A stretch of DNA of 64,000 nucleotides from Strigamia acuminata. Taxonomy: Eukaryota > Arthropoda > Chilopoda > Geophilomorpha > Linotaeniidae. Below the pieces are notes generated by a model. The model had not been told where the DNA came from, searched no databases, and worked only from the letters and a program-made list of their open reading frames with translations. The stretch is from assembly GCA_949358305.1 (NCBI GenBank), contig OX442323.1, positions 8,494,001 to 8,558,000 on the forward strand. The letters are read 5' to 3'. This document shows positions 1-64,000 of this stretch, piece after piece. Made by a program: the position numbers and the translations under genes. Each line of letters begins with the position of its first letter. The first letter of the stretch is position 1.

Positions 1-216
1 CCGACATACTCAATAGAGAGTTTGTGGACATGCCTTTTTCCTTATAAAAATTGGTTCTTATGATCTAATAGTGTTATAACCTTATGAGGTAACGGACTTG
101 GTTACGGAACGTGAATTTAAACACGTTCACATTTAAGTGAATGAGATACAACACTGAGCAAAAGCTGTTTTTATTTGTTCTATAATTGATAAGCAATCTG
201 ATTTATTTTTACGTAG
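1..216 (+). other. Partial intron 1 of G1 with one end of a MITE
   Basis: No coding exon is visible. The 3' part resembles intron 1 of G2 and leads into the exon 2 acceptor at 216. From position 16, GAGAGTTTGTGGACATGCC preceded by TA resembles the terminal repeat of the elements at 48,943 and 60,304, so a MITE or its remnant probably sits here. Its other end is not recognisable. Exon 1 of G1, with the signal peptide, must lie left of the window. Confidence 0.4.
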
Positions 217-1175
217 CAAAACTGCTTCAAGGATGGTGGATTGGAAAAGGTGACAGAATAATATTTGATAAATTTTGCTCGATGTGAAAACTTATTTGAT
301 TTCTAATACAGCTCAATAAGGAGCGTATGGCTAAAATGTATGCCCCATTGATTAAGAAATGCAAGGAAGAAAAGAAAGATGTGGTAAATGCATAGATTTT
401 GATTAAAACTCATTTTGGTAGATGTAATATTAAAAAAATCTTATCTATTATTAACAGAATGATCCTGATTGTGAAAAATACATTCACGAGAAGGTAAACC
501 TTGATTAGTAGTATGTTTTACTGGAAAATCTAATTGACAATTTTGAATTAATAACAGAAACAAGCTGCGAAGAAAGAGTGTGAAGCTGAAGCTGGTAAAG
601 TAAGTTGCACATAAACTGTTTAGTTGTATTGAAATAATCCTAATCAACGAATGAAAACAGGACGACAAGGACAAATTGTGGAAGTGTGTCTCCAAGAAAC
701 TGGAAGAAGTAAGTCAAATTGTTTGCAATATCAATTCATACGTACACAACTGGTTTTATATAAAATAGGTTGATAACAAAGAAGACTTTGTATTGGCAAC
801 CTTCAAGAATAAACTGCTTGATATAGTATTACCTGACGTAAGTTTGATTTTTATAGAAAATAAGCAAAAAAATTTAAATTGTTCAATTTCAACAGAAAAA
901 GAAGTCAGTTGAAGATGCAATCACTTCCTGTGAAAAGGAGAAGAAGGAGGACTTTGTAAGTGGGATTAAAATAAGAAAAATAACCAATATTAATTTTATT
1001 ATGATTATTATTATTATTATTATTATAACAGAAAGACTTCTTATGTGCGTTTGAAAAGTTGGAAGAAGTAAGTTATATAATTTTTCAAAGTAAATGGTAA
1101 TCAATAACATGTTTTTTTTTAAAGGCTTGTCTTGACTTCAAAAAGAAAACTCACGAAGATGAAGACAAACCATAA
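217..1175 (+). CDS. G1: type A secreted 8-Cys mini-exon protein (5' end off the window)
   Basis: Unrecognised secreted helical family; this copy lacks only exon 1. Exons: 217-249, 312-383, 458-493, 558-599, 661-708, 769-837, 896-955, 1032-1067, 1125-1175, all phase 0. It begins QNCFKDGGLEK and ends HEDEDKP followed by TAA. Each exon except the seventh exon of the family (769-837) carries one core cysteine, eight in all; the spacing of the last three is C-x12-C-x8-C. The exon 10 acceptor is the unusual TAAAG. AATAAA lies at 1228-1233. Exon by exon it is the closest relative of G2, and both share their 3' flank. Function unknown. The reading frame is open throughout, so it looks functional. Confidence 0.75.
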
Positions 1176-1233
1176 GATTAATAAATTACTCTCTGATTAA
1201 TTTTGTCTCTGTAAAGATGATGGAAAAAATAAA

Positions 1234-1690
1234 ATTATGATCTTATATTTACTGTATTTGTCAAATATCTCCATCAAATTCTCAGCAGATTTTCGAAAAA
1301 ATTAAACGCCAAATGATATTCATACATACAGAGTGTATAAGAAAAATGAATTCACACGCAAACAAAAAAATTCACGCAAACAAAAAACTTGTATAATTTG
1401 TTAATACTTAATTTATTCGACATCAAAAGATGAATACAAGTTACCTTTGACCTCTACCATTAGCATACAACTTCGACTTAAGAGATATCCCCCATGAAAG
1501 TGTGCACACACATTTTCTTGGCACACCCTAATGATTAGTGCAAACAAACATGGCGAGTTGGGACAAAAATTGATGAAAAGCACAAATCTGTCAAAAAGGT
1601 TTCAGATTACACACAAATGATTCTCACAGAATTTCACCCACATTCACAATGCAATACAAAGTTAAAAAATAATCTTGTTTTCATATTAAT
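1234..1690 (+). repeat. 3' flank duplicated downstream of G2
   Basis: This non-coding flank matches the sequence after G2 (about 7,795-8,120) nearly base for base, for example CTTGTATAATTTGTTAATAC and the CATGGCGAGTTG stretch. The match resumes at about 9,395-9,530. The G1/G2 duplication therefore included several hundred bases of 3' flank, and about 1.27 kb was later inserted behind G2. No gene is seen here. A TACAGGGTGAATGAAAAGTC stretch near 1,694 resembles a DNA-transposon terminus. Confidence 0.7.
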
Positions 1691-1919
1691 TATACAGGGT
1701 GAATGAAAAGTCTGTCACTTCACAAAATATTTCCAAAAGTGCTGACAATGCATCTAATCTAATGATGGCAAAGTACTAAAGTTGGGTGGGGCAATCTTTT
1801 GGTGATCCTTAATTTGACCTTCGGATGTTCCTTCAAGCTCATTTGAAAATTATCTCGGAAACCATTAGAGATAGACAGAAATTTCCAATTGTAAACTTGT
1901 AGAGCAACATTTATTTAGT

Positions 1920-2368
1920 CTAAAAATGACTACTCCTCAAATCTTTTGTACCAAAAAATTTTAAGAAAATCCTAATTTTCAAAGTAGACACAAGTCAAAG
2001 GCTAACATGACCAAAATTGAAAAAGCGCCAAAAACGTGCTGATTAGACGTAAAATGACCCAAAAAATCGATTCCCCTGGTTGGAATTTGCATATCTGGCC
2101 CCATTGCAGAGATATGGGCAGAAAACTAAATTTTTTTATGACTTTTTCTTTTCAAAAATTCAGTTTTCTGCCCATATTTCTGCAACGGTGCCAGATATGC
2201 AAATTCCAACCGGGAGAATCGATTTTTTAGGTCATTTTACGTTTAATCAGCACGTTTTTGGCACTTTTTCAATTTGGGGCATTTTTCTTTGACTTGTGTC
2301 TGCTTTAGAAAATAGCAATTTTCTTAAGAATTTATAGTACACAAGATTTGAGGAGTTGTCATTTTTAG
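1920..2368. repeat. Large inverted repeat (foldback element)
   Basis: Two arms of roughly 210 bp (1920-2132 and 2154-2368) are reverse complements with scattered mismatches, separated by a short AT spacer. Outer ends read CTAAAAATGAC and GTCATTTTTAG; the inner ends share GGGCAGAAAACT. Similarity stops at these ends, as expected for a foldback or MITE-like element. No target duplication is obvious. The small open frames inside are not credible genes. Confidence 0.75.
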
Positions 2369-2381
2369 ATAGGGATTGCAG

Positions 2382-2536
2382 TACCGGACGGTTTTCATGG
2401 TACCGGTATTCGGTAATGAAATTTTTTTCCGGTACTATATTCGGTTCCGGTCCCGAATGAAAAATGGGCACCGGTATTGGGGCCGGTACTACTACCGAAA
2501 GCGGTACTGGCACCGGTATTGGTACCGGTTCTGGAA
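2382..2536. repeat. CCGGTA-rich low-complexity stretch
   Basis: Short imperfect repeats around GGTACCGGTATTCGG and CACCGGTATTGG, much richer in GC than its surroundings. It is probably part of a transposon or a degenerate minisatellite. No coding feature is supported. Confidence 0.5.
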
Positions 2537-2544
2537 AGTCAATA

Positions 2545-3942
2545 GGTGCATTCAAAGTCAAATGAATTATTTGACTGAAATGACTGATTTGACTGAAATG
2601 ACTTACAGTCACAGGAAATGATGCAATTTACATCATCAGATGATAATCGAAATTTGACAAATCATAATCTGCTTATTTTCATGATTTTTTACAAGCTTTT
2701 CAAGACTTTTCACCCAGTTTTTGACGATTTTTGACGATTTTTGACGATTTTTACGCAGTTTTTGACGATTTTTACGGAAGCTTTCACGATTTTTACCCAG
2801 TTTGTCACAATTTTTACCCTTTTCACCCAGTTTTTCATGATTTTACACGATTTTTATCCTGTTTTTCATTATTTTACACCATATTTACCGAATTTTTCAC
2901 AATTTTACACGATTTTTATCGTTAAATAAATTCAAAAATAAATTCAACAATTCAAATTAATCAAGAAAATCAAGAAAATCTAGAAAATGATGTTTTCAAG
3001 AAGTTGAAAGGTTTGTGAAGTCATCTGGTGCACTTTACGTGCTTTTCCTTGAAAATCTGGTCCAAAATATCCATAATTCTACTGGTTGAAATATCCGAAA
3101 CAATCCACACACTTCACGTGTATTTTTCTGGTCAAAATGTCCAAAATTCGCAATTTTCGCTGGTCTATGGTGTCCAAATCGATTCCCACACTTCACGTGT
3201 GTTTTCCTCTCGAAATTTGGGTCTTAAAAACGTCCAAAAACATGCAAAACGTTCAAAAAATGCCTCGCACGAATCCAAATGGTACAAATCGTCGTCTGGG
3301 CGCTTGTGAAGCACGTCCTTCGCGAACGTTTCGGCGACGTTCCTCGTTGTTTGCGAACGTCCGGGCGACGTTCCTCGTTGTCCGCGAATGTCCGTGCGAC
3401 GTTCCTCGTCGATTAGCGGTCGACGCCGCGAACGTGTCGGAAATGTGCGGCCCTGGAAATCGTATGATCGGCGTGCGCTCGAAAACATAAATTTGTGTTT
3501 AAAAATGTCAGCAATTACTAACCTTGCTTTTGCCTAAGTATGGCTGTTCAGCTAGGTAATGAGCACTGCTCATTTCTTGAGTCCTTGACCAGTTTCTTGC
3601 TGGATTCCTCTTTTCATGATAGACTGACTGGGGGCATCCATCTTGAATGACTTATTCCAGTGGCCAAATAAGTCATGTGCTCAGCCATGATTGGAGGAAT
3701 TTTTCCATCAGCCACTTATTGATAAGTCATGATTGGAGTGACTTATCAATAGGCCACTTATTGCAATTGAATTATCTTTTCAGTGATGTAAATTACATCA
3801 TTTCCTGTGGCTGGTAAGATATTTCAGCCACATCAGCCAAATAATTGTTCACTTTGTATGGAGTTTAACCAAATGACTTACATGAATTATTGATAATTCA
3901 GATTATGATAAGTCAAATTTGGATTTTAACTGTGAATGCACC
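2545..3942. mobile_element. 1.4-kb non-autonomous DNA element with terminal inverted repeats
   Basis: The ends read GGTGCATTCAAAGTCAAAT and, inverted, TTTTAACTGTGAATGCACC, flanked by TA on both sides, which suggests a TA target. Subterminal copies of CACAGGAAATGATGTAATTT are also inverted. Inside are an AT-rich array built on TTTTTGACGA (about 2,705-2,925) and a GC-rich array of about 30-bp units with CGACGTTCCTCGTTG (about 3,320-3,420). The last 205 bp (from about 3,738) recur almost unchanged at 5,831-6,036. No transposase frame is seen. Confidence 0.6.
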
Positions 3943-4371
3943 TAATCTATTTTTCAACAAAAATATTTATTTGTTATGTATAATTAGATAATACTGTAGT
4001 ACTGCAATTTATTCACCAGGCTGAAGTTGGCACCACATTCACACTCGCCCACACTACAGATAGAACAAATCCCAATTTTTTTTTAATCACGGATTTCAAT
4101 GGTTTTTACACGAAAAGATAGAGGACTTTCTTCTAAACAAACCGTGAACAGCACAAGTCTCTACTCCTCTTAGTTTTCGAGCAGCAAGCATTTGAATATG
4201 GCACAAAAAAGACTTTTACTAAATTTCCAAATCTGATGCCACAACTTCGAACCCCAATATCTCAACAACCTAATCACGGATTTTTTTTATTTAAATAACC
4301 TTCTCTACAAACCCTGAAAGGTACAACAGTCTACCCCTCTTAATTTTCGAGCAGCGAAAACTTAAACATTG
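3943..4371. repeat. Degenerate local tandem duplication
   Basis: Two related blocks (about 4,065-4,195 and 4,255-4,370) share TAATCACGGATTT, CTACTCCTCTTAGTTTTCGAG and GAGCAGC with drift. No gene is seen. The second block runs straight into the 12-bp minisatellite. Confidence 0.5.
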
Positions 4372-5295
4372 GGGGAGCCCGCTGGGGAGCCCGCTGGGGA
4401 GCCCGCTGGGGAGCCCGCTGGGGAGCCCGCTGGGGAGCCCGCTGGGGAGCCCGCTGGGGAGCCCGCTGGGGAGCCCGCTGGGGAGCCCGCTGGGGAGCCC
4501 GCTGGGGAGCCCGCTGGGGAGCCCGCTGGGGAGCCCGCTGGGGAGCCCGCTGGGGAGCCCGCTGGGGAGCCCGCTGGGGAGCCCGCTGGGGAGCCCGCTG
4601 GGGAGCCCGCTGGGGAGCCCGCTGGGGAGCCCGCTGGGGAGCCCGCTGGGGAGCCCGCTGGGGAGCCCGCTGGGGAGCCCGCTGGGGAGCCCGCTGGGGA
4701 GCCCGCTGGGGAGCCCGCTGGGGAGCCCGCTGGGGAGCCCGCTGGGGAGCCCGCTGGGGAGCCCGCTGGGGAGCCCGCTGGGGAGCCCGCTGGGGAGCCC
4801 GCTGGGGAGCCCGCTGGGGAGCCCGCTGGGGAGCCCGCTGGGGAGCCCGCTGGGGAGCCCGCTGGGGAGCCCGCTGGGGAGCCCGCTGGGGAGCCCGCTG
4901 GGGAGCCCGCTGGGGAGCCCGCTGGGGAGCCCGCTGGGGAGCCCGCTGGGGAGCCCGCTGGGGAGCCCGCTGGGGAGCCCGCTGGGGAGCCCGCTGGGGA
5001 GCCCGCTGGGGAGCCCGCTGGGGAGCCCGCTGGGGAGCCCGCTGGGGAGCCCGCTGGGGAGCCCGCTGGGGAGCCCGCTGGGGAGCCCGCTGGGGAGCCC
5101 GCTGGGGAGCCCGCTGGGGAGCCCGCTGGGGAGCCCGCTGGGGAGCCCGCTGGGGAGCCCGCTGGGGAGCCCGCTGGGGAGCCCGCTGGGGAGCCCGCTG
5201 GGGAGCCCGCTGGGGAGCCCGCTGGGGAGCCCGCTGGGGAGCCCGCTGGGGAGCCCGCTGGGGAGCCCGCTGGGGAGCCCGCTGGGGAGCCCGCT
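4372..5295. repeat. Perfect 12-bp minisatellite, 77 copies
   Basis: The unit GGGGAGCCCGCT repeats 77 times without a visible change over 924 bp. Twelve is a multiple of three, so long open frames exist on both strands (GEPA on plus, GLPS and APQR on minus). These are by-products of the repeat with no start context or splice signals. The right edge joins GTAGATGGTCATGCATTCCC, which also occurs at 9,731 after different sequence, so the array abuts a duplicated promoter segment. Confidence 0.95.
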
Positions 5296-5579
5296 GTAGA
5301 TGGTCATGCATTCCCTCCATTATAATTTTGGAAAGGTGGCAACACTTGTGCACTTGTAGGCGTCGGCTCTGCAAGTATTAATGAACACTATTGCACAGCT
5401 CGAATTCACATTCAAGGAAGTGCATCACATCCGACATACTAAGTTCAAAAAAATTCCTTTATTATTATATATTTTGAAAAAAAATAACAAAAAATCCTCT
5501 TGTGTTCGATCAGGCAGTGCGCGTGACAAGCCTCACTTGTCAGTCACAGAGATTGTAATCTAACCAACCAAACCAAACC

Positions 5580-5636
5580 ATGAAATCTTGCTTTGTAGTT
5601 CTCTTGGTCGTCGTCTGCATTTCAGTAGCAGAAGCC
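5580..5636 (+). pseudogene. Orphan type A exon 1 with promoter (partial duplicate of G3)
   Basis: Encodes a type A signal peptide (starts MKSCFVVLL, ends VAEA) with a good donor GTAAGT, but exons 2-10 do not follow before the complete gene G2. From 5,296 to about 6,070 the sequence parallels 9,731-10,320, the promoter, exon 1 and start of intron 1 of G3, and then diverges. Its intron is interrupted by a 205-bp MITE at 5,831. It is most likely a truncated duplicate. Use as an alternative first exon of G2 is possible, since G2 exon 2 is in the same phase, but nothing supports that. Confidence 0.7.
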
Positions 5637-5830
5637 GTAAGTGTGCACTATTAAACCCTTGCAGTACCAACCTAAAAAAAATTCATTACTCATCCAACCC
5701 GGACATTTTTGACCCAAAGCCACAAAACATTTTCCAAAAATGTGTGAAAATGATTTTATTCTCCCAGTGTTTCATGTTTATGAAGAAATCTAAGCAATTC
5801 GGTATTTGTCATTAGAGAGTGACAAAAATA

Positions 5831-6036
5831 AGTGACTTATCAATAGGCCACTTATTGCAATTGAATTATCTTTTCAGTGATGTAAATTACATCATTTCCT
5901 GTGGCTGGTAAGATATTTCAGCCACATCAGCCAAATAATTGTTCACTTTGTATGGAGTTTAACCAAATGACTTACATGAATTATTGATAATTCAGATTAT
6001 GATAAGTCAAATTTGGATTTTAACTGTGAATGCACC
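5831..6036. mobile_element. 205-bp MITE, copy of the end of the 2,545-3,942 element
   Basis: Nearly identical to 3,738-3,942, from GTGACTTATCAATAGG to GTGAATGCACC. The empty site is visible in G3 intron 1 (about 10,262-10,290: GTGACAAAAATAATTGAGAT), which shows that this piece inserted as a unit. TA flanks both sides. Confidence 0.7.
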
Positions 6037-6595
6037 TATTGTATTCAAACAAAGTGGGTAAACGAAGGATTTTTGTGAGTCCAAACTGAGTAGATTTTGT
6101 AAGTCGACGATTTTTATTCCAGAACGAGTGACGGGTTGCTAGACATTATCAGCCTAGCAACTTCAGATACAATGGCGTATAAAGTATTGTCTGATTTATA
6201 CCATATTGATTCATTAATACATATCTTTGCATATAAGTTTAAGATGATTATGCAGTATGATGACTACACTAGTTAGTTGTAGCCGTTGTAGTGCTATTAA
6301 TGACCACCATTGCACGAGTTTGGATTCACGTTCAAAGAAAAGCTTCACTTCCCACACTCAATGGTAAAAAAATTCTTTTATTTTCGAAAGATCACGCAAA
6401 AAGATCCTCTTGTAATTTTCCCACGCTAGGGATGTGAGCACGCGCATTTTATGCATCCCTACTTTGAATAACAAAACATAATTGGAATTTTTCAACATAA
6501 AACTCTCGAATAAATTAATCAAAACAATAAACATTTCTTATATAAACCACTCTGTTTGCAGCCTCAGCCTCAGTCACGGTAATTCTATCCTAACC

Positions 6596-7715
6596 ATGAA
6601 ATCCTGCTTTGTAGTTCTGTTGGTCGTTGTCTGCGTTGCAGTAGCACAAGCAGTAAGCATAACCTCTTTTTATTTTGTTTCCTACGTACACATTGTTGAA
6701 AACATGGTTTCAAAGTGTGATGAATACTCTGTATGTTTTGTAATTGATAAGCAATCTGATTTATTTGTATGTAGCAAAACTGCTTCAAGGATGGTGAATT
6801 GGAAAAGGTGATAGAATAATATTTGATGAATTTTGCTCGATGTGAAAACTTATTTGATTTCTAATACAGCACAAAAAGGAGCATATGGCTAAAATGTTTG
6901 CCCCATTGATTAAGAAATGCAAGGAAGAAAAGAAAGATGTGGTAAATGCATAGATTTTGTTTAAAACACATTTCGATAGATGTAATATTTAAAAAAATCT
7001 TATTTATTATTAACAGAATGATCCCGATTGTGAAAAATACATTGACGAGAAGGTAAACCTTGATTAGTGGTATGTTTTACTGGAAAATCTAATTGACAAT
7101 TTTGAAATAATAATAGAAAAAAGCTGCGAAGAAAGAGTGTGAAGCTGAAGCTGGCAAAGTAAGTTGCACAGAAACTGTTTAGTTGTATTGAAATAATCCT
7201 AATTAACGAATGAAAACAGGACCACCACAAAATGTTTGTGTGTGTTTCCAAGAAACTGGAAGTAGTAAGTCAAGTTGTTTGCAATATCAATTCATATATA
7301 AACAACTGGTTTGATATAAAATAGGTATACAAAAAAGAGGACTTAGAATATGCAAACTTCAAGAAACAAACGCTTGATGTAGTATTACCTGACGTAAGTT
7401 TGATTTTTAGAGAAAATAAGCAAAAAAATTTAAATTTGTTCAATTTCAACAGAAAAAGAAGTCAGTTGAAGATGCCATCGCTCCCTGTGGAAAGGAGGAG
7501 GGCTTTGTAAGTAGGATTAAAATAAGAAAAACAACCAAAATTAATTTTATTATTTTTATAACAGAAAGGCTTGATCTGTGGAATTAAAAAATTGGCAGAA
7601 GTAAGTTATATAATTTTACAAAGTAAACAGCAATCAATAAAATATTTTTTTGAAGATTTGTCCCGACATCAAAGAAATGATAAAGAAATGTCACGGAGAT
7701 ATTGAAGAAATGTAA
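6596..7715 (+). CDS. G2: type A secreted mini-exon protein, 167 aa
   Basis: Complete ten-exon gene. Exons: 6596-6652, 6775-6807, 6870-6941, 7017-7052, 7117-7158, 7220-7264, 7325-7393, 7453-7506, 7565-7600, 7656-7715; all multiples of three, phase 0. Residues 1-19 (MKSCFVVLL through VAQA) form a signal peptide. The mature part is Lys/Glu-rich and predicted helical, with eight core cysteines (QNCF, IKKC, PDC, KEC, FVC, APC, LIC, ICPD) and a ninth in the tail. C-x10-C-x8-C spans exons 8-10. TATATAAA at 6539-6546 and AATAAA at 7788-7793 frame the transcript. Secreted; function unknown. The start is the first ATG after the TATA box and matches all paralogs. Confidence 0.85.
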
Positions 7716-7795
7716 AGGAAATGAAGACAAACCATAAGATTAATAATTACTCTCTTATTAATTTTGTCTTTGTAAAGATGATGGAAAAATAAAAT

Positions 7796-8120
7796 TATGA
7801 GCATATATTTACTGAAAGTTATTTGTCAAACAACTCCATCAAATTCTCAGCAGATTTTTGAAAAAATTAAACGCTAAATGATATTCATACATACAGAGGG
7901 TATCAGAAAAATGTAAACACACTTCCCATTCACAGCAAACAAAAAACTTGTATAAATTTGTTAATACTTAATTTATTTGTACATCAAAAGATGAATACAA
8001 GTTACCTTTGACCTCTACCATTAGCATCCAACTTCGACTTAAGCGATATCCCCATGAAAGTGCGCACACACATTTTCTTGTCAAACCCTAATAATTAGTG
8101 CAAACAAACATGGCGAGTTG
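7796..8120 (+). repeat. 3' flank of G2, duplicate of the G1 flank
   Basis: Partner of 1,234-1,560. The shared sequence stops abruptly after CATGGCGAGTTG, where inserted sequence begins. Confidence 0.7.
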
Positions 8121-9395
8121 CCATGTTTGTTTGCCATGTTTGTTGTGTCGTAGTTCCACGTCAAAACTACACCAGAAACATTAATTAAACAACACTGCCC
8201 ACAGCTAATGATTAATATGTATTTAATGTAAATGTGTATTCATTTTTTGATACACCCTGCATATTTTGTTTTTGTATGTCCGCATCAACCGTGAGATAAA
8301 ACAAGGAGAAATCATCAGTCATAATTCAACGAAACGTTTTGAGCAAAAAACAAGTTTCCAATCGTTGTAGTGGACCATTTAGCAATACTATTATTTTTGT
8401 TTAGGATTTCAACATCAGATGGTGCCACCTTTTGTATTATCATTTGTAATCTCCTTTTTTTGTTTAATTAATCATTCCTGGAGTGTCTCTCAAAGATGAG
8501 AGTTATTGCTATATTGCATTTGAGTTATTAAATATAATTTTGCTTCTACATTTTGATTAAAAGATATTGGAGACTGTGAACTCTGCTTTTATTTGTCTCT
8601 GTGGCGGATGGTCGCCTGGTCCCGGTCAAGAAGAAGTGGGGTTGGGTGAGGCTGGTTGCACCAACGCGAGCACTGGGCTAACCCGCCACCACAGGTGAAA
8701 ATGGAGGAAGATAACTTAACTAGCCATAGAGGCTCTAGAAGCTAAGGCACAGGTCAAAGTTGGGGAGAGAAAGAGAAACACATCTGCTCAGTGTAAAATC
8801 AAGCTCTTTACTACATCAACAATACAGATTTCATCACCAAAGAAACCTTAAACAATAACAGCACTTAATCACAGCATCATCTCATTATTAATAACAATAG
8901 CAGTTCATAGAAAAGGCTTATACTAGGTTTAACATAGGAATATTGGAAAACATAAAATAACATTAAAAACCTTAAGAATAAGTACAACAAGAAGCAAACA
9001 TTACATGAAAATGAAGAAATATACACAGTAAGTCAGAAATAACATAGGAAATGAGCAATAACAGCAATTCTCAAAAGGCATAAATCTCCATGACAACAGA
9101 GCAATAATTTACAACAAAGGTGAAGAAACAAAAGCACGGTAAATTACATAATAATTGAGCAATTGAACAATAACTAAAGCTAAACCTAATGCAATAAAAG
9201 GTAAGCCTTTCCTTGCTCTCAATAGTCTCAAAGAAAATAGACAGCTTTGCGGTACAACACCTTGCATATGCAAAAACATCACAATATCAATGAAAACGCA
9301 CGTATCTCCCAATTACGGCATGAAAACTGGAAAAAATTCTGTTAGTTTTGATAAATAATTGTCCACACTGCACATTGATCAATAAACAAATGGTA
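8121..9395. other. 1.27-kb insertion in the G2 flank, unclassified
   Basis: Absent from the otherwise matching flank of G1. It contains a GC-rich block (about 8,600-8,695, with CCGCCACCACAGG) followed by AT-rich sequence with many AATAACA-type words. An 8.13-kb start repeats GCCATGTTTGTTTG. No open frame resembles a known protein and no clear terminal repeats were found, so its class remains open (transposon or LTR remnant). Confidence 0.45.
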
Positions 9396-9730
9396 TAATG
9401 TTCAAAAAGATTCCAGGTTACACTCAAATGATTCTCACAGAATTTCACCGACATATACAAGTGCTACTAATCCGACAATGCAATACAAACTCAAAAAATA
9501 ATCTCGTTTCCATATTATACTATAAACTCTAACTAATTTACCAAAAAACTTTGTCAAGACACCGAGACAAACCATCCATCAGACACCCTGGTGGAAAAGC
9601 ACAGACACCTACCACAAGGGGCTTTGCAATACCTACAAGTACTTTCCATGTGCAAATAAAATCATCACTGAGGAGTTTCAAACAAATTATAGTTTGTGCA
9701 TTCTTTGATTTGATTCATACATATCTTCCT
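9396..9730. other. Spacer: end of duplicated flank, then unassigned sequence
   Basis: The first part (to about 9,530) resumes the G1 flank (AAATGATTCTCACAGAATTT). The rest has no recognised feature. Similar words (CTTTCCATGTGCAAA, CAAAGTTTGTG) recur in the spacer at about 11,745-11,800. Confidence 0.5.
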
Positions 9731-10033
9731 GTAGATGGTCATGCATTCCCTCCATTATAATTTTGGAAAGGTGGCAACACTTGTGCACTTGTAGGCGTCG
9801 GCTCTGCTACTATTAATGAACACTATTGCACAGCTCGGATTCACATTCGAGGAAGTGCATCACATCCGACGTACAAAGTTAAAAAAATAACAAAAAAATC
9901 CTCTTGTTGTCGATCACGCTGTGCGCGTGCCCAAACCTATACTTTTGCACCCCAACTTGAAATAACAAAAATAAATTTTTATTTTTCCATAAGAAAAGCT
10001 CGAATAAATTACTCAAAACAATAAAATATTTAC

Positions 10034-10040
10034 TATATAA
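10034..10040 (+). promoter_or_regulatory. TATA box of G3 (type A consensus)
   Basis: TATATAA followed by GCCGAT, 72 bp before the ATG. The same TATATAA occurs before G2 (6539), G4 (12610), G6 (18924), G7 (20970) and G8 (23423). It is altered before G5 (CATATGA), G9 (TTAATAA) and G10 (TACATAA). Upstream, AATAAATT and TTTTTCCATA words are also shared among type A genes. Confidence 0.65.
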
Positions 10041-10111
10041 GCCGATATGACTGCGGCAACATCCTCACTTGTCAGTCACAGAGATTGTAATCTAACCAAC
10101 CAAATCAAACC

Positions 10112-11470
10112 ATGAAATCTTGCTTTGTAGTTCTCTTTGTCGTCGTCTGCGTTGCTGTAGCAGAGGCCGTAAGTGTGCACTATTAACCCTTGCAGTACAA
10201 ACCTAAAAAAAATCCCTTACTCACCCAACCTGGACATTTAAGCAATTCGGTATTTGCATTAGAGAGTGACAAAAATAATTGAGATTGTACTCGAACAAAG
10301 TGGGTAAACGAAGGAATATTGTAAAAAAAATTTTTTTGGTATTTTCAAATTTATTATTTTTTTATTGTTTGTTATGATGTTAAATGAAAATACCATAAAA
10401 TTGCAGAAATAAAATCCTGATAATTTTCGAGAAAAAAAATAGAAACATTTTTGGAGGTCAAAATTGACCCTAGGTAGCGGCAGGGGTTTCAAGTGTTTTA
10501 TATGTTAACCAATCTGATTTATTTTAATTTAGCAAAACTGCTTCAAGGATGGTGAATTGAAAAAGGTAATAAAACAATATTTTTTAGAAATTTGCGAAAA
10601 CTTATCTCATTTCTAATACAGCAAAAAAACGAGATGTTTGCTAAAATGTACGCTCCATTGATTCAGAAATGCAAAGAAGAGAAAAAGGTTGCAGTAAATA
10701 TTACATAGATTTAAAAACAAAAATTCATTTTGCTAGATATAATGTTAGAAAAATAATATTTATTATTAACAGACTGATGCCGAATGTCATAAATATGTTC
10801 ACGAGAAGGTAAACTTTGATTAGTAGTGTTTTACTGAAATTCTAATTGACAATTGTGAATTCATATCAGAAACAAGCCGCAAAGAAAGCCTGTGAATCTG
10901 AAGCTGGTTCAGTAAGTTGCACGTAGATTGTTATGTTTGATATTGAAGTAATCCTAATCCTAATCAACAAATGTAAACAGGACAAGAAAAAGAAGTGTGA
11001 ATGTGTTCACAAGAAATTGGGATTAGTAAGTCAAATTGTTTGCAATATCATTTCATGTAAACACAATACTAACTTGATGTTAAATAGGAAAAACAGGAAT
11101 TTGATATCACAGCCTACAAGACCAAATTGGGTAATGCAGCAGTAGCTGATGTAAGTTTGATTTTAAGAGAAAACAAAAACAGAAAATTAAAATTTGAATT
11201 AATTTAAACAGAAAAAAAAGATAGTTGAAGATGCAATCACTTCCTGTGACAAGGAGAAGGGCCATGTAAGTGCGATTAAAATAAAACAAATAATCCAAAT
11301 GACTGTCTTTTTTTTTAACAGAAAGCCATGAAGTGTGCGATGAAAAAAATGGCGGAAGTAAGTGCTATAATAATGTTCTATAAATGGAAACAATAAAATG
11401 CTTTTGTTTGAAGGGTTGTCCCGATGTCAAAGAAATGATGAAGAAATGCAAAGAAGCAAAAGAAGACTAA
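10112..11470 (+). CDS. G3: type A secreted mini-exon protein, 164 aa
   Basis: Exons: 10112-10168, 10533-10565, 10622-10693, 10773-10808, 10870-10911, 10981-11025, 11088-11150, 11212-11265, 11322-11357, 11414-11470, all phase 0. The signal peptide ends VAEA. Eight core cysteines are present plus an extra one in exon 6 (KCEC) and one in exon 10 (MKKC), an even total of ten. The C-terminal spacing is C-x10-C-x8-C. Intron 1 (364 bp) is the longest and holds no recognisable insertion. AATAAA at 11517-11522. Promoter and exon 1 were copied to 5,296-6,070. Secreted, function unknown, apparently intact. Confidence 0.85.
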
Positions 11471-11522
11471 TAAGTTAATTTTCTATTAATTTCGTCTTTG
11501 TAAAAATGACAAAGTAAATAAA

Positions 11523-12600
11523 ATAATCATCACATATTTGCTGTGTTTATTAAATAATTTCCACCACTCCAACAAACTCTCAGCACATTTTGGAGAAAAA
11601 AATCAAACCCGATATTTGTATGTTTGTACCTCTGCAATAACCATAAAACAAGTTCTGCAATCGTAGCGAGACCATTTTTAGACTTGTAGTAAAAATGCTA
11701 AAGGAAATAGAAAGCTAGCACAAAGGGGCTTCATAATACCACACTTTCCATGTGCAAAAAAAATCATCATGGAGAAGTCTCAAAGTTTGTGTAATCTTTG
11801 ATTTATACAAAAAATATACAGGGTGAGCCAAAAGTCACAAACTGGTGTCAAGTCTTTAACAAACCCGAGGAACAATAATTCTGATCCAACATCCAACAAT
11901 CAAACATCTATGTGAAAACCTGGATATTTTGTATTTAGAAAGTGGATTTGAAATATGGCTTGTGATTGAATTATAGTGTAATTATTTGATTGGTGTATTG
12001 TGCACTTTTGGATTTGTAAAAAATCATTTCTGCGTGACGTAATTTCTTGTATTTAAAGAGACCCTAGTGGTCAAAATGTTCAGTATGAATAAATCAGCAT
12101 CCATTAACATGGTTTTATGACTCTAAAATTTGAACTTTTCGAAAATTGATAAAAAGGAAGAATTCGACTATCCAATTTACGAATTGTAAGAAATTACATT
12201 CTAATCATTGATACGCTCGTTGGGTCGGAATTGACCCTCGCTTTTGATAGTAAAATTCCCAATTTGTATTTGCTATTTGGTCGTCAATTTTTCCATGATC
12301 AATCTCCTAACTCTTCTTTACAAAATAAAATTTAAAAAATATTTATTTAGAAAAAAGTTATTAAGACTTCAGACCGATTCGTGTAGGCGTCGGCACTGCT
12401 ATTAATGAAAACTATTGCACAGCTCGAATTCACATTCAAGGAAATGCATTACATTCAACGCAAAGTGTTCGATCACGCAGTGTTGTGTTCGATCACGCAG
12501 TGCGCTGACCAAACCCATATTTCCGCATGCAAACTTGAAATAACAAAAATAAATTTTTATTTTTCCATATGAAACTCGAATAAATTACTCGAAACAATAA
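11523..12600. other. Spacer between G3 and G4
   Basis: No gene. It contains a transposon-end-like TACAGGGTGAGCCAAAAGTC (about 11,817), repeated in the G4-G5 spacer at about 14,366. From about 12,220 to the G4 promoter the sequence (GTGTAGGCGTCGGCACTGCT, GTGTTCGATCACGCAGTG twice) matches 14,540-14,830, so G4 and G5 were duplicated with their promoters. Confidence 0.6.
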
Positions 12601-12666
12601 AATTTTTGTTATATAAGTCGATCTGACTGCAGCAAAAACCTAGGTCACACAGATTGTAACATAACC

Positions 12667-13775
12667 ATGAAATCGTGCTTTGTAGTTCTCTTGGTCGTCG
12701 TCTGCGTTGCAATAGCAGAGGCAGTAAGTGTGCATTTTGTTTAAAGACAACAGTAGAACCAACTCACATAATATAATTAATAACTTGGTATCCAATCTGA
12801 TTTATTCTAATGTAGCAAAACTGCTTCAAAGATGGTGAATTTCAAAAGGTGGTAGAATAATATTTTTTATAAATTTGTGAAAACGTATCTGATTTTTAAT
12901 ATAGAAAAAAGACGAGATTTTTGCTAAAATTTACTCCACTGTGATTAGAAAATGCAAGGAAGAGAAGAAGGATGCAGTAAATACATAGACTTAAAAAAAA
13001 TCAATTTTGCTAAATATAATGTTAAAAATATAATTTATATTATTAATAGACTGATGCCGATTGTAATAAATATGTTCTTGAAAAGGTAAACTTTGATTGG
13101 AGGTGATTTACTCAAAATCTAATTGACAATTTTGAATTAATTTCAGAGGAAAGCTGCGGTAAAAGCTTGTGACGATGAAGCTGGTCCAGTAAGTTGCACA
13201 TAGATTGTTATATTTGATATAGAAGTAATCCTAAACCTAATCAACAAATGAAAACAGGGCAACAAAAGAAAGTGTTTTTGTGTTCACAATAAATTGGGAT
13301 TAGTAAGTCAAATTGTTTACAATATCATTTCATGTAAACACAATACTAACTTCATATAAAATAGGAGGGATTTAAAATCATAGACTACAAGACCAAAATG
13401 GGTGATGTAGCAGTATCTGGTGTAAGTTTGATTTTAAGAGAAAACAGAAACAAGAAATTAAAATTTGAATTAAATCAACAGAAAAGAAAGGTCGTTGAAG
13501 ATGCAATCACTGCCTGTAAAAAAGCGACGGGCCTTGTAAGTGCGATTAAAATAAGAAAAATAACCCAAATGACTGTCTTTTTTAAAACTTTTTATAACAG
13601 AAATCCATGAAGTGTGCGATAAATAATATGGCGAAAGTAAGTAATACAATAATGCTCTACACCGTAGTAAATGCAAACAATAAAATGCTTTTGTTTGAAG
13701 GTTTGTTCCGACGTTGAAGAAATGAAGTCGAGTAGTAAAGACGAAAAAAATAAGAAACGCAAAGGAAAAAAATAA
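12667..13775 (+). CDS. G4: type A secreted mini-exon protein, 168 aa
   Basis: Exons: 12667-12723, 12816-12848, 12905-12976, 13050-13085, 13147-13188, 13258-13302, 13365-13421, 13482-13535, 13601-13636, 13701-13775, phase 0 throughout. TATATAA at 12610. Signal peptide as in G2. Cysteines: eight core plus one extra in exon 6 (KCFC). Exon 7 (57 nt, EGFKIIDYKTKMG...) is shorter than in G1 and G2. The tail is extended and Lys-rich (NKKRKGKK). It is a near twin of G5, differing at few positions. No canonical AATAAA follows directly; ATTAAA-like words are present. Confidence 0.85.
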
Positions 13776-14915
13776 TAAATGAATTTCCTGTTAATTTGGT
13801 CTTTGTAAAAATGATAAATTAAATATTCATCACGTATTTGCTGTGCTTATTAAGTAATTTCTCCCACTCCATCAAACTCGGCACATTTTGGAAAAAAAAT
13901 CAAATCCCATGTTTGTATGTTTGGGTGTGTACCTCCGCATTAACCATGAGATAAAACACGGAAAAATCATCAGAAACAAGAACTTATGATTCAACGAAAA
14001 TGTTTTGAGCAAAAAAACAAGTTCTTCAATCGTAATGAGACCATTTTTGGAACTACGGTAGCACAAGTGGGCTTCGCGGTACAACACCTTGTATGTGCAA
14101 AAAAGGCACGAGATACGACAATCAGAATCTGCTTGTCAGAGATTCGAATCTTTCATAGGATTCGGATGGGATTCAAAAAGATTTAGATGATTATTTTAAT
14201 GAAAAAGTCGAAAATATTGTAACTTGTCACGTCGTGTATTGACTTCAAACAATGTTTTCGAAACATCGAGTCCTCAGGCGCCGCAACTCTTAATAAGGTA
14301 CCATGGGGGTAGCTCCGTAAATACAGCGGAGAAGTTTCAAAGTTTTTGTAATCTTTGATTTATACAGGGTGAGCCAAAAGTCACGAACGATGTCAAGTCT
14401 TTAACTGTCTTGTTAAGAAGACTTTGGAGTTTAATCATAGAAAAATTGACGACCAAACAGAGAACACAAATTGTTAAATTCTACTAACAAACCCGAGAAA
14501 CAATAGTTCTGACCCAACATCCAACAATCAAACGTCTAATCATTGACCCCCGCTTTTAATAGTAAAATTCCCAATTTGTATTCACTGTTTGGTCGTGAAT
14601 TTTTCCACGATTAATCTCCTAAAATAGTTAAAAAAATTTAAAAATATTTATTTAAAAAAAAAGTTATTAAGACTTCAGACCGATTCGTGTAGGCGTCGGC
14701 ACTGCTATTAATGAAAACTATTGCACAGCTCGAATTCACATTCAAGGAAGTGCATTACATCCAACACAAAGTGTTCGATCACGCAGTGTTGTGTTCGATC
14801 ACGCAGTGCGCGTGACCAAACCCATATATCCGCCTGCAAACTTGAAATAACAAAATAAATTTTTAGTTTTCCATATGAAACTTGAATAAATTACGCAAAA
14901 CAATAAAAAAATTTA
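13776..14915. other. Spacer between G4 and G5
   Basis: No gene. It mixes the duplicated 3' flank (13,850-14,100, like 11,570-11,760), a repeat-like stretch at 14,220-14,340 with CGAGTCCTCAGGCGCCGCAA, the TACAGGGTGAGCC motif and the duplicated G4-type promoter. A double GTGTTCGATCACGCAGTG occurs just before the gene. Confidence 0.5.
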
Positions 14916-14973
14916 CCATATGAGCCGATCTGACTGCAGCAACAGCCTCGGTCACACAGATTGTAACATAACC

Positions 14974-16077
14974 ATGAAATCTTGCTTTGTAGTTCTCTTG
15001 GTCGTCGTCTGCGTTGCAATAGCAGAGGCAGTAAGTGTGCATTTTGTTGAAAGCCAACAGTAGAACCAACTCACATAATATAATTAATAACTTGGTTTCC
15101 AATCTGATTTATTCTAATGTAGCAAAACTGCTTCAAGGATGGTGAATTGCAAAAGGTGTTAGAATAATATTTTTGATAAATTTGTGAAAACTTATCTGAT
15201 TTTTAACACAGAAAAAAGACGAGATTATTGCTAAAATTTACTCCACAGTGATTAAAAAATGCAAGGAAGAGAATAAAAAAGCAGTAAATACATCAATTTA
15301 AAAAAAAAAATCCATATAATGTTTGAAAAATAATATTTATTATTAACAGACTGATGCCGATTGTAATAAATATATGGTTGAAAAGGTAAACTTTGATTGG
15401 AGGTGATTTACTCAAAATCTAATTGACAATTTCGAATTAATATCAGAGGAAAGCTGCAATAAAAGCTTGTGACGATGAAGCTGGACCAGTAAGTTGCTCA
15501 TATGTTTGATATTGAAGTAATCCTAATCCTAATCAACAAATGAAAACAGGGCAAGCCAAGAAAGTGTTTTTGTGTTCACAATAAATTGGGATTAGTAAGT
15601 CATTTTTTTTACAATATCATTTCATGTAAACACAATACTAACTTCAAATAGGTGGGATTTAAAATCGCAGACTACAAGACCAAAATGGGTGATGTAGCAG
15701 TATCTGGTGTAAGTTTGATTTTAAAAGAAAACAAAAAGAAGAAATTAAAATTTGTATTAATTCAACAGAAAAGAAAGGTAGTTGAAGATGCAGTCACTGC
15801 CTGTGGAAGGGCGACGGGCATTGTAAGTGCGATTAAATTAAGACAATTAACCCAAATGACTGTATTTTTTTTAAAAATCATTATAACAGAATTCCTACAT
15901 GTGTGCGATAAATAATTTGGCAAAAGTAAGTAATACAATAATGTTCTATACCGTAGTAAATGCTTTTGTTTGAAGGTTTGCCCCGACGTTACAGAAATAA
16001 AGTTTGGTAGTAAAGAAGAAAAAAGTAAGGAAAAAAACGTAAAAGAAAAAAATAAGAAACGTATAGGAAGAAAATAA
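14974..16077 (+). CDS. G5: type A secreted mini-exon protein, 177 aa
   Basis: Exons: 14974-15030, 15123-15155, 15212-15283, 15350-15385, 15447-15488, 15550-15594, 15652-15708, 15769-15822, 15890-15925, 15976-16077, all phase 0. Near duplicate of G4 in exons and introns. Differences are a tail lengthened to 33 residues, rich in Lys and Glu, and exon 9 reading NSYMCAINNLAK. The TATA position has decayed to CATATGA (about 14,918), so expression may be reduced even though the frame is intact. Secreted; function unknown. Confidence 0.83.
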
Positions 16078-16685
16078 GAAACGCAAAAGAAAAAAAACTA
16101 AAATATTAATTTCCTGTTAACTTGGTCTTTGTAAAAATAATAAAGTAAATAATCATCATTGCTGTGTTTATTAAATAATTTCACCCACTCCATCAAACTG
16201 CCAAATTCATACTGCGCATCCTATTCTGTGCATGTGATTTCCTAATTCCAGTTGATATTTAGCAGTGTTAAACCTACAGTTTGCGGATACGGGTTCATGT
16301 CATCCTTGGTTCAAGATAAAACTGAGGTGTCCTATTGTTTGATTACAACTTAATTTTGTTCAGTTTTGTCCTCATCTTCTTCAGCTGTCACTTATCATTG
16401 GTACTTGATACTAGTATGGTCAATCCACGTGCAGATTGGTCAAAAATCGCTTTAGTCTGCCCACATTCAACTAGAGACCCATACGACCAATAAACAAGTT
16501 TCCACATCTTAATGGGACCCTTCCTGGACATGCTGGGCTGTTTTTTCCAACATAGTTAACTAGTGTGGCATTGTAAACAATCCCACACAGCACGGCAAAA
16601 CAACAAAATTACAAATGGCAAACTCTAGCAGATGATGGGAGTTACCATAACCATGGTGGAAAAGACAATTGACTGCACGCCTATT
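16078..16685. other. Spacer after G5
   Basis: The 3' flank of G5 is followed by unassigned sequence. No gene, clear repeat or RNA feature is seen. Confidence 0.4.
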
Positions 16686-17030
16686 GTTCTTGCAGGAGGA
16701 ATGTGACGCAATCACTGTCACATATATTCCAAACCGGTACAACGTTGTCCACCCGGACCACTCGCCGTCACTCGTTTGAAGTTTCCGCCCGGCGAACACC
16801 TTTCCCTTCCGCTGCACCGTGATGTGGAACGCTCTCCCACTCGATGTCCGTGAAACCGTCTTTGATTGCTCCGCATCCCGATGTCGCTCGCACTGCCGTC
16901 AGTTTCACCGCCGTCTTCGCAATTATTTACTGTTTACCCAATAGTCCTATCTCATGTTATTCCACTGTATTTTGCGCCTTTGGGGCCTTAAAACAACAAA
17001 TAATAATAATAAATAAACTCCTATTAGTTG
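16686..17030 (+). mobile_element. LINE fragment (3' end of a reverse transcriptase ORF)
   Basis: On the plus strand one frame reads MWNALPLDVRETVFDC and then LRNYL before a stop, close to the conserved C-terminal region of non-LTR retrotransposon polyproteins (the LWN-LP motif). The preceding part (TRRHSFEV...RRTPF) is in another frame, so there is at least one frameshift. It ends in a TAATAATAATAA tail, as in many LINEs. A 5'-truncated, dead copy. Confidence 0.6.
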
Positions 17031-17194
17031 AGCCGGATTACGCCTAACTTTGGTCTGTGCTCTACTACACGGAAAAGTAGTTGTTTATATTCACAGAATT
17101 TCAGTATAAAGAATGATTAGAATGATGGATTTTATTTAATTGGTAATAAAATGTTTAAGCTTATTTAATTTGCTAAATCTGCTTTTTCTCCTTT

Positions 17195-17593
17195 TACCGT
17201 ATATCTGCGGTTAGTACGCGGGCCTCTAATAGCCCGCGGACCTCAAATTGCGCGCGGGGCAAATTATATTTTGGCCAATAACACGCGGGCCTTGAATTGC
17301 GCGCGGGCACACAATTGGAGGCCCGAAATGTGCCAAAAAAGTATGACAAATGTCACGTTTTTCATACGTTTCGGCAGAAAATTACTGAAACGTGTGGAAA
17401 TCGTTTCAATTGTCACACTTTTTTAGTGTTTTTCGTTGCCAATACGTTCAAAAAACCCACCATCGGCCAGTCGGCCGATGCTGGGTGGAAATAGCCCGCG
17501 GGCCTGTAATAGCCCGCGGGCCTCTAATACCACGCGGGTCAAAATATTTTTTTGCAAATAGCGCACGGGTGCGCTATTTACAGATATACGGTA
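17195..17593. mobile_element. MITE with TACCGTATATCTG inverted ends
   Basis: The 13-bp ends TACCGTATATCTG and CAGATATACGGTA are exact inverses. The 399-bp interior has GC-rich words (GCCCGCGGGCCT, TAGCCCGCGG) in both orientations, against an AT-rich background. No transposase. Confidence 0.7.
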
Positions 17594-18880
17594 ATCAATT
17601 AAACAATGTTAGCATAGTTTGTTGGTTTCATTTGGCAAGTAAACAAAGGTTTAGTTTTTTATTGGTTGTTTTGCCTAGTTAGCTTACAATTCTGGTGTTA
17701 TGAACTACTTTTTTGTGTCACTACACCAGTGAGACGGCTCAACCAATAGGAGTTTGGACAACGTTGTATCGGTTTGGAGTATAGTTAATTTTTTCCCCAC
17801 ATGAACGCAACAGTCAAGCAGGCTTATAATTTAAATAGCATCCGGGAATTCCATCATTGATTACGTATGAAAAAGGCAATAAAATTTATCAAAACCCAAC
17901 TTTTCTCATGTGGTTTTTGTCCCCCTCTTTCATCTCACCATGTTTTTCGATTTAATCAAGTTACAATAGTGAAATCAATGATTTATGACAAATGTGTAGC
18001 ACTACCCATTCAAGGCCACTTTGTCCATAAGGCCAACTAAGCTAGGCACAGTGTCTAGAGCCAACGAACCAGTTGCAGACTCAGGATTTTATGTTAGCAG
18101 GGATGGATTCAGGAAGTGTTCATTTTGCTTTCAAGATCAATACAAAAAATTATAATATTTGAGTGCAAATGATAAAACTGGCATAAAACTCGCTACAAAT
18201 TTCAGACAAAGGCCTCTAGAAAACAAAGTGCCTTGAGTCTATTAAGGTCCAAAATTGACCCTGTATCTATCGATAGTCAAATAGTCATGCATATTTTCTC
18301 CATTTTAATTTTGGAAAGGTTACTACCGTACACTATAGTTCAGGGGTCGGCAAGTAATTTTAAGTGGGGTCTGGAAACTATTGAAAATTTTCATCAGGTC
18401 CAGAAAAAAACACTTAAAAACCTAAGAAAAAAACCTAAGAAAACGGAAAAAACACTTAAAAACCAAATAAACCCCCCAATAAACACACACAACCCAAAAA
18501 ATACCAATAAAACCTAAAAAACACGAAAAAAACACCAAAAAACAAGAAAAAACACCAAAAAACAAAGAAACCGAAGGGAAAACGTCGCTAAAACTCGCTA
18601 AAACTCCGCCTGTTGCCGACCTCTGCTATACTTAGTTGTAGGCGTTGACTCTCTATTAATCATGACCTTTGCACGAGCTCGTATTCACTCTCAAGGAAGT
18701 GCATCATTCATTCATTCATTTCCGCCAGGCAAAATTCAAAAAAATTCTTTTATTATTATTCATTTTCAAACATGTGTAACACAAAAAAATCTTCTCGTGT
18801 TCGACCGCGCCATGGGCGAAACCAAACCCATTTTTTCGCATCCCAAATTTAAATAACAAAAATAAATTCTCTTTTTCCAT
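17594..18880. other. Spacer before G6
   Basis: No gene recognised. An A-rich simple stretch built on AAAAACACTTAAAAACC lies at about 18,400-18,560. From about 18,640 the G6 promoter domain begins (GCACGAGCTCGTATTCACTC), related to the region upstream of other type A genes. Confidence 0.4.
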
Positions 18881-18985
18881 ATGAAACCCTCGAATAAATT
18901 ACTGGAAACAATAAAACATTTCGTATATAAGCCACTGCAACAACAGCCTCAGTCACAGAAACTTTTTCTCCATCACAACCTAACC

Positions 18986-20560
18986 ATGAAATCTTGCTTC
19001 GTAGTTTTCTTGATCGCCGTGTGCGTCGCCGCAGCAGTAGCAGAAGAAGTAAGTACACATTCCCAACACAGAGAACATTGTTTCCAAGTGTGATCAATGT
19101 TCTGCACAATTGCTAACCAATACGATTCATTTTAACGTAGGCAAAAAAACCCTGCTTCAAGGAGGGTGAATTGAAAAAGGTGACAGAAAAATACTTTAGG
19201 CCTATTTTCCTTGTTGTGAAAACGATCTGATTTTTGTACAGAGAATGAAGGAGCATTTTGCGAAAAAGAACGCGCCGCTGTTGAAGAAATGCAAGGAAGC
19301 AAAGAAAGATGCTGTAAATATTTACACTTATTTTATCCACTTCGTGGACCATAAGACGCACCCCCCAAACTTATCAGTCAAATTTTAGAAAAAAATACTT
19401 CTTATAAGCCGCACTTTTGACTATATGACTTTTGTGTATTGCCCTGAACACAAATTAAACAGGCATGGGCTTGGGCCTAAAACATCCTCCATCTACTTCT
19501 CTAACAGAAGTAGACTCTTTATTGTCATGTTACCTGGCCAACTGTCACTAGGGGAAAAAGATGAAAGCTGCATGATGTCTTACACATTGTATTGTTGTCA
19601 ATACAATGTACTTTTTCAATGCACTTAAACCTGCATAATTCCTTGTGGTGTCAATACACCGCAATGACGCAACCCAATTTTTGGTCGACTTTTCTAAGTA
19701 AAAAAGTGCGTCTTATGGTCTGCAAAATACAGTCGGCTACTGCAATCTAAATAAAATAACATTTATTATTAATAACAGACTGACGAAGATTGTAAAAAAT
19801 TTGTTCACGAGAAGGTAAAGTATTATTGGTGTTAGTTTTGCTCAAAATCTAATTGAGAATAATGAAATTAATATTAGTGGGCTGATGCATTCAAATCGTG
19901 TGAATCTGAAAAAGTAAGTTCGAGAAAGAAATTGTTTAGTTGTATTGAAATAATCCTAATTAACTATGAAAACAGGACAAGAAAAAGAAGTGGGAATGTG
20001 CTAAGGAGAAATTGGGATTCGTAAGTCAAATCGTTGGTGAATTATCATTTTTAAGTTTTCACAACTGGTTTTTCATATCAAATAGGAAAAAGGAAAAAAA
20101 ACTTTTGACTTTGCAAATTACAAGGCTGAAATGAGTAAGATGGCACTCCCTGAAGTAAGTTTAGAGGAAGAAAAACATGTTTGAAATTTGCCGAGTCTAA
20201 CAAAATGAATTGATTTCAACAGAGAAAGGAGGCAGTTGAAAAAGAAATCGCTTCTTGTGCCACAGAGAAAGACCATGTAAGTGCAATTAAAATATGAAAA
20301 GATAATCCAAACAAATATTTTAAATATTGAATTTTTATTTATTTTTAATAGGCAGGACTGTGGTGTTCAGTGAAAAAATTGAAAGCAGTAAGTTATATAA
20401 TTTTCCATAGTAAATTAAATCAATAAAATGCTTTTTCTCAAAGATTTGTTCCGACATGAAATGTGGCAGACATGGTCATGGTAAAGGAGGAAAAGGAGGA
20501 AAAGGAGAAAAAGGAGGAAAAGGTAGAAACGAAAAGCAAGAAGAACAACCAGAAGACTAA
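18986..20560 (+). CDS. G6: type A secreted mini-exon protein with Gly/Lys-rich tail, 188 aa
   Basis: Exons: 18986-19048, 19141-19179, 19242-19313, 19779-19814, 19878-19913, 19976-20020, 20086-20154, 20223-20276, 20352-20387, 20444-20560, phase 0. TATATAA at 18924, AATAAA at 20608-20613. The signal peptide ends VAEE; exon 2 is two residues longer (AKKPCFKEGELKK). Eight core cysteines plus one in the tail. Exon 10 is the longest in the cluster: after ICSDMKCG it encodes a low-complexity GKGGKGEKGG run and an acidic end (EEQPED). Intron 3 carries a MITE. Nearest relative is G7 (both have the 12-aa WxDAF exon 5). Confidence 0.83.
19330..19732. mobile_element. MITE of the 'ATAAGACGCAC' type in intron 3 of G6
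   Basis: Inverted ends GGACCATAAGACGCACC and GTGCGTCTTATGGTC are characteristic of a widespread animal MITE type. The internal sequence (TTGGTCGACTTTTC, AAAAAAGTGCG) recurs at 48,110-48,190 and in part at 31,943-31,985 and 44,470-44,496. It lengthens the intron to 465 bp but leaves both splice sites intact. Confidence 0.7.
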
Positions 20561-21010
20561 CAAGTTGATTTCATATTAATTTAAGTCTTTGCAAAGTTGA
20601 TAGAGAAAATAAACTTATGATGACATATTTACTGTGTTTGTCAGATAATTTCCCAAATCCCAAACGATATATTTCTATTTAGTTTTAGTACGGGATAAAA
20701 CAAGGAGAAATCATCAGTTTATGTATCAGTTGTAGGCGTTACCTCTGCAAGAGTTGCAATTCACGTTCCAGGAAGTGCATCACTTCCGAGACACGCAAAC
20801 TTCACAAATAATCTTTTCACCGCATTTATTTTTTTTTTAAAAACCCTAAAAAATCCTCTTGTGTTCAACCAAACACATTTGTTAGCATTCACACTCTAAA
20901 TAATAAAAATGCAATTTCCTTTTTCCACATAAAACTCTCGCATACATTGATACAAAACAAAATATTCCGTATATAAGCCACTCAGATTGCAGAGACTCTT
21001 CTAAATCACC

Positions 21011-22582
21011 ATGGAATCCTACTTTATAGTTCTCTTGGTCGCCGTGTGCGTTGCAGCAGCCGTAGCAGATGAAGTAAGTACACATTCCGAAATCCGAACA
21101 TAGATAATATTTAAAGACCGGATATATATGTGAAATAAAATTCAGTTTATGCACATAAAATATGCACTAAAAATTGAATATAAATATATTCCATGCATTT
21201 ATGCATTTATCCGGTCTCTAATAATATTGTTAATACTGTATTTCCGCATTTGAATTGTAACCGCCCTCAAATATTAGCCGCGGCCGAGTGCGATGTCAAA
21301 TATAAGAGCCACCCTTGAATAGTAGCCGCGGCTATTATTCTAGTGTGATAAAAATGAAAAACGAAACAAAATAAACGTAGAAGTGTTTCTTTTATATTCG
21401 TTTTGAGTCGTTTTGTAACGTAAAATGAACAAAAACGGCCACAAGTTCAATTAAGTGCCGCCCTTGAATTGTAGCCGCTGCCATTATTTGCGGAAATAGC
21501 TTTGTTTCCAAGTGTGATGAATGTGTTGCACAATTGCTAACCCATATGATTGATTTGAATCTAGCAAAACTGCTTCCAAGAAGGTGAATTGTTGAAGGTG
21601 AGAACACAGCACTATGTTTGACGAATTTTACTCGTAGTGAAAACTCTCTGATTTCTAATACAGCTCAGGCAGGAGCGTTTTGCGAGAAAGAATGCACCAT
21701 TGATCAAAAAATGCAAGGAAGAAAAGGCCGATGCAGTAAATACATTAATACCCATTTTTGACAGATAGAATATTTGACTAAAAAATGTTTATTATTAACA
21801 GAGTGATGAAGATTGTAAAATTTGGGTAAAAGAGAAGGTAAAGTTTTATAAGTGCTTGTTTTACTCGAAATCTAATTGACAATTGTGAATTAATATTAGT
21901 GGATTGATGCATTCAAAGACTGTGAATCTGAAACAGTAAGTTAACTACTGTTTATCTGTGTTCAATTAATCCTAATTAACAAATGAAAACAGGACAGGAG
22001 AAAAAAGTGGGAATGTGCGAGGAATAAATTGGGAATAGTAAGTCAAATCGTTTGCAAATATCATTTTTATGTATAGGCCTACATATTTGATTTTTTTTTT
22101 CATATAAAATAGGAAAGACAGGGATTTAAAATTGCAGACTACAAAACCAAAATGCTTGGTATAGTGATACCAGAAGTAAGTTTGATTTTTAGAGAAGAAA
22201 AAACAAAACTTTTGAATTTGTTGAGGCTCAAAAAGTGAATTAATTTCAACAGAGACAGACAGCAGTTGAAGAAGCAATCACTCCCTGTGAAAAGGAGGAG
22301 GGCCATGTAAGTAGGGTTAAAAATAGGGAAAAAAATAACTCAAATAAAATGTTTTTTATTTTTTTAAAATTAAAATAGCAAGCACTATGGTGTGCAATCA
22401 AAAACTTGAAAGCAGTAAGTTATATAATTTTCCGTAGTAATTTCAATGAATAAAATGCTTTTTTTTTCAAGGTTTGTGGCGACATAAAAATGTTCAAACG
22501 TGGAAGAGGAAAAGGAGCTGAACCAGCAAAAAAAGAAGAAAAAAAAGAAAATGAAAAGCAAGAAGAACGATCAGAAGACTAA
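21011..22582 (+). CDS. G7: type A secreted mini-exon protein, 182 aa
   Basis: Exons: 21011-21073, 21565-21597, 21664-21735, 21802-21837, 21900-21935, 21993-22037, 22113-22175, 22253-22306, 22379-22414, 22472-22582, all phase 0. TATATAA at 20970-20976; AATAAA at 22629-22634. The start MESYF replaces the usual MKSCF, so the signal-peptide cysteine is absent. Eight core cysteines; C-x10-C-x8-C across exons 8-10. The tail is rich in Lys and Glu and ends ERSED. Intron 1 (491 bp) has taken two separate MITEs. Sister of G6; function unknown. Confidence 0.83.
21113..21220. mobile_element. Short MITE with AGACCGGATA ends in intron 1 of G7
   Basis: Ends AAAGACCGGATA and TATCCGGTCTCT are inverted; the interior is AT-rich with TTATGCAC and ATGCATTTATGCATTTAT. 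About 110 bp, non-coding. Confidence 0.55.
21239..21498. mobile_element. MITE with TATTTCCGCA ends in intron 1 of G7
   Basis: TATTTCCGCA at the left and TGCGGAAATA at the right are inverted. Subterminal GAATTGTAACCGCCC and GCCGCCCTTGAATTGTAGCC are also inverted and imperfect. GC-rich core with AGCCGCGGC. Non-autonomous. Confidence 0.65.
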
Positions 22583-22634
22583 TAGATCAATTTCATATTA
22601 ATTTGGTCTTTGTAAAATCGATAGAAAAAATAAA

Positions 22635-23058
22635 ATAAAAGTATCATCACATATTTTCTGTATTTGTCAGATAATTTACCACTAGCTACGTCATAAAATA
22701 ACAACGAATGAGACGAGACCTTACAAAACAACCATCGTACAGTCGACCGACCCTGAAGCGCGTAACAAACCGGAACTGACGTCTGACTGGTTTTCACCAA
22801 TAAAAATTCCTGGCGTTTAAATTCAAAAAAATTCTTTTATTATTATTTATTTTCAAACAAGTACGGAGTATTACACAAGAGGATCCAATCTTAATGGGAC
22901 TACTCCTGGACTTGCTGGGGTGTTTCCCCAAGTTTGCCTCAGTTTCCCCAACTAGTGTGACATTGTAAACAATCCCACCAAGCATCGCTAGTCCCACAAA
23001 CCCTGTCTACTACTCTGTAGCTGTCATTATTATTTTGGTAGGTTTCAGTTTCAGTTTC
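22635..23058. other. Spacer after G7
   Basis: Non-coding 3' flank followed by unassigned sequence. A phrase resembling 16,520-16,570 (TGGACTTGCTGGGGTG, TAGTGTGACATTGTAAACAATC) shows a shared dispersed repeat. No gene. Confidence 0.4.
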
Positions 23059-23185
23059 AGGTTTAGTTAGCTGGTTCTGCTAATAATGAACACGTGTTCA
23101 TTATTAGCAGAACCAGCTAACTAAACCTAAACCTAAACGTGAATTCGAGCTGTGTAATTGCAATTACACAGCTCGAATTCACGTT
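23059..23185. repeat. Two adjacent perfect palindromes in the G8 promoter
   Basis: Palindrome 1: arms 23059-23093 and 23094-23128, 35 bp each, centre CAC|GTG, no loop. Palindrome 2: arms 23136-23160 and 23161-23185, 25 bp each, centre TTG|CAA. The arm sequences (GCTAATAATGAACAC and CAGCTCGAATTCACG) belong to the conserved type A upstream region, so one promoter stretch appears to have been copied onto its own complement twice. Confidence 0.9.
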
Positions 23186-23468
23186 CTGGGAAGTGCCTCA
23201 TTTCAAACATGCAAAATTAAAAAAAAACCTTTTATTATTATTTATTTACTCAAATACCACACAAAATATTCTCTTGTGTTCAATCTATGCAACGCACGTG
23301 AACAATCTAAAGCAGAAAAATAAATTTTCATTTTTCCATATGAAACCCTCGAATAAATAAATAAACAACAAAAATAAATTTAAAATTTTCGAATATATTA
23401 CTGCAAACAACAAAATATTCCGTATATAAGCCTCAGCCACAGAGATTCCAACCAAACCTAACCTAACC

Positions 23469-25224
23469 ATGAAATCCTGCTTTATAAGCTTAGTTCTTTT
23501 GGTCGTCGTCTGCGCTGCAGCAGCAGCAGATCAGGTGGGTGCACATTCCCATCGTAAATAACAGTGTGATCAATATGATATATTTTAATACAGCAAAACT
23601 GCTTCGATTCGGCTAAAATAATCAAGGTGATAAAGAACAATATTTGTGACGAATTTTACTTGTTGTCAAACTTATCTAATTTTTATACAGAAATCAGAGG
23701 AGAATTATGAGAAAAGATATGCCTCAGTGATTAAAATATGCAAGGAAGAAAAACGAGATGGAGTAAAGAGATAGATTTTTACTTTATATCAATTTTGCTA
23801 GATATACAGGTCGAACCTCTATATAATGAACTCGCTTATTGCAAATTCCTCATTATAACGAATTTTGAAAAATAAATGGCTGGTTTCCTATACCATGCCA
23901 TGTTAAAAAATTCGTTTATAACGAATTTCGTTATTACGAATTCCCTCGCTATAAGGAACATTTTTTTATACCGGAAGTGGGTTTTCCCTCGTATAAGACC
24001 AATTTCCTGTAGAAACAAGATGGCTACTTCAAATAAGTGTAAGCATTTCTCATCCATCAATCTAACAACTAGGAATGTTCTTGCAATTCCCACAAAAATG
24101 GAAATAATTAAAGAAGTTGACAAGGGAGAAAAAATGTGATGTAGCTAATAAGGAGTATAAAATACCTCGAAACTCACTCTCAACAATTTTGAAGCATCAT
24201 GAAAAATTATTCCATGAATTTTACAATGAAAATAAACCATCACAAAGAAAAAAATTTAGAAAATTAACTTTTGAAGATGTTGAAGCTGCTTTGATGATTT
24301 GGTTTAATGAAACCAGAAAAAAAAATGTTCCTGTCAGTGGACTAATGCTTCAAGAAAAAGCAAAGGTGTGAACTAATTCCTTATACTCGATATAAGGAAT
24401 TAGTTCTTTATATCCGATATAGGATATAAAGAACTCTCGATATAAGGAACAAATCTGCCTGGCCCTTGGAGTTCGTTATATAGAGGTTCGACCTGTAATA
24501 TAAAATAAATAATATTCATTATTAACAGAGTGAAATCGAACGTATGAAGTGCATTAGGGATAAGGTAAGCTTTGATTAGTGGTGTTTTTTTTAACACAGA
24601 ATCTTATTGTCAATTATGAATTAATGTCAGAAAAAAGCTGCTAAGAAAGCGTGTGAATCCGAAGCTGGTAAAGTAAGTTGCACTGAAATAGTTTAGTTGT
24701 GCATCGAACTAATCCTGTAATCAACAAATGAACAGAACGGGGACGAAGTAGATAAATGTGTTAAAAAGAAACTGGAAGTACAAGTAAGTCAAATTGTTTG
24801 CAAAATCATTTCATTGCATACACAACTGACTTTGTAAAATTGGAACCGAAGGAGATGAAATTCGGAGACTACAAGACTTTTATGGTGGATGTGGCAGTTC
24901 CTGATGTAAGTTTGATAAAAATTTGAATTTTTAAAGCTAAAAAATCAATTAATTTTAACAGAAAAAGAAGGCAGTTGAAGCTGCTATCACTCCCTGTGAA
25001 AAGGAGGCAGACAACGTAAGTGGGATTAAAATTGGAAAAATAACACAAATTAATTTTTTTTTTGTTTTCGTAAAATACAGCAGAATTTCACGTTGTGTGT
25101 AAACAAAAATTTGGCAGAAGTAAGTTACAGAATTTTCCGTAGTAAATGAAATCATTAAAAGCGCTATTTTTTCAAGATTTGTCCCGAATACAAAACGTCC
25201 AAAAATGAAAAAGGAACAAAATGA
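23469..25224 (+). CDS. G8: type A secreted mini-exon protein with shifted exon 7, 162 aa
   Basis: Exons: 23469-23534, 23594-23626, 23691-23762, 24529-24564, 24631-24672, 24736-24783, 24852-24905, 24962-25015, 25084-25119, 25177-25224. TATATAA at 23423-23429; AATAAA at 25274-25279. Signal peptide of about 21 residues; eight cysteines. Where paralogs have the exon 7 acceptor (ATAG), this copy has TTG at 24840-24842. The next AG, nine bases on, keeps the frame at the cost of three residues, and exon 7 becomes the shortest (54 nt). The exon 9 acceptor is a CAGCAG tandem. Exon 1 uses a GTGGGT donor. A Tigger derivative fills intron 3. Probably functional, but transcripts should be checked. Confidence 0.72.
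23817..24495 (+). mobile_element. Pogo/Tigger derivative in intron 3 of G8
   Basis: Inverted ends CAGGTCGAACCTCTATATAA and its complement are flanked by TA, the pogo/Tigger target. The interior retains the N-terminal DNA-binding part of a Tigger/CENP-B-like transposase: KMEIIKEVDKGEK from the frame beginning 24,019, continued by KCDVANKEYKIPRNSLSTI in another frame, so a frameshift lies in the A-run near 24,130. The DDE domain is missing. A deletion derivative that could move only with help from elsewhere. Confidence 0.75.
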
Positions 25225-25279
25225 GAACCAGAAAAGTAATAAATTAATTTCATATTGTAAAGATGATAGAGAAAATAAA

Positions 25280-25800
25280 ATGATGACTTGTGTTACCGTA
25301 TTTGCCAAATAACCTCCTTCACTCCATCAAACTCTCAGCACATTTTATAAAAATCAAACCCCAAATGATATTTATATTGATGATAATCAAAACTAACGAC
25401 CCTAAAGAAAACAATAAGAGAATCTTTTAATGAATTAATACCAGAAAACTGCAGCGACGAAAGAGTGTGAACCTCAAGCTGGATCGATCACTCGAGCCCA
25501 ACCAGTTGACCCAACCAGTTGACCCAACCAGTCCTTTAGAAATCTCGTTGCATCACGCGTTGCAAACGATTCAACTTCAGTTCGAAAAAGTGCATCACTT
25601 CCGACACGCAAAGTTAAACAAAAATTCTTTTATTATTATTATTTATTTTCAATGAATTACGCAAAATTTTACTCTTGTTTTCAATCTATGCTACGCGTGT
25701 GACCAGAACTGTTTCTTCCTCCCCAACTTTGTATAACAAAAACAAATCTCCACACGAAACCTTCGAATAAATTACTCGAAACAACAAAATATTGCGTTAA
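25280..25800. other. Spacer and promoter of G9
   Basis: 3' flank of G8, then a short stretch (about 25,440-25,490: CCAGAAAACTGCAGCGACGAAAGAGTGTGAACCTCAAGCTGG) that resembles exon 5 of the family out of context, then the promoter. A GTTGACCCAACCA double occurs at 25,500-25,530. The TATA equivalent has decayed to TTAATAA. Confidence 0.45.
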
Positions 25801-25853
25801 TAAAGCACTCTTACTGCAGCAACAGCCGCAGTCACCGAGATTCAAGTGTAACC

Positions 25854-26966
25854 ATGAAATCCTGCTTTGTAGTTCTCTTGGTCGTCGTTAGCGTGGCAGC
25901 AGCAGCAGCAGATAAACATTGTTTCCAACTATGATATCAATGCGCAGCATAATTGACAAGTTCTATGATTTATTTCAATGTAGCAAAAATGCTTTAATGC
26001 GGATGTGCTGAGAAAGGTGATAAAACAATATTTTAGACGAATTTTAGTTGTTTAAACCTATCTGATTTCTAATACAGCAAACGATGGAGGCGTTTAAAAA
26101 ATTATACGCCCCAGTGATTAAGAAATGCAAAGAAGAAAAGAAAGCTGCAGTAAATACATCGATGTTTTGCCTACTTGGCTAGATATTATATTAAGAAAAT
26201 AATATTTATTTAAGTCGTTTTACGTAATTGTGTTAACGAGAAGGTAAACCTTGATTCGTGGTGTTTTTTTTTACTTAAAATCTAATTGACTGTTGCGATT
26301 TAATATCAGAGAAAAGCTGCAACTAAAGCGTGTAGATCTGAAATTGGGCCTGTAAGTTTCACATAGTGTGTTTAGTTGAATTGAAATAATCCTAACTAGC
26401 AAATGAAAACAGAAGGAGAAAAAAGGGAACTTCACGACAGTGTTTGAATGCACTGACAACAAACTGAGAATAGTAAGTCAAATTATTTCTAACATCATTT
26501 TCTTGTCAGTTTCATATCTAATAGGTGTACAAGTATGAGAAATTTAACTTCGCAAACTACAAGTTGCAAAACCTGGAAGCAGCTGTAGCTGATGTAAGTT
26601 AGATTTTTAGGGATGAAGGAAAAGCAAAAATTTTAGATTAGTGTGGCTAAACAGGAAAATTAATTTCAACAGAAAAAGAAGGCAGTCGAAGATGCATTCA
26701 CTGCCTGTCAAAAAGAAAAGGAAGATGTAATTGCAATTAAAATTGGAAAAAAAACTAAAAGTGATTTTTGTTTTTATTTTTACTAAAATAGAATGCCGTG
26801 ATGTGTGTGTGCGAACATTTGGCAGAAGTAAGTTACATACAGTAATTTACCAAAGAAAATGCAATCAATCAAAATGGATTTCTTGAAGGTTTGCGCCGAA
26901 ATGGCAGCCTACAAAAAGAAGAAAGGAGAAAAGGGAAATACAGAAGAAGAAGCAGACGAGAAATAA
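25854..26966 (+). pseudogene. G9: type A gene, broken (lost exon 1 donor, damaged exon 4)
   Basis: Recognisable parts: exon 1 from 25854, then 25984-26016, 26078-26149, 26310-26351, 26413-26472, 26525-26593, 26673-26726, 26792-26827, 26889-26966. At the end of exon 1 the GCAGCAGAT is followed directly by AAACATTG; the donor and start of intron 1 are deleted, and translation meets TGA after CFQL. At exon 4 (about 26,214-26,242) only 29 bases lie between a possible AG and the donor, without cysteine and out of frame. Exon 6 is 60 nt with an NFT sequon. The TATA is altered. Other exons remain open, so the loss looks recent. Confidence 0.75.
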
Positions 26967-27412
26967 ATTAATTTCACATCAATTGGTCTTTCTGAAGATT
27001 ATAGAAAAAAATAAAATGTTGATCACATATTTATTGCATATGTCAAATCATTTCACACACTCCCATCAAACTCTCAGCACATTTTCAAGACAATCAAACC
27101 GATAAACATGATTAACCAATTCCCGAATTCACGTTCAAGGCCATCAAGTGCATCACTTCCGACTACGCAAACTTAAAATATTTTCTTTTATTATTGTTTA
27201 TATTTTCCTCAAAATCACGCTAAATATTCTCTCGTGTTCAACCCACGCTATGCGCGTCAACAAACACATTGTTTCGCTTCTCAACCTAAAACAGCAAAAG
27301 GAATTTCCATTTTTCCACATAAAACCCTCGAATAAATTACCCAAACAACAAAATATTCCTTACATAAGCCACTATGAGTGCCGCAACAGCCTCAGAGATT
27401 CTTAACCCAAAC

Positions 27413-27770
27413 ATGAAATAGTGCTACATACTTCTCTTGGGCATGGTCTGCATTGCAGCAACAGTAGCAGATCAAGTAAGTACTACATCTTAAATCTTAA
27501 AAGCCAGTTAGCCAGTGCTTGAACTTGTTATCTTGATCCCAATATACATTGTTAATAACTTGTATTGCACAATTGATTAGCAATTTGATTTATTTTAATG
27601 TAGCAAAAGTGCTTCCATGCGGATGCATCGATAAAGGTAATTGAGAAATATTTTAGACGAATTTTAGTTGTTGTAATACTATTTCATTTCTAACACAGCA
27701 AAAGAAGAAGGAGTTTGAGAGAACTCATGCTGCAGTGATTAAGAAATGCAAGGAAGAAAAGAAAGATGTG
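27413..27770 (+). pseudogene. G10: truncated type A gene, exons 1-3 only
   Basis: Exon 1 (27413-27475) has TAG as its third codon, where paralogs have TCC or TCT. Exons 2 (27604-27636, QKCFHADASIK) and 3 (27699-27770) are open with good splice sites. Exons 4-10 are absent: intron 3 runs into a MITE and then the 188-bp satellite. TATA position reads TACATAA. A dead copy. The insertions or the satellite may have removed the rest. Confidence 0.8.
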
Positions 27771-27810
27771 GTAAACACATTTTATTTTAACCGCCATATA
27801 ATACTAATAC

Positions 27811-28035
27811 TATGTTTACATGCACCGAATATTTTGAGTGGTGAATAATTCGAGTGGTGAAAAAATCAAATTGTTTTGTTTACGTGCAGAAAATAATTCG
27901 CGACCAATAGGGAAGTGCCGGAAGCAATGCGCGCATGCGCAATAAAAATAGTTCTGTAAGGGATTATTCACTACTCGAATAATCCTTGTCATCCCTGTTT
28001 ACATGTCAGTTGTGCACATGGAATATTTGGCATAA
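27811..28035. mobile_element. Probable MITE (TGTTTACATG ends) after G10 exon 3
   Basis: ATGTTTACATGCACCGAATA with TGGTGAATAATTCGAGT at the left, and ACTCGAATAATCC with CCTGTTTACATGTCAG at the right, are imperfectly inverted. The core has GCGCGCATGCGCAATA. Exact ends are uncertain. Confidence 0.5.
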
Positions 28036-28080
28036 TGCTTATATTGCTGGACCTTAATAAAAACATGCTCTCAGCGACCC

Positions 28081-29106
28081 ATAAGTGAGTTACACACTCA
28101 CAAACATAGCAACTTTCCTCGAACACTTCAACTTTTCCCGAAATCGCACCCTCACTTCAAACATCCATAAAAAGAATACCATACAAAAGAACCCTCCCAA
28201 ACTTTTTTTGGCACTGCCTTGACTCATCCCTAAGACACTCACCAAATTTCAGGACCTCACACCTTCAGATACTTGAGTTACACACTCACAAACATAGCAA
28301 CTTTTCCCGAAATCGCACCCGACTTCAAACACCCATAAAAAGAAAACCATACACAAGAAACCTCCCAAACTTTTTTTGGCACTTCCTTGACTCATCCCTA
28401 AGACACTCACCAAATTTCAGAACCTCACACCTTCAGATACTTGAGTTACACACTCACAAACATAGCAACTTTCCTCGAACACTTCAACTTTTTCAAAAAT
28501 CGCACCCTCACTTCAAACATCCATAAAAAGAAAACCATACACAAGAACCCTCCCAAACTTTTTTTGGCACTTCCTTGACTCATCCCTAAGACACTCACCA
28601 AATTTCAGGACCTCACACCTTCAGATACTTGAGTTACACACTCACAAACATAGCAACTTTCCTCGAACACTTCAACTTTTTCAAAAATCGCACCCTCACT
28701 TCAAACACCCATAAAAAGAAAACCATACACAAGAACCCTCCCAAACCTTTTTTGGCACTTCCTTGACTCATCCCTAAGACACTCACCAAATTTCAGGACC
28801 TCACACCTTCAGATACTTGAGTTACACACTCACAAACATAGCAACTTTCCTCGAACACTTCAACTTTTTCAAAAATCGCACCCTCACTTCAAACACCCAT
28901 AAAAAAAAAACCATACACAAGAACCCTCCCAAACTTTTTTTGGCACTTCCTTGACTCATCCCTAAGACACTCACCAAATTTCAGGACCTCACACCTTCAG
29001 ATACTTGAGTTACACACTCACAAACATAGCAGCTTTTCCCGAAATCGCACCCTCACTTCAAACACCCATAAAAAGAAAACCATACACAAGAACCCTCCCA
29101 AACTTT
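28081..29106. repeat. 188-bp tandem satellite, about 5.5 copies
   Basis: GAGTTACACACTCACAAACA starts at 28087, 28275, 28443, 28631, 28819 and 29007, giving a period of 188 bp with one copy shortened to 168. The unit includes CCCTCCCAAACTTTTTTTGG and TCAGGACCTCACACCTTCAG. Copies differ at few sites. Non-coding. Confidence 0.9.
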
Positions 29107-30600
29107 TCTCTTTATGGAGAGGCCGTAATCGGGCAATTTTGTTTTTAGGCCCGTTTGTAATGTCGATTCAGCGACTCGGTCTTGCGTGTAAATTTGTCAT
29201 AAGAATTCTATTTTGTTTTTCATTCAACAAATTGTAGTCGTGGCCCCCTCATTTCAATACAATTATTCGTTTACTCACGTTTTTGAAGGTGGAAGCTTAG
29301 CTTGGAAGTATTTACTCTTTCATCTAACTTTCGTGGCAGCCATTTTGAATTTGGTTGTAAAAACTAAAACCCGGTATGAACCACGGGAAGTAACCTTATG
29401 GTGTGAAAACACGCGATTTTCACGAAAATCACCACCAAGTCTCGTTCTGGCGTGAAAACACGCGATTTTCACAAAAACGCCACGAAAATCCTCGTTCTTG
29501 CATGAAAACACGTCGATTTGGTTTCGCGGGGCCCCTGAAGAACATGGGGCCCATAGAACGGCGTCTAATCTGCACATCTGGCAATCTGCAACCGACCCAA
29601 AGCAAAAAATAAAAATGAAAACCGTTCAAATGAATGAAAGCTTATTTCTTCTCTTTGTCAAGATTTGGGCCACTTGGATTGAATTTCTCATGTACTATTA
29701 TGAGTTTCTATAATGCCATTAATGTATGAGCGCCACCTGGCGCACTGTGCTTATACCGTAAATAAACTTTAACGGAACCACTTCCGGTTTTATGAGAACA
29801 CCAACACGTCCTTTTCTTCACATCCACTTCAATCTTTAGATATTCATCATATACGCATAGAACAAGTGCGTCGAGTCGCCTTTCACGTCTGGCTTCTCTG
29901 TTTGGCACGTAGTTGCACCTTGGTGACCAAAAAGCAATTTTTGTGGTCAGCTGAATTTCTTTGACTGAATCACCTCTCTGGTCAATGGTTCTCACTCCAG
30001 TGTCAGTGCAAAAGCGATCAATTTCATCAATCCAGACACTCACTTCCTGCTTATGAAAAAACCATCCAGATCGGATGAAGATCAACTCAAACCAATCACT
30101 CGCTTGACCATTGTTTATCGGATTTCCTCTCTAGCAAATCTATTCACTTGACCGGAAGTAACCGAAATTAGCATCTCGCTTCGTCTGCCATTTCCCGTCT
30201 CAGCAGTTTTTACAATACAACATACAGTCAGTCTCTAGAGTGACTCACTCAACACTGGTCGCCCTCTTGACGACTAAACTATAAAAATTTGAAGTGACAA
30301 TTAAAATACGCTGGTCTCTTCTTTCAGCTGTTTCCAGCCATCTTCAGTGATTTGTAACAAAAACTACAAAAACAACACGCCCATGGGAACCCAAACCTAA
30401 AATTACTGCTTCAATGACATCATTGCATAAATTAGACATGCAATATTAAAAAATTCGTGAAATAAATTTATTTAAATTGATCATACGACATTGTAATGCA
30501 AAAATCGCCTTTTGAAAAACTCCTGCAACTGCACGTAAACAAACTCATTTCTGCACGAACATAAGCTTACTTTAAATAACAAAGACGTATTGCTGTTTTC
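29107..30600. other. Long spacer before G11, no supported gene
   Basis: A sub-repeat at 29,405-29,520 (GTGAAAACACGCGATTTTCAC three times, about 48 bp apart) is the only clear structure. A minus-strand open frame of 125 codons (29,708-30,085) has cysteine pairs (CWC) but no similarity I recognise and no visible partner exons. From about 30,490 the G11 promoter region starts (ACTGCACGTAAACAAACTC). Confidence 0.45.
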
Positions 30601-30678
30601 AATGGAAAAATCGTGTTACAAAGAAATCTAGCGTTTATAAGCCGCAACATTCGCGAGAAATCTTCACAAACCACAGTC

Positions 30679-31436
30679 ATGAAGTCCTGTTTAGCTTTTT
30701 TCGTTTTGGTGTGCGTTGCAGTGGCCGTCAGTGGCTTAGTATGTATTTTTCTATCACTTTTATCGCTTATACTAACTCAGTTGTATTAATTTTTAAATGT
30801 AGGATAAGTGCTTCAAGAAGGATGAGTTGGATAAGGTGATGCTTTGAAATTAAATTGATATTTTAGGTATTTTTAACTAATGTTGGAAATGTTTCTTCAA
30901 CAGCACATGAAGGAAATGAAAATAAAGAAATTTGCTCCAATTATAAAGAAATGTCAAGCAGAAAAGAAAGATTCGGTAAATGTAGGATTTTTATCAAAAT
31001 TTAGCTCAAACTAATGAGAAAATAATCGATTAACAGACTGAAGCTGACCTTAAAGCATGTGGAATAAAAAAAGTAAACTTTTTGAAATTTGAATTTGAAA
31101 AATATTTAAGTTTTTCTTTCCTAATTAAATTTAATGCCAGTTTACAGAAGCAATGGAAGCGTGTAAAAAAGAAAATCCAAATGATGTAAGTTGAACATTC
31201 AGGTATTATTGTTATTTTTATCTGAAACGTTAATTTCATCAAAAATCAGGATAACACCAAAAACATGTATTGCGCTTCGAAAAAATTGGGAATCGTAAGT
31301 GGAATTTGTTCGTTCAGTTACTTAAAGTGCAATTAATCCACTGAATTCGATGCAGAAATGCAGTGAAGACGAAAAGGATTTTGGAAAATTTAAAACTATG
31401 ATTCTTGGACTGACGTTAGACGACGTAAGTTTAAAA

Positions 31437-31467
<31 letters not shown>

Positions 31468-31751
31468 ATGCAATTTTTTAAAATTAATTTTTGCAGAAAA
31501 AGAAAGTGATTGAAGATGCCTGCACTCCATGTGAAAAGAAAGAAGTAAGTTGAATAAATAAAACCGATAAATAATCAATTTAAATGTGTTTTTCAAACAG
31601 CATTTCCACATGTGCGTAACGGAGAACTTGAAAGAAGTAAGTCGAAAATTATTATTTCATAAATTATTTTTTTAATGATTTATTTTTTATTTTTAAGAAA
31701 TGTGAAGAGGTCAAGAACTTGTGGGAAAAAATGAAGGAACATCTTGAATAA
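30679..31751 (+). CDS. G11: divergent type A-like secreted mini-exon protein, 165 aa, ten mature cysteines
   Basis: Exons: 30679-30738, 30803-30835, 30904-30975, 31037-31072, 31141-31185, 31250-31294, 31356-31424, 31497-31544, 31601-31636, 31698-31751, all phase 0. TTTATAA at 30634; AATAAA at 31795. Starts MKSCLAFFV. It has the eight core cysteines plus one in exon 7 (KCSED) and one in exon 8 (DACTPC), which suggests one additional disulfide. C-terminal spacing is C-x8-C-x8-C, as in type B and C. Exon sizes are intermediate between A and B. Intron 7 has a TAAA microsatellite. Function unknown. Confidence 0.85.
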
Positions 31752-31800
31752 ATCTAACGTGTTTTAGATTAGCCATTGAATATGTAGATAGAAAAATAAA

Positions 31801-32338
31801 ATTGTAGAGTAGCTTAAACTTCTGTGTTGTCAGTTATTCAGGTCAACAAGTATATCATTCAAATCTCCCATTATCTCCCATTGGAGCCCTAACTTCTACA
31901 AAAGTGTGAACTAGGCAAGAGACTAAGCTGAACCCCTGAATTAATTTGTATAAAAGTGCGTTTTGTGGTCTGCAAAATACGGGAATCATTTAATTTAAAT
32001 TAATTCTTTCATTTGATAACATTAGTCACTGAATTACCAGTTATTGTTACAAAATATATTTCTTGTTACTCGTTTTTCTACGTCATCACATTCAATTACA
32101 AACAACAACTTACAACATAGATCAATCATTACCACGTTTAAATGGAGCAAACTTTCCTGCTAAAAATATTTTTTTCAATCCAAACAATAATTGTCAGAAA
32201 TAAAATAGAAAAAATGCAAAAATTACAAGGAAATTTGTCGAAACAAAATTGTCAACTGACATAGTGAGTCAGTCATATGGCAAACATTTCTCCTGGATGA
32301 AGCAATATCTCTTTTATTCAACCTCTTTCCCTATTGCA
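31801..32338. other. Spacer before G12, duplicated before G17
   Basis: From about 31,943 (AAAGTGCGTTTTGTGGTCTGC, a MITE end) onward the sequence matches 48,155-48,490, so the G12 promoter was duplicated. No gene. Confidence 0.6.
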
Positions 32339-32391
32339 TATAAACCCAATTCTCCGCATTAAACGTCCTCATTCACCACTGAATCACAACA

Positions 32392-33438
32392 ATGAAGTAC
32401 TTTGCTCTTATTCTCTTGTTGGCAGTCTGCACCGTAGTGTCCACCGATGAGGTAATCACCCAAAAACCTTCTTTCAAACAATTTCTAATCAACTTCAATT
32501 AGGAAAACTGTTTCGATGAGAAAAAACTTAAGTCGGCGAGCAAACAACTAATGAAAGATGGGACAAACGCAATGATAGCACAATGCAAAGCAGACAACAA
32601 AGAAAACAAAGAATACGTAAATATATTCTGCGACTCCATCTTGAGCCTTTGATAGAGTGACCAATTTTTGAAAAAATACAAAAATTTTATAAAACCTTAA
32701 AATTTTTTTTTTGAAAAAAAATAATTTTATGATTTTTCTTCCCGGAAATGTGGTCACTTTAGATTGTGATATTTATCTGATATTTATCTCATAATTCTAG
32801 AGCGATTCTGACGCTAAAAGTTGTGCTACAAAGAAGGTAGATAGTTATTAATCTTCTATAGTTAACGATTATTTAATAATGATTCAAAATAATGAGAAAA
32901 TTGAATATTTAACAGGCGAAAGATGCGTATGATGAATGTCTGGATGAAAAGCCTGACGATGTAAGTATTGAATATTGATTTAAAATTGATATTTTTAACT
33001 CAAATGTCTTTAATTGAATTGCCGTAGAGTTTGCAGCAAAATCTTGTTTGTGCTGGCAAGAAATTGAAAATTGTAAGTTAAATTGTTCGCCATGCTATTT
33101 TGAGTTTAAATACATTGAATTTTATCGGTAGAAACTGGACGGAGGTTACAAAACGTACAACACCATTATAAGTGGTATTACCCTTGATAACGTGAGTATT
33201 TTATTTTATTTTTTAATTTTTACATTCAATTTTTTATTGAATTAACTTGTGCAGAAAAAGGACGCAGTTGAAGAAGCAATCGCTCCGTGTGAAACTGAAG
33301 ACGATGTTGAAAATTGTATTTTGGAGAAGTTGACAGCCGTAAGTTGAAAATTGATTTTTAGAAAAATATACAATTTGTGGCAAAACAATTTTTTTTTGGA
33401 AGACTTGTGCCGAAGTGAAGAAAGCGGTGGGATCTTGA
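32392..33438 (+). CDS. G12: type C secreted 8-Cys protein, 159 aa, eight exons
   Basis: Exons: 32392-32451, 32503-32616, 32801-32836, 32916-32960, 33028-33072, 33132-33191, 33255-33338, 33403-33438, all phase 0. Exons 2+3 and 8+9 of the other subfamilies are fused (114 and 84 nt), that is, two introns are absent. TATAAA at 32339-32344. The signal peptide begins MKYFALILL. Eight cysteines (ENCF, AQC, KSC, DEC, LVC, APC, ENC, TC) at the same relative positions, with C-x8-C-x8-C at the end. The tail is short (VKKAVGS). Its 5' half is duplicated in the chimera G17. Function unknown. Confidence 0.85.
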
Positions 33439-33698
33439 GAAAAATCAGCACGACAAAAATGACAAGTTTAAATAAATTACAAATAAATAAAATATGACTG
33501 TCTCGTTAAAGTGAATTGTCAAGTTATTTGCGAAATTAAGAACGACAGCGATTACCAGAAAGCGAAAATGTAGCGCAACATGTAAACGGCAATACCATAA
33601 ACCGAAAATAACTACCAAAGCCCGCAAAAAGAAACACCAAATCTGCAAAAATCCATCAAAAAAGCACAAAAAAAACGTAAAAAAACGAAAAAATCGCA
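33439..33698. other. Spacer between G12 and the LTR element
   Basis: AATAAA words at about 33,472-33,490. From about 33,540 the sequence (ACCAGAAAGCGAAAATG, CCGCAAAAAGAAACACC) parallels 52,590-52,745 after G18. That shows both the spacer duplication and the empty site of the LTR insertion. Confidence 0.6.
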
Positions 33699-33703
33699 GA
33701 AAC

Positions 33704-33858
33704 TGTAGTATTAATGGAATGAATTGAAATGCGACATGTAGGCTTAAAGGTAAGTTCACAAGTGTTTATTCAAATTTCAAATACCCCTCACTAGGGGAAC
33801 CCTGGTCATGGTCACTCCCTTGACCAATGGTCTTCCTACGGAAGCCCATGACAACACA
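33704..33858 (-). repeat. 3' LTR of the Ty3/gypsy element
   Basis: Begins TGTAGTATTAATGG and ends GACAACACA when read on plus. Same sequence as the other LTR. GAAAC target duplication lies just left. Confidence 0.92.
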
Positions 33859-33880
33859 TCTCCCCGTTTAGGCTGCTTCC

Positions 33881-36800
33881 TCACGCCTCGTATCTGGTTC
33901 TTGGCTTCACCGTTCTCCCCGACCTGGTAATGTAATGGGGAGTTGGAATGAGAACCGGTGGTGCCTCGGCGTTTTCCTCCGGCTCGCCGTGTTCGCCTTC
34001 TTCGTCTTCTTCGCCCTCAGTTGTTGGAGTCTCGTCGTCCAATGGCGTATTGTCGATGTCGTCGAATGGCGTATTATCTTCCCCTTCCTCCCTGGATTTT
34101 GGGGCGGGGAATGGGTTCAGATGGAAACGATTCCTTCGGATGAGCCTGCCGTTGGAATTGATGACGTACGACCGAGGTGTTGGGCCCAATGATACGACTG
34201 AGCCCGGTCGCCGAAGATCAATGATCCAGACCGCGTCGCCAACGTCAAGCGGTATGAGTTCTCGCGCTCCTTTTCGTCGGTCGTAGTTCTCCTTTTGTGT
34301 GTGTCGTCTAATTTCCTCTCTTTCAAACAAAATTCCGCGATCAGGTGTCTTCGGGTCCAACTTCGCGCTGATCATCGGGACGGTTGTCCGGATGACTCTC
34401 CCGTTCAGTAATTCGGCCGGAGAAAAACCGTTTGCGAGTGGTGTTGATCGATATATCTGTAGCGCGCGATATCCGTCGTCCGCCTTCTTTAAACTGCGCT
34501 TCACGATTTTTACGGCCGCCTCAACGAATCCGTTGCTCTGTGGGAATTTAGGGCTGCTTGTGATGTGAGCAGATTTCCACTCTTTTGCAAAATTCTGGAA
34601 GCTTGATGTCAACAGTGGCCCGAAGTGAGTCCCGTTGTCGCTGTATATCACTTCTGGGTTGCCCTGTTGTGCAAACAAAGACTTCAGGTGTGCGATGGTT
34701 GTTTCCTCGTGTAGGCTCGTCATTGGAAAAATGAAGGGAAAACGAGAATAATAGTCCGTCACGAGCAGGTACCATCTGGATTCCAATTTGAACAGATCCA
34801 TTGCGACCTTCTGCCACGGTCTGACTGGAAATTCAGACAGTAGAAGCGGTTCGTGTCGATTCGAGGACTCCTTGATGCATTCCGGGCAAACTTTAATCAT
34901 TTCTTCCAACTGTTTCGAAAGTCCCGGCCACCAGACGGATTGTTTCGCCAATGCACGGCACTTTGTAATTCCCAAGTGAGCGCCATGGAGCTTTGCCAGA
35001 ATGTCAGTGCGAAGCGACGTTGGAATGATGATTCTCGACGCTTTGAGCAGTATTCCACAGTCCACCGTCATGTCTGTCCGATGTTGCCAAAATTCTGTTG
35101 CTGCTGTTGGAACCTCGTGTTTCGTGGGCCACCCGGATTGGGTGTAATCGATGAGTGTGCGACAGGTTTCGTCAGCCTGTTGTGCCTCGATGATTTGCTG
35201 GAGTCGGCAATCCGAGGCGGGCAGATTCTCCGTGGTAAGTTGCACGTACGCAACAATGTCCTTGTCCAGGTCGTAGTCTCCGTCGGTAGTGTTAAGCGGC
35301 CGGCGTGAAAGCGCATCGGCAAGACCCAAGTCTTTTCCGGCAATGTGAATGACGGTGTATTGGTGTCGCTGTAGTCGCAGCCGCATCCGTTGGAGTTTGG
35401 GCGTTAGCTCGTCAAGCGGCTTCTTCATGAAGATAGGAACTAGCGGTTTGTGATCGGTCTCCAAGGTTATCGGGATGCCGGTGATGAAATCCTGGAATCG
35501 ATCGCATGCCCACGTAAGGGCATATCCCTCTTTATCAATCTGGGCCCAATTCTTCTGTGCTGCCGTGAAAGTTTTCGCCGCATAGGCAATGGGACGAAAC
35601 TCGCCCCCGGGTTGCTTTTGTTTGAGTACTGCCCCGACTCCGTAACTCGAAGCGTCGGAGGAAATAGTTGTCTCCTTTTTCGGGTCGAACCAAGCGAGGA
35701 CTGGCTTCGCGGACAACGCCGCTTTCAACGTTGAAAACGATTCCTCTTGCGGTTGGCCCCATAGGTATTCGCTCTTGTCTTTCAATAGTTCATTTAGTGG
35801 GTGTGCTAGGGTAGCCAGGTGGGGAACAAAACGACCCAAATAGTTGACTGTGCCCAGAAAGCTACGTAACTCGCTTTTGTTTTGCGGTGGTGCCATTTGA
35901 ATAATCGCTGCAACGCGGTCGTCGTCGACGTGTATTCCGTCCGCATCGATGATATGGCCCAAAAACTTGACCCGTGTGACGCCGAAAATACATTTTTCTT
36001 TGTTCATAGTCACGTTGCTTTCGGCAAGGCGAGCCAGTACCGCCCGTAAGCGTTTGTCGTGTTCCTCGATCGTGGCGCCATATACGAGAATATCGTCGAT
36101 GTTGCACCGTGTTCCATCCAGTCCCTCGAGTATTTCCATCATGCGCTTCTGGAAAACCTCCGGTGCCGCAACAATGCCAAATGGCAGCCTGGTAAACTTG
36201 AAACGGCCAAATGGTGTGATGAACGTCGTTAGAAGTTGGGACGCCTCGTCAAGTTCGCATTGCCAAAATCCGTGGTTGGCATCGAGTTTCGAAAAGTACT
36301 TGGCTCCGCTGAGTTGTCCAAACAGGTTCTCCGTATTGGGCATTGGGTAAATTTCCCTCTTTACGTAGACATTCAAGGGGACATAATCGACGCACATTCT
36401 GATCGTTCCGTCCGGTTTAGGGACCGTCACGAGACCAGAGCACCAATCGGTCGGCTCATCAACTGGCTCAATGACGCCGAGAAGTAACATGCGGTCGAGA
36501 TTCTTCTTAATTTCGGCTAATTTCGGAATTGGAGCGCGACGTGGTGTCGTCAGCGCGTGTGGGACGGCGCCCTCCTTTAAGCGGATTTTGTATGGGATTT
36601 TGACACATCCCAATCCCTTGAAGATATTTGGAAATTCGACTTCCGGTTGTACGGATGACGCGGAAGTTGTGTGGGTGTCCGATACTGCGTCAACGCGTCG
36701 AACCAGGCCAAGGCGTATGCCCGTGTCGCCATCGAGTAGGGGTCGGCCAAGGTCTTTCACCACAAAAATCTGAGTGCGCACTCTTCTATTCTTGTAAACG

Positions 36801-37942
36801 ATGTCGTCGTAGAAAGATCCGACTGTGTCCATTTTTCCCCCGTTTGCACTTTGAAGAGACCGGTCCGGTGCGGTCAGTTTGACAAATGGGAACAGTTTTT
36901 GAAATGTCAAGTGGGAGAGGCAGGTGACGTCTGCGCCCGTATCAATGTGAAAAACAAGTTTGGTCTTGCGAATTTCCACTTGTGCACCCCACTTTTCTGA
37001 TTTTCGAATGGCATTAATGTCCGCTTTGCCAGTAACGCTGGTGCTGGTGACGCCGCCAAGAAAGTCGTACAACGACGCGTCATTCTCGGTTTCCGTAGAG
37101 TCGACAGCAGCTGCTGTCGCTGTTGTTTTTGAACGACACATCCTCGAGTAGTGGCCAGTCCGTTTACAGTTGGAGCATACTGAAGCGATGGCCGGGCACT
37201 GTGGCGTGAAATGGCTTTCGTAGCCGCAATTTAGACATGGTTTGTCGCTCCCTTTGTTGACAAATGTGGATTGTTTGTCGGCAGGTTGCGGTTTAACACC
37301 ATTGTTTCTCCCTTTGAACCGGTTCGGTGGTTGGGAACGGTTGAATTTTACGTGATCGACCTCCGATTTAATTGTTTTCTCGTCGGATTTTGTAATGTCG
37401 GACTGCTGGCGACGAACTCGCTCGCTCATCCGCGCCATGTCGACTGCCTTCGTCAACGTGAGGTTTTCAGTCATTTGCATTTTTTCACTTAGCTGTCGGT
37501 TTTTCATGCCGACGATGATTCTGTCGCAGACGAGGGTGTCATGAAACGTGTCCGCCGTGAGGTTTCCAATCTCGCACTTCTCCGCCAACGAGTACACCGA
37601 AGTAATAAAATCGTCGATAGACTCTCCGTCGCCCTGGGCTCGCTGATGAAAGCGGGCGCGCTCGTACACAAGGTTTTTCTTCGCCACGAGGTGAGTGTCG
37701 AACGCGGCGATAACATCGGCGTAAACCAGCATCTGTTCTTTCGTTAATTTTAGTTTTGTTAAAACGTCCTCCGCTCTGTCCCCCATGCAGTACAGGAGAC
37801 CGTTGATGCGTTCGCTGTCCTCTTTCTTAGCGAGGCCGCTAAATATTGCGTACCGCTCGAATCGCCGCCTCCAGAGCGGCCACGCGGTTGCGTCGGTGAA
37901 ATCGAATTCTTTCGGCAAAGGAACACCGTTTGGGATCGACAT
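33881..37942 (-). CDS. Gag-Pol polyprotein of the Ty3/gypsy element, 1,353 aa
   Basis: Single open frame. Residues 1-230 form a gag-like capsid region. Two CCHC zinc knuckles follow at 236-249 and 256-269. The aspartic protease has DTGA at 334-337. Reverse transcriptase spans about 480-670, with the catalytic pair in NIDD at 614-617 (the usual Tyr is Asn). RNase H covers about 755-880 (SDASSYG at 762). Integrase has an HHCC zinc site ending CPEC near 1019-1022 and a DDE triad at about D1049, D1102 and E1141. No stop or frameshift interrupts it, so it may be active. It serves only its own transposition. The start is the first ATG about 85 bp after the 5' LTR. Confidence 0.93.
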   Translation of the reverse strand: MSIPNGVPLPKEFDFTDATAWPLWRRRFERYAIFSGLAKKEDSERINGLLYCMGDRAEDVLTKLKLTKEQMLVYADVIAAFDTHLVAKKNLVYERARFHQRAQGDGESIDDFITSVYSLAEKCEIGNLTADTFHDTLVCDRIIVGMKNRQLSEKMQMTENLTLTKAVDMARMSERVRRQQSDITKSDEKTIKSEVDHVKFNRSQPPNRFKGRNNGVKPQPADKQSTFVNKGSDKPCLNCGYESHFTPQCPAIASVCSNCKRTGHYSRMCRSKTTATAAAVDSTETENDASLYDFLGGVTSTSVTGKADINAIRKSEKWGAQVEIRKTKLVFHIDTGADVTCLSHLTFQKLFPFVKLTAPDRSLQSANGGKMDTVGSFYDDIVYKNRRVRTQIFVVKDLGRPLLDGDTGIRLGLVRRVDAVSDTHTTSASSVQPEVEFPNIFKGLGCVKIPYKIRLKEGAVPHALTTPRRAPIPKLAEIKKNLDRMLLLGVIEPVDEPTDWCSGLVTVPKPDGTIRMCVDYVPLNVYVKREIYPMPNTENLFGQLSGAKYFSKLDANHGFWQCELDEASQLLTTFITPFGRFKFTRLPFGIVAAPEVFQKRMMEILEGLDGTRCNIDDILVYGATIEEHDKRLRAVLARLAESNVTMNKEKCIFGVTRVKFLGHIIDADGIHVDDDRVAAIIQMAPPQNKSELRSFLGTVNYLGRFVPHLATLAHPLNELLKDKSEYLWGQPQEESFSTLKAALSAKPVLAWFDPKKETTISSDASSYGVGAVLKQKQPGGEFRPIAYAAKTFTAAQKNWAQIDKEGYALTWACDRFQDFITGIPITLETDHKPLVPIFMKKPLDELTPKLQRMRLRLQRHQYTVIHIAGKDLGLADALSRRPLNTTDGDYDLDKDIVAYVQLTTENLPASDCRLQQIIEAQQADETCRTLIDYTQSGWPTKHEVPTAATEFWQHRTDMTVDCGILLKASRIIIPTSLRTDILAKLHGAHLGITKCRALAKQSVWWPGLSKQLEEMIKVCPECIKESSNRHEPLLLSEFPVRPWQKVAMDLFKLESRWYLLVTDYYSRFPFIFPMTSLHEETTIAHLKSLFAQQGNPEVIYSDNGTHFGPLLTSSFQNFAKEWKSAHITSSPKFPQSNGFVEAAVKIVKRSLKKADDGYRALQIYRSTPLANGFSPAELLNGRVIRTTVPMISAKLDPKTPDRGILFEREEIRRHTQKENYDRRKGARELIPLDVGDAVWIIDLRRPGSVVSLGPTPRSYVINSNGRLIRRNRFHLNPFPAPKSREEGEDNTPFDDIDNTPLDDETPTTEGEEDEEGEHGEPEENAEAPPVLIPTPHYITRSGRTVKPRTRYEA

Positions 37943-38026
37943 CGTATTGTTAATTGACGTACCGGTCGTATATTTGGTTGAATCGGATGAATTTGTTGTA
38001 AAAAGTTCGTTTTTACGCTGCCACCA

Positions 38027-38181
38027 TGTAGTATTAATGGAATGAATTGAAATGCGACATGTAGGCTTAAAGGTAAGTTCACAAGTGTTTATTCAAATTT
38101 CAAATACCCCTCACTAGGGGAACCCTGGTCATGGTCACTCCCTTGACCAATGGTCTTCCTACGGAAGCCCATGACAACACA
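38027..38181 (-). repeat. 5' LTR of the Ty3/gypsy element
   Basis: Same 155 bp as the 3' LTR. GAAAC target duplication lies just right. Confidence 0.92.
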
Positions 38182-38186
38182 GAAAC

Positions 38187-38557
38187 CAAATCGATATTTA
38201 CCACTGGATGATGCTGCACCGAGGCAAACAAACATGCGCATATCCGCTGAATTAAATTCTTATTTTATCTTGCGATTGATTTTCGTACAAATATCGTGTC
38301 CTGTAACAAAACCTTCTGCAACTGCACGTTGTGTAATTCATGTTTGTACATCACAAGTTTAGAATTCAATTTCAATAACGAATTTGTTGTGTGGGAATGT
38401 CCGTTGTATTATTTAATCTTTTAACATGCAAATCTTGTGTTTCTTCATCAAACCCCATGACAGACTGCACGTTAAGTATCTCATTTCGCATTTAATATTC
38501 AATTTCTCACGAAATATTTGTATAAATTGTAATGAAAAAGAGTATATATATCGTTCG
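38187..38557 (+). promoter_or_regulatory. Type B upstream region of G13
   Basis: A block shared with 52,860-53,160 and 55,660-55,990: TCTGCAACTGCACGTTG, TGTACATCACAAGTTT, AACATGCAAATCTTGTG and then TATA in TCGTATAAATCAC at 38558-38563, 56 bp before the ATG. An ATATATAT run precedes the TATA box. It is the recurring promoter cassette of subfamily B. Confidence 0.6.
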
Positions 38558-38613
38558 TATAAATCACAGGCAACACATCACCAGCCTAAGTTACCAAGAA
38601 GTGACCACAAACA

Positions 38614-39852
38614 ATGAATTGCTGCCTAGTTGTTTTGGTTTTGGTTTTGGGCTGCAATGCAGTAACCGCCGAACTGGTACGCTTACGACAATATAACTTA
38701 ATGTGGAGTAATTTTCAGTTATTATGTTTTGTAATATTTTAATCTAGGGAAAATGTCTTAAACCAATGGAAAAGGTACAGGTAATGTAATATATTCATCT
38801 TAACGTTTTGATACGTTTTATCTAACTGGTATAAATTGATACGCTGCAGAAAGAACAACCACTATTTGTCACAAAAACTTTAGAAAAATGCATGAAAGAA
38901 AACCCTAAAGTAGTAAACGCAATCGTTTTAATCTTAGCTAACTATTAACATTATGTGAAAATAATTTATTCACAGGATAAAAATGGCCTCGTAAAATGTT
39001 ACAACGACAAGGTAAAATCCTCTACAGTCTCTAAACTCTACACAACGAATCACAAGGGACCCGAAAAATCGATTCGTTATAGCGAGAATTCGTTATATCG
39101 AAAGATTTTAACATGGTGTTCTAAGGCCAGCCAACCAAACCAGCCATTTTTACGTATTCGTCATATCGATAATTCGTTGTATCGCGATTCGTTAGAAAGA
39201 GTTTTGACTGTACTAATAAATAACAATTTTTATAAATTTCAAATAAATTCAATTCCAGATAACAGCAGCATTTGAAGCATGCAAAACTGGAAAGATTGTA
39301 AGTTAAAATCAAATCTTTCGTTTCAAATTTTAATTAATCGACAACAATAAAGGGCTCGATGGAAAGAGACATTTGCATAAACAAACAATTTGGAATTGTG
39401 AGTCACATTATTCCAATCTTTTTCAATCTGTCGAAATATTTTTATTTGTACTTATTAGAAGAATGAACTTCTTCATGATTTTGCAAAATACAAGACTCAG
39501 TTGCATGCTGTAGTACTAGATGATGTAAGCTTAAGTTGAATTTTAGAATTTATAAAAGGAACAATTTGTTGACGCAAATTTATGTAGAAAAAGAAAATAG
39601 CTGAAGATGCCGTAACTCCGTGCGAAAAGGAAAAAGTAACTGAAATTAAAAATCACAAATAATAACCAAATTAATTGCTGTTGTATTAGTATTACAGAGA
39701 CTGTGCTGAAAGAAATTTGGCAAAAGTAGGGGAGAAATAAATCTGATATCTTTGCAAATTAAAATTAATAATATGATTTTTTTTCAAAGGTCTGTCTGGA
39801 GGTGAAGCAGCTGCTAGAACGGAAAGAAAAACTTAACAAACAAACAAAATAG
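38614..39852 (+). CDS. G13: type B secreted 8-Cys mini-exon protein, about 161 aa
   Basis: Exons: 38614-38676, 38748-38774, 38850-38912, 38976-39011, 39259-39297, 39353-39397, 39459-39524, 39588-39635, 39690-39725, 39790-39852, phase 0. Signal peptide MNCCLVV... ending TAEL. Exon 2 could instead end at 38780 (GTA CAG added, donor GTAATG). The shortest exon 3 of the subfamily (63 nt) is here. The exon 8 donor is GTAACT, weaker than the GTAAGT of relatives. Eight core cysteines; C-x8-C-x8-C at the end. AATAAA follows the stop. A pogo-like MITE sits in intron 4. Function unknown. Confidence 0.82.
39025..39210. mobile_element. Pogo-like MITE in intron 4 of G13
   Basis: Ends CAGTCTCTAAACTC and GAGTTTTGACTG are inverted and flanked by TA. 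Interior words such as ATTCGTTATATCG occur in both orientations. The same element sits in intron 4 of G14, G18 and G22 at the same position, so it inserted before those genes split. Confidence 0.8.
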
Positions 39853-39856
39853 ATAA

Positions 39857-40293
39857 ATAAATTTCTTTGATGGCCTATATGCTGTCAATGTCACTGTAGA
39901 TTTGATTATTATTTTTTTGTACATCAAGAGCCAATATTGTGTTTACAAGACCAGGACTAGAAAATGCTGCGCAAACAAAGCACAAAATGCACTTTTCCAC
40001 TGATTGTTCAAAAAAAAAATTAAAATTTACGTACAAAAATAATCTTTTACTGAAAAACTACAGTATTAGTGCAAAAAAAGATGAAAAAGAATTAATCACA
40101 TGAGAAAAAATGGAGAACTAGTAAACGTGCGCACAGCTGGAGTTGTGCAATATCCGTTATATTGAATTATTCTTGTTTATTGTGTGATTTCGACAACACA
40201 AATATCGTGTTTGCTTGTAACATCCCATGCAATTGCACGCTACACGTTTCATTCCGAATTTAAAGCCTCAGTTGCCGACAAGTAGCAGAAACA
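39857..40293 (+). promoter_or_regulatory. Spacer and TATA-less upstream region of G14
   Basis: Spacer block with TTTACAAGACCAGGACTAG and GATGAAAAAGAATTAA, shared with 45,130-45,420, 47,130-47,480 and 55,330-55,640. The proximal part with the type B TATA box (TCGTATAAATCAC) is missing: CATTCCGAATTTAAAG runs straight into CCTCAGTTGCCGAC before the ATG. Confidence 0.6.
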
Positions 40294-41519
40294 ATGAATT
40301 CCTGTTTATTGCTCTTGGTTTTGGCTTTCGGCTGCGCTGCAGCAGCCGCCGAACTGGTACGCTTATGACAATATAATGTCGAGTAATTTTTAATGATATT
40401 AATATTTTAATCTAGGAAAAATGTTTTAAACCGATGGAAAAGGTGATATAATATATTTATCTCAACATTTTGATATATTTTATCTAAATGTTATAAATTA
40501 TAAATTTTACAGGCAGATCATAAGAATTCCACAGCATCAACCCAGGATCCAGTTAAGGCAAAATGCTTGAAAGAAAACTCAAAATTAGTAAACGCAATTG
40601 TTTTAATCTTAGCTGACTATTAACATTGTGTGGAAATAATTTATTCACAGGAAAAAAATAACCTCGTAAAATGTTACCAGGACAAGGTAAAAACCTCTAC
40701 AGTCTAAACTCTATACAAAAAATAGCAAGGGATTCGAAAAATCGATTCGTTATAGCGAGAATTCGATATACGTAGGAATTTTTTAAAATGGCGTTAAAAT
40801 GGCCAGCCAACCAAACCAGACGTTTTTAAGTATTCGTTATATCAATAAATCGTTATATCGCGATTCGTTATAAATAGTTTTGACATATTAATTAACGATT
40901 TTTATAAATTCCAAATAAATTCAATTCTAGATTAAAGCAGCGCGTGAAGCATGCAAAACCACAAAGCTTGTAAGTTAAATTCATACTTTCCAATTCAAAT
41001 TTTAATTAATCGACAACGATAAAGATGTCAATGGAACAAGACATCTGCTTTGACAAGCAATTAGGACAAGTGAGTCATATTATTCCAATCTTTTTCAATC
41101 TGTAGGAATATTTTTATTTGTACTTATTAGAACAATGAACTTCTTTATGATTTCGCAAATTACAAAACTCACGAGCTCGCTCAAACGCTAGATGATGTAA
41201 GCTTAACTTAAATTTTAGAATTTATAAAAACAACAATTTGTTGACGCAAATTTGTGTAGAAAAAGAAAATAGTTGAAGAAGCGATAACTCCGTGCGAAAA
41301 GGAAAAAGTAAGTTGAATTGAAAATCATAAAATAACGAAAATGATGCTGCTTTTGTATTAGTATTACATAGACTGTGCTGAAATAAATATGGCAAAAGTA
41401 TGTACAAAGAGTCTCGTAAGTATCTTTACAAATTAAAATTAATACGCTAATGTGGTTTTCTTTCAAAGGTCTGTCTGGAGTACAAGCATCTACAAGAATT
41501 TAAGGAAAATCTTGGATAA
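40294..41519 (+). CDS. G14: type B secreted 8-Cys mini-exon protein, 161 aa
   Basis: Exons: 40294-40356, 40416-40442, 40513-40587, 40651-40686, 40931-40969, 41025-41069, 41131-41196, 41260-41307, 41362-41397, 41469-41519, all phase 0. Starts MNSCLLLLV and ends the signal at AAEL. Exon 3 is 25 residues (ADHKNSTAST...AKC), exon 8 is the invariant KKKIVEEAITPCEKEK and exon 9 is YYIDCAEINMAK. Eight cysteines, roughly one per exon except 7. The reading frame is clean, but its promoter lacks the subfamily TATA block, so it may be silent or use another start. Pogo-like MITE in intron 4. Confidence 0.82.
40700..40884. mobile_element. Pogo-like MITE in intron 4 of G14
   Basis: Ortholog of the copy in G13: the left end CAGTCTAAACTC is preserved, and the right end is decayed (GTTTTGACA). 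Same insertion position. Confidence 0.75.
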
Positions 41520-41582
41520 TTGCGCATGCTCAACACGCCAAGTGAAATATACTGTAGACGACTGATGTCTTTGTTTTACTTT

Positions 41583-42530
41583 TTACCATTGTATTGTTGT
41601 TGCCGTTAGTAAATTCTGGGTTCGAGTTTCTCCAAACTGTCTTCCTTCCCTTAAAACACCACAAATTGGTGGCAGAGGGTTAGTTCTCTGCTGAAGAAGC
41701 ACTTTTCCCAGCCCGGTGAGCAAGTTTGAGAGATTTTCGAAGACATTGACGACTTGACGTGCCCACAACAACCGTTCCAAATTGGAGAAAATGCAAGGCT
41801 TAACTTGGACTCGCAAGTCGACTGCGCCATGTGAGACGATGAAAGGAGAGCGATGTGTTAGGTTTAACAAATTTCAATCGAATGAATCGTTTATTCAAAA
41901 TTACAAAGACCGGAAGGGTCATCTACGGGGTTGCCCGAGTAGTCCATGGGCGACGGCCAAATGTCAGCTGCGAGTGGAGCTGGCAGTCGGATGTGGACTA
42001 AGAAAGTTACAGACATCGATGCAATCGCCGGCGGATCATTCAACAGAATTGACCAATTGAATGCAGACAATTACTTTGTCTGGCAGTATACGCTTCAACG
42101 ATGGAGAAGCGAATTGATGCCTGGATCGAATTGGGGAGATTGCGTATGCGTGCGGACTAGCCACGCAGGAAAGGCACTAGCTAAAGCCGGGCACATGACT
42201 GAGAAGGAGTTATGATGGCACGAGCGTTTATGCCATATTGGCCAAAGAACGCTTGACAAGATGCGCGACCAGGGGGCAGTACATGGTTTGAAGTTTAAGG
42301 ACGAACACCTGCCAAAGTGCTCGTCATGCTTGCAAAGCAAGATGACAAAAAGCCCCTTCAAGCGCATAAAGGGGAAGCGGTACCAGAAGACGCTGGAACA
42401 CGTCCATTTGGACCTAGTGGAACCTTTTCAAGTTCAATTCAAATTACTAGTTTACGTGTGTGTGACGGATCAGCCAATGAGGGCTCAGCTCAGTGTATTG
42501 TGTTTTACGTCTGATTGTTAAATTAATAAA
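41583..42530 (+). mobile_element. Ty1/copia remnant (5' part)
   Basis: ATTGGTGGCAGAGGGTTAG at about 41,663 looks like a copia primer-binding region after an LTR end. Further on, frame-broken gag words appear (FNRIDQLNADNYFVW). From 42,195 a GAG-pre-integrase-like domain follows: WHERLCHIGQRTLDKM, then PKCSSCLQSKMTKSPF and HVHLDL, the start of the integrase core. Several stops and frame changes are present (TGA just before WHERL). The element is dead and truncated at about 42,520. Confidence 0.7.
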
Positions 42531-42576
42531 TCACTTGTTAATTGTAAGCCTCCGAATTGTTCCGTTTCGATTTATT

Positions 42577-43641
42577 TTACGACCGTTTCTCAAGAAATTG
42601 ATCTATTTGTTTTCTAATTTTCTCAGTCGATTCTAGATTCAGCTTTGCCTCCAGACATACCTTTGAAAGAAAACCACATTAGCGTATTAATTTTAATTTG
42701 TAAAGATACTTAAGACACTCTTTGTATATACTTTTGCCAAATTTGTATCAACACAGTCCACGTAATACTAATAAAAAAGCAGCATTATTTTCCTTATTTT
42801 ATGATTTTCAATTCAACTTACTTTTTCCTTTTCGCACGGATTCATGGCATCTTCAGCTATTTTCCTTTTCTACACAAATTTGCGTCAACAAATTGTTTCT
42901 TTTATAAATTCTAAATTTAACTTACATCATCCAGTATTGGATAGAGTATTAAGGTCTTGTATTTCTTGAAATCATGCAGAATTGCCGTGGTCTGGTACAT
43001 TTAAATACAAATATTTTAACGACGGGATTAGATTGGATTAATTTGACTCACAATTCCCATGCGTTTGTCCAGGCAGAGGGCGAATTCCATTGTTAACTAT
43101 ATTTTTGCCGATTGATTAATATTTGAATCGAAAAACATGAATTGAACTTATAACCTTTATCTCCTTGCATCCTACCAAGGCTGCTCCAATCTGAAATCGA
43201 ATTTATTCGGAATTTATAAACATCGATAATGATTAATCGAGGCTTTACTTTGTCCTGGACACATTTTGCGATACCACTATTACCCTGTGAATAAATTATT
43301 TTCGCATAATATTAATCGTCGACTTAGATTAAAACAATTGAGTTTACTGAATCTGGCTTCTCTTTCCTGCAAAGTGATACAAGCTTCTGCGCATACGATT
43401 TAACGGCAGTGTCAAGACTTGCGTTTAGTTTCTTAATTTTTTTAAGGTTTATTTAGGTACAATTTATCAAAATGTTGCGATTAATATATTACCTTCTCAT
43501 CCCAGCACCTGTCCTGTATAAAAAATACAAAATAATAATAACCAAAACTATTAGTATTCTATATTGTCGTGGGCTTACCAGTTCGGCGGATGCTGCATCC
43601 AAAACCAAAACCACAACTAAAAGAAATAGACAGGAATTCAT
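42577..43641 (-). CDS. G15: type B secreted mini-exon gene with mutated exon 5 donor, 173 aa if spliced
   Basis: Minus strand exons in order: 43641-43579, 43513-43493, 43431-43348, 43284-43249, 43190-43152, 43096-43052, 42991-42926, 42869-42822, 42767-42732, 42660-42577. TATAAA at 43691-43696 (minus). Starts MNSCLFLLV. Exon 2 is 21 nt and exon 3 84 nt, the linked pair also seen in G16 and G21. Eight cysteines, long tail ending EKRS. After exon 5 the donor reads ATAAGT instead of GTAAGT, so normal splicing is doubtful; a GTTATA three bases upstream is a weak substitute that would drop one codon. All frames are otherwise open. Either newly dead or rescued by the cryptic donor. Confidence 0.68.
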
Positions 43642-43696
43642 TGTTTCTGCTACTTGTCAGTAACTGAGCCTGGTGATGTGTTGAATGTGATTTATA

Positions 43697-44679
43697 CGAA
43701 CAATATTGACTCGTTTTCAGCACAATTTATTCAATAATTTCGTGATGGAAATTGAATTTTAAATGCGGTATGAGACGGGGAGAGTGTACTTGCATGGTGT
43801 GTTACAAAGAAACACGATATTTGCGTTTTTGAAATCACAAAATAAACAAGAATAATTCAATACAACGGATATTGCACAACTCCATCTATGCGCACGTTTA
43901 CCATTTTTTCTCAAGTAGTTAAATGTTTTTCATCTTTTTGCACTAATACTGAAGTTTATCAGTAAACTATTATTTTTTCACGTGGATTTGAATTCTTTTC
44001 TATTGAAAAATCATTGCTTTGTTTGCGCAGCATTATCTAGTCCTGGTCTCGTACACGATATTGGTTCGTGATGATCAAATACGGCATAATGCCCAGTTGC
44101 ATAAGATTTTACACGATGTAAACTTAATGCTTGTCGCTCGAAACCCGGTGAAAACTATCAAAGAACTTTTGCTAGAATCGCTACACGTCCAGTCCGTTTG
44201 CTAGTTAAATCACGAATGTCTTTATTTTACAAGATAAAAATATACAAAGGTTTTAATCTTAATCTTCTTAAATCGTTGCTCTCATTCCTCGTGTTGGCGC
44301 GCGTGTTCTTTTGGCGATCCTGTCGCCCCCTTCCGTGTTACTTTTCTGCGTTGCGCTTTTACATTCTACACTGATACTTGCATTTTTAATTATTATTTTT
44401 ATAATTCCCCGATTTATTTTCATGGAAATCCCTGAATTAATTTTATGGGCTTCCCCCATTTGCGCAACATCGGACTATAAGACGCACCCTAATTTTTGGT
44501 ATTATGTCTGTAAAGAATGTATTGAGAAACATAACAAACAAAAAGAACTGGCAGCGACAGCGACGGGACGTGACCAAATGTGCATAATAGACGCAACGAC
44601 ACTAATTCATCATCACGATGCGAATGTGGCAAGGACCAGACAAGACGGACTGCAGCGCACAACAAGCTAAAAAACACTT
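43697..44679. other. Spacer between G15 and G16 with inverted spacer block
   Basis: 43,700-44,060 is the type B spacer and promoter block in reverse (CTAGTCCTGGTCTCGTACAC, TTTCATCTTTTTGCACTAAT), as expected upstream of a minus-strand gene. 44,060-44,210 continues into possible copia-derived sequence (GCATAATGCCCAGTTGC). At 44,418-44,505 there is a MITE fragment (GGACTATAAGACGCACCC) also found at 48,060-48,190. No gene. Confidence 0.5.
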
Positions 44680-45110
44680 GTGGGCATTCATTTACGGGTG
44701 GTTTTCGGGTGCGTAGCTTACAAACACGTGCCTAAACAAAACAGGGGCAAATTTGATGCAGTCTTGCAGCAAAGCATCATGGTTGGCTATGCCAAGGACC
44801 GAATTTACGACGAGGATTGTGGACGTGTTATAGAGGCCAGGGATGTAGTTTTCGATGAGTACGCAATGAAGGGACGCTTACAGGAAGCGAGGAAGCAAAA
44901 ATTTAAACAGCAGGCTCCACACCGCGTGGTAAAAGGTGCAGGCGGTGCCGCAAGTGGCGCAGCCGGGACGACGGGGACGTCCAACAAGAGAGGGAGCATT
45001 ATTAAGGGAGACCAGATTTGAAGAGCAAAAACAGGAACGGGAACGTCAATTGCTGCAACAAGGTGTGAGACGGTCGGCGAGACGTCGAAATGAAAATGTC
45101 GCGCAGGTGC
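44680..45110 (+). mobile_element. Ty1/copia remnant (end of integrase)
   Basis: The plus frame reads LRVVFGCVAYKHVPKQNRGK, VGYAKDRIYDEDCGRVIE and ARDVVFDEYA, the conserved region C-terminal to the copia integrase core. A later frame has RRSARRRNENVAQVHYA. Reverse transcriptase does not follow. Possibly the same original element as 41,583-42,530, split by the inverted gene G15. Confidence 0.7.
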
Positions 45111-45463
45111 ATTATGCCGTATTTGAACATCACGAGCCAATATTGTTTACGAGACCAGGATTACAATAGATAATGCTGCACAAACAAAGCACAAGATGGA
45201 CTTTTCGACTGATTTTATTAGTGCACAAATGATGAAAAAGAATTAACCACTTGAGAAAAAAGGAGAACGCAAAGATGGAGTTGAGCAATATCCGGTGTAT
45301 TGAATTATTCTTGTTTATCGTGTGATTTCAACAACGCAAATATCGTGTTTCTTTGTAACACCCCATGCAGTTGCACGTTATGCCTCTCATTCCGCATTGA
45401 AAATTCAATTTCCCTCACGAAATTGTTGAATAAATTGTGCTGAAAACGAGTCAATATTGTTCG
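45111..45463 (+). promoter_or_regulatory. Type B upstream region of G16
   Basis: Begins with CATCACGAGCCAATATTG, runs through AAAGATGAAAAAGAATTAA and GAGTTGAGCAATATCCG to TATAAA at 45464-45469, 50 bp before the ATG. A member of the repeated subfamily B spacer and promoter cassette. Confidence 0.55.
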
Positions 45464-45518
45464 TATAAATCACATTCAACACTTCACCGGTATCAGTTAC
45501 CGAGAAGTAACAGAAACA

Positions 45519-46709
45519 ATGAATTCCTGTCTATTTCTCTTGGGTTTGGTTTTGGTAGCAACCGCCGAACTGGTAAGCCGTATCTAATAGTTTTGGTTAT
45601 TATTATTTTATATTTTTTATATAGGACACATGCTTTGATGGGGAGGTAATATATTAATCGCAACATTTTGATAAATTGTACCTAAATAAACCTTAAAAAA
45701 TTAAGAAACTATTTGCAAGTTATGAGACCAGAAATAAAGCCATTCAGCAGAAGGGTTTATCAGCTTGCAGAAAAGAGAACCCAAAATCAGTAAACTCAAT
45801 TGTTTTAATCTAAGTTGACTATTAAAATTATGTGAAAATAATTTATTCACAGGATGAAAATGGTATCATTAAATGTTACAATGACAGGGTAAAGCCTCTA
45901 TTAATCGTTATCAATGTTTATAAATTCCGAATAAATTCAATTTCAGGTTACAGCAACCGAAGCAGCGTGCAAGAAAACAGTAAGTTAAATTCATGTTTAC
46001 GATTCAAATATTAATCAATCGGTAAAAATATAGTTCACAATGGAATACAACCTCTGCGTGGACAAACACATGGGAATTGTGAGCCAAATTAATCCAATCT
46101 AATCCCGTCCGTTAAAATATTTTTATTTACATGCACTAGACCAGGCCATATCTGTATGATTTCAAGAAATATAAGACCTATAGACTCGATCCAGTACTAG
46201 ATGGTGTAAGTTAAATTCTAGAATTTATAAAAGAAACTGTTTGTTGACATAAATTTGTGTAGAAAAAGAAGATGGTTGAAGAAGCGATAACTCCGTGCGA
46301 AAAGGAAAAGGTAAAGTGAATTGAAAACCATAAAATAACAAAAATAATGCTGCTTTTGTATTAGTATTACATAGACTGTGCTCGTACAAATTTGGCAAAA
46401 GTATGTACAAGGGAGTCTCATAAGTATCTTTATAGATTAAAAATTACAAAGTGGCTACGCCCACGTCCGACGTGAACGTATTGTTTTCAAGAAGAATACA
46501 TCGATTTGAGAAAACTTACATTGAGGAAACGAAGGGCCATCGTTAGCTCTCAACCAATCACAGCGCGCCTTGAAAATAATACGTTTACGTTGGACGTGAA
46601 CGTAGCTACTGCCTTAAAATTAATATGTTAATGTAGTTTTCTTTCAAAGGTCTGTCAGGAGATGAAGGATGCGGTAGAATTGATTGAGAAACGTAAAAAA
46701 TCAGTATAG
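45519..46709 (+). CDS. G16: type B secreted 8-Cys mini-exon protein, 160 aa
   Basis: Exons: 45519-45572, 45625-45645, 45706-45789, 45853-45888, 45947-45979, 46034-46078, 46140-46205, 46263-46310, 46365-46400, 46650-46709, phase 0. TATAAA at 45464. Shortest signal peptide (MNSCLFLLG... ATAEL, 18 codons). Exon 2 encodes only DTCFDGE, exon 3 is 28 residues with an AAG acceptor, exon 5 is the shortest (33 nt). Eight core cysteines; C-x8-C-x8-C. Intron 9 holds a MITE. Exon 3 places it with G15 and G21. Function unknown. Confidence 0.83.
46449..46613. mobile_element. MITE in intron 9 of G16
   Basis: ACGTCCGACGTGAACGTATT at the left and AATACGTTTACGTTGGACGT at the right are imperfect inverted repeats, with GTGGCTACG and CGTAGCTACTGCC at the extremities. 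Relatives G14, G15 and G18 lack it. Confidence 0.7.
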
Positions 46710-47100
46710 GGGTCAAGCTGTTTCAAGAATTTCTTAAGAAACAAACCAAAAAAAAACAAATAAATAAATTTCTTTGATGGCCTATAAACTGTCACTTATT
46801 CACAATCACAGAACACTGTACACCAAATCTATTTCTCAACATTTTTTATATGGACCTTATGATGAAAAAAATGTTGAAAAAATATAGATATCTGCATAGT
46901 TGTATAGTAAGTTATACGTGACATGGTGGTTGCAATACCACGAAGATGCTAAGTTGAATTTATATTTATCAATTGAAATGTTAAATACAAGCGGGAACAA
47001 GAATGGAACGAGAGTTGTGCAATATCCTTTGTATTTAGTCATTCTTAGTTTATCTTATGATTCCACCCAAGCGAATATCGTGCGAAGCCATATGTAAAGT
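46710..47100. other. 3' flank of G16, partly repeated inverted at 57.3 kb
   Basis: AATAAATTTCTTTGATGGCC is the type B 3' end. 46,800-46,980 (CACTGTACACCAAATC, ATAGATATCTGCATAG, CACGAAGATG) is found inverted or scattered around 57,230-57,400, which links this flank with the rearranged G20/G21 region. No gene. Confidence 0.5.
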
Positions 47101-47580
47101 GCGCAATATGCAATTCAAGTTCGTACATCACGTTTACAAGACCAGGACTAGAAAATGCAAAGCACAAGATGGACTTTTCCACCGATTTTGCAAAAGAGAA
47201 AAATTAAAATCTACGTGCAAAAATAATCTTTTACTAAAAAACTACAGCATCAGTGCAAATAAAGATGAAAAAGAATTAACCACTTGAGAAAAAATGGAGA
47301 ACTAGTAAACGTGCGCACAGATGGAGTTGTGCAATATATCCGTTATATAGAATTATTTTTGTTTATCGTGTGATTTCAACAACGCAAATATCGTGTTTCT
47401 TTGTAACACCAACACCCCATATAGTTGCACGTTACGCCTCTCATTCCGCATTTAATTATGCAATTTTATGCAATTTTCCTCACAAAATTGTTGAATAAAT
47501 GATGCTGAAAACGAGTCTATATCGTTCGTATAAATCACAGTCAACACATCACCTCAGTTACCGAGAAGTGATAAGTTTTA
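47101..47580 (+). promoter_or_regulatory. Orphan type B promoter without a gene
   Basis: Complete upstream cassette (TTTACAAGACCAGGACTAG, GATGAAAAAGAATTAACCAC, GAGTTGTGCAATAT) with TATAAA at 47529-47534 and the usual leader ending GTTACCGAGAAGTGA. Where an ATG should come within some 12 bases, unrelated sequence (TAAGTTTTATCTAAATGC) follows. Exon 1 and the rest were lost. Confidence 0.7.
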
Positions 47581-48490
47581 TCTAAATGCTCGTTTACATT
47601 GTTGTTGTCATATTTCTGACCAAATGATGTCTAAAGTGAGCTTAACAATTGTCTAAAATTCTTAAGCCTCTTTAGTCAGCTGATTAACCATGGTAATTGC
47701 CCCAAATCTGTACTCTTTTTGGGCCCTAGTAGCCATTTTGAGTGAAAAGGCTCATGTAGGGATATGGTAAACAACTGGTTGCCGAGCAACAACTCCTGGA
47801 AAATAGTACTGGATTACTGATCCAGAACTATTTTTTCTGGAGTTATTTTCTGGCCATCATTAATGACATCATTTCCACTTCCTGTGATGGATGCCTCCAT
47901 GAACATTGCTTGTTGGTAAGAATAAAGAAAATAATTACTGTTTTGTAAATAATATAATTTTATATAATTTTATCTCTTGTGTAGGTTTATAATTCTGCCA
48001 TCCAAAAAACCCTTAAATTTCACTTTTAATTATTATTTTCATAATTTCCTGATTTATTTTCATGGAAACCCCTGAATTAATTTTATGGGCTTCCCCCATT
48101 TGCATAACATCGGACTATAAGACGCACCCTAATTTTTGGTCGACTTTTCAAAGTAAAAAAGTGCGTTTTATGGTCCGCAAAATACGGGAAAAATTTAATT
48201 TAAATTAATTCTGTCATTTGATAACATTAGTATATATTTAGTTACTCGTTTTCTTATGTCATCACATTCAATTACAAACAACAACCATTACCACGTGCAA
48301 ATGGAGCAAACCTTCCTGCTAAAATTTTTCTTTTCAATCTAAACAATAATAGTCAGACATAAAATAGAAAAAATACAAAAATTACGAGGAAATTTGTCGA
48401 AACAAAATTGCCACCTGACATAGTGAGTAATAAGGAAAACATTTCTCCTGAATGATGCAATATCTCTTTTATTCAACTCCTTTCCCAAAA
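47581..48490. other. Spacer before G17
   Basis: The first 450 bp contain an imperfect inverted feature around GGAAAATAGTACTGGATTACTGATCCAGAACTATTTTTTCTGGAG (47,798-47,842) and no gene. 48,060-48,190 is an ATAAGACGCAC-type MITE copy, and 48,155-48,490 duplicates the G12 promoter. Confidence 0.5.
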
Positions 48491-48546
48491 TGCATATAAA
48501 CCCAATTCTCCACATTAAAGTCCTCATTCGCCACTAAATTGCAACA

Positions 48547-50314
48547 ATGAAGTGCTTTGCTCTTCTCTTGTTGGCAGTCTGCACCGTAGTGTCCACGGAC
48601 GAGGTAATCACCCAAAAACCTTCTTTCAAACAATTTCTAATTAACTTCAATTAGGAAAACTGCTTCGATGAGAAAGAATTTGAGTCGGTGCAAGAAAAAC
48701 TAAAGATAGAAAGGCTAAACTTAGTGACAGCAGACCACAAATCAGTCGACAAATCATTGGTAAATATATTCTGCGACTCCACCTTGAGCCTTTGATAGAG
48801 TGACCAATATTTGAAAATTTTCAAAAACTTTATAAAACTTTACCATATTACCTCACATAAAGCGACATGCCGTTGCGCATAGGTTTACCAGGTTTTTAAA
48901 ATTACGTACCAAAAGTTTATATCGAACATTATTACGGTATTAGAGAGTTTGCGGGATGCATTTTTCCCTTACACTATTTTTCCCTTACACTATTTTAGTG
49001 CCATATCGTAAGGGAAAAATGTTTAGTGTATCGTTTTGAACACTAAATTAAAATATAGCGCAGCCAATCCGGTAGTTTTCCACTATTTACGTCACAGAGC
49101 CTTTAAATTTGGATTAGCAACGACCTCATTCGCCGCCATTTTAATTTCTTCGCTTCGATCGCACAAAGGGCACGTATTAAGGTTTATATCATTGTTTTCT
49201 CTTTCATTTGGTTTTAATTCACAATAATAAAGGTGCTTCATTGTTTTGAAGCAGTAAAATACAACAATTGTCTTTAATTTTTTTCAAAAGAGACTGCTAC
49301 AGTTTCGGTGATCACGTGACATAGTGAAATAGTGTAGTTTTAAGGGGAAAATGCAGCCCGCAAACTCTCTAATATGTAATACCCTTGAAATATTCAGTTA
49401 CACCGGCATGCTGTTAAAAACGAGGTTTATCGGCATGCCGGTATAACTCGCACCACACCGACATGCTTAATGTGAGATAATAAGGTAATTTTTTTTTGAA
49501 AAATAATTATTTTATGATTGGAAATGTGGTCACCCTGGCTTGTGATATTTATCTGGTATTTATCTCATAATTCTAGTCCGATGATTACGCTGAAGCTATA
49601 AAGACGGTAAATAGTTATTAATCTTCTATAGCTAAAGATTATTTAATAATGATCACAAATAACGAAAGAATTAAATATTTATTTTATTTATTAATTTTAT
49701 AAATTCCAAATAAATTCAATTCCAGATTATAGCAGCATATGATATTGAAGCATCATGCAAAGACGCAAAGAGAGTAAGTTAAAATCAAATCTTTCGATTC
49801 AAATTTTAATTATTTAACAACAATAAAGGTCACAATGGGAAGATACATCTGCTTAATCAAACATTTGAAATATAATTATGGAATTGTGAGTCACATTATT
49901 CCAATCTTTTTCAATCTGTTGAAATATTTTTATTTGTACTTATTAGACCGATGAAATTTTTAATGATTTCGCAAATTACACAACTATTTTGCTCTCTTAT
50001 ACACTAGATGATGTAAGCTTAAGTTAAATTTTAGAATTTATAATAGGAACAATTTGTTGACGCAAATTTGTGTAGAAAAAGAAAATAGTTGAAGAAGCGA
50101 TAACTCCGTGCGAAAAGAAAAAAGTAAGTTGACTTGAAAATCATAAAATAAGAAAAATAATGCTGCTTTTGTATTAGAATTACAAGTACATAGACTGTGT
50201 TGATAAAATTTTGACAAAAGTACGTACAAAGAGTCTCACAAATATCTTTACAAATTAAAATGTGGTTTTCTTTCAAAGGTCTGTCTGGACGTAAAGCAGG
50301 ACCTAGAGTATTGA
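48547..50314 (+). CDS. G17: chimeric C/B secreted protein, 162 aa, six core cysteines
   Basis: Exons: 48547-48603, 48655-48759, 49577-49606, 49726-49773, 49829-49885, 49947-50012, 50076-50123, 50178-50219, 50279-50314, all phase 0. TATAAA at 48495. The 5' part (MKCFALLL..., fused exon 2+3, short intron wording) is type C like G12. From the intron before 49,726 onward sequence and exon layout are type B (AAATTCAATTCCAG acceptor, invariant exon 8, separate exon 9). The cysteines of exon 3 and exon 4 are both gone, leaving six. Exon 9 is expanded to 14 residues. The frame is open. Two nested MITEs enlarge intron 2. Confidence 0.78.
48841..49487. mobile_element. MITE in intron 2 of G17, host of a nested element
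   Basis: TACCATATTACCTCACATAA and TGTGAGATAATAAGGTA are imperfect inverted ends, with subterminal GACATGCCG and CGGCATGCCGG. It is split by the element at 48,943. Confidence 0.65.
48943..49369. mobile_element. Nested MITE with GAGAGTTTGCGG ends
   Basis: GAGAGTTTGCGGGATGCATT and its near-complement AATGCAGCCCGCAAACTCTC, flanked by TA. The inner wording TTCCCTTACACTATTT is repeated. Related ends occur at position 16 and at 60,304. Confidence 0.75.
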
Positions 50315-50819
50315 TTGAGAAACGTAACAAACAAAACGAATAAATAAATATATTTCTTTAAAGCCTTGTATACTGTCACTTGTTCACACACTGTACACCA
50401 AATCCATTTCTGAATTCCTTTTCCATGTACCTCTGCTATTGCACAATCTGTGACAAAATATCGGAAAAAAATTGTTAATTGCAATATATTGCCTCCCTCC
50501 AATTTTCTAACAATAAAAAAACGCGAGAACAGACAGATTTGTGCAATATCCGTTCGATTATACTTAGTTCCCGATTAAAATTTAATTTTCCACACAATTT
50601 CGACGTAGAACTACGTTTAGGGGGACACAACATTGACAACGACCACCACCATCCACTGGGCAACGGCCAAGCAAAATTAATCATTGGACCTTGTGCAGAA
50701 TCCAATGGACATCATTGGACTTTTCTTTATTTTGATTGGACTCGCTTAGATTTTTAAATACGGCCGATTGAAATTCAGTGCCAGCCCCCCAAATCAATGG
50801 ACCAGCAAAATTAATTGAT
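50315..50819. repeat. Spacer with dispersed repeat shared with 56.2 and 63.7 kb
   Basis: After the type B 3' flank, 50,440-50,640 (ATATTGCCTCCCTCCAATTTTC, CGTAGAACTACGTTTAGGG) matches 56,290-56,420 and 63,690-63,870. At 63.87 kb it continues into retroelement-like coding sequence, so the block may come from a retroelement. No gene. Confidence 0.5.
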
Positions 50820-50859
50820 ATTAACTGATATTTATCTGATATTAATCTCATAATTCCAG

Positions 50860-51045
50860 AGCGATTCTGGCGCTCAAAAGTGTGCTATAGAGACGGTAAA
50901 AAGTTATAAATCTTCTATAGTTAAAGATAATTTAATAATAATTACAAATAATGAGAAATTATAATATTTATTTTATTTATTTATTTATTTTATAAATTCC
51001 AAATAAATTCAATTCCAGTTTCAAGCGGCAGCTGATGCACGCAAG
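50860..51045 (+). pseudogene. Gene fragment: exon 4 and part of exon 5 of a C/B-like copy
   Basis: 50860-50895 encodes SDSGAQKCAIET, matching exon 4 of G12 with its donor. From 51019, after AAATTCAATTCCAG, FQAAADARK begins a type B exon 5 that loses homology within 27 bases and joins the next promoter. The C-to-B switch lies in the same intron as in G17, so this is probably a remnant of the same chimera. Confidence 0.7.
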
Positions 51046-51227
51046 AAACAAGAATGGAACGAGAGTTGTATAATATCCGTTGTATTGAATTATTCTTGTT
51101 TATTGTGCGATTTCAAGAACGCAAATATCGTGTTTCTTTGTAACACGCCAAGTAATTGCACGTTACGCGTCTCATCCCATCACGAAATTGTTGAATAAAT
51201 GTGCTGAAAACGAAACAATATTGTTCG
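51046..51227 (+). promoter_or_regulatory. Type B upstream region of G18
   Basis: Short version of the cassette (GAATTATTCTTGTTTATTGT, GCAAATATCGTGTTTC) ending at TATAAA 51228-51233 and a leader with CAACACATCACCAGC. Confidence 0.55.
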
Positions 51228-51282
51228 TATAAATCACACTCAACACATCACCAGCCACAGTTACCGACAAGTAGCAGAAACA

Positions 51283-52476
51283 ATGAATTCCTGTCTATTT
51301 CTTTGTGTTTTGATTTTGGGCTGCGCTGCAGCAACCGCCGAACTGGTACGCTTACGACAATATAATGTCGAGTAATTTTGATTGTTATAATGTTTTGTAA
51401 TATTTTAATCTAGGAAAATTGTTATAAACCAATAGAAGAGGTGATATAATATATTTATCTCAACATTTTGATACATTTCATCTAAATGTTATAAATTTAA
51501 AAGCACCCGGACGAAATGAAACCATTTAAAAAGAAACTTACAGAAAAATGCTTGAAAGAAAACCCAAAATTAGTAAACGCAATGGTTTTAATCTTAGCTG
51601 ACTATTAATATTATGCGAAAATAATTTATTCACAGGATGAAAATGAAGCCGAAAAATGTATAAACGACAAGGTAAAAACATCTACAGTCTAAACTCTAAA
51701 CAACGAATCGCAAGTGACCTGATAAAATCGATTCGTCATAACGAGAATATACTGCCAGCCAAACCAGCCATTTTTATGTATTCGTCATAACGATAATTCG
51801 TTGTATCGCGATTCGTTATAAAGAGTTTTGACTGTACTAATAATCAACGATTTTTATAAATTCCAAACAAATTCAATTCCAGGCGGAAGCAGCATATAAA
51901 GCATGCAAAACCGCAAAGTTTGTAAGTTAAATTCAAATCTTTTTATTCAAATTTTAATTCATCGACAACAATAAAGGCCTCAATGGAACAACGCATCTGC
52001 ATCGACACTAAATTAGGAATTGTAAGTCACATTATTCCAATCTTTTTCAATCTGTCGAAATATTTTAATTTCTACTCATTAGACCACACCACTTCTGTAT
52101 GATTTCAAAACATACAAGACGCACGTTCTCGATTTAGCACTAGCCGATGTAAGTTAAATCTATTATTTGTAAAAGATACAATTTGTTGAGACAAATTTGT
52201 TTAGAAAAAGAAAACAGTTGAAGATGCCCTAACTCCGTGCGAAAAGGAAAAAGTAAATGAAATTGAAAATCACAAATAATAAGCAAATTAATTGCTGTTG
52301 TATTAGTATTACAGAGACTGTGCTCAAATAAAATTGGCAAAAGTATGTACAAAAAATCTCGTAAGTATCTTTACAAATTAAAATTAATGCGGTAATGTGG
52401 TTTTCTTCCAAAGGTCTGTCAGGAGACGAAGTTTCTGCTTCAATATATTAAGAACCAACGTGAAAATACAGAATAA
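51283..52476 (+). CDS. G18: type B secreted 8-Cys mini-exon protein, 163 aa
   Basis: Exons: 51283-51345, 51414-51440, 51504-51572, 51636-51671, 51883-51921, 51977-52021, 52083-52148, 52205-52252, 52307-52342, 52414-52476, all phase 0. TATAAA at 51228. Starts MNSCLFLCV. Exon 3 (HPDEMKPF...EKC) has an AAAAG acceptor. Eight core cysteines and the C-x8-C-x8-C end. Exons 5 and 7-10 are closest to G19 and G22. The exon 8 donor is GTAAAT. A pogo-like MITE lies in intron 4. Stop overlaps an AATAAA run. Function unknown. Confidence 0.83.
51685..51834. mobile_element. Pogo-like MITE in intron 4 of G18
   Basis: CAGTCTAAACTCTAAACAAC at the left, GTTATAAAGAGTTTTGACTG at the right, flanked by TA. Shorter inside than the copies in G13 and G22. 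Confidence 0.78.
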
Positions 52477-53159
52477 ATAAATAAATTTCTTTGATGGCCT
52501 ATAAACTGTCACTTATTCACACACTAGCTGCATTCAAAAAGTCTAAAACGTATGCAAAACTCGTTTCGTGTTTGTACGAAATTAAGAACCACAGTGATTA
52601 CCAGAAAGCGAAAATATACCGCAACACGTAAACGGCAATACTATAAACCGCAAATAACTACCAAACCCGCAAAACGAAACACCAAATCTGCAAAAACCCA
52701 TCAAAAAAGCACAAAAACAACGTACAAAAAACGAAAAAATTGGATAAATTTACCACTATAGTTTTTGTAAACTAAATGTTTGTGATGCTGCACCGATGCA
52801 GACAAACGTGCGCATATAGCCATATACCGAGTTGTGCAATATCCGGATATACGAGTTGTGCAGTATCCGCTGCATTAAATTATCTTGCGATTGATTTCCG
52901 TACAAATATCGTGTCGTTTAACAAAACCTTCTGCAACTGCACGTTGTGCGATTCATGTTTGTACATCACAAGTTTGGAATTCAATTTCAATAACAAATTT
53001 GTTGAAAACTAGTCAACATTGTGTTTACAGGTTGTGTGGAATGTCCGTTGTATTATTTAATATTTTAACATGCAAATCTTGTGTTTCTGTATAAAACCCC
53101 ATGAAAGACTGCACGCAATAATTGAATAAATTGTGCTGAAAAGGAGTCAATATTGTTCG
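52477..53159 (+). promoter_or_regulatory. Spacer after G18 and upstream region of G19
   Basis: 52,560-52,800 is the undisturbed version of the site that took the Ty3/gypsy element (compare 33,540-33,703 joined to 38,182-38,240). 52,860-53,160 is the same promoter cassette as before G13, ending at TATAAA 53160-53165. Confidence 0.6.
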
Positions 53160-53216
53160 TATAAATCACACTCAACACATCACCAGTTACCAGTTACCGA
53201 GAAGTGACCACAAACA

Positions 53217-54747
53217 ATGAATTGCTGCCTAGTTCTTTTGCTTCTGGTTTTGGCCTGCGCGGCAGCAAACGCCGAACTGGTACGCTTACGACAATATAAT
53301 GTCGAATAATTTTGATTGTTATTATGTTTTGTAATATTTCAATCTAGGAAAAATGTTACAAACCAATGGAAAAAGTGATATAATATATTGTTACGTGGCC
53401 AACTGGCCAATAATGACCACGTAACTTATAACTTGTTTATTACTCATCATTTAATAACTAAGAGTGAAATGAACAGGAGTCAGAGTTTAGGTTGAAATAT
53501 AAACTATGTTCTTTTATTCTTTAATTACAAAACATAAACTTAATTGAAATCATAAAACTAAACCTAAAACTAAAGTAAACATTAAGACTAAAGACATGAA
53601 TAACACCTTCTCTCTTATTTGTGAACTAATCATGCCATATACTGGCTGAAACATTAATCATTAGAAGTCCTGGGAAGACTGAGGTCCAAGAGTCAAAGTG
53701 CCTCTTTTATACCCAAGTCACCCCCCTGAGTTAGTTCTAATTGACTCGCCCGTGATGTCACCATCACGTACGCAGTCTAGTGATAGATTTTGACAACTCT
53801 AATAACATTTGTGCTGGTTTGAGACGGTCGGCAGACGACGCGACTCAACCGCATGACAATATTTATATCTCAACATTTCGATACATTTTATCTAAATGTT
53901 ATAAATTATAAATTTTACAGGCAGATCAGAAGAATTCTCTAACACCACTTGAAAAGGAAGTTATAGATAAATGCATGAAAGAAAACCCAGAATTAGTAAA
54001 CGCAATTGTTTTAATCTTAGCTGACCATTAACATTATGTGAAAATAATTTATTCACAGGATAAAAATGGTACCATAAAATGTGCAAACGACAAGGTAAAA
54101 ACCTCGACGTACCTACTAATAATTAACGATTTTTATAAATTCCAAATAAATTCAATTTTAGGTTAAAGCAGCATTTGAAGCATGCAAAACCGCAAAGTCT
54201 GTAAGTTAAATTCAAATCTTTCGATTCAAATTCAAACAATAAAGTTCTCAATGGAAAAATCCATCTGCCTGGACAAACAATTAGGAATTGTGAGTCACAT
54301 TATTCTATTTTTTTTTAATCTGTCGAAATATTTTTATTTCTATTCATTAGACCACGGCAGTTCTGTATGATTTCCAAAAATACAAGACGCTCGTTCTCGA
54401 TTTAGCACTAGCCGATGTAAGTTAAATCTATGATTTATAAAAGATACAATTTGTTGAGGAAAATTTGTTTAGAAAAAGAAAATAGTTGAAGATGCCCTAA
54501 CTCCGTGCGAAAAGGAAAAAGTACATGAAATTAAGAATCACAAATAATAACCAACTTAATTGCTGTTGTATTAGTATTACAGAGACTGTGCTCAAATAAA
54601 TTTGGCAAAAGTATGTACAAAGAGTCTAACAAGTAACTTTACAAATTAAAATTAATATGCTAATGTGGTTTTCTTTCTAAGGTCTGCCAGGAGACGAAGT
54701 TTCTGCTACAAATCATTGAGAATCATCGTAATAAACTAAAACAATAA
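53217..54747 (+). CDS. G19: type B secreted 8-Cys mini-exon protein, 166 aa
   Basis: Exons: 53217-53279, 53348-53374, 53921-53995, 54059-54094, 54162-54200, 54245-54289, 54351-54416, 54473-54520, 54575-54610, 54682-54747, phase 0. TATAAA at 53160. Starts MNCCLVLLL. Exon 2 EKCYKPMEK, exon 3 ADQKNSLTPL...DKC, exon 8 KKKIVEDALTPCEKEK. Eight core cysteines. The exon 8 donor is GTACAT, off consensus. A solo LTR fills intron 2, and intron 4 lacks the pogo-like MITE but has extra bases at its site. Function unknown. Confidence 0.82.
53389..53858. mobile_element. Solo LTR in intron 2 of G19
   Basis: 470 bp starting TGTTACGTGG and ending CGCATGACA, bounded by the 4-bp duplication ATAT (53385-53388, 53859-53862). 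No internal retroelement sequence. TG...CA ends plus a short target duplication suit a Ty3/gypsy or BEL LTR left by recombination. Splice sites of the intron are unaffected. Confidence 0.75.
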
Positions 54748-54829
54748 ATAAATAAATTTCTTTGATGGCCTATAAACTGTTACTTATTCACACACTGTAC
54801 ACCCAATCCATTTCTGCATACTTTGAATT

Positions 54830-55289
54830 TGATCCAGTATTCAGCACAGCAACGAATCAGAAGACCGAAACAGGGCATCACAGGTTACGGTGGTGCCAAG
54901 AGAGGAAGTCGACGAAGATCGCCAAACAACTTCAACCGGGGAGGAAACCATAGAACTTTTACAAAATGCGACACCAGAAACGGGACGACGTTACTCAGAA
55001 CGTGCACAGAAGATAACAGATAATGTTATCACGAGAAAAAGGAAATGAACAATTATCTAACATAGTGATTACTGTTAAAATTATAAAGTGGGGAGGAATG
55101 TGGTGTATTAACCCTAATTGATTTGGTACTTTATATTGTTAAATTGAGGATGATTATTGGAATTGTAATACATGCAAATTGTAACGGTTGTTACGGAAAC
55201 TTAATAAACGTGTCAACATAACGAAATTCAGGAGTGAAGATGTAATGTATTTGCTGTGGCTAAATAAGATGTATTTGGTTGGATCCAAC
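54830..55289 (+). mobile_element. LTR-retroelement remnant: polyprotein end, purine tract and LTR
   Basis: A frame reading TGEETIELLQNATPETGRR, then a stop, is followed by AAAGTGGGGAGGAA, a purine tract, and then by an LTR-like piece (about 55,094-55,289) from TGTGGTGTATTAACCC to GATCCAACA with an internal AATAAA. The coding piece matches 63,885-64,000 (ACACCAGAAACGGGACGACG). Most of the element is gone. Confidence 0.6.
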
Positions 55290-55995
55290 AGTGCGCAATA
55301 TGCAATTCATGTTTGTATATCTCGAGCCAATATTGTGTTTACAAGACCAGGACTAGAAAATGCTGCGCCAACAAAGCACAAAATGCACTTTTCCACTGAT
55401 TTTTCAAAAGAAAAAAATTAAAATGTACGTGCAAAAATAATCTTTTACTGGAAATTCTACAGGATTAGTGCAAAAAAAGATGAAAAAGAATTAACCATTT
55501 GTGGAAAAATGGAGAACTAAGTAAACGTGGAATATGGAGTTATGCAATATCCGTTGTACTGAATTATTCTTGTTTATTGTGTGATTTCAACAAGGCGAAT
55601 ATCGTGTTTCTTTATAACACCGCATGCAATTGCACGTTACGCGTATCATTCCGCATTAAAAATTCAATTTTATTTTGTGATTGATTTCCATACAAATATC
55701 GAGTCGTTTAACAAAACCTTCTGCAACTGCACGTTGTGCGATTCATGTTTGTACATCACAAGTTTGGAATTCCATTTCAATAACGAATTTGTTGAAAACT
55801 ACCGGTAGTCAACATCGTGTTTACATTTTGTGTGGAATGTGCGTTGTATTATTTAATCTTTTAACATGCAAATCTTGTGTTTCTATATAAAACCCCATGA
55901 AAGACTGCACGTTATGCGTCTCATTTCGCATTTAATACTCAACTTCTCACAAAACATTTGAATAAATTGTGCTGAAAACGAGTCTGTATAGTTCG
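55290..55995 (+). promoter_or_regulatory. Upstream region of G20, double spacer cassette
   Basis: Two spacer types are joined: 55,310-55,640 (like 39,915-40,240) then 55,665-55,995 (like 38,268-38,557), ending at TATAAA 55996-56001. A composite promoter made by unequal exchange. Confidence 0.5.
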
Positions 55996-56051
55996 TATAA
56001 ATCAGACTCAACACATCAACAGCCTCAGTTACCCAGAAGTGATCACAAACA

Positions 56052-57234
56052 ATGAATTGCTGCGTAGTTCTTTTGCTTTTGGGCTGCGCTGCAGCAGCCG
56101 CCGAACTGGTACGCTTACCACAATATAATGTCGAGTAATTTTTGTATATTGTTACAATCCGTGACAAAAATCACTAGTTTATGAATGCTATCCTTTCGTC
56201 CGCTGGTCTAGGCAATTATTTTCAACATGAGTATGAATGCGGTATGATCGACATACTCATATATCTCGCGATGTACTGCAAAGGCGACATATCGCAAAAT
56301 TTACAAAACATCAGAAAAATATTGTTAATCGCAATATATTGCCTCGCTCAAATTTTCTGATAATAAACAAACGTGAGCACAAACAGAGTTGTTCAATATC
56401 TCTTCTATTATACGTAGGGGCTGCCATACTGGGCGCCACATGCGTAAGAGCAACGTTGCCCCTACTCATAAGAATTGTATGCCTAAGCGCAACAACGATA
56501 ATTTGTATTTTAAGATAGTTTTAGCTTCCAATATTGCACCCTCGGTGACCTATGTCACTCCACACACTGCCTAGTGGTCCCAAGGCCGTCCCCCCTTGTG
56601 GAGTGGACTGGCTTAGTTGGGGAGGAGGGAGCTGAGTGGTGTGGTGAGAGAGAGACGTCTTTGGGAGAACTGAGAGAAAGGACGTGTAGTACTCGGGAGA
56701 AAAGTGTGTGCTGTTGCGGTCCCAACGCCAGCAGAAGCTACCCTGCATGCTACTACCTCTGCTGCTCTCACCATTCACCACGTTGACGCTCAGTAACATG
56801 GCGTAGTGCCTGTTGCAGCCTCCATGAGTGATCGCATGAAGAATGATCGTCCAGATTAACCAACCACGTCACCCATGGGACTCAGGTCGTTCTTACGTGA
56901 GTATGCGTCCCTCTCATTGTAGTCAATCCCCAGACTGCAGTGGGTAAGACCATATCCAGTCACAGAGTGTTATAATATATTTATCTCAATATTCTGATAA
57001 ATTTAACCAAATGTTAAAAATTATTTTGCAACAGAATGAGGCAGCTCAGTACGAGAAACAAATTGTAACACGGTGAAAAAAAGAAGACCCAAGATTAGTA
57101 AACACATTAGTTTTAATCTTAGTTGACACACCATATTAACACAACGAGGAAATAATTTCTTAGATACATGACATGGTTGTTTGAGGGATCTCCAGGTTAG
57201 ACCAGCTACCGCAGCATGCAATGACACGAAGATG
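56052..57234 (+). pseudogene. G20: disrupted type B gene
   Basis: Exon 1 (56052-56108, MNCCVVLLL...) is intact with donor GTACGC, but intron 1 breaks into repeat sequence and exon 2 is missing. An exon 3 relict (57035-57097) has TGA at codon 14, where the conserved cysteine should be. Exon 4 is absent; an exon 5 relict (57196-57234, VRPATAACNDTKM) still has its donor. Nothing further follows before the inverted G21. Certainly non-functional as a full protein; exon 1 may still be transcribed. Confidence 0.8.
56150..56960. other. Insertion inside G20: repeat plus GC-richer unclassified block
   Basis: 56,150-56,420 includes the dispersed repeat also at 50,440 and 63,690. 56,420-56,960 is richer in GC (GGAGGAGGGAGCTGAG, GCAGAAGCTACCCTGCATG) with no recognisable protein, ending near GACCATATCCAGTCACAGAG. 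Origin unknown. Confidence 0.45.
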
Positions 57235-57430
57235 GTAAGTTAAATTTATATTTGCATTGTTGAATTCACAGGATAAACTAAGAATAACTTACTACAACTA
57301 TGCAGATACCCATCTTTTTTCAACATTTTTTTCATCGTAAGGTCCGTATAAAAGGTGTTGAGAAATGGATTTGGTGTACAGTGTACAGTGTACAGTGAAT
57401 AAGTGACAGTTTACAGGCCATCAAAGAAAT

Positions 57431-59742
57431 TTATTTATTTTTTTTGTTTGTTTGTTCTTTTCCAAGTTCCTCAATAATTTCTTGCCACTCCTTCGGCTCA
57501 CGACAGAACTTTGAACAAAAACCACATTACCGTATTAATTTTAAATATAAAGATACCGTATATCCTCGGGTATATGCCGACCCGGTGTATAAGCCGACCC
57601 CCCCCTCCCCCATTCTGAGGCACCATTTTGCTAATAAATGGTGTATGCGAGTATAAGCAGAGTACGTCAAGATGTTGTGAAATTTAGTCGAAAATTGATG
57701 AAATTTACTACAATTTAGTCGATAATTGATGAAATTTACTACAATTTAGTCGAAAATTGATTAAATTGTCTACAATTAAGTCGAAAATTGATGAAATTGA
57801 CTACAATTTAGTCGAAAATTGATGAAAGTGTCTACAATTTAGTCGAAAATTGATGAAATTGACTGATTGTTGGATGGTTGGTCTTACGTATACGTTACAA
57901 TTTTTTTTTTAAATATGCGTGTATAAGCCGACCCCCCCAAATGGGCAGGGTTCAAATTTGCGCGACTCGAATTTGCGCGACCCGGTAAAAAAAATCCCAA
58001 GTTCGCGCAAATCAAATTTGCGCGATTCAAATTTGCGCGATTCAAATTTGCGCAGACCCAAATTTGCGCCGACCCAAATTTGCGCCGACCCAAATTTGCG
58101 CGAATTCGTTTGTTGCGAACGTGCGTGTGCAGGCGTGTTTCGTGCGTCGAACGTACGTGTGCGGGCGTCGGCGTAGAACGAGTGTGTGCGGGCGGCAACT
58201 TGCGTGTGCGGGCGTCGGCTTAGAACGTGCGGGCGTCGGCTTAGAACTTGCGGGCGTCGGCTTAGAACTTGCGTGTGCGGGCGTCGGCGTCGAACGAGCG
58301 TGTGCGGGCGTGTTTCGTGCGCAGGCGAGCGTGTGGTGCTTGTGCGTGAATTTTTTAACTTCAAATAGTTATTTTTACAAAATTGAAGAAAACAATGGTA
58401 AGGAAGGACTCCCATTGGTGAGAGATAAACAAATTCAAAGAACTCAGAATTTGTGGGTCACAACAGGTCAGGCTCCTGCCGACCTATGACGCGAAGAGGC
58501 GGCCGCCTCTTGGTCTCATGGGTCGGCATGGCCCTGCAACAGGTGATGGCCAGATGTGACAAATTTGCGCAAATTTGGACCGGCGCAAATTTGGGTCGGC
58601 GCAAATTTGGACCGGCGCAAATCTGGGTCGGCGCAAATTTGAGCCGCGCAAATTTGGTCCACTTTGCGCCAATTTGAGTCTGCGCAAATTTGAGCCAAAA
58701 TAAACACGGCGCAAATTTGGGTCGCGCAAATTTGGTGCTGGCCGCCCCAAATAGAGGTCCAAACTTTCAAATAAATTTCTCGGCTTATACCCGAGGATAT
58801 AAAGTACTTGTAGTTATGAGACTCTTTGTACATACTTTTGCCAAATTTGTAAAAGCACAGTCCATGAAATACTAATACAAAAGCAGCATTATTTTTGGTA
58901 TTTTCTGATTTTCAATTCAACTTACTATTTCATTTTCGCACGGAGTTATCGCTTCTTCAACTATTTTCTTTTTCTACACAAATTTGCGTCAACAAATTGT
59001 TTCTGTTATAGATTCTAAATTTAACTTACATCATCTAGTATTGAATAGAGTACGTGGGTCTTGTATTTTTTAAAATCATACAGAAATTCGGTGGTCTAGT
59101 ACATTTAAATAAAAATATTTTAACGGACGGGATTAGATTGGATTAATTTGACTCACAATTCCCAATTGTTTGTCCATGCAGAGGAAGTATTCCATTGATA
59201 ACTATATTTTTACGATTAATTAATATTTGAATCGATAAACATGAATTTAACTTACAATCTTTGTGTTCTTCTTGCATGCTGCAATGGCTGCAATAACCTG
59301 AAATCGAATTTATACGGAATTTATAAACATCGATAATGATTAATCGGGGCTTTACCTTGTCACTGTTACATTCGTGGGTATCATTTTTATTCTGTGAATA
59401 AATTATTTTTGCTTAATGTTAATAGTCAACTTAGATTAAAACAATTGAGTTTACTAAATTTGGGTTCTCTTTTCTACAAATTGCTGTAACCTTCTGCCAA
59501 AAGGCTTTACCGGAAGAGTCAAAACTTGCTTGTAGTTTCTTAATTTTGTAAGGTTTGAGTACAATTTATCAAAATTTATTGATTAATATATTACCGTCTC
59601 ATTATAGCACTGTTCCTACATGAAAAATATAAAATAATAATAACCAAAACTATTAGATATTGTATATCTGGCTTACCAGTTCGGCAGTTGCTGCCAAAAC
59701 CAAAACCAAAACCAAACCCAAGAGAAATAGACAGGAATTCAT
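57431..59742 (-). CDS. G21: type B secreted 8-Cys mini-exon protein on the minus strand, 173 aa
   Basis: Exons in order: 59742-59677, 59615-59595, 59538-59455, 59391-59356, 59297-59256, 59201-59157, 59095-59030, 58973-58926, 58871-58836, 57508-57431, phase 0. TATAAA at 59795-59800 (minus). Signal MNSCLFLLG... lengthened by VLVL repeats. Exon 2 is 7 residues (EQCYNET) and exon 3 is 28, the linked pair shared with G15 and G16. Eight core cysteines. Intron 9 is swollen to 1.3 kb by a transposon-like insertion, the longest intron of the cluster. The tail ends TNKKNK. Frames and splice sites look intact; whether the long intron is removed needs RNA. Confidence 0.8.
57557..58802. mobile_element. 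1.25-kb repeat-filled element in intron 9 of G21
   Basis: Left end TATATCCTCGGGTATATGCC and right end GGCTTATACCCGAGGATATA are inverted. Inside: six copies of a 31-bp unit with GTCGAAAATTGATGAAATT (57,685-57,865); an array of CAAATTTGCGCGAC-like words (57,955-58,110); a GC-rich array around GCGGGCGTCGGCTTAGAAC (58,120-58,330); and at 58,560-58,740 GCGCAAATTTGGGTCGG words, the inverse of the left array. No transposase. Confidence 0.7.
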
Positions 59743-60214
59743 TGTTTCTGCTACTTCTCGGTAGCTGAGCCTGATGGTGATGTGTTGAATGTGATTTATA
59801 CGAAGAAAATTGACTCGTTTTCAGCACAATTTATTCAACAACTTCGTGATAGAAATTGAATTTGAAATTCCGAATGAGACGTGCATGCGGTGTTACAAAG
59901 AAACACGATATTTGCGTTGATAAAATCACACAATAAACAAGAAAAATTGAATACAACGGATATTGTATAACGCCACATTCCACATTTATTTAGTTCTCCA
60001 TTTTTTCACAAGTGCTTAATTCTTTTTCATCTTTTTTTGTGTTTTTTTATAAAACCCCATGAAAGACTGCACGTTATGCGTCTCATGTCGCATTTAATAC
60101 TCAATTTCTCACGAAACATTTGAATAAATTGTGCTGAAAACGAGTCTGTATCGTTCGTATAAATCACACTCAACACATCACCAGTTACCAGTTACCGAGA
60201 AGTGAGCAGAAACA
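59743..60214. promoter_or_regulatory. Head-to-head promoter region between G21 and G22
   Basis: 472 bp separate the divergent start codons. TATAAA lies at 59795-59800 for the minus gene and at 60158-60163 for the plus gene. The two halves are different spacer cassettes joined near 60,033 (TCATCTTTTTTTGTG to TTTTTTTATAAAACC), marking an inversion junction. Confidence 0.65.
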
Positions 60215-61996
60215 ATGAATTGCTGCGTAGTTCTTTTGGTTTTGGTTTTGGGCTGCGCTGCAGCAAACGCCGAACTGGTAAGCCCACGACAATACATACA
60301 TTAGTGAGTTTGCGGTTGCTAATTGTTCCTTATAATTATGAGTTACAAGCTCATAATTATAATTATAATTCCTTCTTGAAATAGGCACTTGCGGTGCAAT
60401 AAATATATTTTATAAATTATACTTATAAATACCATGTAATGGTAGAACAAATCCCTATGCAAAAGAAAATGAAAATCTCTAGTTTTACTAATTTGACAGT
60501 TTTCAGACATGAAATTGTCTTCCAGTTTATTTATTTGCTTACCTGGAATGGTTTTAGTTGTTTTTATCCTTCGATGGCAGAAAGAAATTGTGATTGAGGC
60601 TGATTGTTGAAACAGGTCAGGCAGCCATTTTGAATTTCCATTAGCACCATCAGCGCCATTTGCAATAGTGGGAGGAGCTTCAAATAGTGTTAAGCGATCT
60701 GATTGGCTCCCTTATTTTACAAAATAGTGTAAAAGTTGAGGAGTTACGTTATGTTGTAAGTCCATTTTTATAATTATGAGCTTATAACTCATAATTATAA
60801 AGAACAATTGGCAACCGCAAACTCACTAATGTCTTGAAATTTTGAGTGTTATTATGTTTTGTAATATTTTAATCTAGGAAAAGTGTGTTAAACCAAAAGA
60901 AAAGGTGATATAATATATTTATCTCAATACTTTGACACATTTTATCTCAATGTTATAAATTAATACGAAACAGGCAGATCCGAAAAACTCCCTTACAAAA
61001 GTTCAGAAGCTAGTTATAGAAAAATGCATGAAAGAAAACCCAAAATTAGTAAACGCAATAGTTTTAATCTTAGCTGACTATTAACATTATGGGAAAATAA
61101 TTTATTCACAGGATAAAAATGGAACCGTAAAATGTTTAAACGACAAGGTAAAAACCTCTACAATCTAAACTCTATATAACGAATCGCAAGAGACTCGAAA
61201 AATCGATTCGTTAAAACGATAATTCGTTATATCGAAATTTTTTAACATGGTGTTATAAAACCAGCCAACCAAACCAGCCATTTTTAGGTATTCGTTCCAC
61301 CAATAATTCGTTATATCGTGATTCGTTGTAAAGAGGTTTGACTGCACTAATAATCAACGATTTTTACAAATTCCAAATAAATTCAATTCCAGTCGGAAGC
61401 AGCATACAAAGCATGCAAAACCGCAAAGTTTGTAAGTTAAATTCAAATCTTTCGATTCAAAATTTAATTCATCGACAACAATAAAGGGCTCGATGGAACG
61501 ACAACTCTGCGAGTACAAACAATTAGGAATTGTGAGTCACATTATTCCAATCTTTTTCAATCTGTCGAAATATTTTTATTTGTACTTATTAGAAGAATGA
61601 ACTTCTTCATGATTTCGCAAAATACAAAGCTCACATGCTCGCTAATGTACTAGATGATGTAAGGTTAAGTTAAATTTTAGAATTTATAAGAACAACAATT
61701 TGTTGACGCAAATTTGTGTAGAAAAAGAAAATAGTTGACGAAGCGATAACTCCGTGCGAAAAGGAAAAAGTAAGTTGAATTGAAAATCATAAATTAACAA
61801 AAATAATGCCGCTTTTGTATTAGTATTACAAGGACTGTGCTGATGAAAATTTGGCAAAAGTATGTACAAAGACTCTCTTAAGTATCTTTACAAATTAAAA
61901 TTAATACGCTAATGTGGTTTTCTTTCAAAGGTCTGTCTGGAGTACAAGAAACGACAAGAAATCATTGAGAAACTTCAGAAAAGAATAAATAAATAA
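60215..61996 (+). CDS. G22: type B secreted 8-Cys mini-exon protein, 166 aa
   Basis: Exons: 60215-60277, 60878-60904, 60974-61048, 61112-61147, 61393-61431, 61487-61531, 61593-61658, 61722-61769, 61824-61859, 61931-61996, phase 0. TATAAA at 60158. Starts MNCCVVLVL. Exon 3 (ADPKNSLTKV...EKC) is nearest to G19, exon 5 (EAAYKACKTAKF) to G18, exon 7 (KNELLHDFAKYK) to G13: a mosaic. Eight core cysteines; C-x8-C-x8-C. Intron 1 holds a 523-bp MITE and intron 4 the pogo-like MITE. The coding end runs into AATAAATAAA. Function unknown. Confidence 0.83.
60304..60826. mobile_element. MITE with GTGAGTTTGCGGTTGC ends in intron 1 of G22
   Basis: GTGAGTTTGCGGTTGC and GCAACCGCAAACTCAC are exact inverses, flanked by TA. 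Subterminal TTCCTTATAATTATGAG words are repeated inverted. Relative of the element at 48,943. Confidence 0.8.
61161..61344. mobile_element. Pogo-like MITE in intron 4 of G22
   Basis: CAATCTAAACTCTATATAAC and GTAAAGAGGTTTGACTG form the ends; TA is clear at the left. Same position as in G13, G14 and G18. Confidence 0.75.
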
Positions 61997-62192
61997 ATTT
62001 CTTTGACGGCCGATAAACTGTCACTTATTCACAACCTGTACTCCAAATCCATTTCCGAATACTTTTTCCATGTGCCTCTGCTATTGCACCAACGTAACAC
62101 ATTTTTGTACATTGTCACAATCAGTGACAAAAATCAAGTTGCTCTTTACATTCATCATCATTACTAGTTTATGTGCGCTAGTTGTATATGTA
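61997..62192. other. 3' flank of G22
   Basis: Type B 3' flank (AATTTCTTTGACGGCC), followed by a stretch with TTGTCACAATCAGTGACAAAAATCA also found near 56,155. No gene; interrupted by the Tc1 element. Confidence 0.5.
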
Positions 62193-63646
62193 CTAGTGGA
62201 AAGCATAAGTTTGGAAACATGAATGATTCCAAAAAATATTTTTTTTTCCACCTTTGTTGTGTGGAAATAAATGATTGACAAATATGACGAGTTAATACAC
62301 ATTGTTGCCCTTTTATTCAGCTTCAAAACAAAGTGTTTGAACTTAAAAAAAAAATAAAAAATGAGAGAGAAATGATGATTTTTCTTCATCTGTTCCGAAG
62401 CAAAAGTATGGAAATATTAGTTCCCTGTTGCAAAAGTTTAGAAACTTGACAATTACACATGATGTAGAAGCATTTATACAGTCAAATCAGATAACTAATC
62501 ATGTGATTGTAACATAAAATCACTTAAGATCAAACATGGTGTTAAGTGTGGATGAAAAACAAATTTTAGTGAACATGCGAGCTAAGAAGAAACCTCATGA
62601 CTGAAATTGCTAACTTTTTGAAGATGTCCCCATCATGCATCAACAAATGCTTGTAAATGTGTAAAAGAAGATGGTGGAAAGGTCAAATTGGCTAGAAAAC
62701 GTTCTGGCAGACCCCTAAAATCTACAGAATGCCAGATTCAGATCCTCAAAACACTTGTCAGGAATCAACCAAAGCTCTCTGCCAATGAATAACACATTAA
62801 ATGGCAACTTGAACCAGGTATAACAGTCCCAAAAGACATTGTTCTATGGAAACTTAAAAGTATGGGCTACAGATCTGAAGTTCCAGGATGCAAATCATAC
62901 ATGAACAACAAACAAATTCATCAAGTGGCATGCACGAGCCACGGAAATGTGGAATTCGGTTATTTTCTTCGATAATTCTAAGTTCTGCTTGTCATTTGGG
63001 GATCAGGGAGTCCATGTTTAACGATGAAAAGGCAAAGAAAATAATCTAAAATGTCTGAACACCGCTGTGAAGTATCCCCTCAGCCTTATGATCTGGGTTT
63101 GCATATCCTCCAAAGGCCCAGGACAGTTAACATTCATAGAAGGAACAGTAAATGCTGGGAAATATCAACAGATTCTCAAGGAAAGTCTATTGTCATCAAA
63201 GAGAGTTTTATTTGGGCCAACAAGTAACCTTCATGCAAGATGGAGCACCCTTCCATATGGCCAAGACCATAATGAAATGGTTTTAAACAAACAAAATCAC
63301 TTTTACCTTGGTCAGGTAACTCACCAGATATGAATCTGATAGAAAATATTTAGCTGCTGATGAAGAAACGATTAAGAGCTCACAAACCCAGAAATGAAAG
63401 CTGCAATAACACAAGTGTGGGAATCAATCACCCCAGAGGATGACAAAAACTGACATTATCAATGGCGAGAAGGATTGCTGCAGTGATCAGGAGAAAGCGC
63501 CATCCTACCAAATACTGAGGTAAAAGTCATTTATAATGGTGGTTTTTTTTTTTTGATTTGTCAATCATTTATTTCCACACAACAAAGGTGAAAGAAAAAA
63601 TATTTTTTGGAATTATTGATGTTTCCAAACTTATGCTTTCCACTAG
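62193..63646 (+). mobile_element. Tc1-like transposon with dead transposase
   Basis: Inverted ends of about 95 bp begin CTAGTGGAAAGCATAAGTTT and are flanked by the TA target (62191-62192, 63647-63648). The interior on plus is a Tc1-family transposase relict: an N-terminal helix-turn-helix region near 62,545-62,700 and, from about 63,060, words such as LMIWVCISSKGPGQL, DGAPFHMAKTIMKW and SPDMNLIENI in different frames. Multiple stops and shifts make it inactive, but the intact ends could still be recognised. Confidence 0.85.
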
Positions 63647-63648
63647 TA

Positions 63649-64000
63649 AAAGCAATTAATCGCGAAGCAAAAGCGATATATCGCAAAATTTACAAAGCAT
63701 CGGAAAAATATTGTTAATCGCAATATATTGCCTCGCTCAAATTTTCTGATAATAAACAAACGTGAGCACAAACAGAGTTGTGCAATATCCGTTCTATTAT
63801 ACGTAGTTCCGCGATTAAAATTTAATTTTCCACACAATTTTGACATAGAACTACGTTTAGGGAGACACAATGACGGAAGTAACAAACTTTTACAAAACGC
63901 GACACCAGAAACGGGACGACGTTACTCAGAACGTGCACAGAAGATAACAGGTAATGTTACCACGAGAAGAAGGAAATGAACAATTATCTAACGTAGTGAT
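63649..64000. repeat. Dispersed repeat and retroelement fragment at the window end
   Basis: 63,690-63,870 is the repeat also found at 50,440 and 56,290 (AATATATTGCCTCGCTCAAA, GACATAGAACTACGTTTAGG). It continues with 63,885-64,000, which matches the polyprotein end at 54,950-55,065. Probably one retroelement family. It is cut by the window end. Confidence 0.5.

Follow-up and report, generated by a model that had tools for sequence, protein, structure and literature searches.

Uniform-phase families of mini-exon genes are already known in aphids, where the phase is 2, and secreted families with short exons are known in schistosomes. The bicycle genes of gall aphids have internal exons that are nearly all phase 2 and a mean of about 17 exons; many of their proteins carry CYC motifs, and the folds are saposin-like (PMC9168663, PMC13041983). 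The Schistosoma micro-exon genes (MEGs) have exons of 6–81 bp, mostly 15 bp, and introns that range from 100 bp up to nearly 5000 bp (PMC10526429), with the genes scattered across eight chromosome pairs. Odorant-binding protein (OBP) genes of the aphid Myzus persicae have 5–9 exons (PMC7380018). The odorant-binding-like proteins of the mite Varroa have six cysteines placed unlike those of insects and joined by C1-C6, C2-C3 and C4-C5 bridges, with a cockroach pheromone-binding protein named as a good structural fit (PMC8222343).

Here we describe a gene array in the centipede Strigamia acuminata that appears to be an independent, phase-0 example from a further animal group. Its exons carry roughly one cysteine each, its genes show strong diversifying selection, and one of them is an open chimera joined within an intron. 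The window analysed is a stretch of 64,000 nucleotides (contig OX442323.1, positions 8,494,001 to 8,558,000). The first-pass annotation of this DNA had held that the layout matches neither bicycle genes nor MEGs, and comparison with the published descriptions agrees. The array shares with bicycle genes a secreted product, many small exons of uniform phase, a large and fast-evolving family and little or no outside similarity (PMC9168663, PMC13041983), but its exons are phase 0, its genes have 8–10 exons in the window, and a CYC motif occurs in none of 20 proteins. A signal peptide and short exons mostly in multiples of three are shared with MEGs (PMC10526429), whereas the exons of 21–117 nt, the median intron of 63 nt and the near-fixed cysteine in each module except exon 7 depart from the published sizes and layout, and the array was found as one locus. 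Among the papers listed by searches of open-licence literature, none was recognised as describing a phase-0, one-cysteine-per-exon family.

Gene models and exon phase

The features of the window are as follows (+, forward strand; -, reverse strand).
217..1175, +: gene 1, exons 2–10, open; exon 1 precedes the window (-84..-28)
5580..5636, +: solitary exon 1 fragment
6596..7715, +: gene, 10 phase-0 exons, open
10112..11470, +: gene, 10 phase-0 exons, open
12667..13775, +: gene, 10 phase-0 exons, open
14974..16077, +: gene, 10 phase-0 exons, open
18986..20560, +: gene, 10 phase-0 exons, open; exon 9 at 20352-20387
21011..22582, +: gene, 10 phase-0 exons, open
23469..25224, +: gene, 10 phase-0 exons, open
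25431..25483, +: stray exon-5 fragment
25854..26966, +: pseudogene without the usual exon-1 donor and without exon 4
27413..27770, +: pseudogene, exons 1–3 only, stop in exon 1
30679..31751, +: gene, 10 phase-0 exons, open
32392..33438, +: gene of the third clade, 8 exons, open; fusions of exons 2+3 and 8+9
38614..39852, +: gene, 10 phase-0 exons, open
40294..41519, +: gene, 10 phase-0 exons, open
42577..43641, -: gene, 10 phase-0 exons, open
45519..46709, +: gene, 10 phase-0 exons, open
48547..50314, +: chimeric gene, 9 exons, open; clade 3 and clade 2 halves
50826..51018, +: fragment matching exons 4 and 5, resembling clade-3 loci
51283..52476, +: gene, 10 phase-0 exons, open
53217..54747, +: gene, 10 phase-0 exons, open; intron 2 with an insertion
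56052..57234, +: interrupted pseudogene (exon 1, insertion, exon-5 remnant)
57431..59742, -: gene, 10 phase-0 exons, open; intron 9 is 1.3 kb long and contains tandem repeats
60215..61996, +: gene, 10 phase-0 exons, open

The inventory proposed at first pass was recovered: 19 gene models, all open from ATG to stop, three pseudogenes (25854, 27413 and 56052, in which donor loss and interruption were judged by eye) and fragments at 5580, 25431 and 50826. The proposed phase-0 mini-exons in multiples of three were recovered as well. Every one of the 187 exons in the 19 window models (21–117 nt) is divisible by three, and all 168 introns (44–1327 nt, median 63 nt) are GT-AG and phase 0. The usual exon number is 10, found in 17 genes; 48547 has 9 exons and 32392 has 8. 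None of the 149 internal exons contains a stop codon when read in the modelled frame, compared with 89 and 120 of them in the two alternative frames. Since the gene-model search itself imposed phase 0 on exon boundaries, the lengths were rechecked without that rule, choosing splice sites by consensus alone within 15 nt; 144 of the 149 internal exons were again a multiple of three, where about one third would be expected.

In a typical gene, exon 1 encodes the signal peptide, and the mature chain has 135–167 residues; the chains appear lysine-rich by eye. A TATA-like box lies upstream of 28 of 36 loci, and in 17 of the 36 an initiator-like site follows it after 24–40 nt; broken loci are included in this set of 36. 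A typical gene is predicted to have its own TATA and initiator-like core promoter. When genes were aligned in pairs, gap lengths divisible by three made up 13 of 20 in exons and 12 of 68 in introns; the seven remaining exon gaps (1, 1, 1, 5, 13, 31 and 46) probably sit at exon or gene ends. Whole exons are fused or absent in phase in the 8-exon gene 32392 and the 6-exon gene +106627.

On contig C11 the array reaches well past the window, spanning about 135 kb with one outlier besides, and a single stray piece of the family lies on contig C3. The whole array contains 36 loci with at least three exon hits, a count that omits loci with fewer, such as 56052 and 67392. One family comparison was restricted to loci with at least 8 exons and another to those with at least 9. 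Incomplete loci occur beyond the window, for example 149052, in which no open exon 4 was found. Judged from the sequence, this is a single-locus array with tandem duplication and with birth and death of its genes. Comparison of exons with one another (28 pairs) showed likeness between e5 and e8 (p 0.001), e3 and e8 (p 0.042) and e6 and e9 (p 0.059), which no more than hints at internal exon duplication. Rfam and tRNA scans of the window returned nothing.

Cysteine pattern and searches for relatives

About one cysteine per exon had been noted at first pass, and the pattern is regular: exons 2–6 and 8–10 each contain one conserved cysteine, and exon 7 has none in 18 of the 19 genes. Three genes have an extra cysteine in exon 6, three have one in exon 10, and gene 30679 has extra ones in exons 7 and 8. 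Gene 48547 lacks the exon-3 and exon-4 cysteines (e3 and e4), which are jointly absent in two genes (48547 and +106627); this joint absence fits pairing of neighbouring cysteines.

Insect OBPs have the spacings C1-X25..30-C2, C3-X36..42-C4, C4-X8..14-C5 and C5-X8-C6, and C2-X3-C3 as a defining spacing. Of the 18 window genes having the e3 cysteine, 17 have e3-X26-e5 and one has X29, while e6-X36..44-e8, e8-X8..12-e9 and e9-X8-e10 occur in 19 of 19; the matching spacings of LUSH are X28, X41, X10 and X8. A match as close arose in 190 of 200,000 random placements and, when the family's own gaps were permuted, in about 2% of cases. The e5-e6 spacing is X10-X14 and CxxxC occurs in 0 of 20 mature proteins, so that the insect C2-X3-C3 is absent; the other four insect spacings occur in 18 of the 20 proteins, the exceptions being 48547 and +106627, with X44 for C3-C4 and without C1, the latter also with X9 for C5-C6. 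The array proteins are thus small and secreted and resemble insect OBPs (PF01395) in the C1-C2, C3-C4, C4-C5 and C5-C6 spacings, but they lack C2-X3-C3, have two additional cysteines and do not match PF01395; the introns of aphid OBP genes are long, against the median of 63 nt here. By their published description, the Varroa C2-C3 (X26) and C5-C6 (X8) spacings equal e3-e5 and e9-e10 of the array, although the array proteins have eight cysteines and another C4 position (PMC8222343).

The profile search for a known family proposed at first pass brought up none. Searches of 5.8 billion proteins, which reach only relatives of similar length sharing short words, gave no homolog at E<=10 among 31 candidates (phmmer, one member) or 7991 scored candidates (profile of 15 members). 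A control search with five odorant-binding proteins returned 90 hits, 86 of them with PF01395, and the database therefore does hold arthropod proteins. No Pfam family, PF01395 included, exceeded its cut-off in any scanned protein; sub-threshold names (DUF1505, CfAFP, Meg, NRN1, Ectatomin and others) were inconsistent among members, and +106627 gave no name even below threshold. The one PF01395 match of the genome search (L051; E 0.136, 19.7 bits, below the cut-off of 22) was judged by eye not to be an OBP gene.

The odorant-binding idea predated the search of the PDB with the family profile. That search, taken to E 10, gave just two hits, both to cockroach pheromone-binding protein (E 0.18 and 0.24). 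The score of this protein was reached by 0 of 300 column shuffles, and the beetle relative THP12 stood out slightly (3 of 300), whereas of six insect odorant-binding proteins four showed no signal. The cockroach protein no longer appeared with a second profile of the family (A3), whose single hit was a phage protein (E 0.43), and the Varroa structures were not matched by the family profiles. Alignment by hhalign to five insect odorant-binding proteins gave a probability of 0.1%; against 92 proteins, a set from which four of the 90 control-search hits were left out, the probability was 3.3% (P 0.013; other anchors P 0.007-0.016), with a reversed alignment scoring 16.4 against the real 19.4 and 3 of 150 cysteine-keeping shuffles reaching the real score. 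These profile comparisons lend weak and inconsistent support to a relationship. Single members searched against the PDB gave two transketolases (E 0.17) and four hits to unrelated proteins (E 0.4-1), which were set aside, and two further searches gave none. In these searches the family matched no named family, and its likeness to odorant-binding proteins is faint; we do not file it as an odorant-binding protein because a defining spacing, C2-X3-C3, fails.

Divergence, selection and a chimeric gene

The suggested rapid diversification is borne out by both paralog divergence and site models. In all 12 hand-picked paralog pairs the exons have diverged further than the introns, and eight of these pairs can be chosen so that no gene occurs twice. 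M2a was favoured over M1a in clade 2 (LRT 150.9; 24% of codons at omega 4.9) and in clade 1 (LRT 22.3; 24% of codons at omega 2.5); improved starting values had lowered the clade 1 LRT from 26.1 to 22.3, and M0 then agreed with IQ-TREE. The site models thus favour positive selection while the eight cysteines stay near fixed. Taking a posterior above 0.5 to define selected sites, those of clade 2 are more hydrophobic than all other non-cysteine sites (p 0.012), with p 0.05-0.09 against variable sites only, and those of clade 1 have no significant hydrophobic excess (p 0.08-0.25). Helix tests fell clearly below 0.05 in 2 of 16 hydrophobic-moment and 1 of 16 selection-moment tests.

The first reading had also supposed that exons could be swapped without a frameshift, and one open gene illustrates this. 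Exons 1–4 of 48547 come from clade 3 and exons 5–10 from clade 2, and the junction lies between about 49681 and 49695, inside phase-0 intron 4, with the frame still open. The gene is, on this evidence, an in-frame chimera made by recombination within an intron. The array as a whole invites the question of whether uniform phase is favoured for keeping recombinants in frame.

Possible roles of the encoded proteins

We tentatively favour, as a plausible account that falls short of probable, secreted helical carriers of the odorant-binding type that have four disulphides and owe their diversity to duplication, to point selection and to recombination in introns. The chain would form a helical bundle held by the disulphides e3-e4, e5-e6, e8-e9 and e2-e10; such a carrier could take up or sequester small hydrophobic ligands, and the gene copies may each be tuned to a ligand of their own. 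A ligand-binding carrier is suggested, weakly, by the spacing of the cysteines and the nature of the selected sites, at least as well as an effector, defence or venom role.

That other role is itself a real if doubtful possibility: the proteins would be secreted for defence, as venom-like products or as effectors, an arms race would have diversified their surface and not a ligand pocket, and the OBP likeness would have arisen by chance. It would account for the strong diversifying selection with exons faster than introns, the birth and death in a tandem array around near-fixed cysteines, and the lysine-rich chains (by eye), and it is consistent with the want of any homolog at E<=10 (31 and 7991 candidates, 5.8 billion proteins) from a database that yields 86 OBP-domain proteins; the more hydrophobic selected sites of clade 2 and the four of five spacings that fit carriers argue against it. 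Fast evolution and tandem duplication are common in reproductive proteins, and these traits together with the site-model selection would also suit seminal or egg-coat proteins diversified by sexual conflict, but no sequence feature was seen that points to the reproductive tract, and we consider this decidedly improbable. The three pseudogenes and the fragments within the window, together with incomplete loci outside it such as 149052, could instead mark a mostly dead array that expresses few of its genes and whose open frames are relics. Neutral decay is expected to leave stops and frameshifts, so the 19 of 19 open models count against this, as do the near-fixed cysteines, the splice sites kept at considerable divergence and the TATA-like boxes in most loci; such an array is very hard to credit.

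Should the proteins be carriers, as we favour, they would bear on the origin of insect odorant-binding proteins. A more specific proposal, which we regard as unlikely, is a non-insect arthropod carrier family assembled from two-exon, one-disulphide helical-hairpin modules, with selection at the binding site and reshuffling through phase-0 introns; its eight cysteines would combine the insect and mite arrangements and could bridge both.

Extent and architecture of the array

Exon-by-exon profile searches of 263 kb around the window (C11:8494001–8558000 of the 237.5-Mb genome) recovered ten short exons recurring in a fixed order. First-pass models were drawn for 36 loci, each with three or more exon hits. 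Relative to the window, all but one outlier at +149 kb fall between −27.3 kb and +108 kb; 34 of the 36 are on the plus strand and two on the minus strand. Genome-wide, with two members as queries and the best candidates scored, family matches fell on C11, with one piece on C3 and a single weak match on C1.

The window holds 19 open gene models, for which the search imposed phase 0 on the exon boundaries; all 187 exons have a length that is a multiple of three, and all 168 introns are of the GT...AG type. When splice sites were chosen by consensus alone, without the phase-0 rule, 144 of 149 internal exons were still multiples of three, and the consensus site within 15 nt was the model site for 162/168 donors and 161/168 acceptors. 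Stops occur in none of the 149 internal exons in the coding frame, compared to 89 and 120 in the other two frames. These results bear out the phase-0 mini-exon array proposed in the first-pass annotation. The gene array is real and unusual, and it is of the same general kind as the uniform-phase mini-exon secreted families already known; its architecture and its diversification are well supported.

Exon 1 reads as a predicted signal peptide, the start of which varies by clade (MKSC.., MNSC/MNCC.., MK(Y/C)FA.. and MASYLL..). Exons 2–6 and 8–10 each carry one near-fixed cysteine and exon 7 lacks one in 18 of the 19 window genes, in line with the earlier description of about one cysteine per non-signal exon. 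A TATA-like box lies upstream of 28 of the 36 loci and, in 17 of the 36, is placed 24–40 nt ahead of an initiator-like site. Exon fusions were also observed. The eight-exon clade-3 gene 32392 shows fusions of exons 2+3 and 8+9, and the gene at +106627, which lies outside the window, has six exons, with exons 5+6 fused and most of exons 2–4 missing, and is open (6/6 exons multiples of three, 5/5 introns GT-AG).

Divergence and exchange between copies

Exon divergence exceeded intron divergence in all 12 hand-picked paralog pairs, which overlap in genes such that eight pairs with no common gene can be drawn; values ranged from 0.127 versus 0.041 to 0.052 versus 0.044. The median pairwise dN/dS was 0.73 over 209 pairs and exceeded 1 in 29, including 18 of the 30 pairs of lowest dS. 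By exon, pN/pS was lowest in exons 2, 8 and 1 (0.56–0.65) and highest in exons 6 and 10 (1.00 and 1.01). Codon models gave a gene-wide omega of 0.74–0.79 for clade 1 and 0.99–1.22 for clade 2. Site models were fitted with a custom-written test, the M0 of which matches IQ-TREE. M2a was preferred over M1a in clade 2 (LRT 150.9; 15 genes, 121 codons), with about 24% of codons at omega 4.9, and in clade 1 (LRT 22.3; 12 genes, 127 codons), with about 24% of codons at omega 2.5, under branch lengths fixed up to scale and with the reservation that inter-copy recombination can inflate such LRTs. The rapid diversification suggested earlier is thus borne out by both the exon–intron comparison and the site models.

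The nine-exon gene 48547 is a chimera with a clade-3 5′ part and a clade-2 3′ part, composed as follows.

48300–48842: 82–85% identity to both clade-3 loci
49489–49681: clade-3-like, 81%
49695 onwards: 75–82% identity with clade-2 genes over most of the length, top score with the gene at 68630 (outside the window)

The junction lies between exon 4 (end 49606) and exon 5 (start 49726), and all nine exons are open. Exons 4, 5, 6 and 9 measure 30, 48, 57 and 42 nt, compared to 36, 39, 45 and 36 nt in the open ten-exon gene 51283, each difference being a multiple of three. This chimera directly supports the claim of in-frame swapping, in which phase-0 introns allow copies to exchange parts. The C3 piece (~640 bp, L052 2435–3071; C3:8143435–8144071) carries the final exons of a gene resembling clade 3 and, after them, sequence that resembles what lies upstream of clade-2 genes.

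Comparison with odorant-binding proteins

None of the proteins scanned matched a named Pfam family at its cut-off, and no homolog at E ≤ 10 was found among candidates drawn from 5.8 billion proteins, a database that readily yields insect odorant-binding proteins (OBPs) as a control. The idea of an OBP-type protein came from the cysteines and was recorded ahead of the profile tests. With cysteines named by exon, the window genes show e3-X26-e5 (a single gene having X29 instead), e6-X36..44-e8, e8-X8..12-e9 and, in 19/19, e9-X8-e10, to be compared with X28, X3, X41, X10 and X8 in LUSH. Random placement of eight cysteines fitted the spacing in 190/200,000 trials and permuted gaps did so in 54/2520 and 106/5040, the comparison family having been picked after the pattern was seen.

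Searched against the PDB, the family profile gave just two hits at E ≤ 10, both to the cockroach pheromone-binding protein (E 0.18 and 0.24), the score of which was reached by 0/300 column shuffles; that of the beetle protein THP12 was reached by 3/300, and LUSH and the silkworm, mosquito and bee proteins gave no signal. A second family profile matched a phage protein and not the cockroach protein. With hhalign, alignment to 92 OBPs (86 of 90 database hits and six others) scored 19.4 (P 0.013, probability 3.3%) and, by eye, lined up five of the six cysteines of the insect proteins; the reversed alignment scored 16.4, and alignment to five proteins only found nothing. The score of 19.4 was reached by 0/100 shuffles of the family columns, by 0/150 full shuffles of the OBP side and by 3/150 when cysteine columns were kept. 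The insect C2-X3-C3 spacing is absent from 20/20 proteins (the 19 window genes and the gene at +106627), and identity as an OBP was therefore not assigned. The array proteins may possibly work like OBPs.

In a report on Varroa odorant-binding-like proteins (PMC8222343), the bridges are C1-C6, C2-C3 and C4-C5 (21/141, 41/68 and 111/132 in VdesOBP1), and the cockroach pheromone-binding protein is listed among good structural fits. Compared by those published positions, Varroa C2-C3 (X26) equals e3-e5 and C5-C6 (X8) equals e9-e10, whereas the remaining spacings are unlike those of the array proteins. The e3 and e4 cysteines are jointly absent in two genes, which suggests that they pair with each other.

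Genomic surroundings and repeats

Cuticle-protein domains have at least 54 matches in the genome, an abundance that marks the host as an arthropod. They include Chitin_bind_4 matches at C11:8624027–8632801, in the stretch that separates the outlier gene from the main array, and at C11:8681735–8686225, past the outlier. The chemosensory-protein domain gave three weak matches at the family cut-off (best 26.1 bits), and the OBP domain gave no match at cut-off genome-wide. A typical insect differs, as neither so few and weak chemosensory-protein matches nor the lack of an OBP-domain match at cut-off would be expected. Four crustacean-type neurohormone matches do not discriminate between groups. 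Both cox1 and cox2 match the minus strand of C157, cox1 up to an end at 3248 and cox2 from a start at 3075; with ~50 further residues for the remainder of cox1, little space is left for a tRNA between them. A tRNA-Leu at this position is a mark of crustaceans and insects, so the narrow gap suggests, short of proof, that the host is neither.

The following repeats and insertions were observed (window coordinates; negative values lie outside the window).

4372–5296: about 77 perfect tandem copies (100% matches) of a 12-bp unit (GGGGAGCCCGCT), AT-rich surroundings
28298–29043: 188-bp tandem repeat, four copies, 97% matches, near a truncated array pseudogene
53375–53865: transposable-element-like insertion (by eye) within intron 2; the gene is otherwise open
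56130–57000: transposable-element-like insertion (by eye) within the broken gene 56052
−4092 to −2680 and 2540–3952: 1.4-kb stretch present twice, 99.9% identity
−20928 to −19767 and −9088 to −7927: 1.2-kb stretch present twice, 100% identity

The 1.4-kb and 1.2-kb stretches are likely very recent duplications or mobile elements.
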